Positions 1 through 64,000 of a stretch of 64,000 nt of DNA are shown here, piece by piece. Position numbers and translations under genes: made by a program. The first letter of the stretch is position 1, and the number at the start of each line of letters is the position of its first letter. Origin of the DNA: Gavia stellata (taxonomy: Eukaryota > Chordata > Aves > Gaviiformes > Gaviidae); NCBI RefSeq assembly GCF_030936135.1, contig NC_082617.1:3468001-3532000 (forward strand), given 5' to 3'. Below the pieces are notes generated by a model. It made no database searches. It saw only the letters and a program-made list of their open reading frames with translations, and was not told the DNA's origin.

Positions 1-1623
1 ACCAGAGTTGCCAGCGTCACTGCCGCTGCGTGTGCCATTTGGCACGAACATGTTCCGTACATGAACCGAGATCAGGGGGCACGGCCCCCAGCCCCCGGGG
101 AGGGGGAACTGAGCCACGGAGCCCCATGGGCTTCAGATCTGGGCACTTTAAGCGATCAAAGTCCCTTTGATGAAGCATCCCTCAGTGCCAAAGCTGTTTC
201 TGGACATGCAGTTTGGCCTTTTTACCCATCCCCTCGGCACAAGGCAGCGAAGTCGGGGCTGCCTCAGTGGTTGCAGGGATGCAGCCGTGTCTGCGCTGGG
301 GTGGTGTTAATTCAGTGTGGATACCCAGGCTTGCTACCGGGCTCGGACAAGGCTGTTTGCAAGCTCAGAACAAAAAGCAGCTGTAATTGAAGCCATCGGA
401 GCTGCAGCTCTGCAGCAGACACGCACGTAGGCACTGTGCTGCAGCCCGGCGTGTTATCAGTCTCTGATGACATCTTCCAGGTAGATTTCTTTCATCAAGA
501 AAAGCCGGATCTCCCATCTGACTCTGTTTCTGTCCGGACAGATGCTTCGGTAAGCCCTGAAGTGGGGTCACCGCTTGACCAAAACGTGCACTTTTGACTA
601 GAGATGGGCTAGATCAGATCTCCCACAAGTTAGAAGCCACAGATCACTGAATCACTAAGGTTGGAAAAGACCTGTAAGATCATCAAGTCCAACCGTCACC
701 CCAACCCCACCATGCCCACTAAACCGTGTCCCGCAGTGCCACGTCCACATGTTTCTTGAACACCTCCAGGGATGGTGACTCCACCACCTCCCTGGGCAGC
801 CTGTTCCAATGCTTCACCACTCTCTCAGGAAAGAAATTTTTCCTAATATCCAGCCTAAACCTCCCCTGGAGCAACTTAAGGCCGTTTCCTCTTGTCCTAT
901 CACTTGTCACTTGGGAGAAGAGACCAGCACCCACGTCCCCACAACCCCCTTTCAGGCAGTTGTAGAGAGCAATGAGGTCTCCCCTCAGCCTCCTCTTCTC
1001 CAGACTGAACAACCCCAGCTCCCTCAGCTGCTCCTCATCAGACTTGTGCTCCAGACCCCTCACCAGCTCCGTCGCCCTTCTCTGGACACGCTCCAGCACC
1101 TCAATGTCCTTCTTGGAGTGAGGGGCCCAAAACTGAACACAGCATTCGAGGTGCAGCCTCACCAGTGCCAAGTACAACGTTCACATCCTCATGCCAACTA
1201 CTGTTTGAGTGTGTGGCTGTGATCCAGCTGTATGGGACTTTTTTCTAACACGCTGCCTTTCCTCACCAGGTATCAGTAAATGCGCTCCTGCTCCCCGGCC
1301 ATATGGTCTGCGGCGTTTCTGCGATGGATGCCGCAGGATTACGCCGCTCAGCTGGCCGAGCAGAGCTGGTTTCTGATGCCAGGGCAGGCGAGTGGGAAGG
1401 GAGCAGCATAAAATAGGGTGCACTTTCCACCCCACCGGTCTTTGGGGTGTTTCTCTGAGACTTGGTGCTGCTGGTTTGCTCTGAATCAGCCGTTTCTGTT
1501 CCTGCATCCCTGGGGCCAGGATGGCCCTGGCCGTGGCACTGGTCACCCAGCCACCGTACAACATCCCCTGGTTGTGGGAGGTCCCCCTTTGGGGTGACAC
1601 AGCTCTCCTCCTTTGCCTTTCAG
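1..1623. other. Left flank / intron of collagen gene
   Basis: No exon is recognisable before 1624 apart from the CR1 element described separately. The first collagen exon in the window starts in phase 0 with a Gly-X-Y triplet, so upstream exons (signal peptide, laminin-G/TSPN domain, variable region in V/XI chains) must lie left of the window. This stretch is therefore read as intron. Open frames here show no collagen-like or other recognisable protein sequence. Confidence 0.6.
642..1185 (-). mobile_element. CR1 non-LTR retrotransposon, 3' fragment
   Basis: The minus strand encodes an uninterrupted frame (719-1177, 152 codons) that reads like the C-terminal end of the CR1 reverse-transcriptase protein. 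Recognisable pieces are [44 protein letters not shown] and the ending [15 protein letters not shown]. The low-coordinate end has the typical CR1 3' terminus: on the minus strand CCAACCTTAGTGATTCAGTGAT-like sequence with the short terminal direct repeat. The right boundary near 1185 is the usual 5' truncation and is approximate. The intact frame suggests a fairly young insertion. CR1 is the dominant interspersed repeat of birds, which supports the host assignment. Orientation is opposite to the collagen gene. Confidence 0.93.
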
Positions 1624-4600
1624 GGCTGTCCTGGGAGACGTGGACTGGTGGGACCCAAAGGAGATAAAGTGAGTATCCATGTAAACACGGGAAGGTATGG
1701 GATGGGGTGTAGGGTCCGGGGCAAATACTACAGATGGTTTGGGTTGGTTTGAGTGTTTTTCATCAAGAGGGCAGTGTGAGCTTCTGAAGCTGCAGTCTGG
1801 TGGCTGGAAGAGGAAAGAACTATTTTTACAGGGTATTTTAAGCCCAGGCTGAGGACTGAGCTGACTGTCTGGACAAACTGCTGTCTTTCCTCTGGGCCAC
1901 TTAATGGCTCTGCAGAGGTGGCCGAGCAGGGAGATGAAGCAGCTTTAGCTCAGGTCACCCGGAGGAGGGATGCTGGTGTGTCCCAAAGTCCAACCCCATG
2001 CTATATCCACCAACCCACCTCGGAGGGGCATCCGTCCTCCAGCACCGCGTTGGTCAGACCCACGGCTGCCTTTCCCACCCCAGGAACCCAGTGCATGGCA
2101 CAGCTCAGTCTCCTGCTGCACACAGCATTGCCTAGTGCACTGACGGATGCTTGGAGATGCTCTGGATTAAGGGTGGTGCCTCAGTTTCCCCATCCGTAAA
2201 ACAGCGAGAGTGCTTCTAACCACCTTTGCGCAGCAGTTTCCACCTTTCCCAAGCTGTAAAGGGGCAAACTCGTTGCCCCACGAGTCATGCCACTTCTGTG
2301 TACATTAGCTTCAATACCTGTGGCATTTAGATGGGTCTGGGCGCATGCACATGCACACGAAGCTCATTCCTTTTGCTTTCCCTGTTGTCAGGGTTATTTA
2401 GATCTTAAGAGCTGGTTTGAACCCAGGAATTATTAATGTGCCTAGACACAGACTCTGCTCAGAGGCTGACTTGAGTCAGAGTCTGGTGTCCAGCCTGTGT
2501 TGACTGTTAAACCCCTGACTGGTTTTAAGGAGCTGCCCTTGTCTTCCTAGGGGTACCCTGGAGCCATGGGGCGGACAGGTCCCCCGGGGGACCCGGGTCC
2601 TGTGGGCATCCCTGGTGTCCCCACCATCGTCCTCTGGAGGAACTCCAGGGAGGACTGGCAGATGTTCACAGTGAGTTATGGCCGTGGTGGGCGAGCGCTC
2701 GGGGAGCTCCACGTACACCTCCCCATCAGCTCCCATGCAGGCGCCTCTCCGCTCTGCTGCGATGAGAGCTGGGAGGAAGGGTTCGCAATGGTTTGAGATT
2801 CCTAATCTGTTGGGTGGGAGGACAGAGGTGGGGTAGGCAGACGGGGCAGAGGGAGGATGCCAAGGAAGGAGGTGCTCGCAAGACCCATCACAGGCACACG
2901 GTGCGAGACCAGACTAAATAGGGATAGGAGAGAGCAAGCTGGAAGCGTTGGCTGGAAGAAGCCTGCAGTGCCAGAGCGCATCTCCATGCCTGTGCCAAGG
3001 CAATCGCCTTCCTCCCGGGGTGTTTAGGGTAGACGTCTGCATAATCAATTCCTGTTGTCAGGGCATAGTTACAGCACTTCGCAGTGCTGCTGACGCTCTT
3101 TGCTCTGCACACTCAGTCAGAATTGCATTATTTTTTTCCTGCCTGTATTTGGAAAGGGACTTCAGGCTTTGTTATTCTGCAAGCAAAACCATCTATGCCT
3201 ATGGATGTTGCCGTAGACTGTGATTTCTTTGGTGTACCACCACCTTTGGTGCTTAAGTGTTGGGAATGCTGGAGGGAGCAGACGGTTTCGTCTGCATTTG
3301 GGAAGCCGAAGCTGGAGGGCTGCCGGGCCCCTGGCCGCAGGCTCCCGGGGGTTTTGCGTGCTGGCGCTTGGCCCGGTGCTTTTGGCAAAGTGCCGATCTC
3401 GAGGGGAAGGCAGTGTCTGGCAAGGATGACGTGGGGCAGCCGAAAGCCTTGCTGGGCTATTGTGTCTGTGGCCGTATGACCCTGGCAGTGCTGGCAGCAG
3501 CGTTTTGCTCGGCAGCAGGAAACGGGAGTGCAAAGCCATGGTCTGGTTTTTGCTAATCTTTGTTGAGATAGCTCAGGGGTGAAAAGCTGAGTGCTGGCTG
3601 CTGTGAGGATGGGGGGGGCTGTCTGCTTCTGCAGAACTTACTGGGGGGCTGGAGAAATGCTGTGGCTTGGGACAGTGCTGCTCTTGTGAGCTGAGTGCTT
3701 GTGATTTGGGGGCTGCAGGGGGGGCGTCCTGGCTGCTGGGGCTTGTTGTTGGCTCAGCCTTTGGAAACACAAGTCAGAGGAGCCAGCTCTCAGGCCGGGG
3801 GATGTAAGTCAGTATGATGGACTGGGAAGGCAAGGGACATCGGTGACTGTCCCCGAGCAGTTATGGCTGTTGGGTTGCTCAATAGCTTCTCCCACTCCTT
3901 CCCGGTGAAACAAGCCTTTGCTGTTCATGGGAATTGAGCAAAACCAGCTTAAGGCCACTGCAATTCTGCCCAAGCTCCTGTCCTGTGTTTTTGTTCACGA
4001 CACACTGACAGACATTGGGTTTGCCAAGAAGTTGTCTCAGTGTAACTCGAGGGGCAGGAACTGTTGCTGTCTTGTTCTGGCAGTGTTGACTTTGGTACTG
4101 GTGGTGTCCCAGAAGCCGGGGAAGGAGAACTGGAGCTCCCGCAGTTATTAGGCAGCTTAATCTGCAGCACTACAGTCTTTTGGTTTTATCTCTCCCAATA
4201 CCTTTAAAAGCAAGAGGTCAGGTTGGGAAATGAGGGCTGGTAACCTTAGAGCAAAAGAAAATAGTGCTCCATGCAAAAAGGAGGCAACCTTTAGAGATTT
4301 CCTACTACTGAAAGGTCAGCGGCTGGCGCAGCTCTGTGACTGCATGGCTTTGTGGTGGTGGGGTGGGGTGGGGAGGGCGGCCAAGACCGTGCTGCAGGGC
4401 ATGGCCTGCTCCCTGCAGAGCTGTCAGAAGGGTTTTCTCTGCCCTGCGCTCAGGTGGAGTTTTACAGGAGGACAGATCCATACGGCGATCACTCCCCATC
4501 CTCCATCCTCTCCGTTTCCTTACGATCCCCGTACCCGTCACGCTGCTCCCCGCTGACCAGAGCTGCAGCGAGCAAAGCGCCTATTTCCTGCTGAAATTGC

Positions 4601-6194
4601 AGAAGGCAATTAATTTCTCTCCCCTCTGCTTGGCATCTGGTGCTCCGAAATACGAGTTCACATCTCCTGTGGGATTTTTTTTTCCCCCTTTTTAAAAGGT
4701 TGGATTTTTTTTTTGAAGCCTAATGAAATAATATCCTGTCCCGAGTGAATCTGAGTTCACCGATTCCCAAGACAAGGCAAAAGCATTGGCCATGCTCCAA
4801 CCCCACCCACCCCCCCAAAGTTTTTGTGAGCAGCTTTTGAGGGAAATGAGAACTGTCTGGACAAGAGGACCATGGCCTGGCCCTGGCAGGCTGGCAAGGA
4901 CTGCACTGGTTCCCTCGTGGTAATCAGTTTGGGATCAACTTGAAAGGAACCGGGATTCCTGGTGCAGCGTTAGAGCTAGTTAAACGCATCCATCCATCAT
5001 CTGCCCCTGAGAGCCCCGCTCATTATTAGAAATATTTCCATATGTTGAAAGGTCTGTGTTTATTTTCGTTAATGAGTTCCTTGGCTTATTCCCTTCTCTC
5101 TCCTCTGGCATTGGAGGATGAATCTTCGGAGAGGGGGACAGGAGGGGGTTTCCTGGTGCCCCCAAGGCTGAAGCTGGGGAGCACGTGGGAGTCCTGCCCC
5201 TCCAGCTGCTTGGGATTGGGGTGATGAACAAGGGGGGATTTTCTTAGCCTTTGATGCAAGCCAGGAGTTGGAGGAGCTGCCTGGACCGTACGTCTGGGCT
5301 CACCATGGGAACAAGGAGGGAGGAGGAGGAGGAAAGGTGGGTTTTGCCTCCTGAGTGTCTGTGCTTTGTGCTGCTGGGAGGGCAGGAAGATGGCTGGTAG
5401 CTGGAGACAGACATCGTTTTGTTTCTTGGCCATCTCCCAAAACTTGAGGAAACCTGGCTTTGAAGTGTGTGGAGAGGAAGCTGCGCCGTGAGTTTTTAGG
5501 ACCTTTACGCTGGCTTTGAAATACAGTGGGATTAGCTGTAGCTACGATGGGAATAGCCCACCCGGTGGCTTTTGGATGTTTTTTTTTCCCCTTTTGTGGT
5601 CATCTGGTCATCTAAAAAATTGGAGGTGTGTGTGAAAGAAAGATTTGGCTGCTAGGAGCAGTGAGGAGAAAGCCTGCCATCCACAACTGCTGGAGGATCT
5701 CCTCATCTGGGGCTTTGGATGGGGCTGGTCGGGGTGAGGTTTCCCACCTGGGGCAAACTGCAGTGTCCAAACAGGTGGGTTTAGTCCAACCGGGGCTAAA
5801 TATGATGGTACCTGTGCTCACCAACATGTTTCTGACCTCTCCACACGCAAAACATTTCTGGTGTCCCAAGGCTGCTAGGACATCCATGGGGGAGCTGAAT
5901 TTCAGCAGATTTCAGAAGTGGGGTCTCTGCCTTCGTTTGCTGATGAGGACAGCAGTTCCTTATCTCCTGCACGTTGGCCTCAGATTAAGGCTTGCCCTGT
6001 GACTTGCATACACATAGTATATAAAAAAAATATTTGATTAGAGGACAGGTTCATTGCTGCGTCTTCCCAAGCAACAGAAAAAAGACTTTGAAGCCAGCAA
6101 AAGGGTATTTCGATTGTTTTTTTTTTAAATTTTGTTCCCCCCCTTCTCCTTTCAGCAATCATCATTTTACCAGCTTCTACATGCAGGCTGGCCG
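1624..6194 (+). CDS. Collagen exons: end of minor helix and non-collagenous hinge
   Basis: Three phase-0 exons. 1624-1668 (45 bp) encodes [15 protein letters not shown], with a cysteine in an X position. 2551-2670 (120 bp) encodes eight Gly-X-Y triplets beginning [10 protein letters not shown], then leaves collagen register and ends in the segment [18 protein letters not shown]. 6156-6194 (39 bp) encodes [13 protein letters not shown]. In alpha1(V)/alpha1(XI) chains a comparable break (hydrophobic TMLMLPFRF-like, then an ILQQARLALR-like segment) joins the minor and major helices. The placement and the final 13-residue exon fit that architecture, although the residues are strongly diverged. 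In related chains this hinge lets the N-propeptide project from the fibril; here that role is inferred. Confidence 0.85.
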
Positions 6195-9100
6195 GTGAGT
6201 ATCACTGTTAAGCAACTTTCTGTGGTTCGGGTTTTCCTCTCTCCAAGCACTTCGTCAGTGAGATTTGTTTTACCGACATTGCTCTTTTTAATCCAGAGAA
6301 AACCCGGAGCCCCCGGGCCCCCAGGACATCCGGGGAAAACGGGAGCACCTGTAAGTAAGAAAAGCCCCGGTGTCCCCTCCGCGGCTGGGTGCTGCTTGTC
6401 CCCGCTGCCGCCCCGGCTGGCCTGGGGCAGCTCGCAGAGTCCGTGTCCCCAGTCACTTGCACAATCCTGGGCTGCCCCGAAAAGTATCTGCTGCCCGGTG
6501 GCTTCTGGCATGCTGTAATTAAGGGCCTTGGGATTGGGTTTCAAAGAAGCCTAATGGTTTGCTTGTCTGCTTCCCACCAAAACCCGGGGCGTGGTTGTTA
6601 TCTAACTCTCTGGGTTTCGTTGGCAGACGCAGCCCCTGCCCCTCTGTCTCTGCCAGCTGAACAGTGCTGGCTTAACTTCCCCAGGGCATCGGGTTCCTGC
6701 CCCCGTGTTTGGATAGGGACCATGCGGATCTCTCCCAGAGACACAAAAACAAGCCAGAGAATGGCTTGCAGGACTCGTGTGGGGCCAGCCCCACGCTGGT
6801 GGGTCTGCAGCCCCATGCCCACGCAGCCCCCGGGATCGCTGGGTGATGCTTCCTCCCCTGGCTGGCCTCTGCAAAGAGGGCAGTGCCATGAGGCAAAAGA
6901 AACGAGGGCAAAACTCCCCATCCTGACCTCCCGTAGGGCACCAAAGCAACAGGGAACCAGATCTGTCGCTGCCTCCAAACCTGCCCTGGCCACAGACCCC
7001 CGCAAAGGGTGGCGGGTGTGCCGGGGGATGCGAATCCTCCCGCTCTGCCCTTCCCGAGGCTGCCTCTGTGCAGTGCTCCTTGTCCTCCCCACGACAGCCT
7101 CCGCAGGGCTCTGGCTGCTCTCAGCACGGGGCAGGATGAGGGGACACGCTTGACTCCATCCCTGTTTGTGCGCAGGGACCCTGCGGAGATCCGGGGAGGC
7201 CGGGCGAGAAAGGCCAGCGGGGGTACACGGTGAGTGGGGGTGCTGGCTGCGGGGGGGTGGGGGGCTTGGCTGCGCGGAGAGCCCAGTTTGGAGAGGTTGA
7301 GTGTGCCCTCGGGGCTGTCCTGGGGACCCTCGGAGACCCTGCCGCTCTCGGGTCAAACCCTGGAGCGCTGGGTGAGGGAGAACTGTAACAGTCGGGTTTG
7401 CTGCCGGTTTGGGACCCGTGCAAGGAAATGTGTGCCTGGTTTGAAGGGTCACGCGAGGCAATGCCCCGGTCCTCTCTCTGGGGACCTTGCTGTGGCTGGC
7501 AGGGGTGGCTCTCCACAGCAGGCTCGTTCCCCTGACCGAGTCCATGCTGCAGCTCCTCTTGCCCTGTGTTTGCAGCACCCCGCTCGGGCAGCTGCACGGG
7601 CTCAATGACTGCTCAGCACAGTCCCTTCAGGTGCTGGAGTCTGCTGTGTGTCACCCCATGTCCTCCCAGGCAGGTGGGCACAATTTGGTACAGTTGTTCC
7701 AAAAGCATTCTGTCCTTTTGTCACCTTCTGGAAACCACCCACCTCCTTCCCCGCGGCTCTGGCCGAAGGGGTGTGCGAGCTCTGCCTGTGCTCCATGACG
7801 GGAGCTGCTGTGCAGTGTGCCCTCGGGGGACCCAGCCACCTCCTCCAGACCGAGCGAGCACAGCTGCCTGTGGGGCTTGGATGCCCCATGGGTAAAAGGA
7901 AAGGAGAACAGATGTCCCCATCTCCCAGCATCGCTGGAGCTTTCCACCCACTTTCCCACCCGTGCTTGCTGGTACCCAGCCCTCATGGGAAGTGTTGGTG
8001 CATCCTGAATCTTGTCCCTCTCAACAGAGCTGATGCACAGGTGTCCCCCAGCACCCCCCTGCCTCTTGCTTATTTGTTCTGGTTGCTGCTGGGGTGCTCC
8101 AAAGGGACAGCAGCACCCACCCCTGTTCCTCGTCTCCCTGCTCACCCATCTGCTGGAGCCCTCCAGTGTTTCCTATCCTGCAGAGCATCTCCCCACTGAC
8201 CTTAACCACAGCACCGTGGTCCCCTTGGCTCCCTCTCAGCAATGACTGTCCGTTCCTCCTGCCATCTTCTTTGTCATCGTGTCTTCCTCTCCAAAAATGG
8301 GGTGGCTTTTCTTCTGGATTGAGGAGAGAAGCCAAGGACAGGCTAGGCTTACAAGGATCGGTGCTGAAGGAGGATTTGGACGGGCTGGCAAGCAGGACAC
8401 AGGCTGGTTCCTGGCAGCTGTGTTGAACCTTTAAGTCCCAAAAGCTCACGGCAAAAGTTAAAGTCAGTATCTGGGGCAAGAAACACAGCTTATGCCATCA
8501 GGCGCTGTGTGTCTGCTTTCTATCACACATCCTGCTGCCAGGTGCCCTGTCACCCCCAGCCCTGCTCCCGTGCAGCAGGGACGCACCCCGGGGATAGTGT
8601 TTTACCAGATGCCAACATCTGGAAGGCGTCACTGACTGCGTTAAGCCGGTTGAGTGTAAACACTGGAGTCTGTCTGCGGAGCTTAATCAAAAGGTGCCAA
8701 AGTTATTCTCCGTCTTCACATAAACAGGATCTGAAAGGGGAGGCAGCAGTTCGGGGGGGGATTAGCACAGAAATGGAAAGGAGCAAATTTTTTCCACCCA
8801 TCACAGCCCATCTGCAAGCCTGTGTCATGGCCACAGCCCTGGCCCTGGCCCCCTGCTCTCCTGCTCCTGCTTTGGCATCTGCCGAAGGCTTTGTGTGGCA
8901 GGTTTCCATCAGGGAAACTCAACTCAGCTTTAGGACTCAGCTTTTGACTGGTCTGGGATGATTTTTAAGGTTCACATTTCTACTAGACCATGGCCCAAGA
9001 GGTCTTTGCCCATTCAGGTTCCAGCAGGTCTCCACTCCCTGCTCTCACTTCCCCAGGGAGGCTGCTCAGATGACAGCAGGGGCGAGGAAGAGGAGGAGGG

Positions 9101-12100
9101 ATTTCACCCACCTGCATCAACCCCTGAGCACACGGTTGGGTTGGGTTTGCCCATGGTCTGTTTTGCATTTGGCCCATCTGCTGAGGCTCACCTGCCACAG
9201 AGCACAGCCAGAGGTGTGTCACAGCCCAGGTCTCTTCCTTGCAAAATTGTGAATAACAATAAATACTCCCCAAAGCTGGGGCTGGAAGTGGAATGGGGCA
9301 AAAATGCTGGCTTTTGGGCTGGGTGCCCCAAGCATACACGGCCACTACTGAGCATGGGGGATGTGCGTGGCTGGCTGCGTGATGCCGAAGCCCTTGGGGG
9401 AGGGAGATGGAAAAGCAAACCTCCCCAAAACAAGCTTTTTATATTTTCGCAACCAGATTCTTCACTTGAGAAGTAATGGCGGCAGCTGTGTCTTTCTGCC
9501 CTTCCTTCAAACTCTGACTTTACAAACTGAAACAAAGTCCAGTTTTTGGACTTGACCAAATGTTCAAAAATTTTTGAGAAATCTAAACAATTGAAGTGAT
9601 TTGAAGGGAAGTGTCTTCTCTTTGTTCCAGACTGCTCTTTATCCTGCCTTAATGCAGAATTACCAGTGAGCTAAGGGGTAAAAATAGCTGCCCCTAAGCT
9701 TTAGCTGGTGATGCCCAGTCCAGATGATCTGCTCAGGCTCTTGCATGTGGGAAAGCATCAGAAACAGCTTTGAGCGTAAGCCCCAGAGCCGAGAAGCAGA
9801 TGCAGAGGGCTTTCGCTTGATCTTCTCAACGCATTGCTTCTTCCCTGCCTTCCACTTTGTTTCTTGCTGCACAGCTGCTGGTTGTGGGTCTCCCACGGTT
9901 TCAGTCGGAGAGCCTGAGCAGATCCACATGCCCAATGCTTGCAGGACCTGGATGCACAAAGCCTCTCCCCCTGCCAGCCCTCCCCATCTCCTTGTGAGGT
10001 ACTTGGTGTTTAGCAGGCGTTGCTGCAAAAGCACGAGGCAGGCAGAGCTCAGCGTTCAATTTATTGGTTTCATAATGATGTGGATTTTTTCATTTTCCAT
10101 GCTTGGCTTTTTTCTCCCCAGGGTGAACCCGGGCTCCAGGGCTTGCCAGGACGTGTGGGTTACCCCGGCTCGGATGGTTTCCCTGGCCTGGATGGCAAAC
10201 CTGGGCCGTGGGGGCTGCCGGGAGAGCAGGTGAGCCGCGGGCAGGCAGGGCCATGGCATGGCCAAGGTTGGGGTGGGGAAGCTGCACCCCCAAGCCCCGA
10301 CCAGGAGACAAAGGGCTCCTCACGCTGCTGCTCTTTATATTCGCTTGCTTCCTTTAACTAAAATATTCTTCCTAAGCCTACAAACCCAGGCAGTCCTGGA
10401 TTAGTGCCTCGAGGTTCATGTTTCCCCAAAAAAAGGGCTGTAGAACATCACACGTGTACATTAAGGTGCAGCTGAGGTCACCTGAGCGCTGCAGAGCCTG
10501 CGTTGTGGTGGGCTGAGCACGAGTGCTGGGCTGCGCTTCTGCCTCTGAACCTCCTGGTTGCTTTTACAGGAGAGAATAACTGGGGAGGGGAAGAAAGAAA
10601 TGAGAGCAGTTATGGACTGCCTGGATAGCGTTCAAGCTATGAAGCCGGTCACTTGGCGCTGTGACAGTCCCTGCCCTTTTCCAGACCCCTGGTAGCAATC
10701 CCTGGGGAATACGAGCTATGTACCTGGGCTTGGAAGCTCAGGGGGGTTTTGGAGATTGGTGACAGGGACTGGACCACGCTGAGAGGTTTGGGGCTCTCAG
10801 CAGCCCCCCGGGAGTCTGCACCGTGGTGGCCGTGGGCAGGAGGCAGCAGCGCAGTGGGGAGGGGGGAGCGGGGCTGGAGCTGGATGTGGGTGGGAGGCAC
10901 TGGGCAGCCCCTCAGCACCCACTCTGTTCCTTCCTCCCTCTCCCCAGGGACTGCAGGGCTTCCAGGGTGACCGGGGGCTGGCTGGCGAGAAGGGAGAAGA
11001 GGTAAGCTGGCTCTCGCTTGCTCAGCCACGCAGTGCTGTGGGCACAGCTCGGTGCCAGCCCCAGTCCCGACATGTTGGAGTGGGAGACGGACCCGGAGTA
11101 ACGATGGAATCTCAATATGAGTACAGTCGTTCTCCCCTTTATTCAAGCTTACAGAGTATATATAGACAGATGCCAAGAACACGCGTCCGCAACAGTTGTA
11201 TAATTGGCTTACGGTCTCTGTTCACGTGCCGAGGTGGCGAGTGTGATTGGTACTCTTGTGCACGTACAGGAGCACTTCTCTTCGTGGATGTAGCTCCTTC
11301 TTCTTGTTTACCATTCCACTGTCTCTTATCACAACAGGCTTTCAAGGACAGTTAACGGTTTCCTCTGAGCCTTCCCTCTCATCAGAGACTGGGTTGCTCA
11401 TGGGAATCAGATCGTGTCCCTTGTTACTAAGCCATTCCTCCACACCGGCACGTACACTTAATGCAGTAAGAGCTTTTCATCACTGGTTTCACCGGCAGCG
11501 CCTGCTACCCACGTTCCCCCCCCCAGCCTGCGGGTACATGTGTGCCAGCCTGATGTTGCCTTACGGTGTGGGACGCCCTATTGCCGCCCTCCAGCCGTGC
11601 GGGATCCGGCTGGCAGCCGCCCTCGCCGCTGTGTCCGCTCAGTCTCCGGCCGTGCGAGTGCCCTCTGCTCTGAGCTGCCCAACCCAGGGGCGGCGGGGGC
11701 TCCTAGCCCACGTCACTGCCGTTCTTCTCCAGGGATTTGTCAGCCAGGATATAAAACATAAATGTCTGTGAAACAGTGAATGCTAGTGGTTTGTCACCCT
11801 TTTTTTTTTTTCTTTTCCCCTTACCCAGTCTTTTTAAGCCAAGTGTTAGCTAAAATTTTTAGAGCTGCCCAGGAGATTTTGGGCTCCTCTGAGGTCTGAT
11901 CATACTGGGGTGTTTGAAACCCAATTTATTCTTTTTGAAACAGCAGTCCCCCAGGGTTTATCATATATCTTTTCTGGCCCGTACTTTGTACCCTCTTGCC
12001 TGTGAGCATCATTCCAGCATCCAGATGGAGAATCTCTTGCCCTTGTGCTCAATCTCTCTGCGCTTGAGCACTCAGCAGCTGCGGACACGTGAAGCTCAAG

Positions 12101-15100
12101 GCACCATGGTATCCTCCAAGGCACAGGCGATGGGCATGGCCCTGCCACCCGGTGCAGCGCTGCCATGGAGAGCCCCGTCCCAGCCCTGCGGGCACTGGGA
12201 CACCTCCGTGTCACTGCTGCGCGTGGCCTGGTGCAACACTAGTTTGGGACATGGGAGCGGAGTAGCCGCAATGGGGTGGCACTGTGCTGGGGACAAGCAG
12301 CCAGGCTTTTCTTCTGGGGCTGCCTTATTTAGCATAAGCTTTTGAGGGTCCCCATCTGCCTGCACCACACTGACAATCCTTTGGGGCACAGCGGCCACGT
12401 TTTAGCTCCTGATGGTCTAGCTGGGGCTCATATGTCCTTGTTGTTCCCGTTTCAGGGTTTCTTGGGTGACCCTGGACCAGCTGGGGAGAAAGGAGAGAAG
12501 GGAGCGAAGGTGAGGGTGTCTGTCCTTACTCTTCACAGCCCTGCCCGGCTCGGGCAGGGGGTTGCTCCTTCCCTGCCATGGCCCCCCAGCCCCAGGTCAT
12601 GCTCTGCTCCACCGCTCAGGATGCTCTTGGCTTTTCCAGGGGGTGAAGGGAGAAAATGGCCTGCCAGGTCCTGCTGGGCTTCATGTGAGTTAACGGGCAA
12701 GCCGGGGGTGTCTCACGCCTGCCGTGCCGGGATTGATCCTTCCCTCCATCCCCTTTCCTGGGCTGACCCCTTTGCTTCTCTGCGATGGCCCCAAGCTCCA
12801 TCCCTGGCTCCAGCCCACGTTCTCCTGGCTTTGGGCAAAGCCCTCATGGTCTCTGGGTTTTCCCTGACCCTCCTACAAGGGATGGGACAAAGGCAGCTGC
12901 CACCTCGGGGTGGGCACCTTGCTAATGCCCTGCTCCCGGCTTCTCTCCCAGGGGATGTCGGGTCTGAAGGGTGTGATGGGCTTCCAAGGCCCCATGGGGC
13001 CGGAGGTGAGTGGTTTTCCTTTCTCTGTGTCACCAGCCCTCCCCAAAGAGGTGCAGGAGCCTGCTGCTCCCCATTGGAAAGATGGGTCCAAGGAGGGAGG
13101 ACTTGGGCTTTGCAGGTCACTGACACTGCTTTGTGGTTCACTCTTACAAAATCCTTGTTCATTTTTTTTTTTTCCAAGAGCTGGACCTAAACCTCATCTG
13201 TATCTTTGTCCTGGAAGTGGCTCTTATTAATGGGGATGTTGCCCCAGAGCAACCAGGCACATTGTCCCTCTGCATGTTGGGGGCAGGAGCCTCCCCTCGC
13301 CTCCAACATCTCCTGCATGGATGTTGCATCCCAGCTCATTCTCCTGGCTGGCGATGAAGAGAAATGAGCTTTTGCAGAGCACATTGCATTGCCGTTTATT
13401 TTAGGTGACCACCTTCAGCTGAGATGAATCCCAGGCTGACAGCACCTGGGTTTTTCCACACTGTGCTCAGCACACTGACAGCTTAACTGCTGCCACATCT
13501 TTGGGAGGCATCCCAGCCAGGGAAGGGTTTGCAGGGAGTTTAAAAGGAAAAATTGAAGTGGTTTGGCAGTGGCGAATGGAAGCACCTTCCAACACAAAGG
13601 GAGTGGGGGAGCCAGGGTCTGGCCAGGTAGCTGTTCGAAGGGACATCAAGTAGCTGATGCTTGATGGGAAGAAAAGGGGAAATTTGGGATGTGAAGACTA
13701 CAAGGAGAGAATCAAAGCAAAACAGGCTAGAAAAATAGCATTCTTTCTCTCCTGCTCCAGGGAGAAGGTGGTTCCGTGGGTCCCCCGGGCCCTGCCGGCC
13801 CCATGGTAAGTCACAGCTTTTCGGTTCAAACCGCCTCTGAAGCGCAGGCGGTGGCTGGGCTGGCGGAGCTGCTGCCGTCTGGCTCACAGCAAGAGCAGGG
13901 CAGGACCACCATGGGCAGGCTGGGACCTGCCACGATGTCCTGCCCGGTTTCATCCCTTGTGCTCGTTTATACCTGAAAAGAATGTGTCTGCTTAAAATGT
14001 GGCCTCCTGGTATTGGGGGGAAAAAAATTGCAAAAGGTCAAATGACGATAAAACTCACGCAAACCAGTAAAGACCCCCCAGCATCCCCACTAGCCCAGGG
14101 CTGCCTCTGCTGCCATGGGAGATGCCCAGGGGGGCCCCGTCCCATCTCCTCCTGCATGGTGCACGTGGCCGCAGGGCTGAGCACGCTCTCGCGTTGCAGG
14201 GAGAGCCAGGCCAGCCGGGATCCGTCGGATGCCGAGGCGTCAACGGCTCTCAGGTGGGTCTGCCCTGCTTGCCCTCCTTTGCTATTTGGGATTTTCTGGC
14301 TACTGTGCTCACACTGTCCCTCCCCTGCTCTCTCCCCAGGGAGAAATGGGACCTCCTGGCTTGCCTGGCCCCCGGGGCCCCAAGGTACATTCGTACGCAC
14401 CTGCGCCCAGGAATGAGCAAACCTCGTGGTGATGGGGTGTCCGGAGAGCTGGTGGGGGTGCCAGGATGGGAGGGCATCCCGAGGGTCACCCAGCCTGGAG
14501 GGGTCCCCTCCAGCTGGGCTGTGATCTCAACCCACCCCAAAATCTGCAAAGAGGCTGAGACGGGGGTGGGAATCCTTTCTGTACCCCTTGCAGTGGGGGG
14601 GTCCCCTCGCACCGGCCGGCTGGGAGCCCTGGAGCTCCTACAGCAGCACAGTATTTCCCAGGGGGGGTTTTGCACCGCGGGCTTTGCACAATGTGTGCAG
14701 GGATTTGATTCTAACAGCAGCTCCTCATCCCCCGCTGCTTTGCAGGGACCACAGGGCTTGCAGGGGAGACGTGGCCCCCCCGGCCCCAGGGGCATGCAGG
14801 TAAGTGGGTGCTGTCCTAGCTCAGAGCCCACCGTGTCTCCGAGGTGTGGGTCCCCCTGCCATGCGCTTGCTGCGCGAGGAAGGAGCCGCTGGGACTTGTC
14901 CCCCACGTGCTTTGCAAGTGAAGTCTTTGACCCTACGGGTCTTTATGGCCACCCCGGAGCGGGTGGGAGCGGGTGGGTGGGAAGGGCCGTGTCCCGTGGG
15001 CAGGCTGCTGGCTCTGGGCGGGATGTGCAGGCAGGGGGGATGAAGGGAAGGGTGAGCTGATGGGGACATGGTCCCTGGGGTGGGACATGCAGCTCCTGGG

Positions 15101-18100
15101 GGGCCGGGCAGGGTTCCTATGGGCTGGGGTCTCATCTGCAGAGCCGGACAGTGAGCAGCATCTATCTTCTCCCAAACCTCGCACCGCCTTTACTTTTCCC
15201 CAGGGTCCAGCCGGGATGGAGGGATCCGTGGGTCCCAAAGGACACGCCGTAAGAGCTTCTAGCTGGTTTGCTTTGACTTTGGTGGGGATGAAGCCTGGGC
15301 TGGAGGGCTTTCCCTGGAGGGACCTGAGAGGTGGGGTGAAGCATCCCTGCCCCTGCTTTTGGAGGGGACGGGGGGGCAGCGCTTGCAGCAGACTTCACAA
15401 ATGAAGCCTGGAGGTCCCTGGCAGCCCCGGGGAGGGGACGCGGTGGGGTCGGGCGCTTTCTGCCCGGCACAGTGTGAACTGATGCCAGCACTCCTCTTGC
15501 AGGGCACAGACGGTGCCCCCGGGCTGAGGGGACAGCCGGGACAGGAGGGCCCTGGGGTAAGTCCACAGGAGCGGGTGGCTGGGTGCGGGGTGCTCTCATC
15601 CCCCCCCTCGCAGCACCCCAAAGCATAGTGGGGGAATGCCCTGCGCCCCCCACCACCCCCAGCTCCCCGCGGTCTTTGTGGCACAAGGGCTGGTGGGGAT
15701 GATGGCCACGTCCCTATGGCCACGCTCCTCATCTCCAAACTCCAACGCTCCTCCAACTCCGCTGCTTGCGGGGACCTTGATTATTTTTTTTAATTTTTTT
15801 TCCGCCTATGGATTTATCCACAGAGATGCCCCAGCCCTGCCTATCCCTTCCCTGGTGTGCAATTAGGTGCACCCCTTTTCCCAAGGGGTCTGGGTGCTGA
15901 GCTGCCCTTTCCAGAGGGTAAGGAGGCCGGGGCAGCCTGGCCTTCCGTCTGCCCGACCGCGGTGCCCCAGCTGAGCACGGCCCTTGGTGCGTTTGCTTCT
16001 CCTGTGCTGAAACCCCGACACGCAGAGCTGAAAACTGGTGCTTGCAAAAGGGATGAGGGATGCAGGGTGGGATGTGGGTGGTGCATTTTGGAGGCTAACA
16101 AGGACCTCGTCCTCGTGCTGGGGGCTGCTGTGTGGGTGGGGGCAGCCTTGGGAGGGCTCATGCATCCCCTGGTCCCTGCTGGGGAGCAAATCCCACCGTG
16201 GTATCAGCAGCAGCAATTCTGCAGAGCTGAACTGGTGTCTCCCATTTATCGGCATCTTCCCATCCCAGTAGCATGGGAGGGTTGTCAGCCTCCACGAGTG
16301 CATGTGATATTTTCCTTCGTGTGTTTTTTTTTTTTTTTTTTTTTACTTGCACTTTGTGTTTCTCTCTGAAGGGGTTTATTGGCCTGCCAGGATCCAAGGG
16401 CACCCAAGGAGAGCGGGTGAGTGATGGCACCCATGCCATCCCTGCTTGGGATGTAGGAGAGCCGTGTTAGAGCTGCCCAAAGCATCAGCTTCATGTTTTC
16501 TGCCTGTGTTTGGACTTGACGTTTGAATAGATGACAACTGCAGTTGTTCGGGCAGGTAGAGCTGTGCTTGTGCTCACCTTGCTGTAATAAGAGGAGCTTT
16601 CAGACACGACAGTGTGTCCTAAGATATCGTCTGCTTCGGGGAGGCACAAGGGAAGTGGGAGTGCTTTAGCCTGGGTTAAGAAACACAGTAATGAGGACAA
16701 GGTGCTCGTTATCGTTGTACTGATGTCAGGACAGTGCAGCTGGGATGCCAGCACCGGCTGCCGCAGGCATCCTACCTGCCAGGGAGCTGGGGGTGGGATC
16801 GGCACAGGGTGCTGGGGGCACTAACGGTTTGGTGGTGAACAAACCCAGAAGCTCTGGAGCCCCCCTGCCATGAGGAGCAGATCCAGCATGTACCTGCTCC
16901 CAGCTCCGAAAGGCTCATTGAGAGGAAAGCCCTCATCTAAATTGAGCAAAACTAACTTTGATGCCAAAATCAGATCACAGCATGCTTTGGTTGTAAGGAG
17001 TGGCATAACGTGATTTTCTGAGTGTACCCTCCACCTCTGCTGCTCTTGCAGGGCTGTCGAGGTCCGAGTGGAGCCAAGGGAGACCTGGGAGCCAAAGGAG
17101 GCAAGGTACCACGTACCCACGCTTGCAGGGGGATTCCTCGAGCTGCTTCCTCTTTCGTTGTTCAAACGTGCTATTTTTCAGCCAGTGGATGGGTTGGTGT
17201 GGATGTCCAGGGACCCAGGGGCATTTGCTTTTAGGGACCGTGAGAGCCGGGAAGCTCAGGCTCCGCTTGATCCCACCATGCTGCTAACCCTGAGCCATCC
17301 TTCCCTGCTCCATCTTGCTTTGGCTGTTTAAAAATGTTATCTCGCCCCATTGTTGGTGCCTCAGGGATGCTCTCAGAGGAGGGTCGTGGGGATTTCACCC
17401 AGAGTGGCCCCATGCCAAAGGCTGGGTTGTGCAGAAACTCGGGGCAGCAAGCGATGGGCTCTCCGGGGGGTTCCTGCCCGCAGGTCGGGGAGACCCAGGT
17501 ACTGGCTGTCCCTCCTGATGCAAGCCCTGCTGTGACATGCTGTGTCTTACTCCTCCAAGGGTCCACGCGGAGCACCAGGAACAAAAGGGCCCCCAGGGAC
17601 TCGGGGCCAGGTGGGCTTGCAGGGCTTTCCTGGCCCCCGAGGAGACGCAGGGCCCCGGGGACCAGATGTAAGTGCCGCGGCTGGTCCGGGATGTCGTGTG
17701 GTGGGATACGTGTGTGCTCGGTGTTATGCCGTGAGCTGGGTGGTGTGGGAAGGGGACAGCCCTGAGGGATGCAGGCAGCGTGGGCAGCGCTGCCTTGCCC
17801 TAACCCTGCCCGGGGTGAGCGCTCCTGCCTGCTCCTGAGCCCGGGTGATGGGTGGCATGCCTTGGTGCCTGCCCAAGAGCCACGCATTGCAGTGCCACTG
17901 GCGCAGGCACCGTGGGTTTGCAGGATCCCTCTCTCCCACTGCCTAATCCCAGCTCTCCTCCAGCATCCCAGGCATCTCTGCCACTCTGCGCTGCCTCTTC
18001 CTCCTCTTGTGGGCTGAAGGCACTGGGCTGTCCCCAGCCAAAAGCCCAGCTGACAGCAGTACTGGTATTTCCTCACTCGTTGGGGCGGTGGGAGCTGGTG

Positions 18101-21100
18101 CGGGCTAAGAGAGCCCTCTAATGGCATCTCCCTCCATGCTGCTCGGGCACCACTGGCCCCTGCTCGGTCGCGGGGAGCTTTGCTCAAAGCCCCCATCCTC
18201 GGGGTCGCAGGTGCCCCCAGCACCGCAGCGCTTGGCACCCACAGAGCTTTGACCCGGCTGCTCCAGACCCCTCCAGCTGTGCCACCGTCAAGGACCCGAA
18301 ATTAGCTGTTGGGTTCGGCGATGTGAGGAGAGGGCAGCTTTAGGCAGGGGATTTCCAGCAGGTCCGAGGGCAGCCCTCCCCAGCTGCCTCTGCCCCAGCG
18401 TCTTTGCAGGGTTCCTGCCGAGTCCCTGCTCCAGGTCAGCACCCTTCTTAAGTGCTCGGAGAGCGCAGGGCTCACAGATCGCTCTCTTGAACTGATGCTC
18501 ATCTCCAACTCTTGCCGGGCTCTCTGCCTGTGCTGGCAGCTCCGGAGGGCTGCCCAGCTTCTCACCGGCTACACTGCCCAGCTCCCGAGAGCCGAGCACA
18601 GCAGCGCTCAAGGAGCCATAGCAAGACACAATTTTCAAAGTGCTTTTTGCTGCAGTGTGTGCTCCGAGTGAGCTGTCAGGATGGGTGAAGCGAGCTGCAG
18701 ATCAATATTTCTACCTGGGAACTGAAGCCAGGCTGGCTGCTTATCTCTAGTGGTTTCCAGCTTCTCAGGAGAAGGGAGGATTATATTTTCCCACCCACCT
18801 TTCTGGTCTGCAGTGTGATGCCCTCCCCCTCGGAGGGCTTTTGGGATGCCTGCCTGGATCTGCTCTCACATTTGCTCTTCAGGATGAGAAACGAATCCTC
18901 CCACCTCTCCAAGCGATGGAGATGCAGCACGACTCCTCTGGCTGCCAGGCAGTGCCTTTTCCACCCGGCCCAGCAGCCCTGCCATCACACAGCATCGGTC
19001 TGGAGCCGAGGTCTGGGCTGTGCCTGCCCCGCTGGGGCTGTAACCGAGCAGGCAGGAGCCTTGGCACATCAGTCCTTTTAATTGTCTTTAATTTGATCAG
19101 CAGGAAACAAAAATATTCCACTGTACTGGTTTGGACCAACACTGACCCAGCGGAGCTTTTTTTTTTTTTCTGGCCAGTTTTATAATCCTGGGGAAAGTCC
19201 CCCTCCCCACCGTGGGCTGGTGCCCCAGGTCACATTGCCATTTAATTAACGTCTCCTCCGGCCGTGCTCCCTGCATTTCTCCCCTACAAGAGGCAGGGGG
19301 ATGGCAGGGGGAGCAGGCAGAGGATCAGGAGCTGCATTTGCTCTGGCTGACTCCTCTCCTCTCTCCTGACAGGGAGAAGAAGGCCAGATCGGCCCCGTGG
19401 GGCTGAACAGCAGCGAGGGACCCAAGGTCAGCGCCGGCGTTCACCGCCATGTCCCCTGGTTTCCCATGGGCTGCCCTCATCCTCACGTGGAGAGCAGGGA
19501 TGCGGCCACCCTGCCCACGAGCTCCAGTGTGGGTCCCAGCACCCAGGGGACAGCATCACGATGCTCCCCTGGGGAGGGTCTGCGGGCTCTTGGCCCCCCA
19601 CCCCATGCATGGCATCCCCGCACCCACTACAGCCATGCACTGACCTGCCAACGTGGCAGCGGCTGGATGCGTCCCCTCGGTGCTCAGCAGGCTGGAGGGG
19701 CTGGGGGAGACCTGCAGGGTTGCCTACAATGACCGTATTTCCCTTTGTGTGAACTTTAGGGAGGCCGAGGACCTGATGGCCCGAAGGGAACCCCCGGACC
19801 GCGGGGAGCCCGGGTAACTAATGGGGTGCTGGTACTTGTAGCTGAATCCTGGAGCATCTTTGGCTGTGGGAGATTGAAACAACCCTGGAGACCCCTCGCT
19901 GGTTGGCTTGGGATGTGCTGGGGCTGAGCCACGGCATCTTCAGGCATCAGCTTTGCCTCCAAATCTGCAGCTTTATTCCTGGCAGAAGGATGCTTTTCTT
20001 AATGCTTGCTGTTTTCCAGGGCCGCGTGGGTCAACGTGGGCTAGTCGGAGTCCCTGGGCTGCCCGTAAGTAGCAGATGACCCATGTCCCTGTGCTGGCGC
20101 GTGATCCCGTCAGCGCTGGGACGGGGAAGCCAGCTCTCAGGCAGCTGCATCCCGGGACGCAGCCGGATCGGAGGGTCAGGCTCTGCTTGGGAATTTGCAC
20201 AGGATAAGCTGGGGACGAGCAGCTCAGGCTTTTGCATGTTGCATGAAGTGTTTTGAGAAACCACCTGCCCAACATCACAACTTCCCTCTTAACTGTGAGC
20301 ATAGAAAATTCAGGAAATAACAACTTTTTAAGAGAACTCTGTTACTCAGAGTTTGGTGAAGGAGCCAGGAGTAAATAGCTGGGGCAAGAGGGGAAAAAAA
20401 CATGGTTGAGGTGTTCACGCTGGAAACGGGTTTCCACCCACACTAGTGTTATTTCCCAGCGATCGCATCCGAAGGTGGGATGGAGCAGGGAGGAGCCGCA
20501 GGAGCTGTGCGGGGATGAGGCGCGCACTAACGAACCCATGGCTCAATACAGAGCAGACGAGCACCCCGGGGACCATGCCACCGCTGATTTGTCACCTTTC
20601 AATACTGGAGGGAGTCTCTGGGGCTGGATGAGCCCTTGATGGGGGCACCCTGCCACCGGGCTCTGCTTTCCTGAGACGAGACTCTCCTTCCAGGGCTCGC
20701 GGGGCATCCCGGGAGCAGAAGGCGCAGAAGGAAAGCCTGGTACACAGGTTCCCATCCTACGCTCTGTACTTGACTGCGGGCAAGGGCTGGGGCGGTGGGT
20801 TGTATCAAGAGGGGGAGCTGAGCCCGACGGGGGGGACTCCCCAACCCCACCATCCCCATGGCCATGCAGGTCAGGACCTTGACACCATGTTGGACCTTGC
20901 CACGATGCGCATCAGCGGGCTCTGGGCTGGCATGGTGGGACCGGGAGAGGCTGCCTCTGCCTCCCCATCCTCATCATCACCTGCCTTGTCTTGCAGGGTT
21001 CCCCAGGGACGGTGGGCAGCCCGGGCAGGAGGGGACCACCGGTGAGTAGAGCTGTATGGCTGTCTGATTTCTGTCCTTCCTCCCCTCTGCTCCGCTCTCT

Positions 21101-24100
21101 CCCCTTGGGGATGTGCCTCAAAAGCCTGTCCGTGGGGTGGGGTGCAGGTGGTGGGTGGCCCTGATGAAGTGAGACCAGGCAGAGGGTGCTCCTCTGGGTG
21201 CAACCGCAGGCAGGGACCTGCTGAGAATCATGCTGAAGGGTGAAGGAGAGGGAATGAGGCAGTGCATTTAAGAACTGGCAGTTGCAAAATGATTTCTCAT
21301 CCCTGGCGCTGCTATCCAAAACAGGTTCAGCAGCAAGACCTGGGCTGGTGGCAAGTTTTCCCTTCTGCAGGATTTCTAATGTTTGTTTATCTTTGCTCTG
21401 AAATGCAAACGGAAAAAAAATCTGGCACTTCCCTCCAAACAAAACATGAAAAATGTTCTGCTCTGGGTCAGAGAGACACGCTTCCGAGTTGCTGTTAGCA
21501 TTGCACAGAGCTGTCTAGATGCACGTGTGGGCATTGCGTGCGTGTACACACGCAGCCGCGGTGCTTCAACAACGAGAAAGCGAAGAGCTGGGTTGAAGTG
21601 GAAAGCACCAGCGCTGCCTTCAACAGGCTGAGCCCTTCGCCTGCGCCTGGCCCCGGGCACTGCGCTCTGGTCTGGGTTGGTCTCAGACCATGCGCTGCCA
21701 TGGGGATCCTCTCCGTCCCTCCTGCTTCTGCCTTCCCTCCATCGCTCATCTTCTGCCCTTTCCTCCAGGGTTTTGCTGGCTTGCAGGGGGGCCGCGGGCA
21801 CGCAGGACCTCCTGGATCAATAGTAAGGAAAAGAAATGTTCTTTCTGCATGAACTCTGCGTTTTCTTAAGTGGGAAGTCAGCAGGGCTGGTGCCATTTGT
21901 GGGAGATATGGGACTTTCCCACCATGGGAACCGGCAGGGGATCAGGGCATCTGTAGGACCTGATCTGAACTTCTTGTTAAAAGACAGAAAAAAGCCTCAG
22001 TGACAGAAATAGCTGGGGCTAGGGAAGAGCAGAATAATTTCTCCGGGGAATCAGCCTGCCCAAGGAACTTTGCAGCTTCCCCAAGCCTAGCAGGGTCTCT
22101 GTGGAAACCCTTCACGCCCAGGTGGCTGAATAGCAGCGTGGTCCTGGGAGGGGATCAAAGCGTTTCCTCCATCCCAGGTGGAAATGAGTGGTACAGGTTC
22201 AGGGAGGACAGTCCCATGTCCTTGCCCATGGGGATGGAGACCCAGAGCAGCTCCTGCAGCTGGAAGAGCTCCTCCCTGAGAGCCTGCTCTCAGCTGGGCT
22301 TGGTGATGATGCTGACAGCGAGTATCGTCACCTTCCCCGGTGACAACCCTGCCAGAGAGCCGGCCATGGGGGGCTGGTGTGCAGGAGCCACCAGGATGGG
22401 CCACGGCGGCAGAGTTTGTCCCCGGCAACCTGGTTTGGCTCAGGTGATGCCTCTCCGTGAGCACAGAGGCAGCAGCTCAGTGGGACTTGTCTCACCTCAG
22501 CCGTTTGACTGACACCTCCTCCCCAAATATTTCCAAAGGGCTCTCTGGGAAAACCTGGACCTGACGGAGACCCGGGTTCCCTGGGCCCAAAGGTGAGAGC
22601 TGGGGCCTGGGGGGCCCATGAGCATGCCAGGGGGGCTGGTTGGAGCAGTGATGGTGGTGAACAGCCCTGAGAGGCTGTTGGCTGCCATGGGGAGACCTGG
22701 GGACATCCCGTGGGTGCAGATGTGGACAAGGACGGGAAGATGCCTACCTGCATCCTGGCAATGGAGGTTTGTTAATGCCCTCGTCTTGCCTGGCAGGGGC
22801 TGCCTGGGAAGCCTGGCTCGGAGGGGCCGCAAGGACCTGTCGGCACCTACGTAAGTGATAGACATGCCTGCGGAAGGGGGTTCGGTCCTGCCTGTCCGCA
22901 GGCAGCGGCTGGGATGGGATGACACTCGCTGGAGCAGCGCTGCCTCCAGCCAGGCACTGGCCGTCCTGCCAGGGCTCCTGCGGTGCCCGGGGTCCTGCCT
23001 TTCCCCCCGCGAGAGCTCAGCCTCCGCAGCCACCCTCCTCCCAAAACGCCGGAGAGGCTGGGCAGCCCCAGCTGCCTCCTAATGCCATGCTTTCCCCAGG
23101 GCTACCCGGGACCTGCCGGTGACCGTGGGAAGCCAGGGCGCAGGGGAGACAAGGTAAGGCTGAGAAATCCAGCACAGCAGCGAGGGGATGCGCTGGGGCG
23201 GGAGTCCGGGCTTCGGAAACATTTTTGGGTTGGGCTGTTGAACCCAATGGATGGGTTTGGGTGGTGTCTGCGAACGGTCTCCATCATCTGTGCCAGGGAG
23301 GTTGCAGGGGTGGCAGGAGGAGGATGGCTGGAGCTGGCTGGGCGAACTGGTGGTGCTCCAGCACTGACCTGCCCAAACTCCTGTGGCTTGTTAAAAGATG
23401 CCAGGCAGGTGGTTTTGGAGGGTTTTTTGTTTTTTTTCCTTAAGAGGTTACTGCATTAAAACATATGGAGGAAAGAAAATCTTTCTTGCCTCCTAACAGG
23501 GAGAAACAGGAGCCCAAGGCCCACCGGGATTTCCAGGAAAAACTGGTCCCAAGGTGAGTGCTGTTTGCTGCCACCCTGAGCAGCTCCAGCCCGCCCGGAG
23601 AAGCACTGAGCAAGTCACCTTTGCTGGGCTGGGTATGGAAAAATGGGAAATCTTTGCCACCGGCACCAAGGGGCTAAACTGGGGAGCAGTCAGGGCTGGG
23701 GCGTGGGGCTCTGATGGTGCTCTCCTCCCCCAGGCCCTGCCAGGTCCCCCCGGTCCACGAGGCGCTCCCGGCTCCCAGGTAGGGCTTGCCGTGCTCCCCA
23801 TGTGCCTGGCTTGCTCCGCTCCATCCGCTGCAGTCCCCTGTGGTTGTGCAATATTGTATACCATGTGCTGCCTATAGCAATAGCAGCATGGATCCCAGAC
23901 GGCTTCGCGGGAGCAGGCAGGACCCTGGCCCCGCTTGGTGCTGGCTGGGTTTTGTCCTGATGCTGCACGGACACCACTGAGGTGGCCTGAGCACACGGGG
24001 ACTGTCAGAGCGAAGCCTCACCCTGCTCGGGGTCCCCTGTGCCTCCTGGCCATGACCACGCTGCTGAGCATCCTTCTTGTTTCAGGGCAGAACCGGAGAC

Positions 24101-27100
24101 CCGGGTCCTCGAGGGCTTCCAGGGCTGCCTGTAAGTGGGAGAGCTGTGGCTTGCAGAGGTGCTCTGTAGGCTGAAGTCGGGTGATACTTGATGGGATGAA
24201 AGAGAGGTGCCTGCTCTGGAGGCATCTTCGTCCCCAGGCTGGTTGTGCAGCAGAGAATGACCCAAACCCTGCATGGGTAGCTGGGTGCTGACAAGTTGGG
24301 TACAGGGACAGCAGTGCCCTCCTGCACCTGCAGTGATGAGGCAAATACTGCAAAGTGGCAAATAAGAAAAATAAAAAGCAACTTTTTTTTTTTGGCAACT
24401 TTAAAAAATGGTAAAGAACAATGTGGCATTGGTCCCTAAATCTAGAAAAAGATGTTTGGGCACAACATTGAAAGTCAGAATGGATTTGTTTTCAAGAATT
24501 CATAACATCTTGAAAAAAAAGGCTGTAAAAGTCGCACTTATTCTTTTTGACTTGTTTGACACAGTCACATAAATTCATTAAAACATCAGGGAAAAAAAAA
24601 AATCTTTCACTAAAATGCTTGGCTTTTAATCATCGGCTCTCGTTGACGTGAATTTAGGTACCCACCACGTGCAGGTGGTACCTTGCAGATCCCAGGGTGG
24701 CCCAAGTGCTTCAGGCATGGGGCTCCCACTGGCATTGCCCTCCCTGGAGCTGCACCCTGCGCTGTGTTTCGGGGTGCCTAAGTGGCCTTTTGGCCTTGCA
24801 GGGTGTTCCTGGCATGCGGGGGCTGGACGGCGTCCCTGGGAAGCCTGGCTCAGCAGGAGAAACAGGGGCTCCTGGAGCGGCGGGTGCTACTGGTCCATCT
24901 GGATACCCGGTGAGTGCAGATGGTGCTCCTTTGATTGATGCCCAGCACAATCTCCTGCCTCAGCTGGTAGGACAGGGTGCAAGCATTTTGCTGGTGCAAC
25001 ACTTTTGGGGAGCTCCCTAAAGCACCTGCAGGAAGGGAAGGAAAAGGGAAGCTGGTGCGTAGCTTCTCTGCCCGTGGGGACGTGGCGTGCTGGGGCATCC
25101 CAGACCCCTGCTCGGGAGCTGCAAAGGCTTCCTGAGTTAAGGCAAAACCTTGTTGCTGATACAGGTTGTTTCTTTTCAGGGCCAGGAAGGTCCAAAGGGA
25201 CCTGAAGGGCCTTCGGGGACGAGAGGAGAGAAGGTAAGGACAGAGAAGGTGGTTGGTTCCCCTTGCTGGCCCCGTGAGTCAGGAGCTGCCCAGGCAGGCA
25301 AAGCCTTGGGCTCGCTCTGCTTGCCCAAAGCAGGGTTTCCTCCCCAGGGCTGTAGGGGCAAGCACTCCTCCCAGTTTGGCCACTGGCTTTGCCTAGTGGG
25401 ATGGGGATTTACGTGTCTGGTACAAGGTGGGAGAAGAGCCTTGCAAGCCCTCCCGCAAACGCCGGGCAGCGGGGTCCGCAGGGGACCTGCGTGGAGGACC
25501 GCCACGACTGCCTGTCCTAATGTCTGTGTCCTCTGGCAGGGTGATGTGGGAGATCCCGGGGAAGCCGGCGTCAGCGGGCTGGATGGCGAGCAGGTATGTC
25601 AGCTGGGGAACCCTGCCCTTCCCTCGGCTGGGGCTGCTCCAGCCTGCCTCTCCCCACGTGCCTTCTCCAGGGATGGGAAGCAAAGGGAGGAGGTTGCTGA
25701 TCCTCAGCTAAACCAGAAGGTTAAAGCTGTGTCTGCATTAACTGAGCCAAAGGCTTTGTGCAATGTGGGGTAAACGAGCTGTGCGAGGGCCGGGCTGTGT
25801 GTTTCCTCCCCAGGGACCACCAGGACCGCCGGGAGCGGAGGGTCAGCCGGGGCCCAAAGGCGAGCAGGTCGGTTCCCACCGGGAGCTGGGGGTGATACCG
25901 CTGGCAGCGCTGGGCTCGCCTGGCCCCGCTGCTGCAGGGGCAGGCAGGCACCTAAACCCACGTAGGGCTGTTTGAAATCCACCCGCAGTATGCTCATATG
26001 TGGGGATTTATGTTGCTGGGCACAGTAGGGGGGTTCCCTCAAAGCTTGGGTACCTGGTACAAGGAAAACTGGGGTGGCTGTATGGTGAGAAATGATGGAG
26101 GGCAGAGCCAGGGTCAGCTGGAAAAGACAGCCAAGAATAATCCTGGTCATCTTCATCCTGTCCAGGGAGAGGCAGGAACCTGCGGAGCTCTGGGCATCAG
26201 AGGGGGCCCCGGGGAGCCAGGGGACGATGGGCCAGAGGGGCTGCCGGGGAGGCCCGGGGAGCAAGGAAAGGAGGTACGTGTGCTGACCGACACCGCGGTG
26301 GTCACTGCTGCCCGCCGGCGTCCTCTGCCAGGGGATGGTGGTGGGATGGGGACGGGAAAGGTGTGCCACCCGGTGCACTGCCTCTGGATAACTGCCCGTG
26401 CTACGGCTTTGCTGCAGGCAGGCTGAGGTGCCCCCGTGAAAGGAGGGGGATGATGCTTTGGGGTGCCCTTGCTGGGCAAGGGGCTGCTTGGCTGTGCTCA
26501 GCATTTTGTCCTCGCTCGCTGTTGGGCTAGCATGGGTCACAGTTGGGGGTGACCTGGTGCAGGCAAAGCTGCGGGACCATCTCTTACCCAGCACCACAAT
26601 CCTGGCCAGAGGAGGGTGGAGAAGCCCATTCAAGTCAGAGCTCAGCTTTTAACCCACCCTGGGATGGGGCTGGGGAGCAGCGGCTGCATCTGATGCTGAT
26701 ATTTCCCCTCCGGGCAGGGTGATGCTGGTGATGCTGGAGACCCGGGCGAGCCAGGACCGCAGGGACAGAAGGTGAGGAGTCCCTCCTTGCAGCACCTCGG
26801 GGACACCCGTAGCCTGCTTAGCCCCCACTGCTCCATTTGCCGTGGTGGGCCCAGAAGGAGGACAGGGGGGTGTTTCCATGGCTGAAGACCACTGGAGATG
26901 CAGGGCTCAGACCTGGTATCAGCACCTCTCCTGAGCACCCTAGGGTGAACTTCTGTCTGCGGCACCCAGTGAGAGGGTGAAACACGTCATCTCCATGCAG
27001 AAGCTCATTTAATTGCTATTTCTTTTTCTTCTGTCTCCATCCCTGAGCAGGGTGACGCTGGCCCCAGGGGCCTTCCTGGAGCGCCTGGCCTGGGAGCCAC

Positions 27101-30100
27101 TACGGGGGAAATCGGAGAAAAAGGCCATAAAGGAGAGAAGGGCCAAGAGGGTTTGCTGGCAAGTACAGAGAGGGGCTGCCTCAGCCCACCGGGCTCCCAG
27201 CATCCCCACAGGCTGGCGGTTGGGTGCTGGGTGCCAAGGAGGGGGGCTCACCCTCGTCGGGAAACCTTGGGCTCCAGGAGCTGCAGAAAATACTAGGAAT
27301 TGGCAAATCTCTATAATTAGGGAGTTCGTGTCTCATGGGCACAACTCCAAAATTGGGTCTTGTTGGCATAATAGGGCAGTTTGGACTTACTGGGTGGTTG
27401 GGGTTAATGCTGCCTCCAGCCAAACTCCAGCCTCCTGCCCCCCAGCCGGGCTGGGACCCTGCTGAGCATGTCTCCCTCTGTGTCCCAGGGCCAGGTCGGT
27501 GTCACTGGAGCTGCGGGACCTTCTGGAGCCAGAGGGCGGTTTGTAAGTCAGATCATGTCCCTCCTCCCTTTTTGCCTGATCATATACTTGGTGGGGGGAT
27601 GTGTGTGTGACTGGAAGCACTGGGCAGGGTTGAATCAATGGGGCTCCTTTGCTTGTGCCCTGAACAGGGTGGGACGGGTCTCCAAGGTCCTCCTGGGCTT
27701 GACGGTCCCGAGGGAGTGAAGGTACGGTGGGGTGAGGGCTCCAACCCTTCATCTCTGGGTGAAAAGCCCTTTTCTGCTCTGGTCCCAAGCTCTGCTTTCT
27801 GCCTCTGGCTGATGGGGGACGTGGTGGGGCTGGCTGTGGTGGAGGAGCTGGGTCAGACCTGGGCAGGCTGGTGACCTGGGGGACCTGCCATGGGGCCCTC
27901 CCTGCCTTGTTGCCTGAGATCCAAAGTCAACAAGGCAAGGAAGGAGTTTTCCAGGGACAGAGCTGTTTCCCCTTCTTCCCCAGGGAGATCCAGGGCCACG
28001 AGGCATGGACGGACCCGCTGGTGCTGCAGGATTAGAGGTACTGATGCCTGGGATCTTGTAGAGCCGGGAGCTGCCCGGCTTCCCCAGTGCTTCACCATTT
28101 CCAATACAAACCAAAGCCAAAGGGTTTATTGCCCCTTAACTGCCCAGGCCAGGAGGCTCAGGAGTGAGGAGGGGTTTTAAATGCCTCGTGGCTTGGCACT
28201 GACTCCCAGGAGGTACTCACATGCCTCCACCCCAAAAATCAGACCATTTCAGTCTGGGACCAGGGATGCCTTGTGGAAGACCTGTTCCTGCTATCAAATC
28301 ATGTTCACTCCCACGAGGTGCCCAGGTGCTGCCTGGGCATGTGCCTTGGCCACCTGAACGTGGTACGAGGGAGAGGATGCTTAGAATACCTGCCGAGGGC
28401 CTGAGTGCGAAGCACATGGTGGTGACGGGTTTATTCTCAATGCCCAACATGACCGCAGGGACTCGCTGGAGATGACGGAGCCAAGGGAGATGGCGGCAAG
28501 CCCGGTCCAGTGGTGAGTACCAGCCCTGCCCCTGCAGAACTTCCCTGGGAGCGAGGTTTGGTGGCATCTTGTGATGGAGCAGCAGAGCCTGGAGCTGGGG
28601 CTGTGTGTCACCCGCGGGGTGGCCTCAAAGCGAGCTCTGCCAGCCCAAGTGCCAGGCTGTGACTCCCGGGTCCTGCCCTGCAATGGCTTTGTAACTGAGT
28701 CATCGTTTCCTTGGTTTCCCTCGAGCCAAAGCTCCATAAAGGCGTTTTAATACAGCTATTAAAAACTGTGCAAAAGTGCTGCGGTTGTTGTGCAATTAAC
28801 GCTCGGCTGTCAGAGTCTGCCTGAGGCAGATCCAGGGCATTTGGCTTCCCCCTCCTCTGCTTTCACAGATGCAGGTGTCCGTAAGGTCAGAGGGCTCCAA
28901 GAACCGCCCCGTGCTCAGGACCACTTGCGCTGCCCTGAGATGCATTTTATGGTCGTGGTCGTGACACGCACAGAGCCACAGATGTGCTATTGATGCCCTG
29001 TGCACGGCTGCAGGATAAAACCCATTTGCATCCCAGTTTTCCCATGTTGCAGTGCCGCTCTGCCCAGGCAAGACACGTCCTTTACTTGGGCGGTTGCCTT
29101 TGCTGGGAGAGGTCAGGATGCAGAATAAACTCTGGGAGGATTTGCAAAGCAGTCAGCGAGAGCCGTCGCTCTGTGTAGATGAAGCCTCTCGAGGGGCGGC
29201 TGCTCGGACCCTGCTCCCGATGGGGTGGGCTGGGGTGTAACCGATGCCCCTGTCTGTGTGCACTGCAGGGCGCAGCGGGTGCCCGGGGGCCAGCGGGTGC
29301 CCCCGGGCTCCGGGGCTACACGGGGCATGAAGGAGCCAGAGGAGCAGTGGGTGCCAAGGGAGAGCCGGGCCGGCAGGTAACTCCTCTCTCTGCCGTGGGG
29401 ACGGGCAGGGGGACATCCCCGCAGGGTGGCCCTCCCCGGCACAGCTCCGGCACCAGAGGACCCTGGGGGGAACAACCCCAGTCTAGACCCCAGCGCAAGG
29501 CAGGCGGCTTTGGGCTCACCCTCCTGCCTTCCCCCAAATAACCCGGAGCTGATGCTGATGCCGATGCCAGCCTTGTGTTTTGTCCCCAAATGAACTCAGG
29601 GTCCTCTCGGGCCACCGGGTGAAGCTGGAGCCACGGGGCTGAGCGGCAGCGAGGTGAGTGGGCTCTTCTGCTGCCCCATTTCTTTGCCTCCAGCTTTTCT
29701 CACAGCCCAGGTCTGTGCTACTCTGACAGCCTGCCTGGGATTTGGGTGAATAACCCTGGAGCTTATTTTTCAGAGCTGGGTTGATTTTTTGTTTTCCTCC
29801 CTAGGGCCTGGCGGGTGCGAAAGGAGAGCTGGGCAAGCCGGGAAAACCGGGGCAAACGGTGAGGAGTGGGATGGAGCCATACTGGTTCTCCCTGGCACAG
29901 GCAGTGGGGTGCTGGGATCTCCCAGCTGCGGTAAGGTCCCACATGGGCAGCATCTCCTGCTCCTGAAACACCCCCATGGCCCCGCTCTGCCCAGCCTGCT
30001 CCAGAGAGGGGCAAAAATCAGAAATGGAGACTTCAGCTTAGAGCATCCTCCTGTGCACGCCGTGGCAAAAGCGGGGAGGGAGGCTGGGCGGGGACATCCC

Positions 30101-33100
30101 TGGCACCACATCCTTATGGAGGGGTTTCCTTCTCCTTTGGGATTTTAGGGGTCTCCGGGACAAGCCGGTCCTAAAGGGCGGAAAGGTCGCAAAGGAGAAA
30201 AGGTACCTCCGAAATCCTCCTCTGTGGATGGCACCCGAGGGGGACCGGCCACCGGCTGTGGGGTGGCTGAGCCTGAGCTGGTCAAGCCTCTTGTGGTCCA
30301 TGGAGAGAAACCAGGGGGAATCGCCCTGGGGGTCTCCCCGCTGTAAAGGCAACCGTGCATCAGTGCCTGGCAAGCACAGAGCCCTTAGACGCTCTTGGGT
30401 TGCCTTGGCTGGTTTTTGGGTGAGGGGCTGGCAGGTCTCCCCAGCTCAGCCCCCTCCAGCCCCACAGGGCTGCCTCCATCCTGGGTCAGGTGCCCTTGAG
30501 GGGGGACAGGGGACCTCCCCTTCCCTGGCCAGCTCTGCACCATGCCCTTGGTGTCCATCTCCCCAGTCCCACAGCACCTGGTGAGCTCTGTCCCTGTCTC
30601 CACGCAGGCAGCAGCCCCTTTTCCCCAGTCCCAGTCTGGGATGTTGCTGGGCTACTGGTGACCTATGTCTCCCATCTCTTCTTCCCCCAGGGCAATGCAG
30701 GGAGTGAAGGGGAAGAAGGGGTCCCCGGAGAAACTGGCAGACGGGTAAATGGCACCGTTGTCCCAATGGGGGGTGGCGGGAAGCATGGGGCTGATGCTTG
30801 GAGCCCACGGAGGCCTTGCAGAGGGGCCCCGGTTCGCTGGGGGCTCAGCATCCCCGGGCGGGCAGCGAGGGGGATGTGGGGTGGCCGGCTTAGCGCCTTT
30901 TACAGGCTTGGATTGCTCGTGAGTCTTTAATCTGTTGTGCCCAGGGCAAGCGAGGCAAGGCGGGCCACCGGCCCCCGAGAGGCCCCCGGGGACCCAAGGT
31001 AGGTCGGCTTTGCCCCCCTGGGGCGAGGGCTGCGTTGGCACCCTGGCAGTTGGGGGGGGCTCCCACCTGCCCGAGCCCCTGGCTTAGAAAAGGATAAGCC
31101 ACTACAGGGGCATCACATAGCTGGAGGGCTCTGTGTCCCCTGTCCCAACCAGCCCAAGGAGGGGGTCTCCCGCACCCCCAGCCCCCATGGGTTTCTCTCC
31201 CTGCAAGAGGCACCGGGGCATCGCTCCTGCCTTGCTCTCATGCTGCACCGCTGCGCCCACCAGCCAGGGCCTCTCGCTTTTGCATTTCAGGGCTCCCCAG
31301 GCGACGAGGGGCTGCAAGGACCCCAGGGCCCCCAAGGACCCCACGTGAGTACGAGCTTGGAGGTTTTGGGGTGCTGGCTGCGGGTACCACTGTGCAGCCC
31401 AGCTCTGCGGGACCCATTTAAAGACCCATTTAAAACAAGTGAAGTTGCTCGGTGTTTCACCCATCTCATCTTGCCTTCTCCTCCCAAATTAGCATCCCCG
31501 CAGTGTGTGCACAGTCAGGCAAATCCCATAATTTCCAATATGTTGTTCTAGGGGCCAAAATACTTCCTTTCCAGTTAAGCATCTGATGCCTGGCAGTGCT
31601 GAGCGCTTGTAGAGGACTGTGCCCACGTTCCCAGAGAGCTGCCATGGCCGGAGGGACCGGCTGCACTGCAGCAGCCAGCATTGGCCAAAAAAAACCTACT
31701 CAAATATTATTTTTAATTACTGGAAATTGTTTTTTCTCTATTTAAAATAAAAACCCTGGCTTTGAAAACTTCACAAAAGAAAGCCAGGATGTTTTGCGAC
31801 CAGCCAAGGGACGCAAACTGCGTTTTTAACAGGGTTTGCTGAGGGATCCTTCCGAAAGCAAAAATCAAAGATACGATGAGAAAATGCCTCAAAGTTTCTA
31901 AAACTGCCTGAAGTTCTCGGAATCCTGGCAGCAACCTAGGTTGTGGGGAGGTCCCTCCTTGCCAGGGAGCGGGCGGGAGGAGCCCAGCCACAGGGTGATG
32001 CGGTGCCGCATCGTTTCTCTCTTAGGGCATCCCAGGGCTGAAGGGCATGAAAGGAGACCCTGGACCGAAAGGACACAAGGTGGGTGGCATGCACCGGGCA
32101 CAGTGGGGACTCTGGGCACAGGCTAGCATTTAATTTGCTGGATGCCATCACTTGTTCCCCTCTTCTTGAACCCTGATAGCTGCAGCATCCTTCGTTAGGG
32201 GTTGACTACTACATCCCCAGGTGCCAGGAGATGGGACCTTTAGACTTTCTCCAAAACCAGGTCCTTTTCCTCTCCATCCTCCCGGAGTCTCAAGCAGCAG
32301 CGTGTACAGTCTTTTAATCCCCTGCTCTCAGCACTGCTGTTGACGCAGCATGGGCACGTACCTCCTCTGTGTCATTGCTGATGGATCCAACCTTGGCCCG
32401 AGGAGCCGAGTGTATCCTCACGGTCCCATCCGTCAGCCGCAAGGCTGTAAATAAGACTGACAGGCAGTCCCTGGCGGAGGGTAGTTGCTTGCATCCTTCA
32501 GGAAGATGAAACCCCGGTAATAAATACAGCTTTAAATTTATTGCGAGCTAAATGAGCAATGGCAGAAGCTAAAGTCCAGGGCATTCAGCGAGGCCAGAGC
32601 AGGCGGAGGGGAGGCTGCGGGCAGCCGCTGTGCTGGGGTTTCTTCCCCTGCTTCACCGGATTTCAGCACACAAGAAATTGTCTTTATTTTCTCAAAGTGT
32701 TTCCTGGGAACTTCCGAGGTTTTCCTGAATGTTATTTTAGTCTGGAATGATAAAATACTTTGTTTGGCCTTTGCAGCTGAGCAGGGGAGGCAGACGCTCC
32801 ATCACGCCTCCTCCTTCCCCAGCAATGACGCTGCAGTAATTCTACCAAATCGAAAGGGTGTTTTTCAGAAATTTTGCAGCCAGCCATAACTGGGAATTTC
32901 CCATTTCCAGCTGCTTGCTGGAGGCCAGGAGATGTTTGGCCTTAGGAAATGTCCCCAAGCAGGTATCTGCTGCCAGGGTCAGGCAGCGAGCAAAACCTCT
33001 GTTGCCTACCTGATTAAATACCATTGATGGAGTAACTACAGCAGGGTTCCTGACACCCACCTTCTGGGGCAGAGCTGGCATGGTTGGGTGTCCCAGGGGA

Positions 33101-36100
33101 GTATCTATTCTCCTCTGTGCCACCAAAGCTCTCCCTGACTGTCTCCTAGGGCGAGAAGGGCAGCATGGGTGACCTGGGCCAGCAAGGGGACGATGGCTTC
33201 AAGGTGCGTGAAGGGTTTTGCTCTCTTCCTCCATCCCCTTGGTCCCTTGTCACTCTGTGTGATGCCCTGCCACGTCTCCTAGGGCAAACCGGGACCCCAT
33301 GGCATCCCCGGGAGGCCGGGACCCAAGGGACAGCAGGTAAGGGCAGGGTGGAGGGAAATAGGAGGAACAGAGATGAGTATTTGGGGTGAATTCCTCATCT
33401 TTCTGTACAAAATCCACCTGGGGAAGGGGCTGGGTTGTAGAAGGATGTAGGGCTGGGGGATTCCCCGTGCAGCACCCTGACCTCCTCCGGTGTCTTTGCA
33501 GGGTGACACTGGCCCCCCCGGCCCACGGGGACACCCCGGCTTCCCCGGGACGCCGGTGAGTCCTTCGCCCTCCTGGCAGGTTTGGGGTTTGCTCCTGGTC
33601 CCGCAGGAGTTATGCTGGGATGGGGCTTCGATCCCGCCTGCTTCCCTCTTAGCCGGGTCTTGTCCTTCTCTTCCAGGGCTTGTCCGGACCCAAAGTAAGT
33701 AGAGGGGAGCGCCTGGAGCTGGGCTGACTGCAGGGCATCCTCCCCTCTCTCCCTGGGGTGCAGGGTGGCCCCATGGGGCACCCCAGGGTGCCGCTCAGCA
33801 TGGCAGCATCTCGCCACCTTACTTTTCTTCCCTGCTTCGGCAGGGGCTGAAAGGCTTCCCAGGGCTGCCGGGACCCAGGGGCACGCCGGGACTGCCGGTA
33901 AGCAGAGCTGCTAACGTCCCTCGTGCCAAAATTTGGGTCCCTTGCTCCCCCAAATTTGGCAGCAAGGTCCCGCCATGCCATGCCATGGGGATAGCGGGCT
34001 GCTGGCGGCGGAGCCATGAGTGTGGTGGGGGGCTCGTGGGCAGCAGCCAGCATTGTCATTGTCACCCAGGGTCTCGCCGGCCCCCCTGGTCCCAGCGGAC
34101 CCCCGCTCGCGCTGTCCAGGGAGGAGCTGCGGGTGAGTGCGTTGGAGAGGCGATGCTGCATGGGGGAGAGGGGGGGAAGGGGCTGACAGCGATGCTGTCC
34201 CATGTCCCACTGCTCCTGAGGTCCTCTGTGCACAAGGACCAAGGTCCTTGCACAAAGAGCAAGCAGATACTTTTAATCCCTCTCCCAACACGCCTGTCCT
34301 TGTCCCCTGCATGTCCCATCCCCTCCCTGAGCACATGGTGATGGTCCTGGCCAAAATAAGAGGGGATGCTAATGCCAGCTTGGTTATATCCCCCACTTTT
34401 TCTTTCAGCACCTAATTTATTCCTCCAACCACCTGAATTACACCGCGGTCTGGGCTCTGCTGCACACCCTGAGCCAGGAGCTGCAAGCCCTCGTTGAGCA
34501 TCCCAACGGCACCAAAACCAAACCGGCAGCCACCTGCAAGGAGCTGCTGCTGGCTCACCCCAGCCTGCCTGACGGTACTGGGGTGCACATGGTGTCCCCC
34601 CACGTTGGACCCGGATCCGGTCAGCCCTCCCCGCGCCGGGACGGCGCGGGAAGGGCTGACCGGATCCGGGTCCAACGTGGGGGGGACAGGCAGCTCTTTG
34701 CAATTAAGAAGGGATGAGGATTTGGGGAATGAGCTCAGCTGGGTTTCATGGGCATCCCTGGAGCAACAGGATGGCAGCCAGGCTGCATCCCAGGAGGATG
34801 GAGGTTGCAGCCAGGGATGTGCCACAAGCTGAGATAGAATGGCATCGTGTGACATCCTCCCCATGCCAAAAACCGGGTGCCAGGAGCTCCCCTCTGCCTC
34901 CTTCCAGGGCAATACTACATTGACCCCAACCAGGGCAGTCCCCAGGATGCACTGGTGGCCTTCTGCAACTTCACGGCGGGGGGCGAGACCTGCATAGCCC
35001 CCGTCCACAACCAGGTATGGGGTGGCTTTCATGGAGGACCTCCAGCCCCGTGTTACTGCTCAGGGTGGGCGAGGATGGGGGGCTGGTGTGGCTGGTGAGG
35101 GACAGTGTGGCCGGTCCCTTGCCGTGGTGACTGCTGCCATCACAGGGAGCTGTTGGAGCAGTTTAGGGTGAGGATCCTGGTCGCAGTGTGTGAGCAGGCT
35201 GCAGGGACAAGTCACACGCATGAGCTGGTATAGCTGGATCCTTGTCCTGGTGGTGCCACCATCCCCCACTGGGACAGCGTGACATGGTCCCCCCCCTCTC
35301 CTTGCAGGTCCCCATCAAGGCTTGGCTGAGCACCTACGCCTCCGAGGACACCTTCGAGTGGTTCAGTGCCCTGCCCGGGGGCTTCTTGGTGAGTGCCCAG
35401 CTAGGACAGCTGAGGGGACACAAAGCTCCTCATGGGGTCAGGAGTCTCCTAGTGCCTGTCCCGCTGCAGTGGGGCGATGCCTGGGCACAGGGTCCCGCTG
35501 GCTCTGCACAGTGGGACACGACACCGCTACCCGGTTTTCTCTCTCCTTGTCCCTGCAGCTGGAGTACGTGGGGGCCAGCCCGGTGCAGCTCCGCTTCCTC
35601 CGCCTGCACAGCCGCCTGGCCACCCAGAAGGTCTCCTACTCCTGCAGACCGGCCCCGGAGCAGGGCCAGCCCCAGCCGGAGAAGGAAATCCGCTTCCTGG
35701 CCGACTCCCGGGAGCAGAGCTATGCAGCCAGCCTACAAGGCTGCGTGGTAAGCTTGGCTGTGGCTGGACCCTTTTCCCTGCCTGGAAGAGCCCCCCGACA
35801 TTTGCAGAGCCCCTCGGCATGTGTTTGCAGCCCCAGGGTTTGGGATAGACCGAAGGTGTCGCACAGTGGGATGGGGATGGAGAGCATCCTCTCCCCGGGC
35901 CCAAGGAGCTGCCCCGGTCTTGGGGAGCGGGCTGGGATGTGGCAGGGGACAGGGTGCGCTCCGGGGGATACTGGGGAGGCCACCTCGCTGGAGAAGCTGT
36001 GTAGGGCTGGGGGCCTGGCTCCCGTGGGGTTTTGGGGTGAATTAAGGAGCAACTGGAGCAGCAAAGGGGACAGTGGGTGCTTCAAGAGGGTTTCGGTGCT

Positions 36101-36278
36101 GCTCAGCTGCCCCCGGTGCTCGTTTCAGCTGGACAACGAGTCCTCCATCACCGACACCATCTTCCAGTTCACCACGGAGGAGCTCTCCCTGCTGCCCCTG
36201 CGGGACCTGGCCGTCTTTCACAATGGTGACGCCTCGCACCAGTTTGGTTTCACAGTCGGACCGGTTTGCTTCAGCTGA
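1624..36278 (+). CDS. Fibrillar procollagen alpha chain, type V/XI-like (partial, 5' end outside window)
   Basis: This is the gene-level entry; exon lists are in the sub-entries. Sixty-one exons encode about 1324 residues: a 15-residue minor-helix piece, a non-collagenous hinge, a 1014-residue Gly-X-Y helix, and a 239-residue C-terminal extension with a COLF domain. Almost all helix exons are 45, 54 or 108 bp, phase 0, starting with a Gly codon. The 1014-residue length and the lysines at helix positions 84 and 924 match alpha1(V)/alpha1(XI) register. The hinge just before the helix and the C-propeptide motif [10 protein letters not shown] also point to the B clade. COL24A1/COL27A1 are less likely because their helices are shorter and interrupted. 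The product should be secreted and assembled into collagen trimers. The frame is intact throughout, so it is not an obvious pseudogene. Exact orthology is not resolved: COL5A1, COL5A3, COL11A1, COL11A2 or an unnamed paralogue. Confidence 0.93.
2671..6155. other. Collagen intron, 3.5 kb
   Basis: This is the longest intron of the gene in the window. It is unique-looking sequence with short homopolymers (T runs near 4673-4712 and at 5577-5592, and T-rich sequence at 6116-6133 before the acceptor). No Gly-X-Y coding segment flanked by splice sites was found on either strand, and no recognisable repeat family. Confidence 0.5.
6297..17667 (+). CDS. Collagen exons: major helix residues 1-306
   Basis: Exons: 6297-6350, 7176-7229, 10122-10229, 10948-11001, 12456-12509, 12640-12684, 12952-13005, 13761-13805, 14200-14253, 14340-14384, 14746-14799, 15204-15248, 15503-15556, 16372-16416, 17052-17105, 17560-17667. 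Sizes are 45, 54 or 108 bp, all phase 0. The first exon begins RKP, a non-Gly triplet, and the uninterrupted helix starts at the following GAP, numbered 1. Lys84 falls in GEKGEE (exon 10948); the KGHR cross-link motif of alpha1(V) at this place has lost its His-Arg. Cysteines occur at helix positions 18 (GPC), 164 (GCR) and 254 (GCR), unusual for a fibrillar helix. The donor of 14340-14384 (gtacat) is weaker than its neighbours; acceptors are pyrimidine-rich. Confidence 0.9.
7230..10121. other. Collagen intron, 2.9 kb
   Basis: No exon-like Gly-X-Y segment is visible between the exons at 7176-7229 and 10122-10229, and the helix register across them is continuous. No mobile element was recognised. 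Open frames in this stretch are GC-driven and lack family signatures. Confidence 0.5.
11073..11336 (-). mobile_element. Solo LTR-like element, endogenous retrovirus
   Basis: Read on the minus strand, this 264-bp unit begins TGTTGTGATAAG and ends CTCCAACA, giving 5-bp terminal inverted repeats (TGTTG/CAACA) typical of retroviral LTRs. Inside are a TATA-like run TATATATA (plus coordinates 11157-11164) and, 13 bp downstream, a polyadenylation signal AATAAA (11138-11143). That is the compact U3-R-U5 order of avian ERV LTRs. No obvious target-site duplication flanks it (cgaca on the left, ggctt on the right). No purine tract, primer-binding site or internal coding region was recognised, so it is best read as a solo or partial LTR. 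It lies antisense within the intron 11002-12455. Family assignment is not possible by eye. Confidence 0.72.
11337..12455. other. Remainder of collagen intron after the LTR
   Basis: The sequence is GC-rich between 11500 and 11750, with a C9-10 run at 11517-11526. A decoy splice acceptor near 11733 precedes a non-collagenous frame (GFVSQ). A T-rich tract at 11801-11818 follows. No recognisable exon, and no continuation of the retroviral element that I can support. Confidence 0.4.
17668..19372. other. Collagen intron, 1.7 kb
   Basis: No exon is found between the 108-bp exon 17560-17667 and exon 19373-19426. Register is continuous across the gap. No repeat family was recognised. Confidence 0.45.
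19373..27158 (+). CDS. Collagen exons: major helix residues 307-690
   Basis: Exons: 19373-19426, 19760-19813, 20020-20064, 20694-20747, 20997-21041, 21769-21822, 22539-22592, 22797-22850, 23100-23153, 23500-23553, 23734-23778, 24086-24130, 24802-24909, 25180-25233, 25540-25593, 25814-25867, 26166-26273, 26718-26771, 27051-27158. Three triplets lack their glycine. Exon 19373 reads GLN-SSE-GPK (Ser at 319). Exon 23734 begins ALP rather than GLP (Ala at 481). Exon 27051 reads GLG-ATT-GEI (Ala at 670). A cysteine occurs at 606 (GTC, exon 26166). Exon 27051 is exactly 108 bp only if the donor is GCAAGT, a GC-AG intron. Exon 20694 ends at a weak donor (gttccc). Each substitution keeps exon length and frame, so these are point changes and not indels. 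Confidence 0.9.
24361..24640. other. AT-rich block within collagen intron
   Basis: This block is clearly more AT-rich than the GC-rich surroundings, with several A and T homopolymers of 9-11 bases. It sits between exons 24086-24130 and 24802-24909. No coding potential or repeat family was recognised; it could be a decayed insertion or non-coding sequence. Confidence 0.3.
27489..34132 (+). CDS. Collagen exons: major helix residues 691-1014 and start of C-telopeptide
   Basis: Exons: 27489-27542, 27668-27721, 27984-28037, 28459-28512, 29269-29376, 29600-29653, 29805-29858, 30149-30202, 30691-30744, 30945-30998, 31291-31344, 32026-32079, 33150-33203, 33283-33336, 33502-33555, 33677-33694, 33844-33897, 34070-34132. 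Exon 33677-33694 is an 18-bp microexon coding GLSGPK. Exon 30945 reads GHR-PPR-GPR, a Pro in place of Gly at helix position 880. Exon 30149 carries a basic cluster, [12 protein letters not shown], which could bind heparin. Lys924 lies in GHK (exon 32026), the position of a cross-linking lysine in V/XI chains. The helix ends GPSGPP in exon 34070, followed by nine non-collagenous residues LALSREELR. Confidence 0.9.
32080..33149. other. Collagen intron, 1.07 kb
   Basis: No exon or repeat family is seen here. A short AT-rich patch at 32518-32545 contains AATAAA, which has no apparent role within the gene. Confidence 0.4.
34409..36278 (+). CDS. Collagen exons: C-propeptide (COLF/NC1 domain) and stop
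   Basis: Exons: 34409-34574, 34908-35014, 35308-35388, 35559-35747, 36129-36278 (stop TGA). The first holds a heptad-like segment ([16 protein letters not shown]) and [15 protein letters not shown]. The second holds the calcium-site motif [14 protein letters not shown] and [10 protein letters not shown]. The last ends [11 protein letters not shown]. Using the eight-cysteine numbering of fibrillar C-propeptides, C1 and C4 to C8 are present, but C2 is Ala (LLAHP where LxxCHP is usual) and C3 is Ser (NQGS for NQGC). C2-C3 is the interchain bond, while C1-C4, C5-C8 and C6-C7 are intrachain, so only the interchain pair is lost. The region before QLRFLRL is about eight residues shorter than in COL1A1 or COL3A1, where chain selectivity resides. 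Potential N-glycosylation sites: NYT, NGT, NFT, NES. No RxxR furin site is seen between helix and domain. Confidence 0.93.
34593..34688. repeat. Near-perfect 45-bp inverted repeat (hairpin)
   Basis: Left arm 34593-34637, 5-base loop GGGAC at 34638-34642, right arm 34643-34688. The arms are complementary along their length except for one mismatch (TCC against TTC) and one extra base in a C/G run. The arms contain GTTGGACCCGGATCCGGTCA and its complement. It lies in the 333-bp intron between the first two C-propeptide exons, starting 19 bases after the donor. No flanking target-site duplication is evident. As RNA it would make a very stable 96-nt stem-loop next to a splice donor. It may be a foldback element, a palindromic duplication, or (less likely) an assembly fold-back artefact. 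Confidence 0.93.
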
Positions 36279-38640
36279 AACCGGTGACACCCAAACCCAG
36301 CCAGCCGGTTCCCTCCCCACCCAAGAACTGTCCTGCTGGGGACACGTGCAGAGGCGGAGGGTGGCACGGGGCTCCCACCCGCTCCCCGGAGCTGCTGGTC
36401 CTCTTTTTGAGATACGTGTTTGTAGCTGCATTATGCCACGGACTACACTTCCTTCTGAAGTAGAAGAATATTGTTTACAAAAGTCATTTCTCTATAAATT
36501 ATATATATATTATATATGTATATATGAGAAGGTGCTAATTTAATGACTGATTGGGGGAGGCTTGTGTAATTACAGCCACTGGGAACTGTCTGCTAAAGAA
36601 AAAAAAAAACAAAAGGCAAAAATACTGCCGACTTGGGCAAAGGGGAAGGCAAGGGGCTTTTCTTTCCCTCGGTCAAGTGCACAAACACTTGGAGCCTCGT
36701 CCCCCCCGGGACGGGCTGGGAAGCAGCGCAGGAGAGCCCTGGCAGCCCCCGCGGGCAGGTCCGTGCCGTGCTGCCTGCTCTCCGCAGGGCAAAGCCACCG
36801 CAGGCCACTGGCCTCAGTGGCTACCAGCCACCATGCCTCCAGCCCAGCCAGGCATCAGGGGCTGAAAAGGGGTGAAGAAAGCAACCCCCCCCCCCTCAAG
36901 TCCTGGCTCTGTTTTGGGTCTGCAACTCATGCGGGGGTCAGAGGGGTGTAGAGCTGGGTGCTATAGCAAGACCGTGCTACAAGGCAGCATCGCCCGAGTT
37001 GGGCAGGAGTTTAAGCCGTTCAGCTCCCATGCTGAAGCACTGTTGCTTATCACTTTATTTCTGTTGTTGCCAGCAGCATTTCCTTCGCCTCTAACCGTCC
37101 CGCTATCACTGGGCTGCATAGCTGCATGCAGGTACGCGTGAGTCCCGAGGGCAGAGGGCTTTACATGTGGCACCTGAGCCAGAGCTGTATTACCAGCACA
37201 CCCCTTTCTCTGGTGCACAGCCCAAAAACCCCCAAATCTCAGCTGGCTTTATGCTGCACCCCTGGTTTGCTCAGCACCCTTCATTGTTCAGGCTCTCAGG
37301 TGCCGCTTGCTGCCCTTGCCCTGCAGCACGTGCGCCCAGGCTGCCCGCAGTGTGTCCACGTGAGGTTGGGCATCGATGCCAATGCCAGCGGAGCAGTGTG
37401 GCAGCTGGACCAGACCCTGCACTGGGGGACAAGGAGAGGCGCAGCCTTTCCGGGGCGCACAGTCCCTAGGGAGCGGTTTAAGCAATGTCACATCGCGCTG
37501 TGTACAAGCTGCCTTGGCGTAGCAGCTTTTTGTGGGGTGGAGTGGCTGTCCCTGCTGTGCTCGGTGTGTCACCAGCTGTGCTGGCCAAGGGGGACACGGG
37601 GCAGCGCCCAGCCACCACCCACTTCCAGGCAGGGGCTGAGCACCTTGAACAGGTTTTTTTTACTCTGGCATTAAATTTTTTGGTTATCGTGTGGGGCACC
37701 CCTCTGTAAAAACCACTCCCGGCTTGTCCCTGCAAGGGTGTGATGCCAGCCCTGACCCTGCCTGCCGGACTTTCCTCCCCCCAGAGCTGCCCCCACCCCT
37801 GCCAGAACCCCCCGGCCGAAATCCCAATCCCTGCCCTGCAGAGACTTCCCTTCCTCGCAGGGCGGTGAGAGGGGAAGAGGAGCCCTTTGCGGCCGGGCTG
37901 GCTGGGGAGCAGGCGGCTCCTGCTCGCTGCACGGCTGCCTGCGGCGCAGGCAGAGGGGTCAGGCAGCGCCGAGGGTCTGGCACATCCCCTGGGTGCTGGT
38001 GAGGGAGATCCTATTGCTGAGCAGAACTTAAATCCTAGCTCAAGGCTGGATCCTGGGCAGAGAAGCAGAGCAGACTGTTAAGTGGTAACAAACAAACGTT
38101 TCTTCGGGGCCGAATTTTTTATTTTTCTTCTTTTTTTTGCACAAATTGCTCATTTTACCAGTGCTTTCCGCTGTGTTTTTGCAGAGGAGGAAAGTGGCAC
38201 GCACAGTCCACACCTCACCCGCTGGCCACAACCCAGAGGAACTTCAGCTGCCAAAAAATGTGTGTGTCCATTTTTGAAGGAAGCTTTTGAGGAAAGATTT
38301 TAAAGACAAGTAGCACGTTGGTGGGTTTATCCAATATTTTTTCTTAATTCAAGCAGCAAACACACCCTGAATAACTCCAATTCCATCTCTCTGGTCATAA
38401 GGAAAAATACACTCACTACCACAAGCGTTTTTTCGCCTGCGCTCCCGTGTTTCCTTCCCAAGCGGGGAGTTAGACGTAAATCCGCGGGCAGGCGCTGGGT
38501 GCCTTCGTGGGCATTGGCACCTGTTGGCACTTGGGGAAACTGAGGCAGAGACACCCCCGGCGCTGCCTGCCTCTGCTCCCCGGTGTAACAGGGACGGGCA
38601 GAGCGTGCTGGGAAGTATCATTCCCCTTTGGTCTGTCCGG
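36279..38640. other. Collagen 3' UTR and intergenic DNA
   Basis: The collagen 3' UTR starts at 36279. An (AT)-rich tract lies at 36494-36530 and an A run at 36597-36609. No AATAAA occurs close by; the only common variant I see is ATTAAA at 37670-37675, so the 3' end is uncertain. Beyond that the DNA is intergenic without a supported gene; open frames on both strands lack recognisable domains. Confidence 0.45.
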
Positions 38641-39153
38641 TCTCTCTCCGGGAAAGGCTGGGGGGGGGGGGGAACCCCCCCCTCCATATTTTGCAGCTGC
38701 AGAGCAACTGGGGTTGCAAACGCTCGGTGATACCCCGCTCCCCACGGGAAAAACCAGCAGAAACACTCGTGGAGACTTTGGGGGGCCTTGTGCTAGTGGT
38801 GGGAGCGGGACCGGGGGGGAGGGAGTGCGGGATGGAGGGAGGGAGTGCGGGATGGAGCGAGGGGCGAAGGGAGAGCGAAGCCCCGGGGGGGCTCAGGGCC
38901 CCTCTTGCCCCGGGGGTGCGGAGCCCCCTCCCCGCCCGGCGCCGGGGCTGACCCGGGGAGGCGGACGGACGGGCGGACGGACGGACGGACGGGACACGTG
39001 CACCGCCCCGCCCCGCCGCACTACAACTCCCGGGGAGCCCCGCGCCGCGCGTCAGCCGCCCGCGACGGGATGGAGCGGACGGGACGGGCTGAGCCGGGCC
39101 CAGCCCCGCCGAGCCGAGCCGAGCTGCACCGGGACGGGCTCCGCACCGCCACC
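38641..39153 (+). promoter_or_regulatory. SLC31A2: SLC31A2 CpG-rich promoter and 5' UTR
   Basis: The sequence is markedly CpG-rich up to and beyond the start codon. It contains GC boxes (CCGCCCCGCCCCGCC, 39004-39018) directly followed by ACTACAACTCCC (39020-39031), the motif associated with ZNF143/SBS at many vertebrate CpG-island promoters. No TATA box is seen. A (GGAC)n microsatellite at 38961-38993 lies just upstream. The start codon has a good Kozak context (CCGCCACCATG). The transcription start is not determined; it probably lies between the ACTACAA motif and 39150. Confidence 0.65.
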
Positions 39154-42100
39154 ATGCAGGTGAGCCCAGCCCAGCCCAGCCGGGGGGGGCCCGGAGGGGG
39201 GGCCCCGGGGCCGGGTGTGCGCCCCGGGCCCGGCCCCGCAGCCTCTCCGGTGTGGGGCAGGGCGCAGCCCGGCTGCTCCCGTAAATCACCCCCGAAACCC
39301 CGCACCTCCCTGCGGACAGGCGCTGTTTCAGGGCCGCGGCACCGCCGCTCACCCCCCGGCACCGCGTCCTCCTGCCAGAGCTTCGCCCCGGTTCCCCGTT
39401 CTCCCCGGTTCCCCGTTCGCCCCGGTTCCCCGTTCTCCCCGGTTCCCCGTTCGCCCCGGTTCCCCGTTCGCCCCGGTTCCCCGTTCGCCCCCTGCTCCCC
39501 CCGGGCCTCAGCCGGGGCTGTGGCGGGGTCTGCCAGCAGCGGTGGCTCCGGCGAGCTGTGCACAGGCTGGGCTGTCTGTCTGTCTGCTCCTTGCACCCCT
39601 GTGCTGCTGCGTCCGCACCCCAAAGGCTCTCCCGTCGCCCGCTCTCCCGTCGCCCGCTCTCCCGTCGCCCACGAAGGGGCTGTCGCGGGTGCGGGCGTAC
39701 GCCAGGCGCTGGCAGCGGGAGCTGAAGTCACGCACAGGCCATAAGCCGTCACCCTGAAGCAGGTTTGCTTCGCGCTCTGAGCTCGGACGTGATGTTCGAG
39801 GCTGTCCCCCCCCGATTTGCTGGCAGCAGCACCCCTGCGAGGTGCAGAGCGTGGCTCACACCGGCTCTGAGGAGCATCCCAGTGTGGGGACACCTCCCCG
39901 GGCCACCGTGTCCCCAGCGTGGGGCTGCAGCTTGGGCTGGCTGGGACGGCGTCCTGCTTGTCGCGCTTTTGTGGAAATCAGGGGTTGGTGTGATGCAGAA
40001 CAGCAGGCTCGTCCCGATGTGCGGGGCCGGGTGTCCCAGTCGGACCAGAGCAGCAGGTCAGGATGTGCTGGGCAGCCTGACGCTGCTCCGTGCATGCACC
40101 TCTGCTTCTCCACTTGATAGCAAAGAGTAACCCAAAACCGTGGCAGATTAAGTCACTGAACGCGTGTGCTGTGCACATGAGCAGACACAGCACAGGATAT
40201 TTCTCAGCAGCTTTGTTTGCGTGTGCAAACACCCGCAAGGTGCAGAGGAGGAGCTGGGCACAGCCATACCCCGGCGCCTGCTGAATCGCTCCTGCGTGGG
40301 CAGGGGTTGAGGACAGGACCGTGTCCCTCCGACCAATATCTCTGGGCCTGTCGCATCGCCCCAGCAGTGTAATTCCCCTCTTGAAAAAAGCGCGGAGATT
40401 TTTAGGACTTGCCCTTCACACACCGCATCTCACCCAGCGGGATGCTGTCTCCGGAGAAATCACGCTATAGCATCGCTATAGGAGAGGAGCGAGAGGCCGC
40501 TGGCCCCAGGAGCATTGTTTTGGCCTCATGGTCACACTGGGTACCCGAAGACATGTGGCTTCACCCCAGGCTGGGAGCCCCGGTGCGGCGAGGGGATCGT
40601 CTGCTGCTCACTTCTCTTCCCTAAAATAGTTCACTAAAATAGTTACCTCGTCCTTACACCACACTGCAGACTTGTGGGTGAAGCCTGCAAAGGAGAAATA
40701 GCTTCATTTAAAGGCTAATTATCATTAATCTGTTGTTAAAGGAACCTTAGAAGTGTGAGCCAATTACATGTGCTAATGTGCTTTGGGTAACGAGCGGCCG
40801 AAGGGTGTAATGAGAGCCCGTCTGCGGCTTGGACACCCGCTTATTGGATGGTATTTCTGGCCGAGGCCGGTCCCGTCGGCTGCATCTGCCCGTGTCAGTA
40901 ACGGCGGGTACGCGCGGCCAAAGCCGGGTCGGTGCAGTGGAGGCGAGGGTGTGAGCCCCACGAACGCTACTTGGAGAGAAGAAAAAACCACCAAAATTCT
41001 GTTTTTTGTGCTAAAACGAGCAAAATTTGGCAGCTGTGGTGGTAGCTCCGTAGGTGGGTTCGTTACACGAGAGCAATACTTGCTCCTCCTATTTCAGTGT
41101 GATAACGAAGGGGGTTTGATGCCTTTGTAGGTCCTGGCAGCCCCACGTCAGACAGACGGACAGTGCTTGGACCGATCCCCTCTGCCAGGGAGGCATCCCT
41201 GGACCAGGCACCCTGGCACCCATCATCAGGCGGTCGCGTGTGTGGCTGTGGGTGCTTTGGCCTGTCCCGGCCATGCGAGAGAAGCCCCTGGGAGGCAGAG
41301 GAAAGGGGAGGGTGGTTTCGCTTTGGGCTGCGGATGGTGTCCCCCAGCCTCTGTCTGTCTCCCACGGACCTTCCCTTCTCAAATCCGGGCTAATGAAGTC
41401 CTGGGCTCACCTCTCTTTACCGCAGGGATAAATTCCAGCTTTTTCGCACCAGGCCAGGCACACACAGGAGCTGCTGCTAGAGGTGAAAATTGTCCTGCTA
41501 GAAGTCACGGGAAGAGTTAAGGCCGGTCAGCGTGACTGATTCTCAGTGCAAGTTCCTCTTCCCGTTTCAGGAATCGGGGCAAACAATTGCAGCATTTGGT
41601 AAAACCCCGGCAGAGCATCGGGGCTCAGCCCTTCGGGGCGGTGGGTGCACGGACCCGCTGAAGACGCGGGCGCCCCAGCCCCTGTCCGCCCCATCGCCCC
41701 GAGGGGGTTCCTAGCGCTGCCCTCTCCTTGGCCTCTCTTCCAGATGTCCTTCTACTTCTCGGACACGGCAGTGCTGCTCTTTGACTTCTGGAGTGTCCAC
41801 ACCCCCACAGGTAGGCTGCCAGACCTGGCCCGGCCCCGAGACACCCGTCTGTCCGTCCATCCGTCCGTCCATCCACCACCAGCTGTGCTCTCCGTCCCAG
41901 GGAAGAGGATGTGGGGCAGAGAAATGAGGAGTGGCTTTGCGTGTCTGGCAGGAGCAGTGGTAGTGATGGGCTGGGAGCGGGGAGAGCAGGGCCCCTGCCC
42001 AGAGTGAACGCTGGGGCACTTACTGCATGGGGGGGTCGGGGCAGACCCCTGATGGGCTCCGCACACCGCTCGCCCCAGAGCTCGGAGGGCAGTGCCTGGT

Positions 42101-43574
42101 TTTGGCCAACCCTCTCTTACCCTGGTGAGCAGCGCCGTGTTCTGGTAGTGCCCTGGGCAGGGGTCGATCCTCCCAAGCAGAGAGCAGCAGGCAGGGAGGT
42201 GCAGGAAGCATCCAGCCCCAGGCCTGCCAACCCCCCCCTCCCCAGTCACTCACTGATTGCTCAGCTTCCCATTTTCTTTTACACTCTTTTTTTTTTTTTA
42301 ATTATTGTCCCAGCATCATATTTTAACCCCCACATTTCTGTGGAGTCCATGCAAAGATGCTTATTTTTTTTCAGAGCAACCCCCTCCAAAAAGTACTCCG
42401 TAGGAATTTAGAGGGGGGATTAGGCTAAATACACCGTTTCCCAACGCTTCACAAACCTGCCTGTCACTCTAGTCCAACCCCAATCCCAGGAGCCCTCCAT
42501 TCCCTCCACCTTATCCCATGGATATGCCCAAGCTGGGACCAGCCGCCCCCCTCCTCTTGCCCCCACGCCCCCTCTCCCACCGGTGTGGGGCGAGGGGCAG
42601 CGGCGGGGTGTTTCTCGTGCAGGGATTGTGCTCTCGGTGCTGGTGATCCTGCTGCTGTCGATGCTTTATGAAGCCGTCAAGATGGGCAAGGCCGTGCTGC
42701 TGCGGCGGGCGCTGCTGGCTCTGCCCCACAGCCTCAGTCGGGAGTCGCTGGTGGAGCCAGAGGAGGGGGGCACCAGCCCCACGCAGGGCAGGTACCACAG
42801 GGCCCCGCTTGCACCCAGCCGGCGGGGCCGCGGTGGGGCTCGGGGACGGGTGTATGGCCCCTGGGCCAGTGCAGGAGGGGAGAAAGGCTGTAAAGAGGCA
42901 GCCGTGGAGTAATAGGCTCCCAGGAAAGGGGTATGTGTACAGCCTGGGGAGGTGGCCCTGGGGGCATCCCGGCCCCTCCAGGTACTTTGGGAGATGTCCA
43001 GGTATTTTTTTTAGCTGTCTTAAATGCGCCCATTCACCCAGGAGCCACCGTGGGTGCAGGAGGGTCCTCATGGTTCAGGGATGGGCACAAGCAGCGGCTC
43101 AAGCACCCCAGCAAGGCTGGCCCGGGCGTTTCCTTCCCAGCACAAGCCGCTTGAGCCAAGCCCTGGGTTTTTCCTGTTGTTTTCAATCCCAGACCACGCC
43201 TGAGGCTGCTCTGACTGCCAAACTTTTAATAACATCCTCCCAGTTCCTTTGGAGGGGGATTTCCCCCTGCGCTGCTGTTTGCAGCCCCCATCCCTCTCCC
43301 TGCTCCCCAAACCCATCTCTGGCTGCTCCGGGGTGCGGGCGGCGGGGCAGGAGATGCCGGCTGCCCCAGCTCCTTGCTGATGGGGTTTCCCATCCTCTTC
43401 CACAGGTGGTTTCGGTACCACGTTGGCCAGACGCTGTTCCACGTGGTGCAGGTGGTGCTGGGCTACATGGTGATGCTGGCCGTCATGTCCTACAACGCCT
43501 GGATCTTCCTCGGGGCCATCGCGGGCTCCACACTGGGCTATTTCGTGGTGTACCCCCTGCTCGGTCGGGGCTAG
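39154..43574 (+). CDS. SLC31A2: SLC31A2 (CTR2), low-affinity copper transporter family
   Basis: Four coding exons: 39154-39159, 41744-41810, 42623-42791, 43406-43574, encoding 136 residues (human CTR2 has 143). Exon 1 holds only ATG CAG. Exon 2 reads MSFYFSDTAVLLFDFWSVHT, nearly identical to the human CTR2 start FSDTAVLLFDFWSVH. Three membrane segments are visible: around IVLSVLVILLLSMLYEAV, around VVLGYMVMLAVMSYN with the family MX3M motif (MLAVM), and around IFLGAIAGSTLGYFVVYPLL with the GX3G motif (GAIAG). The extracellular Met-rich clusters of CTR1 are absent, as expected for CTR2. The protein acts in endosomal and lysosomal membranes and modulates copper pools and CTR1 processing. Between TM1 and TM2 is a cytosolic loop with an EPEEGG segment. 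All introns are GT-AG. Confidence 0.96.
39385..39490. repeat. 17-bp tandem repeat in SLC31A2 intron 1
   Basis: About six copies of a 17-base unit, CCCCGGTTCCCCGTTCK (final position G or T), alternating between two variants. It lies 230 bp downstream of the start codon inside the CpG-rich block. Confidence 0.85.
39626..39672. repeat. 15-bp tandem repeat
   Basis: Three copies of GCTCTCCCGTCGCCC in SLC31A2 intron 1. Confidence 0.8.
41849..41876. repeat. Tetranucleotide repeat
   Basis: A short interrupted CCGT/CCAT tetranucleotide run shortly after SLC31A2 exon 2. Confidence 0.7.
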
Positions 43575-44450
43575 CCACCCCCCCGGGATGGTGGGCGATG
43601 TGCTTCACACCTCCTGCTACTTTGTCTGGAATAGCTGCTGTCACTTCTGCCGGGTCTGTCCTTGTCCCCGTGCTGTGCGGGACCCCAGGGACTTGCTGCG
43701 GGAACCCTCGGCGCTGGCCTGACTCAGGTGGGGAGGCGCTGGGGAAGGGGAGCCCCATGGCCAGCACGCTGCCACTGCCACCGTCCTACCGTCCTCGGCT
43801 GGTGGCTGTCCCCTGGCTCTCAGGGAGCTTTGGCCGGGTGATGATGGCAGGGGGGTGCTGGGCATTTCGTTCTTCCCCCCCGACTTTTTTTTTGGGGGGG
43901 GGGACAGAATTCATCCTGGCTGGAACGGGAATGGTCCAGTGACCTGCTGGGGAAGGGGACATGCTGGGGACAGGCACTCCTGCCCTCCTGCCCAGAGCTG
44001 CCCTGCACTGAGCCCCTCTTCACACAGTGCCTTCTGGGGATAACGGGGGTCCTGCTGGCCCCCCATCCCACCCCCTCCTCCCCCCACCCAGTGCTTCAGG
44101 GATGGGGTCGGAGCAGCCCCCGAGCCCTTGGTGTGGCCGTGCCGAGGGGAAGCTGCTGCTGCGGGTGCCTCTTGCTGCTTCCTCGGGACACCCCTTTGAA
44201 TAAAACCATCTCAGTTGTTTGGCTCCTGGCTTGTGTCTCTGCTGGGTGGTCTCAGGATGTGACACCCCCCGGTCACAGTGGGAGTGGGGATCCCCAGCCC
44301 GACCCCTGCGGCACAGCCCCGGGGGGGCGGTTCAGGAATAAGGACAGTCTCCTCTGGCTTTAAATAAAGCTTTTCCATTTTATTAATTATTATAAGCATA
44401 TTTTTAAACATTTGTATAACTTTCTTAATAAAATATCCTGGAAGAGACAG
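43575..44450 (+). other. SLC31A2: SLC31A2 3' UTR and polyadenylation signals
   Basis: AATAAA at 44199-44204 is the first canonical signal after the stop and gives a 3' UTR of about 640 bases. Two further plus-strand AATAAA hexamers at 44363-44368 and 44427-44432 would extend the transcript into the 3' end of the convergent NIBAN2 gene. Confidence 0.65.
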
Positions 44451-45491
44451 GTTTTAAGTTCCCAAAGCAAGGCACTCTGGGGGGCCTCCCCGAGTGGGTG
44501 AGGCTGGGCACCCCCCTTCAGAGGCAGAAACAGCGGCACCTAAAATACAGGCAAGTGTCGGGGTGCTGGTCCCGGCTCTCTGCACGCACACACGTGTCTC
44601 ACGCTCACGAGTCCGGCCGACCCCCACCAGCTCAGGGGCTTTTAGCATCTCTGTGTGGGGGCTGCGCCAGTCCCGTCCCCCTCCCCAAGGCAGGCAGGGC
44701 TGCTGGGGGTGCCAGCAAACCGCTGTTAAGGCTCCAGCTCTTTGCTCGCCCAGCACCCCAGGTGCTAAAACCTGCAAAGCCCGAGAGTCGGAGAAATCAT
44801 CCGTGTGTGGTGCTAGGGAGCTCCGGAGAGCAAGAGCTGGGATCCCTCCACTGCTGAGCCCATACCTGGGTGCCATGAGCCCATGCCTGGGTGCCGTGAG
44901 CCCACCCCACCCCAGCTCTCACCCCATCGGCAGCGGTTCGAGCCACCCGGTAGTCCTGTATCCCCACAGCTGCTGTGTTTTTCCATCATCCCCTGTGCCC
45001 CCTGCTCCCACCGGCTCTCCCGGAGCCAGCCGGGTGGGATGGCAATGGGCAGGCTCCCAGGAGATCCACCCCCCGGGCTGGGGCACGGGAGGACCCCCGG
45101 GGCAGCCGGGAGCATTCCGCGCACCCATCCACTGCGGGGCTCGTGTCAGCCCCCCCCAGCACCCCAGGCAGTTGTGGGGGGGGGGCACAGATAAAGCATC
45201 TCTTCAGTAGAAAAGAAGACAATAAGGCAGAAGAAGGACAGAGCAGAGCACAGGGGGTGCCCCGTGCCGAGCCAGGGCCTCCCCCAGTCCGACCCAGTAG
45301 GACCACTTAGCTGTGGCCAGCCCCGTGCAGCAGTGGGGACCCCCCTGGCCAGGCAATAAGGTATCGGTGTTCCCCATCCCCTCCCTCGCCCACGGCACCA
45401 CTCTCTATCCCTGGCAGCGCAGCGGGTCCTATCCCCCTACCCCAACCGCCGGTGTCACCAGGGCCAGTCCATGGCGGGGGACTGCTTGGGG
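44379..45491 (-). other. NIBAN2: NIBAN2 3' UTR and polyadenylation signal
   Basis: On the minus strand an AATAAA hexamer lies at plus coordinates 44379-44384, about 1.1 kb after the NIBAN2 stop codon. The interval has no competing coding signal. A pair of near-identical 22-24 bp direct repeats (CATGAGCCCATGCCTGGGTG-type) lies at 44857-44905. Confidence 0.6.
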
Positions 45492-46534
45492 CTAGAACTC
45501 AGTCTGCACCCCCTCGCCGCTCTCCGTCGTGCCCGCGGGCTGCGGGGGGCTGCACTCACCGCCCCGCAGGGCCACCTCCTCACCCGTCTCCTTGTCACTG
45601 GGCTGGTGGCAAGCCATCCCGGCAGACGGTGGGGTCTCAGCTCTGGGTGCGGGTGATGCTGGTGCGGCAAGGGCCACCCTGGCCTCTGATGGCACATCAG
45701 CTCCGGGCATGGGTGATGCCTGTGCGGCTTGAGGCATCCCAGCCCCTGATGGGACATCAGCTCTGGGTTTGGGTGATGCGGGTGCGGTATGTTGCACGCT
45801 GGCCCCTGATGGGATGTCAGCTCCGGGCACGGGTGATGCCGGTGCAGTGTGGGGCACCCTGGCCCCTGATGGGACATCGGCTCTGGGTGCAGGTGGTGCT
45901 GGTGTGGCGTGGGACATACCAGCCCCTGATGGGACATCAGCTCTGGGCGTGGGTGATGCCGGCGTGGCGTGGTGCACACCAGCCTTTGATGGTACCTCGG
46001 CTCCGGGTGCAGGTGATGCCGGTGCAGTGCAGCGTACTCCGTCCCCCTCGCTGGCCGGACGCTCGGGGGGTACTTCACCTGGGACCGACCCCGCCGCCGC
46101 CACCACCACCACCTCCTCAGTGGCACCGCTCTCCCGCGTGGCATCGGTACCGTTTGTCAGCCGGTCCTCTGCTTCAACACCATCCCCGAGGCTCTCCTTC
46201 GCCAGCACCTCCCGGATCTCCTCCACCCCATCCGGGGAGCTCGGCGGCGCCCCAGGGTCCGGCTCCTGTGGCTCCGGGGAGCCAGGCTGCAGCAGCGCCT
46301 CGGCACCCACCTCGTAGGGCAGGACCCCCTCGTCGTCCTGGATCACCGACACCACTTGCTTGGCCCTGCGGCGCTTGTCAGCGGCCGGCTCGGCCTCGGG
46401 CTGCCCACCGTACTCCTCACCCCAGTCGATGGGGATGCCTTCGCCCAGGAGGTGCAGGTTGGGATCGCTGTTGTGCATCACCATGCTGTCGCGGTACAGG
46501 TTGTGCTTCCGCTGCACGGCCGCCTCCTTCACAG
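45492..46534 (-). CDS. NIBAN2: NIBAN2 last exon with expanded repeat tail
   Basis: The exon begins with two bases completing an Ala codon, then VKEAAVQRKHNLYRDSMVMH and IDWGEEYGG, a basic KRRRAKQVVSVIQDDEG segment, and a Pro/Ser-rich acidic region. It ends PSDKETGEE ... GVQTEF and TAG. Between these conserved ends lie six tandem 20-residue units plus partial units on both sides. The tail is about 346 residues, much longer than in human, while both flanks remain conserved. The region is probably disordered. In the human protein this tail carries ERK-regulated serines, so the expansion may affect regulation; that is inference. Confidence 0.95.
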
Positions 46535-49500
46535 CTGGGGCACCGAGAGAGCTGTCAGATGGGCTGCGGGCACGGGGCAGCGCCCGCCGGGCTCGGGCAC
46601 CTCTCCCAGCCCCCACCTTGGGTGTAGGGTGCAGGGAGAGGTGTCTGGAGCCAGGCGGGGGGGGGGGGGTGGGGGGTGTGGGGGTGGGGAGGGTTGTCAG
46701 CATCCCACCCACTGCTCAGCCCTGCCAGTGGGAAGGCCAGGTGGGAAAGCTGCTCCTGGTACAGCCCCCTGGTACAGCCCCCAGCACCCCGTGCGGGGTC
46801 ACCCCTTCCTCCTACAGCCCCCAGCACCCTGCACAGGGTCACCCCCTCCCCAAACAGCCCCCAGCACCCTGCACAGGGTCACCCCCTCCTCGTACAGCCC
46901 CCAGCACCCTGCGCGGGGTCACCCCCTCCCCGTACAGCCCCCAGCACCCTGCACAGGGTCACCCCCTCCTCGTACAGCCCCCAGCACCCCGTGCGGGGTC
47001 ACCCCCTCCCCGTACAGCCCCCAGCACCCTGCACAGGGTCACCCCCTCCTACAGCCCCAGCACCCTGCGCAGGGTCACCCCCCTCCTACAGCCCCAGCAC
47101 CCCGTGCGGGGTCACCCTCTCCTCCTACAGCCCTCAGCACCCACCACGGGCCCTCCAGGTGCTGCTGAGCCCAGGCTTGCCCTACACTGGCTCCACTCAG
47201 CCCCCCCACCCCCCCACCCCAGGGTGCTGGTGGCCCCCGGGGCTCAGAGCTGAGCGGGTCCAGGCTCCCCGGCGCTGCGGGACCCTTACCTTGCATGATG
47301 TCTTTCATCACCGACTGCAGCACGACCTCCTCGTAAGTGTTCTCCACCAGGATGAAGCTGGCGAAGTCCTCAAAGATCAGCTCCTGAAACTTGGCTAATT
47401 CCTGCCGTGGGGAGAGGCCGCTCAACCCCGGGGGACGGGAGGGAGGGACGCTCCAGCCCCTCAGCGGGGGGGTGGTCCTTCCCCCCCACACCCCACAAAC
47501 TTCACCCTCTTACCCCCTTGCAGGTTGGCGCCAGCTTTTTCAGCAGGAAGGGGATGGTGATCTGCAGCAGGGCCTCCCTGAAGAACTTCTTCCGCACGGT
47601 GCTGCTGTCGTAGTCGTATTTCTGCAGGGCGAGCGAGCGGGCAGCCCCGGGTCGATGAGGGCTGCGGGCTGGCAGCTCCCCGGCCCCCCCCAGGCACAAG
47701 CCCTGCGGTTTGCTCCCCCCAACCCATCTGCACGGGCATGAGCAGGTTCCTCTGCCCCTCGCAGCCTTCTCTCCAGCTGGTTCCCGGGGTGCCTGAGCCC
47801 GGGTGGGAGCCAGCTCCTCCACCGCTGTCTGCAGAAGGATTTTTGGGCCAGTCTGAACCCGGGGTGGCTTTCACAGTGATGCCCGTGGTCAGAGGGGGCC
47901 TGGCTCCTCCAGTGATTGCCCACTCGCCTGCCCCACACCCCAGCAGAATGCATGAAAATCTCAATATAAAGAAATATGTCCCCAGAAGACTTTTGTTAAA
48001 ATTGGTAAGGTCACTCCCGACCTCTTCCCCGGGCCACTGGCCCTTGGCACAAGGCCACTGAAGGCCCTAACCCACCACCCCTCACCTTGAGCACCCTCTC
48101 GAGGATGCGCTGGATGGACTTGCACAAGTCGTCTTTGCCTTGCAGCTTCCCCACCTCCTGATGGAGCAGCGTCTCGAACGTGTACACGGCGTCGTCCATT
48201 TGCTGTGAGCAGGGACAGACGGTCAGCACTGGGGTGGGGGGCACCCGAAGGGACCCACCATGGGGGTGGGCAGGGGGCTTTTTTTGGGGCACTGCCATGC
48301 TGAGGTGAGCCTTCACACTGGCAAGGTCGCCAGCATGCCAGCATGGCATCCACGGGCTCCACCCCGAGGACTGAGGGTGCTGGGGGAGGAGGGTGCCAAA
48401 GCTGGTTTGCACTGCCCCACCTTCTACACCCCACTCCAGGTTTGGTGGGATCAGACCCCAAAATTGGGCTACTGGTTTTGCTGGTGCCATTGGGCTTGGT
48501 GGGCAGCTCTGCCATGATGCCCAAGCCTGGGTGCTGAGTTGGAAGGGTGCCCCACACTGCTGCCCACCCGTGGGCTCCCTCCCTGCTTGGGCTCCAGACC
48601 AAAAAGGGGATGGCCAGACCCATCACACACCCTTAGCTGGGTGCCAACGACACGAAGGTCCCCGAGACAGGACAGGCATCCCGGCCAAATCCCTGCCAGG
48701 GTTGGACCAGCCTGGGTTCCCCACTCTGCCTCCGCTCCCCAGCCCTCTGCGCTCAGCCCAAGGGGACACAGGAGGACCCCAGTCCCCCTCCTACCTGTCT
48801 CATGTGGATCTGGGCCCTCTGCTTGAAGACGGACGTGCTGGAGACATCGAACCGCTGCTGAAGACCCTCCAGTTTCAGCTGGTCCATCTTCTCATAGCAC
48901 GACTGCATCTTGACGGGGTGGAAGGCCAGGTGGGAAAGCTTCTCCATGTACTGGGGATAAAGCCAAGCTCAGCAGGGCAGGGCAGGCTCTCCACGCACTC
49001 GGGGCTGGGACATGCCACCCCACACGGGCTTCATTCCCATGTATTTTCTCAGCCTGGGGTCCCCCAGCGCCGTCCACACTGAGGATGGCAGCAAGACTGG
49101 CCCTGCCACCCCCGAGCCCACCGGCCAGCAAGGAGCATTGCCAGGTCTCACCTCCACCAGCTTCTCCAGGCCACCTTCATTGACGATGTTCATGTTCATG
49201 TCCGTCACCTCCTTGAAGAACACCTCCCGCACCTCAGCAAAGCCCTGGCTCGTGGGGGTCATCAGGGCCTCCAGGATGGAGGAGATGTAGGGCTGGACGT
49301 GGTTACGGACACAGATCTCCGCTTTGGGGAGGACGAACGCTGGGCAGAGAATGGGGGTAAGCATAGTGAGGCTCCTCCTCTGCCCTTCCAGCTCTGCAAA
49401 TTAGGTCCTAAACCCACCCTAGGGAGGGGGACCTGCCCCTCTCCTCAAGCTCCTCCAGGAGAGGTCTCCGAGACTTACAGGACAACGCAAACGGTTCTTG

Positions 49501-52500
49501 CAGGGGGCCCTCTCTCTGTATTGAACCCATTCCTGCCCCACTGCCTTGCTTGGTCACTGCCCACCTTGTCCCCCACCTCCTGGGACAATGCCAGTGAAGA
49601 CGTGCACCCTCGCCACTGCAGCTGCTGGTATCTCCCCAAGGGTTCCAGGCCGTGCTGGCAGGAGCCATGCTGCACCCCAGGAACAGCCCCGTCTTGGTGA
49701 ACAGTGGTGATGCCATGCCAGGAGCCCGTCACAGACACAGCTACACACATCCATGTCCCCGTGCCTCCCCGCAGGGCTGTACCTCGGATCTTGCTGGCCA
49801 AATGCTCCTTCGAAGTGATGATCTGGTCCATGTCCGTGCGGATGGTGCTCTCCATCTGGGGCCGCTCCTGTTCGCACTTGGCCATCGCTGCATCATACTG
49901 GGCCTTGGTCTGCTCATAGACCATCCTATAGACGGCATCTGAGATCTGGCGAGAAATGGGGTGGTCAGCTCCCCCCACACCTCCTGCCGCCCCCACTAAC
50001 CATCACCTCCAGCACCAGATGCCTGCAGGACCTGCCAAGCCTTCACCCATGCTCTGACCGGACCCCTACTCGCAGCCTGGCAGTAGGTTTTCCACACCAG
50101 GGACCCCCCCAGCTGGGTGAGATGAAGCTCCCACGGTACAGAAGCTGCTTCGAAGCGGTGCCTGAGGGGCACAGAGCTGAGCCATCAGCCTCCATCAGCC
50201 AACCTGCCCCAGGCAGGTCTGGGGATGCTGCATGTCCAGGGATGCTGGTGGTCCAGGGATGCTGGTGCTCTGGGGAGGAGAGCCCCTGACCCCATTTAAA
50301 AGCTGTGCCCTGCCCCGCTCAGCCTGCCTGGGGTCTCAGAAGCCAACCCCGTAAGTGGGATGGGGCCGCTTGCTGAGGCTTCACGCTCATTTTTTAGCCA
50401 AATGCTGCGATTCTGGGGCTGGTGGGAGGCAGAGCCGTGCCCGCCCCCCCCTCGGGCTTCCCAGCTTCGCAGCTAAGACCGCAGCTACTGAAAAAGCAGT
50501 GTTTGTGCATGCATTTTTAGGCTGCTCCAGTGGCACATTATGAGCCTGGTGGTAATTATCTATCAGCTTTTAAGGTTTTAACAGGCAGTTTTGAAGAGCC
50601 CTCGGTCTTTCGCAAGGGTTCGGGCTGGATTTAGCCTGTGCTGCTCTAAAAATGGCTCGCTAAATATAGCCAGGACGGGCTTCGCTCCGGGGCTGGGCTT
50701 CCTCCTGTTTGCTTCCCTCGCCCCAGGGACGCGGCAGCGCAGGCAGGGATGGGCAGGGCTGCTCGCAGGGGCACAACAAGGAGCTTTATAAAGCCACAGT
50801 GGCAAATAAGGACGGCTTCTTTGGCGCAGGCTGGAGAGGGGGGTGACATGGGGGGACAGCGCTGGCTGCAACAGGCGGGAAAGGCGGTGGGCACCGAGCC
50901 CGGCCGGGAAGGGAGGTGGCACGCAGCCCCCAAAGCAGAGGCAGTGCAGGTGACGATGACCACCCCACCCCCCCACCCCCACCCCCCCCCCGGCAGCCCC
51001 AGCCCCACACCTGAATCCAGGTCCGCTGGCGCTCCTGAGCCTTGCCCTTCAGCCGGGGGCCGATGGTGGTCCTCAGCTCGGGGAGCAGCTCCTCCATCAC
51101 CAGGTTGCTCAGGACCTGTGAAGGCAGGAAACTTTGGGGACCCTACTCAGCCCATACCCCCCCACCCCAGCTGGGGGGGACGACAGGTCCTTACCTGGGT
51201 CTCGTTGCCACACAGCATGTCCCAGGTGCCATACTGTTCCTTCGACTGGCGGTACATGCGGACGGCATCCGTGAAGGCTGGAGCCTCCACTTTGGAGTCC
51301 TCGGAGATCCCTGGGGAGGGGATGGAGGCGGGGGGGAACAAGTGAGCGGCCTGGCATGGGGAGCGAGGGTCAGCCCAGCTGCTTGCAGCACCCCAGCCCA
51401 CCTTGGCAGGGGGTGCCTGGCATCCCCCACACCCTCGGACCCACGCAAGGGGCCCAGGGCTGTCACCAGCACTGGGGGATCCCACCCTGAGCCCCTGTCT
51501 CTAACAGGGCAGGGGACCAGCAGTCTCCCTCCCAGACACACCAGTGACTGGGGGGGGCTCCCACTCTGTCCACAGACTGACCCCTCCAAAGCCGGACCAA
51601 GACACCCAGGAGCAGGGGCTCAGCAGGATGGGGGGGCTCAGTGACCCCCGATGGTGCATGGGGACCCCGGGACTCAGCGAGCCCCGATGGCACAGCAGGA
51701 GCAGGGGGGCAGCAAGCCCCAACGGTGCATGGGGACTCAGGGGCTCAGTGAGACCCAACGGCACGGCAGGACCAGGGGCTCAGGAGGATGGGGGGGGCTC
51801 AGCAAGCCCTGATGGCACAGCAGGGGCTCTGCAGGATGTGGGGGGCTCAATGAACCCCAATGGTTCAGTGGCACTCAGGGTCACCAGCAAGAGGGGGGCT
51901 TGGACATCACCCCCACCCTCCCACAGCACCCATCAGGAGGAGGGGCAGGGTGATGGTAGCCCATGGCCACAACCCACGGGGAGAAGGAGGAGGAGATGGG
52001 GGCAGCAGACAGGCAGGACAGCCCCGGAACCTGCTGGCACATGTCCCACTCATGTCCCTGCCTCGTCCCAGCCTCTCCAGGGTCTGGCTGCGGAGGTGCC
52101 GGCCAGCCGGAGAGACACATTCCTGGGCGCGAACTACCCCAGCACCCCGACTCCCCTCCCCACGCCCGGACCCCTTGCAGGAGGGAGGTGGGATGGGACC
52201 AAGCCAGCATGGCTGGTGGTGGCTGTGCCCCGTGGCAAAGCGCTCCCTGGCAGAGCCACCCTGCTGCGAACATCATCCCCGCAGCGATGGCAGCGGAGGG
52301 TCACGGTGTGTCCCTGGACCGCCCAGCAAGCTGGTGTCCTGGGGAGACGCAGCCAGGGGTGGTTTCTCCCTTCCCAGGAGGGACAGCCCAGGGCAGTGAG
52401 CGGATCTTTTCCAACACACGCAGATTTTTCTAAGATGATTACATTTAACTCCAAGCCTAAGCAGCTTTTCCTAAGGGGCAGCTTAATACACAGGGAAAAA

Positions 52501-55500
52501 AAATGCTGAGAAAGTCAAGTCTGACCCTTTCTCAGTGCTCGGTGGGAGCAGGAGCCAGAGCAGGGCTGAGCTTTCAGGGGCCGATGCTTCTCCATCCACG
52601 GCTCCCTGCGGCTCAGCGTCACCTCCCGGGTGGGACAGCCTGGTACGGGCTGCAGTCCCCCGACAGAGCCGCTACAGCCAACCTCATCCTCCACACCATG
52701 CAGAGAGCAGGGCAGGATTCGCCCCCCGAGAAGCCACCTGGCTGTGCCCCACCAGGGACCCTCATCCCTGGCTGAGCCCGGGGCGGGCAGTGGGCTCCGG
52801 CTGTGGGGACCCGTCCCCAGCCATGCGCCCTGCCCAGGGACAAGCAGACAGGGCTGGTTGCAAGAAGCCACCGTGCCACTTCACAGGGCAAATTTAATGA
52901 GTTTCCTTCATTAATGTGTGGCTAATTAAGCACTGATCTTAGCTCGCCTTGTCGGGGATGGGAAGCAACCACCCAAGCCTGGACCCCATCCTGGAAAGGC
53001 TCCGGGGTTGATGGTGCACCGCGGGATGGGAGTACCCGACACCAGAGAGCGACGCTACACCTTAACTCTTTCAAAGTCCACCTGCTCACAGCACAGGATA
53101 ATCTCCGGGGGAATGGTGCTGAAGAAGAAACGTGAGTTCGAAGCCGCTTTTTTGCCCAAAACACAGCTGAACGGGGCAGCTTGCCCACAACAAGGGGCAA
53201 AAGCCAGTGGGGTGGGCACTGCTCCAGCCCTGCATGCCACCATACAGGGCAAGGGACATTCTCGGAGCAGCCAAGGGCACCCAGGCTCCGGGGAAACCAG
53301 GCTGGACACCTCCTGCGTGAAGAATGATGTTGCACGTCCCCGGTCCTTACAGAAGAGCTGGTGTTACAAAAATAGGGTCTTGAAAAGGGAGGTGAAAATT
53401 CCCACACTAATCACAACCGGAGGCAGAAACAGAGCCTCTACTTTAGGGGAGAAAAAAAAAAAAGTTGCTCGAGAACAACAAAAGAGCTTTCATGGGATTT
53501 GAAACAGTATCTCGGACCTTGCAGGAGCAGTGAGGGGCAGAAATGGAGCTGAGGAGGGAAAAACCATCTCACAAAGAAAGCCAGGCTGCAGAAATTAAGA
53601 AACCCACCAGCGCTGAGCCTTCCCTGGGCCATGGCCCACCCCTGTGAGCTTTCTTCATCACATGCTGAGGAGGGGGAGAGGGAGGAGAGGATTTAATGGC
53701 ACAACCCTGGCTGGCAGCGGGGACGGCGGAGGGGCTCACACCTCGCCTCTCGCCCGTGGCAGTGCCCAGAAGCCGAGGGGGGAAATTAAAGATAAATAAA
53801 TTAATAAATTGGCTCTTTGTTAGTACGAGAGGTTGATTCCTCTTTTATTAGGAGCTGGTTTTGCTCACAGTGCCCCGGCTTTGTGGGTCCAGCAAGCACA
53901 GGGAGTGCTGGGGTGCTGAACTGCGTGCAGCAATGATGCTCCAGCAGCATCCCGGGAGGATGAGCGGCTGGGGGGGGGTCACTGCACCCAGCCCCCCGCA
54001 AAGGAGCCCAGGTCCCGGGTGGGCTGTGGGGACACGGTCATCCCAGTGAGCTTGGATGGCCCCAGCTCACCAACAGCGCATGGATATGTTTTGCAGCAAG
54101 TTTTTGCACCGAAAGGAAGGGAAAGAGCAAAGCTTTCAGAAGTTTTAATCTAACATGGGAAGATGGAAACCGCCACTGAAGCTCAGGCTCCGGATCCAAC
54201 CCCACTACTCGGCTCCCTAAACAGCAGCTCCGGCAAAACTGGAGCTACGTGGGGCTCCCAGGAGTGAAAGCAGCACTTAAAGAACAGGCAGCATCGCTCT
54301 TTGCCCACTAAAAGACCTGATTTTGAGCAGGTTTCAGCACTGGCAACTCCTTCCCCAGGAAAATTCTCCCCATCCAAGGCACCACCGAGACCTGGGTCTC
54401 AGCCCAGGAGCACACAGGCCATAGCCAAGCAGGAAAATCGTGTTTTCCTGCCAGAGTATCGCTGACGTGGGAGGCAGGTCCTGCCTTCTCCCCAGCCCCC
54501 CGCACCCCTTCTGCCCGCAGCCCCGGCTGCCCTCGCTCGCCGGAGCCCGGGCAGTGCCGGTGGGGTGGGGAGCAGGACAGTGGGGCTGGGAGTTTTGATG
54601 ACTTTAATTAGCAAGTATTTTTCTGCCTCAGGGTGGAAAATAGGCATCAAGGGCGTCTCTTGAGCCAGGCTCTGTGCTGGCTCCTGCAAGTGCTGCCTGC
54701 CCTGGTGCAGCCATCGTATTCCTTATGGGCGGTGGGATGATGCCGGGCACAGGGATGCACCGGGCGGCCAGATCCCTCCCGTTCCCCACCCTTACTCGGG
54801 GAGAGGATGAGGTGCTCAATGATGCTCAACAACTCCCAGCCAATTCCTCCTCTTGACTCCCAAATCATCCCCTTTGGCCCAAACCCCAACCCAACCACCG
54901 CAGGGTGCCCAACACCCTCTCCGGAGCAGGAGGACGATGCTCTCCCCATCCCGGAGCCCCCATGTCCTGTGTCCCCCCCCCCCAAAATCACTCACCGTTG
55001 TTGCAGTGCCGTATGCAGTCCTGGAAAACCGCCCGCCACTTCTCCTGCTCTTTGCCCGTCATCACGCAGAAGTAATAGTGCCGGGCATAGGGGTGCCAGA
55101 GGATGAGGGGGAAATCGGTGGGGCACTTCAGGATGGGGGACTGCCCCGATTTGGGTGTCACGCCTGCAGGGAGGGAAGGATGCTTTCAGAAGGGGATGGG
55201 GCAGGACAGGGATGGGGATGCTGCAGGGTCGGGGGTATCCATCTCCCCCAGCAATTGGGGCTAGGGGTGCAGCAGGGTCTCACAAGACCCCTCGGTTCCT
55301 TCCCAGTGCCTTTGCTGTGAGTTCTACCAGAAACACAAGGCAAAAAAAGTGCAAAGAGCCTCATTCTTCCAAAAAGGAAATCAGAAGTGAAAATGGAATA
55401 AAAAAAGTAAAAAAAAATAAATCATTATTTCCAGCACGAAACCCTCCCCAGAGCTGCCAGCCTGACCTCGCTGCCGTCGTGCCTGTGCCCTGAACCAGCA

Positions 55501-58500
55501 AAGGGCTCGCTGCCCTATGCGAGCTGTTTCAGCAGCTCCTGCCCCACTCCCTGGGGGCTGCCCTGGCCTTTAGGGACCCAGGGCAGGAGGATGGCGAGTG
55601 GGGTGGTGGCCGGTCCTCCTGGGAGTCTGGAGGGAGGAGCTGCTGCCTTCGCCCAGCGCTCCCTGGGAAAGGGAGGCAGGAGCAGCTCAGGGCAGCTCTC
55701 ATGGAGACATAGACACATTTTCCTTCCTTTCCCGGCGGCTGTGGCAGGATCCGAGCAGTAGACACATCACACTGCACCCTACACCCCACAGGGGGAATGG
55801 GGCCATTCTCCTTCCCTACAGCCCCACACCCCAAAACCCACCCCTTCCCAAAGGTCCCTAGGGATGCCTACACCCCAAAACCACCCCTTCCAGAAGGTCC
55901 TCAGGGATGCTACTCCCCAAAACCACCCTTTCCAGAAGGTCCACAGGGATGCTACTCCCCAAAACCACCCTTTCCAGAAGGTCCTCAGGGATGCTACTCC
56001 CCAAAACCACCCTTTCCAGAAGGTCCACAGGGATGCCCACATCCCAAAATCACCCCTTCCTAAAGGTCCCCAAGGGATGCCCAGCAGCATGGGGGTGCAG
56101 GGGACCCCGAGCATCCCTCCGCAGCCACCAGGACCACTCACCAGGCAGGCTGCTGTTCACCAGCTCCAGGTACTGGTCCACAGTGGTGAGGATCTTGTAG
56201 CCAGCGCTGTTGACCAGTACACGGGGCGGCAGGTCCCGCTCGTAGGCCTGAGCAGAAAAAGATGGTCATGGATGACGGGGAGCACAGCCACGCCTCCGCA
56301 GCAATGGGGTGTCCCCCTTTGAAGTTGTGCCCACCAGAGATGGGGGACAGGGTGATGCCTCTCACCAGTTTGTTCTCGTAGAGGACCAAGCCGTAGTTGT
56401 GCGGGACCACACAGAAGCGGTTCCTCCACTTCTTGTTCTCCTCGATGTACTGGAAGAGGTTGCCCGAGTAGATGACGTGGTCTTCCAGTGGGACCTACAT
56501 GGAGGAGACACACGTTGGGTGGCGCTGAGGGGGGCAGGGAGGGGGCAGCTGGGTACCTCTCCATCCCGTGGCCACAGCCTGGCTCAGGGAGCTCAGCAAG
56601 GTCCGTGCGTGGTGGTTTCGGTGGGGTTTTCTGCACTAGAGCTATGCTGAGGGTCTCCAATTTCCCCCCCTGGGTTATCTCCTATAGCACTGCCAATTTT
56701 GGTGCCTGAAGGGGTGCATCTGGGTGACAACCTGGGGCTTTCCACATGCACAGCCCTGGAAAACCTCAGAAGGACTGTTCACATGGCAGCGAAGTGGCAC
56801 GTGGTGGTGTTCACTGTGGTGGTCTCACCTCTGTCCCTGGCATCTCCTTCCCGGGAGATACACCAAGCTCAGCTGAGCGACCTAAGCTCTCCTGGCCGAG
56901 CAGCAGGTTGGAGCAGAGCCCTCCAGCAGCTCTTCCCAACCCCAGCTACTGCCATTTCCCTGGCTTGGGGCCCACGGGAGCATGCGTGGTACTGCTCGGT
57001 AGTGGCCATCAACCAGAAGGTCCTGCCAGGGTGGGGTCAGAGGCAAGCTGCAGATGACGGGAACCAGGACCTGCCCCAGCATGGTCTCCAGATGGGACAT
57101 GGAAGAGGAAAAGCAAGAAGCCGCCTTGTACAGCCCAGCACCAGACGATGCTTACATGCTCTGGACTTCATGGAGGAGCAGTGACAGGAACAGGCTGAGG
57201 CCATCCCGCGCTCCCGACCCCCCCGGCTGAGCAGCCCCACACCGGCTCTCCAGCCACTTTTGGCCAGCACACCAGCAGCATTTACGCCATCCCAAACACA
57301 GGCTGGCTGAATGAGCCAAGAATTTGTCCCAAGAATTTTTATGATCCCAGGAACATAAACAAGAGCCGAGAGCTCTCGTGAGGGAGCGAGTGTGCGGCGG
57401 CTGCCTCTCCTGCCATGGCCACCCACCATCCACCACGGTGGCCGTCAGGAGGGACCAGCCAGGGCTTGGGTCCCATCACGCACCCAGCACCAGGACCTTT
57501 CCCTCTCCTCTCCCTGCTCTCTCCATCTCCTGGTTCACAGGCACCCCATTGCCTTCCCCAAGCCCCCCACCGCTCCCCAACCCCACATCCACCAGCGGGG
57601 ATGGGGACAGAAAGGTGGTGCCAGCTCCGGGAGTCCCCATCAGCATCTCACTGGGGTGGCTCATCCAAGGAGAATCAGCCCATATAAACCAGCTTCAAAA
57701 CCGCTGCCCAAGGCAGATGAAGCCGCACAGACCGGCTGCTAATGAAATAAAACCCGGACCAAGCCCTGATGTGGGTCCAGGGGACCCTCGGATGGGGAAC
57801 GGCTGCCCACGGCCACCAGCATCCTGGGAGCCCCGGCCCCATGGCGCAGCCGTCCTCTCCTCGCACCCTCCTCACCCCGAGGAGGCACCCAGGCGGCACC
57901 ACCCAACCCCGGCAAATATTTGGGACAGGCAGGTATGCGCCAAATTGCTAGGCTGGGCAGGGAGGGTGCCGGGGAGCGTGCGGGCGGAGGGCCCTGCGCT
58001 GCCTGTATCCCTGCCGTGGGGACGGGGAGTGATGGGGAGCGAGACCTGTGTCTGGATGCGTCAGCTTTGGGGCTCGGCCGGGAGAGGCAGGAGGGGCTGT
58101 TATGAGAAGAGAGGATGCTCAGGGACTGGTTTTCAGGGGCACCTGAGGATGTCGGACCAAGGCCACGACACATGCTGTCCCCACCGCTGACTGGGGATGC
58201 CTGGGCTGCTGGAGAGACCAAAGGCAGAAACATTGATTCTTTGTTCTCATCGCTGCTGCTTCTTGCTGGCATTTCAGGTGACCGAGCCATGCTTTGGACC
58301 CCAGCCCAGCTGTCCCCCTCCGCCCAGGAGGGCCACCAGCCCCCAGTATCACTCTGAGCACCGCATCCCCACAGAGATGGCAAAAAAAAAAAGGTACAAA
58401 ATCAGTAAAATTAAAACCAACCAAACACCAGATCCCAGCTAGACCTGCCCAAGGACAGGGAGAACACTACCTTGCATCTTCTTGACTTTTTGGGTGTATT

Positions 58501-59995
58501 TGGGGAGCGCAAAGCCCAGCTGGAGGAGATGCTCTCCCCACCTCCTTGCAGAGCCACCCCAGACGCGCAGGTCCCTGCGGGGTTTGGAGCCCCGGTACAT
58601 CCCGGCGGCACTGCCGGGACCCCGGCAGAGGACGGGCAGCAGACGGGACATCGCGCAAGAGGAATGTGCTATTTATACACTGGTGTTTTAAAAGACTTGC
58701 GCGGTGTCCCTGACCTCCCTGCCTCGCCGTCCTTCCTCAGACATTCCTGGGCTGCTTGCTGGAGCATTTTAATGAAGCAACCAACCTTGGGAGGGAGGTA
58801 CCCCCCGGGGGGGCTGATGGCATCTACCAAATTGCGAGGGAACCAAGGGACGCCTTGCCGAGGACGCCTGGGCGCCCAGCTCCTGCCCAGGAACCTCCAC
58901 ACCTTTATTTTGCTCAACACACCCAGCACCCAGGCAGCTTTCAGAGGAAATGGGGCACATCCAGGTGTCTGGGCAAGGTGTCACCTTCATGGGTTGGCCA
59001 GAAGGACAGCCACTGTGAGCACCCAGGGCTCAAGTCTGATCTCATGAGTGCAATCTCTAGATTTCTAAAAAACCACCACTTTAAGCCCCAGACAAAAGCA
59101 GAAGCCTGTCTCCACGTGCAATCACATCTCCTCCTGCTTTCAAGGAGCACCCACAGGACGGCGGCTCCACCGACCCGGCCAGGGAGGAACCCCAAACCCT
59201 GTCTGCCGGCAAGAAGCTCTGGCTGGCATGCATCTGCCTCTGGAGGTGGGAGGGGAGGGCAGGATCCGTCCCCGGTGCTGGAGCCGCAAGCAGCAAGTGG
59301 GGAATGCTTGGAGACCTTTTGCCAGGCAGGAGAAAGGCGGCTGCTGGTGATCAGACTCGGAGCCACCTCCTCTTCTCCCGCGGGGTCAGGGATGTCTTCC
59401 AGGGGTTTTCTAGCCCTCTCTGGGCTTTTGCCTGAGCTGGAGCATGGCTTGCACCCAGGAGCAGGAGGAGGACAGCCCAGCACACCCCGCTCGGGGCCTC
59501 CCTGGGCACAAGGGTCCTGGTTGCTCCTGCCAGCCCTGGGATCAAGCATACTCATCCACGGGGCTGCAGCCAAAAGCCAGCCTTGCCCCTGCTTGCTGGG
59601 TGTGCTCGTTGCATGGGACGGGAAAGAAAACCTTCGGAGTAGCCCCACGTGCTGCACGGACAGTGCATGACGCCACGGGGATGGGCTGGACCAGTGGCAC
59701 AAGGGCTACATGCCTTCCCAGCAGGGCTGAATGGGGAAAAGGAACATGCTTGGGCTTTGGGGAGGACGTCGGTCCGCACCCGCTGGGCATGGGATGGAGC
59801 TCCCCGCCAGCTCCAGACTCAGCGTCCAGCCACAGCGACTTGTCATGCAGAGCCGGGCTCTTACCTTGCGGTGGAGCAGCTGGGCCTGCGGCCCTCCATT
59901 GCCTTCGATCTCATAGCGGACGCTGTTGAAGAGCGCTACACCGTACTGCTCCTTGTAGTACCGGCAAAACTCCCCCAGCACCTTCCCTGTCTTCT
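45492..59995 (-). CDS. NIBAN2: NIBAN2 (FAM129B), exons 2 to last
   Basis: Gene-level entry. Thirteen exons, high to low coordinate: 59865-59995, 56366-56494, 56142-56247, 54996-55163, 51195-51310, 51011-51115, 49783-49945, 49152-49339, 48795-48950, 48086-48202, 47514-47621, 47290-47401, 45492-46534. They join in frame with GT-AG splice sites and encode 879 residues plus the last two bases of a split Glu codon. The first exon (about 19 residues in human, MGDVLS...) is outside the window. Close identity to human NIBAN2 is seen throughout, including RKHNLYRDSMVMHNSDPNLH and the terminal GVQTEF. NIBAN2 is a cytosolic and plasma-membrane PH-domain protein linked to adherens junctions, ERK signalling and survival. 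The human protein has 746 residues; this one is about 150 longer because of its C-terminal tail. Confidence 0.97.
45642..46001 (-). repeat. NIBAN2: Coding 60-bp minisatellite in NIBAN2
   Basis: Six full copies of a 60-bp unit encode 20-residue repeats of consensus ADVPSGAGVxHTAPASPxPR (last residue R or G). Degenerate partial copies lie on either side (to about 46031 and from about 45610). Copies differ by several residues (for example ADVPSGARVPHTAPASPVPG and ADIPSGASVQHTAPASPKPR), but every copy keeps the frame. The unit is a multiple of three, so other frames on both strands are also open and look repetitive. Confidence 0.95.
46535..46770. other. Rest of NIBAN2 last intron, with G-run
   Basis: A near-continuous G tract at about 46658-46691 (C-rich on the transcribed strand's complement) lies upstream of the acceptor as read in gene orientation. 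No exon is seen. Confidence 0.5.
46771..47150. repeat. 40-bp minisatellite in NIBAN2 last intron
   Basis: About nine to ten copies with 40-bp spacing. Starts of ACAGCCCCCAGCACCC are at about 46773, 46814, 46854, 46894, 46934, 46974 and 47014, followed by shorter degenerate units. Consensus blocks are CAGCACCCTGCACAGGGTCA and CCCCCTCCTCGTACAGCCC. It lies in the intron 46535-47289 and occupies half of it. Read on the minus strand each unit contains CTGTGCAGG and GTACGA, which resemble weak acceptor and donor sites. Confidence 0.93.
47290..51310 (-). CDS. NIBAN2: NIBAN2 central helical-region exons
   Basis: Eight exons (51195-51310 down to 47290-47401) encode the helical Niban core. Landmarks are FTDAVRMYRQSKEQYGTWD, LVMEELLPELRTTIGPRLKG, IRTDMDQIITSKEHLASKIR, FVLPKAEICVRNHVQPYISS, EVFFKEVTDMNMNIVNEGG, MQSCYEKMDQLKLEGLQQRF, RFDVSSTSVFKQRAQIHMR, LLHQEVGKLQGKDDLCKSI, KKFFREALLQITIPFLLKKL and ELIFEDFASFILVENTYEEV. 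Exon sizes are 116, 105, 163, 188, 156, 117, 108 and 112 bp. No break or frameshift is visible. Confidence 0.96.
49946..51010. other. NIBAN2 intron, 1.06 kb
   Basis: No exon or mobile element recognised; a poly-C tract lies at 50965-50995 near the next exon. Confidence 0.45.
51311..54995. other. NIBAN2 intron, 3.7 kb
   Basis: Contains the degenerate repeat at 51600-51880. The rest shows no exon with conserved NIBAN2 sequence and no recognisable transposon. Protein register is continuous across the intron. Confidence 0.5.
51600..51880. repeat. Degenerate tandem repeat in NIBAN2 intron
   Basis: Irregular copies of a roughly 50-bp unit containing GGGGCTCAG, AGCCCCGATGGCACAGCAGG and TGCATGGGGAC blocks. 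Period and copy number vary. Confidence 0.7.
54996..59995 (-). CDS. NIBAN2: NIBAN2 N-terminal and PH-domain exons
   Basis: Exon 59865-59995 encodes the conserved N-terminal segment (KTGKVLGEF, EQYGVALFNSVRYEIEG). Exons 56366-56494, 56142-56247 and 54996-55163 encode the PH-like domain. It starts VPLEDHVIYSGNLFQY and KKWRNRFCVVPHNYGLVLYE, passes through LPPRVLVNSAGYKILT, and ends with LILWHPYARHYYFCVMT and EQEKWRAVFQDCIRHC. The last segment is the C-terminal helix, with the near-invariant PH-domain Trp. The strong match to mammalian sequence indicates intact phosphoinositide or membrane interaction, although I cannot judge lipid specificity. Confidence 0.95.
55820..56085. repeat. 42-bp minisatellite in NIBAN2 intron
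   Basis: Six copies, with GGATGC starting at about 55863, 55906, 55948, 55990, 56032 and 56075 (spacing 42-43 bp). The unit includes CCCCAAAACCACCCTTTCCA and GAAGGTCC. It sits 56 bp downstream (gene orientation) of exon 56142-56247. Because 42 is a multiple of three it makes an apparent 14-residue protein repeat, which I do not regard as coding. Confidence 0.92.
56495..59864. other. NIBAN2 intron, 3.4 kb
   Basis: No exon, RNA gene or mobile element recognised. Confidence 0.45.
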
Positions 59996-62900
59996 CTGCA
60001 AGGAGAGAGCAGAGCAGTGTTAGGCAGGGGCTGGTTTTGGGGGGTGTCCTTGCTGCAAACCCCCCCAGCACCCCACTCAGACACCTTCCCCCTGCCCTCC
60101 CCACCCACCCAACACCTCCCGTCACCCTCCTGCCCACTGGAGTGGGCTTCGGTGCAGGGCCACAGCCGAGCCCGCTGCCCTCTGCCCTCCCCATCCAGCC
60201 CAGGGACCAATTTGGGGTCAGCACCATCTTTTTTTGGCCTTTCATGTTAATGCCATGGATTCCTCTCCCCGGCAGGAAATTCCTGACATTAAGCTGATTC
60301 CGGCGATGCTGACGGCTTCCCGTGCCTTGTGCAGCTCCCCGGCCCCCCTCCGACTGCCTTGGCCGGCTGAGACTGCGGGGCAACCCCCCATTCCCCAGCC
60401 CCAAGCATCACCCACACCCCCCTGACCCCACTGTGCCCCCATAAGGGCCATCTTACAGAGGGGCTGGGCAGCTCCAGGCTCTGCAGCCAGCGATGCTGGA
60501 GGCCATGCAGGGAGATTCGAAGGGGAAAGGACAGCCTGGCCCCCACCATGTTCCCCATGTCACATCCCCCCCGTGAGAGGCAGGGACCCCCACCAGGACC
60601 CCCACCTCCAGACCAGGGTGAGCCCGAGGCGCTGGGACAGCTTGAGCTGCCGGGTGCCCCCCTGCACCCCACAACGGAGGAGATCCCCTCCATCCCGCGG
60701 GCAGTCCCGAGGCAGCCCCCTTCCCTGGCAGCCCCCTGCCCCTCGATGCACTGGGGGGGGACAACACTGCAAACCCACCCCCCCAGCAGCAGGGACGGTG
60801 CTTTCCCAGCCCTGGGGTGACAGCCATGGGAACCCCTTGTTCCTGCTGGGACATCAGTCACAGTGGGGGAGCAGCACTGTGACCCCAACCTTTGCCAGCA
60901 CCCCTGCCCCTTGTGCACCCTGCGCTGTGCCCTAAACCCTGCCCGATGCAGCACCCTGCCCCACACAGCACCCTGCCCCATGCAGCACCCTGACCCACAT
61001 GCATCCTGAGCGCCCTGCCCCACTTGACACCGTGCCCCACACAGCACCCTGACCCATGCAGCACCCTGACCCACATGCATCCTGCCCCACGCAGCACCCT
61101 GCCCATGCAGCAAACCTGCCCCATGCAGCACGCTGCCTTCTGCGCTCCCCACCCCAGCTCCAGACCCCACGTGGGGCTCCTACACCAAAAACACCATCAC
61201 AAAGCATCACAGGTCCGGGGAGGCAACTTCCCGGAGCTGCCTTTGGCACACGGGGCCTCTACTTTGAATTTTGCTCTCAACTTTGCCCCAGAGCCTGTGA
61301 AAAGGAAAGAATTTGAGTCGCCTCCAACTATTTCCGACGGCTCAGCCTCTGCCAGAGCGCTGGCGATGGGCGCGGGGAGGAACGATGCTGGCTATGCATC
61401 CCCAGTGCAGGAGCCAGCACGATGCTGGGGGCATGAACCCAGACAAAACAGACCCTCGCGCCGGCCCCGGCACAGCTCTGCGGGAGCCAAAATCTGCAGC
61501 AGCAGCCGCCCCGGAGCCGCGCTCGCAGCCAAGCCGGTGCAAAGGAGCAGCTTGCTGCAGGGTGCTGCAAACTCCCATGGGATGAGCAGCTCCAGAGGAA
61601 AATGCCACCCGAGGATGGTGGCTGGGGGCAGATAAACTCAAGCCCGAGGAGATGCTGGCACTGCCAGCACTGTGACGGGAGCAAACACCATGGGCCAGCA
61701 TCTTGCCACGCCAGGGCTGAAAATCCCTTTACATTTAAGCAACGTTTTTTCACAGTAAAGAACGAGACGCCTGCTCGTCCCAGCAGAGAAATTCCTCACC
61801 CCCGATTTTGGCATTTTCTCCTGAAAAAGAAAGCGCTCACAGTCACGCCGCGCTTGCATCTGCGCCGCACCTCTGTTGCAACTCCCGTCTACACAACTGT
61901 ATGATTTTGGCTGGGGCTCTGGGGCGATGCTGACAGCTGAGATTTAAAAGGACATTTTGAGGTTTCATTTCCTTTCAGTTCATGGGAAAAAAAGAGCCCC
62001 CGGTCCCCGGGCAGGCGAGACGGCTTAGTCACTCATTCTTCCCTGATTAACGATGGGGCCAATTAGGAGGTCTTAAGTAAATGGAAAAGCAAAAGTCGAT
62101 TACTTGCAGACATTGAAACAAAAGATTTGCCGTCAAATAGCCAAGGTGACTAAATCTTTCCCAGCCCAGCAAGGCCCTCCAGGGTGCAAAGGGGTGCTGA
62201 GGGCCACCGATGCTCCCTGCCCAGTGCCCCTGGCTGCCCCACCAGCCACCACGCTCAGCCCCGGGGAGGTGAGAGGAGGCTGGCAGGCACCCACGGGGGG
62301 TCAGGAGGAGGTGGCCGGCAGTGTGGCAAGGAGGTGACACAAGGTGACACTAGATTTGGCAAGACCTGGACCACTCGCGGTGGTACGGCTGGGCTTTGCT
62401 TGAGAGCAAAGGATGGAAAGCTCACGCTGATATTGCTGGTGGGTGCCCCGACCCTCCCACACCCTGTGTGGGGCTCACGTGTCCCACATGGGAACCGGCC
62501 AAGCCACCCACTGGCTCCTTCACCAGGCTGAACAAAACCTCCCGGCAGCGCTGGGGGCTACCGAGAGCATTCCACCCCCTTCCCCGGGTGTACAACCGAG
62601 GCCACCCATGAGCGGCCATCCCTCCATGAGCCACTTCAGCTGCACGCCCAGCCAAGAGCTGGAGAGGTCTGGGGACCCGGCCCCTTGCCAGTGCTCCCCA
62701 CCAGCCGTGGCAGGGCGAGGGAGGGATGGGGCTCAGCTGGCTCCCACCCAGCCACCGCCCCATCCTGGGTGCGGGCTCAGACACCCACAGCAATGCGCTT
62801 CGGCAAGCTGGCTGCACACGCAGGGACCTCACAGGGCGGTGCTGGGTGTCCCCAGCCACCTACAGACAGCGCTTTCCCACTGCTCCGGGTGCCACCACCC

Positions 62901-64000
62901 CGGTCCCCGTCACACCGAGCCCCGCACGCTGCAAACGGCACCGTGCAGAGGTGCCGGTCCCCGAGGAGCTGGGGTTGCCGGGCCAGTGCGGGCTCCGGCA
63001 CTTCCCTCTGGTTCCTGGCAAGGCAGGGCAGGGGGAAGCCACCAGCTTTGTGGTCGCAGAGGGGTGCCAACAGCACCCACCAATGCCCGGCTCAGCAGGA
63101 TCCCCAGCGCCAGCACCTCTGATCGCAGACTTCATCTGTTCCTCGGCCTCCGGGTTCCCCTCCTTCCCTCCCCAGCCGTCCCCATGACTAATCCACACGT
63201 GGCGGCTGCAGGAGGAGATAAAGGGGCTCTGCAGTAGCCGGCTTTGCACGGGGAGGACAGAGAAAGGGCTCTGGGCATCCCAGCCACCGGGCAAACCCCC
63301 GAGGCCAGGCTGGACACGGGGCTGGGTGAGATGCTGGGAGCAAGGAGTAGGGACCAGCTATGCCACATCAGTTCCGCACCCCCAGCCACGCTCCAGCCCT
63401 CCCTGCCTGGCTGCCAGGGACCCACAGCCCCCGCCATCACCCACCCAGCCAGCACGGGCACGGCAGGGCAAGCAGCTCCTGTGGGGACACCCTGGCAGAG
63501 GGACGAAACAGGCAACACAGGTTTGCCCTTGTCCCAGATGACGCCCAAGGACCGTGGAGCCCGAGGCTCGTCTGGGTGAAACCGGCCGGGAGAGGCGGCT
63601 CCGGCTCCTGCCCACCCCCCCAACCAGTCGTGCCACTGCAGCCGTCACCGAGCCCAAAGCAGCGCCAGCACAACGGCACGGGCTGGATGGGAAGGTAACA
63701 GCCCCGGAGCAGCCGGTGCCACCGGCGATGCAGGTTGCACCCCCAAAGGCACGTGCAGCCCTCGCATATTGAGAGGTCACGGCCCGGCCAGAGCAGCCCT
63801 GGTCCAGTTTTACTCCCTTTGACCCAGGGCAGGAGGTGGATTTCACCCTCAGAAGGATCCCAAAAGCCTCAGCAAGCTGCCCAAGCTGTCCAGCAGCCTG
63901 GCTGCCTCCTGCCCTTGGAAGCATCTCCAGCACCAGCAGTAGCCCCACACATGCACAGATCAAGGCAGAAGCCAGCTCTTATCCTGACCTCCTGTATGAC
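59996..64000. other. NIBAN2 intron 1 (to right edge)
   Basis: The exon at 59865-59995 begins in mid-codon, so this 4-kb stretch must be intron leading to the first exon outside the window. I found no minus-strand start resembling MGDVLS. Apart from the tandem repeat near 61.0 kb, nothing is recognisable. Confidence 0.6.
60930..61130. repeat. GCACCCTG-rich tandem repeat
   Basis: Imperfect repeats of GCACCCTGCCCCATGCA and GCACCCTGACCCACATGCAT with a basic period near 18-20 bp and a higher-order duplication (60971-61012 resembles 61040-61081). Confidence 0.75.

What the first reader, a model, noticed from the sequence alone, without database searches (positions are those of the whole stretch)
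1624..36278. An unassigned type V/XI-like fibrillar collagen gene beside SLC31A2 and NIBAN2
The exons give a complete 1014-residue helix, a V/XI-type hinge and a COLF domain, yet C-propeptide and hinge residues are far more diverged than expected for a bird orthologue of COL5A1, COL11A1 or COL11A2, which are highly conserved. All 61 exons are open and spliced normally, so the divergence is not decay. It may be a paralogue lost or unrecognised in mammals, or an extremely derived COL5A3/COL11A2.
Basis: partly seen in the sequence, partly recalled or inferred. Interest (0 to 1): 0.88.

Follow-up and report, generated by a model that had tools for sequence, protein, structure and literature searches.

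The report
Overlooked fibrillar collagen, shark to bird
A bird chromosome segment carries most of a working-looking gene for a large fibre-forming collagen that belongs to an unnamed family seen in a shark, fishes, a lizard and birds but not found in mammals, so jawed vertebrates may have had one more fibre collagen than is usually listed.

Summary
Confirmed in outline and extended. Window 1624-36278 (+) holds the last 61 exons of a fibrillar procollagen gene: end of a minor helix, hinge, 1014-residue main helix, COLFI C-propeptide. All exons are open; introns are GT-AG except one GC-AG. The helix is not perfect: 4 of 338 triplets lack glycine. The C-propeptide groups at 100/100 with 12 database proteins (shark, bichir, eight teleosts, lizard, turaco) that carry contradictory names, outside COL5A1, COL5A3, COL11A1, fish COL11A2, clade A and clade C. 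One loach has both this chain and a COL5A3, so they are separate genes. Whether the family is a derived V/XI branch or a fourth clade is unresolved; AU tests reject neither. Glycine substitutions recur in the family (18 of 1821 triplets, against 32 of 17213 in other fetched chains, most of which look like gene-model errors). Bird, lizard and four teleosts lack both inter-chain cysteines (C2, C3) that a published code ties to disulfide-linked trimers. Reading-frame conservation against turaco argues against decay. Most likely a minor, kinked fibril chain that trimerises without C2/C3 disulfides or within heterotrimers (inferred). Expression, partners, synteny and the 5' end are untested.

The parts
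1624..2670 (+). exons 1-2 of the window: end of the minor (N-propeptide) triple helix, GCPGRRG... to GIPGVP, and first part of the hinge ([16 protein letters not shown])
   Evidence: spliced model; LWRN hinge motif shared with Tauraco, Thalassophryne, Coilia, Bagarius
6156..6194 (+). exon 3: second part of the hinge, [13 protein letters not shown]
   Evidence: identical in Tauraco (13 of 13)
6306..34105 (+). main triple helix in exons 4-56 (6297-34132): 1014 residues, 338 triplets; inner exons of 54, 45, 108 and one of 18 bases, all phase 0
19409..19417 (+). glycine-less triplet 107 (SSE) in exon 20
   Evidence: DNA
23734..23742 (+). glycine-less triplet 161 (ALP) at the start of exon 30
27096..27104 (+). 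glycine-less triplet 224 (ATT) in exon 38, whose donor site is GC
30972..30980 (+). glycine-less triplet 294 (PPR) in exon 48; the turaco model, read back to this frame, cannot encode glycine there either
34106..34574 (+). short C-telopeptide and start of the C-propeptide (end of exon 56, 34106-34132, and exon 57, 34409-34574); C1 kept, C2 position is Ala
34908..36278 (+). exons 58-61: rest of the COLFI domain, stop codon at 36276-36278; C3 position is Ser (DPNQGS); the other six cysteines kept
   Evidence: Pfam COLFI 1.1e-44; cysteine table and alignment
39154..43574 (+). neighbour: Ctr-family copper transporter, read as SLC31A2 (exons 39154-39159, 41744-41810, 42623-42791, 43406-43574)
   Evidence: DNA; Pfam Ctr 2.4e-26 on the spliced protein; the gene name is recalled
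45492..63000 (-). neighbour: minus-strand gene read as NIBAN2 from its C-terminal exon (KHNLYRDSMVMHNSDPNLHLL); upstream extent approximate and not modelled
   Evidence: ORFs; name recalled, three Pfam queries gave no hit

Best explanation
The gene encodes a fibrillar procollagen chain of a separate, unnamed orthologous family that most likely existed in the jawed-vertebrate ancestor and survives in at least a shark, ray-finned fishes, a lizard and birds. Shown here: exon structure, domain order, the family as its own clade, recurring glycine substitutions, and absence of C2 and C3 in the window, lizard and several fishes. Inferred: it is secreted, its COLFI domain nucleates trimers, and its N-terminal globe sits on the fibril surface as in types V/XI (general knowledge), so that it acts as a minor chain that limits or tailors heterotypic fibrils. 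Lacking both C2 and C3, it should not form disulfide-linked homotrimers; it most likely joins other chains non-covalently at the C-propeptide stage, or trimerises through calcium and side-chain contacts only. The scattered glycine gaps would give local kinks.
For: Own clade at 100/100, stem 1.23; shark outermost (99/96 for the rest), then lizard + birds (100/97) beside bichir + teleosts (94/83) (first version). N-terminal domain tree, unrooted, five family rows, separates it from clade B at 100/100. Helix register: the 414-residue tail of Thalassophryne matches the window at 29% of X/Y positions at shift 0 and 14% at the next best shift. Own hinge motif. Coexistence with COL5A3 in Triplophysa and with COL11A1 in Polypterus. 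Glycine audit: 18 of 1821 triplets against 0 of 1533 in 13 controls that I chose (Fisher p 3.2e-5) and 32 of 17213 in all 139 other fetched proteins. C2/C3 absence read through the cysteine code of PMC6181919 (abstract and passages). Constraint: in-frame turaco stretches 358 of 394 identical, exons that its model reads in the +1 frame 279 of 370.
Against: AU tests do not reject a sister relation to single named chains: COL5A3 p 0.243, COL11A1 0.198, COL5A1 0.106, COL11A2 0.061. The stem is long and treekit warned that long branches of clade A and the family meet. Among teleosts the order does not follow the species tree (Thalassophryne and Pogonophryne split off before a group that joins Lampris, Centroberyx and Pampus with Coilia, Bagarius and Triplophysa), which may mean duplicates or noise. 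Most relatives are poor gene models. No expression data, no synteny in other species, no DNA of a second bird. Heterotrimer partners are unknown. Helix tails of Triplophysa, Scyliorhinus and Polypterus did not peak at shift 0, and whole-helix alignments did not separate fish and shark members (27-31%) from clade B chains (24-33%).
Confidence: 0.72

Rival explanations
1. It is an extremely derived orthologue of COL5A3 (or COL11A2), moved to a new place in sauropsids.
For: Mammalian COL5A3 (P0037, end printed) and the window share the ending GPVCFS and a similar FLPL/LLPL stretch before it. A family + COL5A3 clade costs 4.36 log units, AU p 0.243. Among the 120 of 253 hits listed no reptile or bird row bore the name COL5A3.
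Against: COL5A3 rows of mammals and fishes form one clade at 98/97 without the family. Triplophysa has both genes (P0147, P0060). A bichir and a shark carry the family form, so it is not a sauropsid novelty. Hinge and N-terminal domain differ.
Confidence: 0.08
2. A decaying gene in birds: four lost glycines show relaxed selection on the way to a pseudogene.
For: Four of 338 triplets lack glycine. The turaco protein model reads 20 exons out of frame, which could be real frameshifts.
Against: 61 exons open with normal splice sites in the window; glycine kept at 334 of 338; glycine gaps also occur in 9 of the 12 relatives, including one (APP) in the same context in Coilia and Bagarius, though model errors may add to these; in-frame turaco stretches are 91% identical while out-of-frame readings are 75%.
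Confidence: 0.12
3. A derived member of clade C (COL24A1/COL27A1 type), suggested by glycine imperfections and by one relative named COL27A1B.
For: Clade C chains have helix imperfections and a TSPN module (PMC2852846, passages). A family + C clade was tested only in the discarded, where it was not rejected (p 0.347).
Against: Main helix 1014, not 997; a minor helix is present; the COLFI segment around FEWF...GGFLLEY is kept, whereas the recalled human clade C rows lack it. The two recalled clade C rows, used as outgroup, stand apart at 100/100.
Confidence: 0.04

Closest known systems
Type V/XI chains (clade B: COL5A1, COL5A3, COL11A1, COL11A2)
   Same: 1014-residue helix, minor helix, laminin-G/TSPN-like N-terminal domain in some relatives, [10 protein letters not shown] in the C-propeptide
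   Different: 34-37% C-propeptide identity, other hinge, short C-telopeptide, glycine substitutions, both C2 and C3 missing in the window
Clade A chains (COL1A1, COL3A1 as solved structures)
   Same: helix length; the GGFLLEY / GFQFEY segment and VPxKxW region of the C-propeptide resemble clade A
   Different: no VWC domain found by Pfam in four relatives; C2 and C3 missing
Clade C chains (COL24A1, COL27A1)
   Same: tolerated helix imperfections, TSPN-type N-terminus (PMC2852846, passages)
   Different: 1014 not 997 residues, minor helix present, C-propeptide longer
Lamprey colB4/colB5 (PMC8887668, passages)
   Same: [quoted passage not shown] they settled on col11a1 alpha and beta
   Different: sequences not compared here; no claim of orthology

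Membership tests
Fibrillar collagens | COLFI C-propeptide | tested here: met
   Pfam COLFI 1.1e-44, profile 5-233 of 233
Fibrillar collagens | main helix of about 1000 residues | tested here: met
   1014 residues
Fibrillar collagens | uninterrupted Gly-X-Y, as in types I-III, V, XI (not required of clade C) | tested here: not met
   334 of 338 triplets have glycine; no break in register
Clade B (V/XI) | TSPN-type N-terminal domain | tested here: inconclusive
   outside the window; of 4 relatives Pfam laminin-G was found in P0004 (5.5e-6) and just below the curated cut-off in P0001 (1.6e-4), not in P0006 and P0008; weak match of P0006 to the collagen IX N-domain, E 0.002
Clade B (V/XI) | minor helix before the hinge | tested here: met
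   exons 1-2
Clade B (V/XI) | groups with COL5A1/5A3/11A1/11A2 in a tree | tested here: inconclusive
   B without the family 85/83; family + B AU p 0.43; family + A 66/28
Clade B (V/XI) | exon-size pattern of the helix that separates A from B | not tested
   no genomic reference genes available here; the criterion is from PMC2852846, passages
COL5A3 orthologue | lies inside the COL5A3 clade | tested here: not met
   COL5A3 rows 98/97 without it; but family + COL5A3 (AU p 0.243) and family + mammalian COL5A3 alone (0.233) are not rejected
Clade A | VWC module in the N-propeptide | tested here: not met
   no VWC in 4 relatives, of which some lack the N-terminus; the window does not reach that far
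Clade C | 997-residue helix, no minor helix | tested here: not met
   1014 residues with minor helix; definition from PMC2852846, passages
Homotrimer-competent chain (cysteine code) | both C2 and C3 in the C-propeptide | tested here: not met
   Ala and Ser at C2 and C3; code from PMC6181919, abstract and passages

The most novel reading that the evidence does not exclude
The family is a fourth clade of vertebrate fibrillar collagens, split off about when clades A and B did, carried by the jawed-vertebrate ancestor and lost in mammals. It lost its inter-chain cysteines stepwise (shark both; bichir and three teleosts C2 only; four other teleosts, lizard and the window bird neither) and tolerates a kinked helix, so it is a natural exception to the cysteine code: a fibrillar chain that trimerises with no C-propeptide inter-chain disulfide at all.
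Probability: 0.3. Interest if true: 0.87.

Novelty: new variant of a known kind. Interest (0 to 1): 0.74.

Why it matters
The passages seen of the 2010 review and of the lamprey study list eleven (or twelve) fibrillar chains in three clades, none of them this one. An extra chain kept from shark to bird and absent from the human list would change reconstructions of skeletal and connective-tissue evolution, and may bear on matrix traits that mammals lack. It also offers a direct test of the cysteine code of collagen assembly, because its bird form lacks both cysteines. Database entries for it carry five contradictory collagen names or none, which misleads collagen annotation and collagen-peptide identification in fish, reptiles and birds.

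Tried and rejected
Own-genome search for other COLFI genes (the same request) did not complete, so I cannot say which named chains this bird has. Whole-helix alignment was uninformative because gappy alignments slip register in Gly-X-Y repeats; replaced by end-anchored register scans. The first AU tests used a wrong stretch of the chimeric protein P0149 and default end cuts for P0147 and P0148; they are discarded except where said, and redone (family + C was not repeated). The row named COL11A2 of Chrysolophus (P0105) fell inside COL5A1 and was relabelled. Cysteine column 7 is shifted by one residue for the family: the cysteine is there (QGC, RDC, PPC). tRNA and Rfam scans found nothing. Rejected: glycine gaps as splice-model errors only, because the four window gaps lie in exons with normal AG acceptors and otherwise regular triplets. 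None of the 18 family gaps begins with Val, the mark of intron read-through, against 23 of 32 in the other proteins (counted by eye from the lists).

Literature: ten searches over an open-access library; two returned nothing, and no title or abstract start in the other listings describes this family. Passages were also seen of a catshark cartilage transcriptome (PMC13188829), the whale shark genome (PMC8455134) and a snakehead collagen study (PMC11687805); none of the passages mentions an extra fibrillar chain. Subscription papers are not covered; one that may matter (Haq 2019, PMC6375822) is not held.

Full report
What is in the window. A scan for Gly-X-Y exons with splice signals, followed by manual completion of the non-helical exons, gives 61 exons from 1624 to 36278 on the + strand. 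They splice to 3975 bases: 1324 residues and a stop. All acceptors are AG; the donors are GT except GC after 27158. The order is: end of a minor helix, a hinge ([29 protein letters not shown]), a main helix of exactly 1014 residues, a short C-telopeptide and a COLFI C-propeptide (Pfam 1.1e-44). The signal peptide and N-terminal globe lie upstream of the window. Four of 338 triplets lack glycine: SSE, ALP, ATT, PPR.

Relatives. A search with the C-propeptide (33 proteins among 1739 candidates) put nine proteins first: Phrynosoma 68%, Tauraco 67% (with missing parts), and Lampris, Thalassophryne, Coilia, Bagarius, Polypterus, Scyliorhinus and Centroberyx at 37-49%. The other 24, at 34-37%, are V/XI-type chains by name or by tree, nearly all named COL11A1 or COL5A1. 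A second search with the Bagarius chain (28 proteins among 801 candidates) listed nine family members, three of them new: Triplophysa, Pampus and Pogonophryne. The 12 relatives carry the names alpha-1(II), alpha-2(V), alpha-1(XXVII) B, alpha-1(XI) and CO1A2, or none. None is a mammal; the word-based search can miss distant or badly modelled members. A third search, with recalled human COL5A3 (253 proteins, 120 listed), listed no family member and supplied COL5A1, COL5A3, COL11A1 and COL11A2 references, including bird and crocodile COL5A1.

Tree. With 39 C-propeptide rows the 13 family rows are one clade at 100/100 with a stem of 1.23. COL5A3 (98/97), COL5A1 (100/97), COL11A1 (99/95), clade A (99/99) and clade C (100/100, both rows recalled, used as outgroup) are each separate; of COL11A2 only the two fish rows group (96/97), the recalled human row falls apart from them. 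Inside the family the shark is outermost (99/96 for the rest), then lizard + birds (100/97) beside bichir + teleosts (94/83), which fits the species tree, so the gene is at least as old as jawed vertebrates unless the shark row is misplaced. Within teleosts the order does not fit: Thalassophryne and Pogonophryne split off before a group that joins Lampris, Centroberyx and Pampus with Coilia, Bagarius and Triplophysa. That may mean duplicated teleost copies or noise. Sister relations to named chains are not rejected (AU p: COL5A3 0.243, COL11A1 0.198, COL5A1 0.106, COL11A2 0.061), and family + clade A (66/28) against family + clade B (AU 0.43) is open. Triplophysa has a family member and a COL5A3, Polypterus a family member and a COL11A1, so the family is a separate gene. 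The N-terminal domain tree (17 rows, no true outgroup, one family row only 34% filled) also splits the family from clade B at 100/100. Pfam finds laminin-G in two of four relatives, one just below cut-off, and no VWC.

Helix and hinge. The hinge LWRN motif occurs in Tauraco, Thalassophryne, Coilia, Bagarius and the window and in no other fetched protein. Anchored at the helix end, Thalassophryne (414 residues) matches best in register (0.29 against 0.14 for the next shift); Bagarius (0.16 against 0.14), Pogonophryne (0.40 against 0.27) and Lampris (0.50 against 0.35, 36 positions) also peak at shift 0, but Triplophysa, Scyliorhinus and Polypterus do not; the one clade B control, a COL11A1, peaks at shift 5 with 0.28.

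Glycine substitutions. Counting single glycine-less triplets flanked by four regular ones on both sides: family 18 of 1821 (13 proteins, window 4 of 303); 13 clade B controls that I chose, 0 of 1533 (Fisher p 3.2e-5); all 139 other fetched fibrillar proteins, isoforms included, 32 of 17213, of which I count 23 starting with Val (as a read-through donor would), 7 one shared triplet (ADK) mostly in COL11A1a and 2 a duplicate. Ten of the 18 family substitutions are to alanine (my count). Coilia and Bagarius share one in the same context; Tauraco, Polypterus and Centroberyx showed none in the 39 to 75 triplets testable. Gene-model errors may inflate the relatives' count, but the window's four are read from DNA.

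Selection. Tauraco's model covers twelve whole and three partial window exons in frame, 358 of 394 residues identical; 20 other exons it reads in the +1 frame, 279 of 370 identical. Lower identity in the wrong frame is what purifying selection on the true frame gives. The exons compared differ, chance matches were dropped by eye, and real turaco frameshifts cannot be excluded. Turning the +1 peptide of exon 48 back shows that turaco cannot encode glycine at the PPR triplet either.

Assembly. In the window, C-propeptide cysteines C1 and C4-C8 are kept. C2 and C3 are both missing in the window, Phrynosoma, Lampris, Pampus, Coilia and Triplophysa; C2 alone is present in Thalassophryne, Bagarius, Polypterus and Pogonophryne; the shark has both; Tauraco lacks C3 with no data at C2, Centroberyx lacks C2 with no data at C3. 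According to DiChiara et al. 2018 (PMC6181919, abstract and passages), human chains that homotrimerise have both C2 and C3, and those that cannot always lack one or the other. The review PMC2852846 (passages) says that either or both can be absent, both in some invertebrate chains. The simplest reading is a chain that joins heterotrimers or trimerises without C-propeptide inter-chain disulfides. The segment DPNQG is kept; that it belongs to the calcium site is recalled.

Known or new. The lamprey study (PMC8887668, passages) gives jawed vertebrates eleven or twelve fibrillar genes in clades A, B and C, and the passages seen of the 2010 review use the same three clades; neither mentions this family. 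No title or abstract start in ten literature searches describes it. I therefore call it a new variant of a known kind and leave open whether it is a fourth clade.

Limits. Own-genome searches did not complete. There is no second-species DNA, synteny or expression. Seven human tree rows are recalled. Neighbour names are recalled except the Ctr domain.

Noticed in passing
34596-34684: Near-perfect palindrome in the intron after exon 57: arms of 43 bases, 98% complementary, 3 bases apart; a strong hairpin, origin unknown.
   Followed up: partly
45630-46029: Tandem array of 60-base units (6.5 copies at 45637-46025) inside the C-terminal coding exon of the minus-strand gene read as NIBAN2, giving a repeated 20-residue motif.
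   Followed up: no
46773-47142: Array of 40-base units, 9.4 copies, 87% match, next to the same exon.
   Followed up: no
55829-56080: Array of 42-base units, 5.9 copies, 89% match.
   Followed up: no
719-1180: Minus-strand open frame that looks like the 3' end of a CR1-type retroelement reverse transcriptase, common in birds (recalled, not tested); a hint to the host class besides gene content.
   Followed up: no
family rows of the tree: Teleost members fall into two groups that cut across the species tree (Thalassophryne + Pogonophryne against the other six), as two copies left from the teleost genome duplication might.
   Followed up: no
P0105 (Chrysolophus pictus): A bird protein named collagen XI alpha 2 falls inside COL5A1 in the trees, so the name is wrong.
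   Followed up: yes
P0030, P0064, P0065, P0071, P0111, P0140, P0144: A shared glycine-less triplet GSK-ADK-GEQ recurs in these teleost proteins, most of them named COL11A1a.
   Followed up: no
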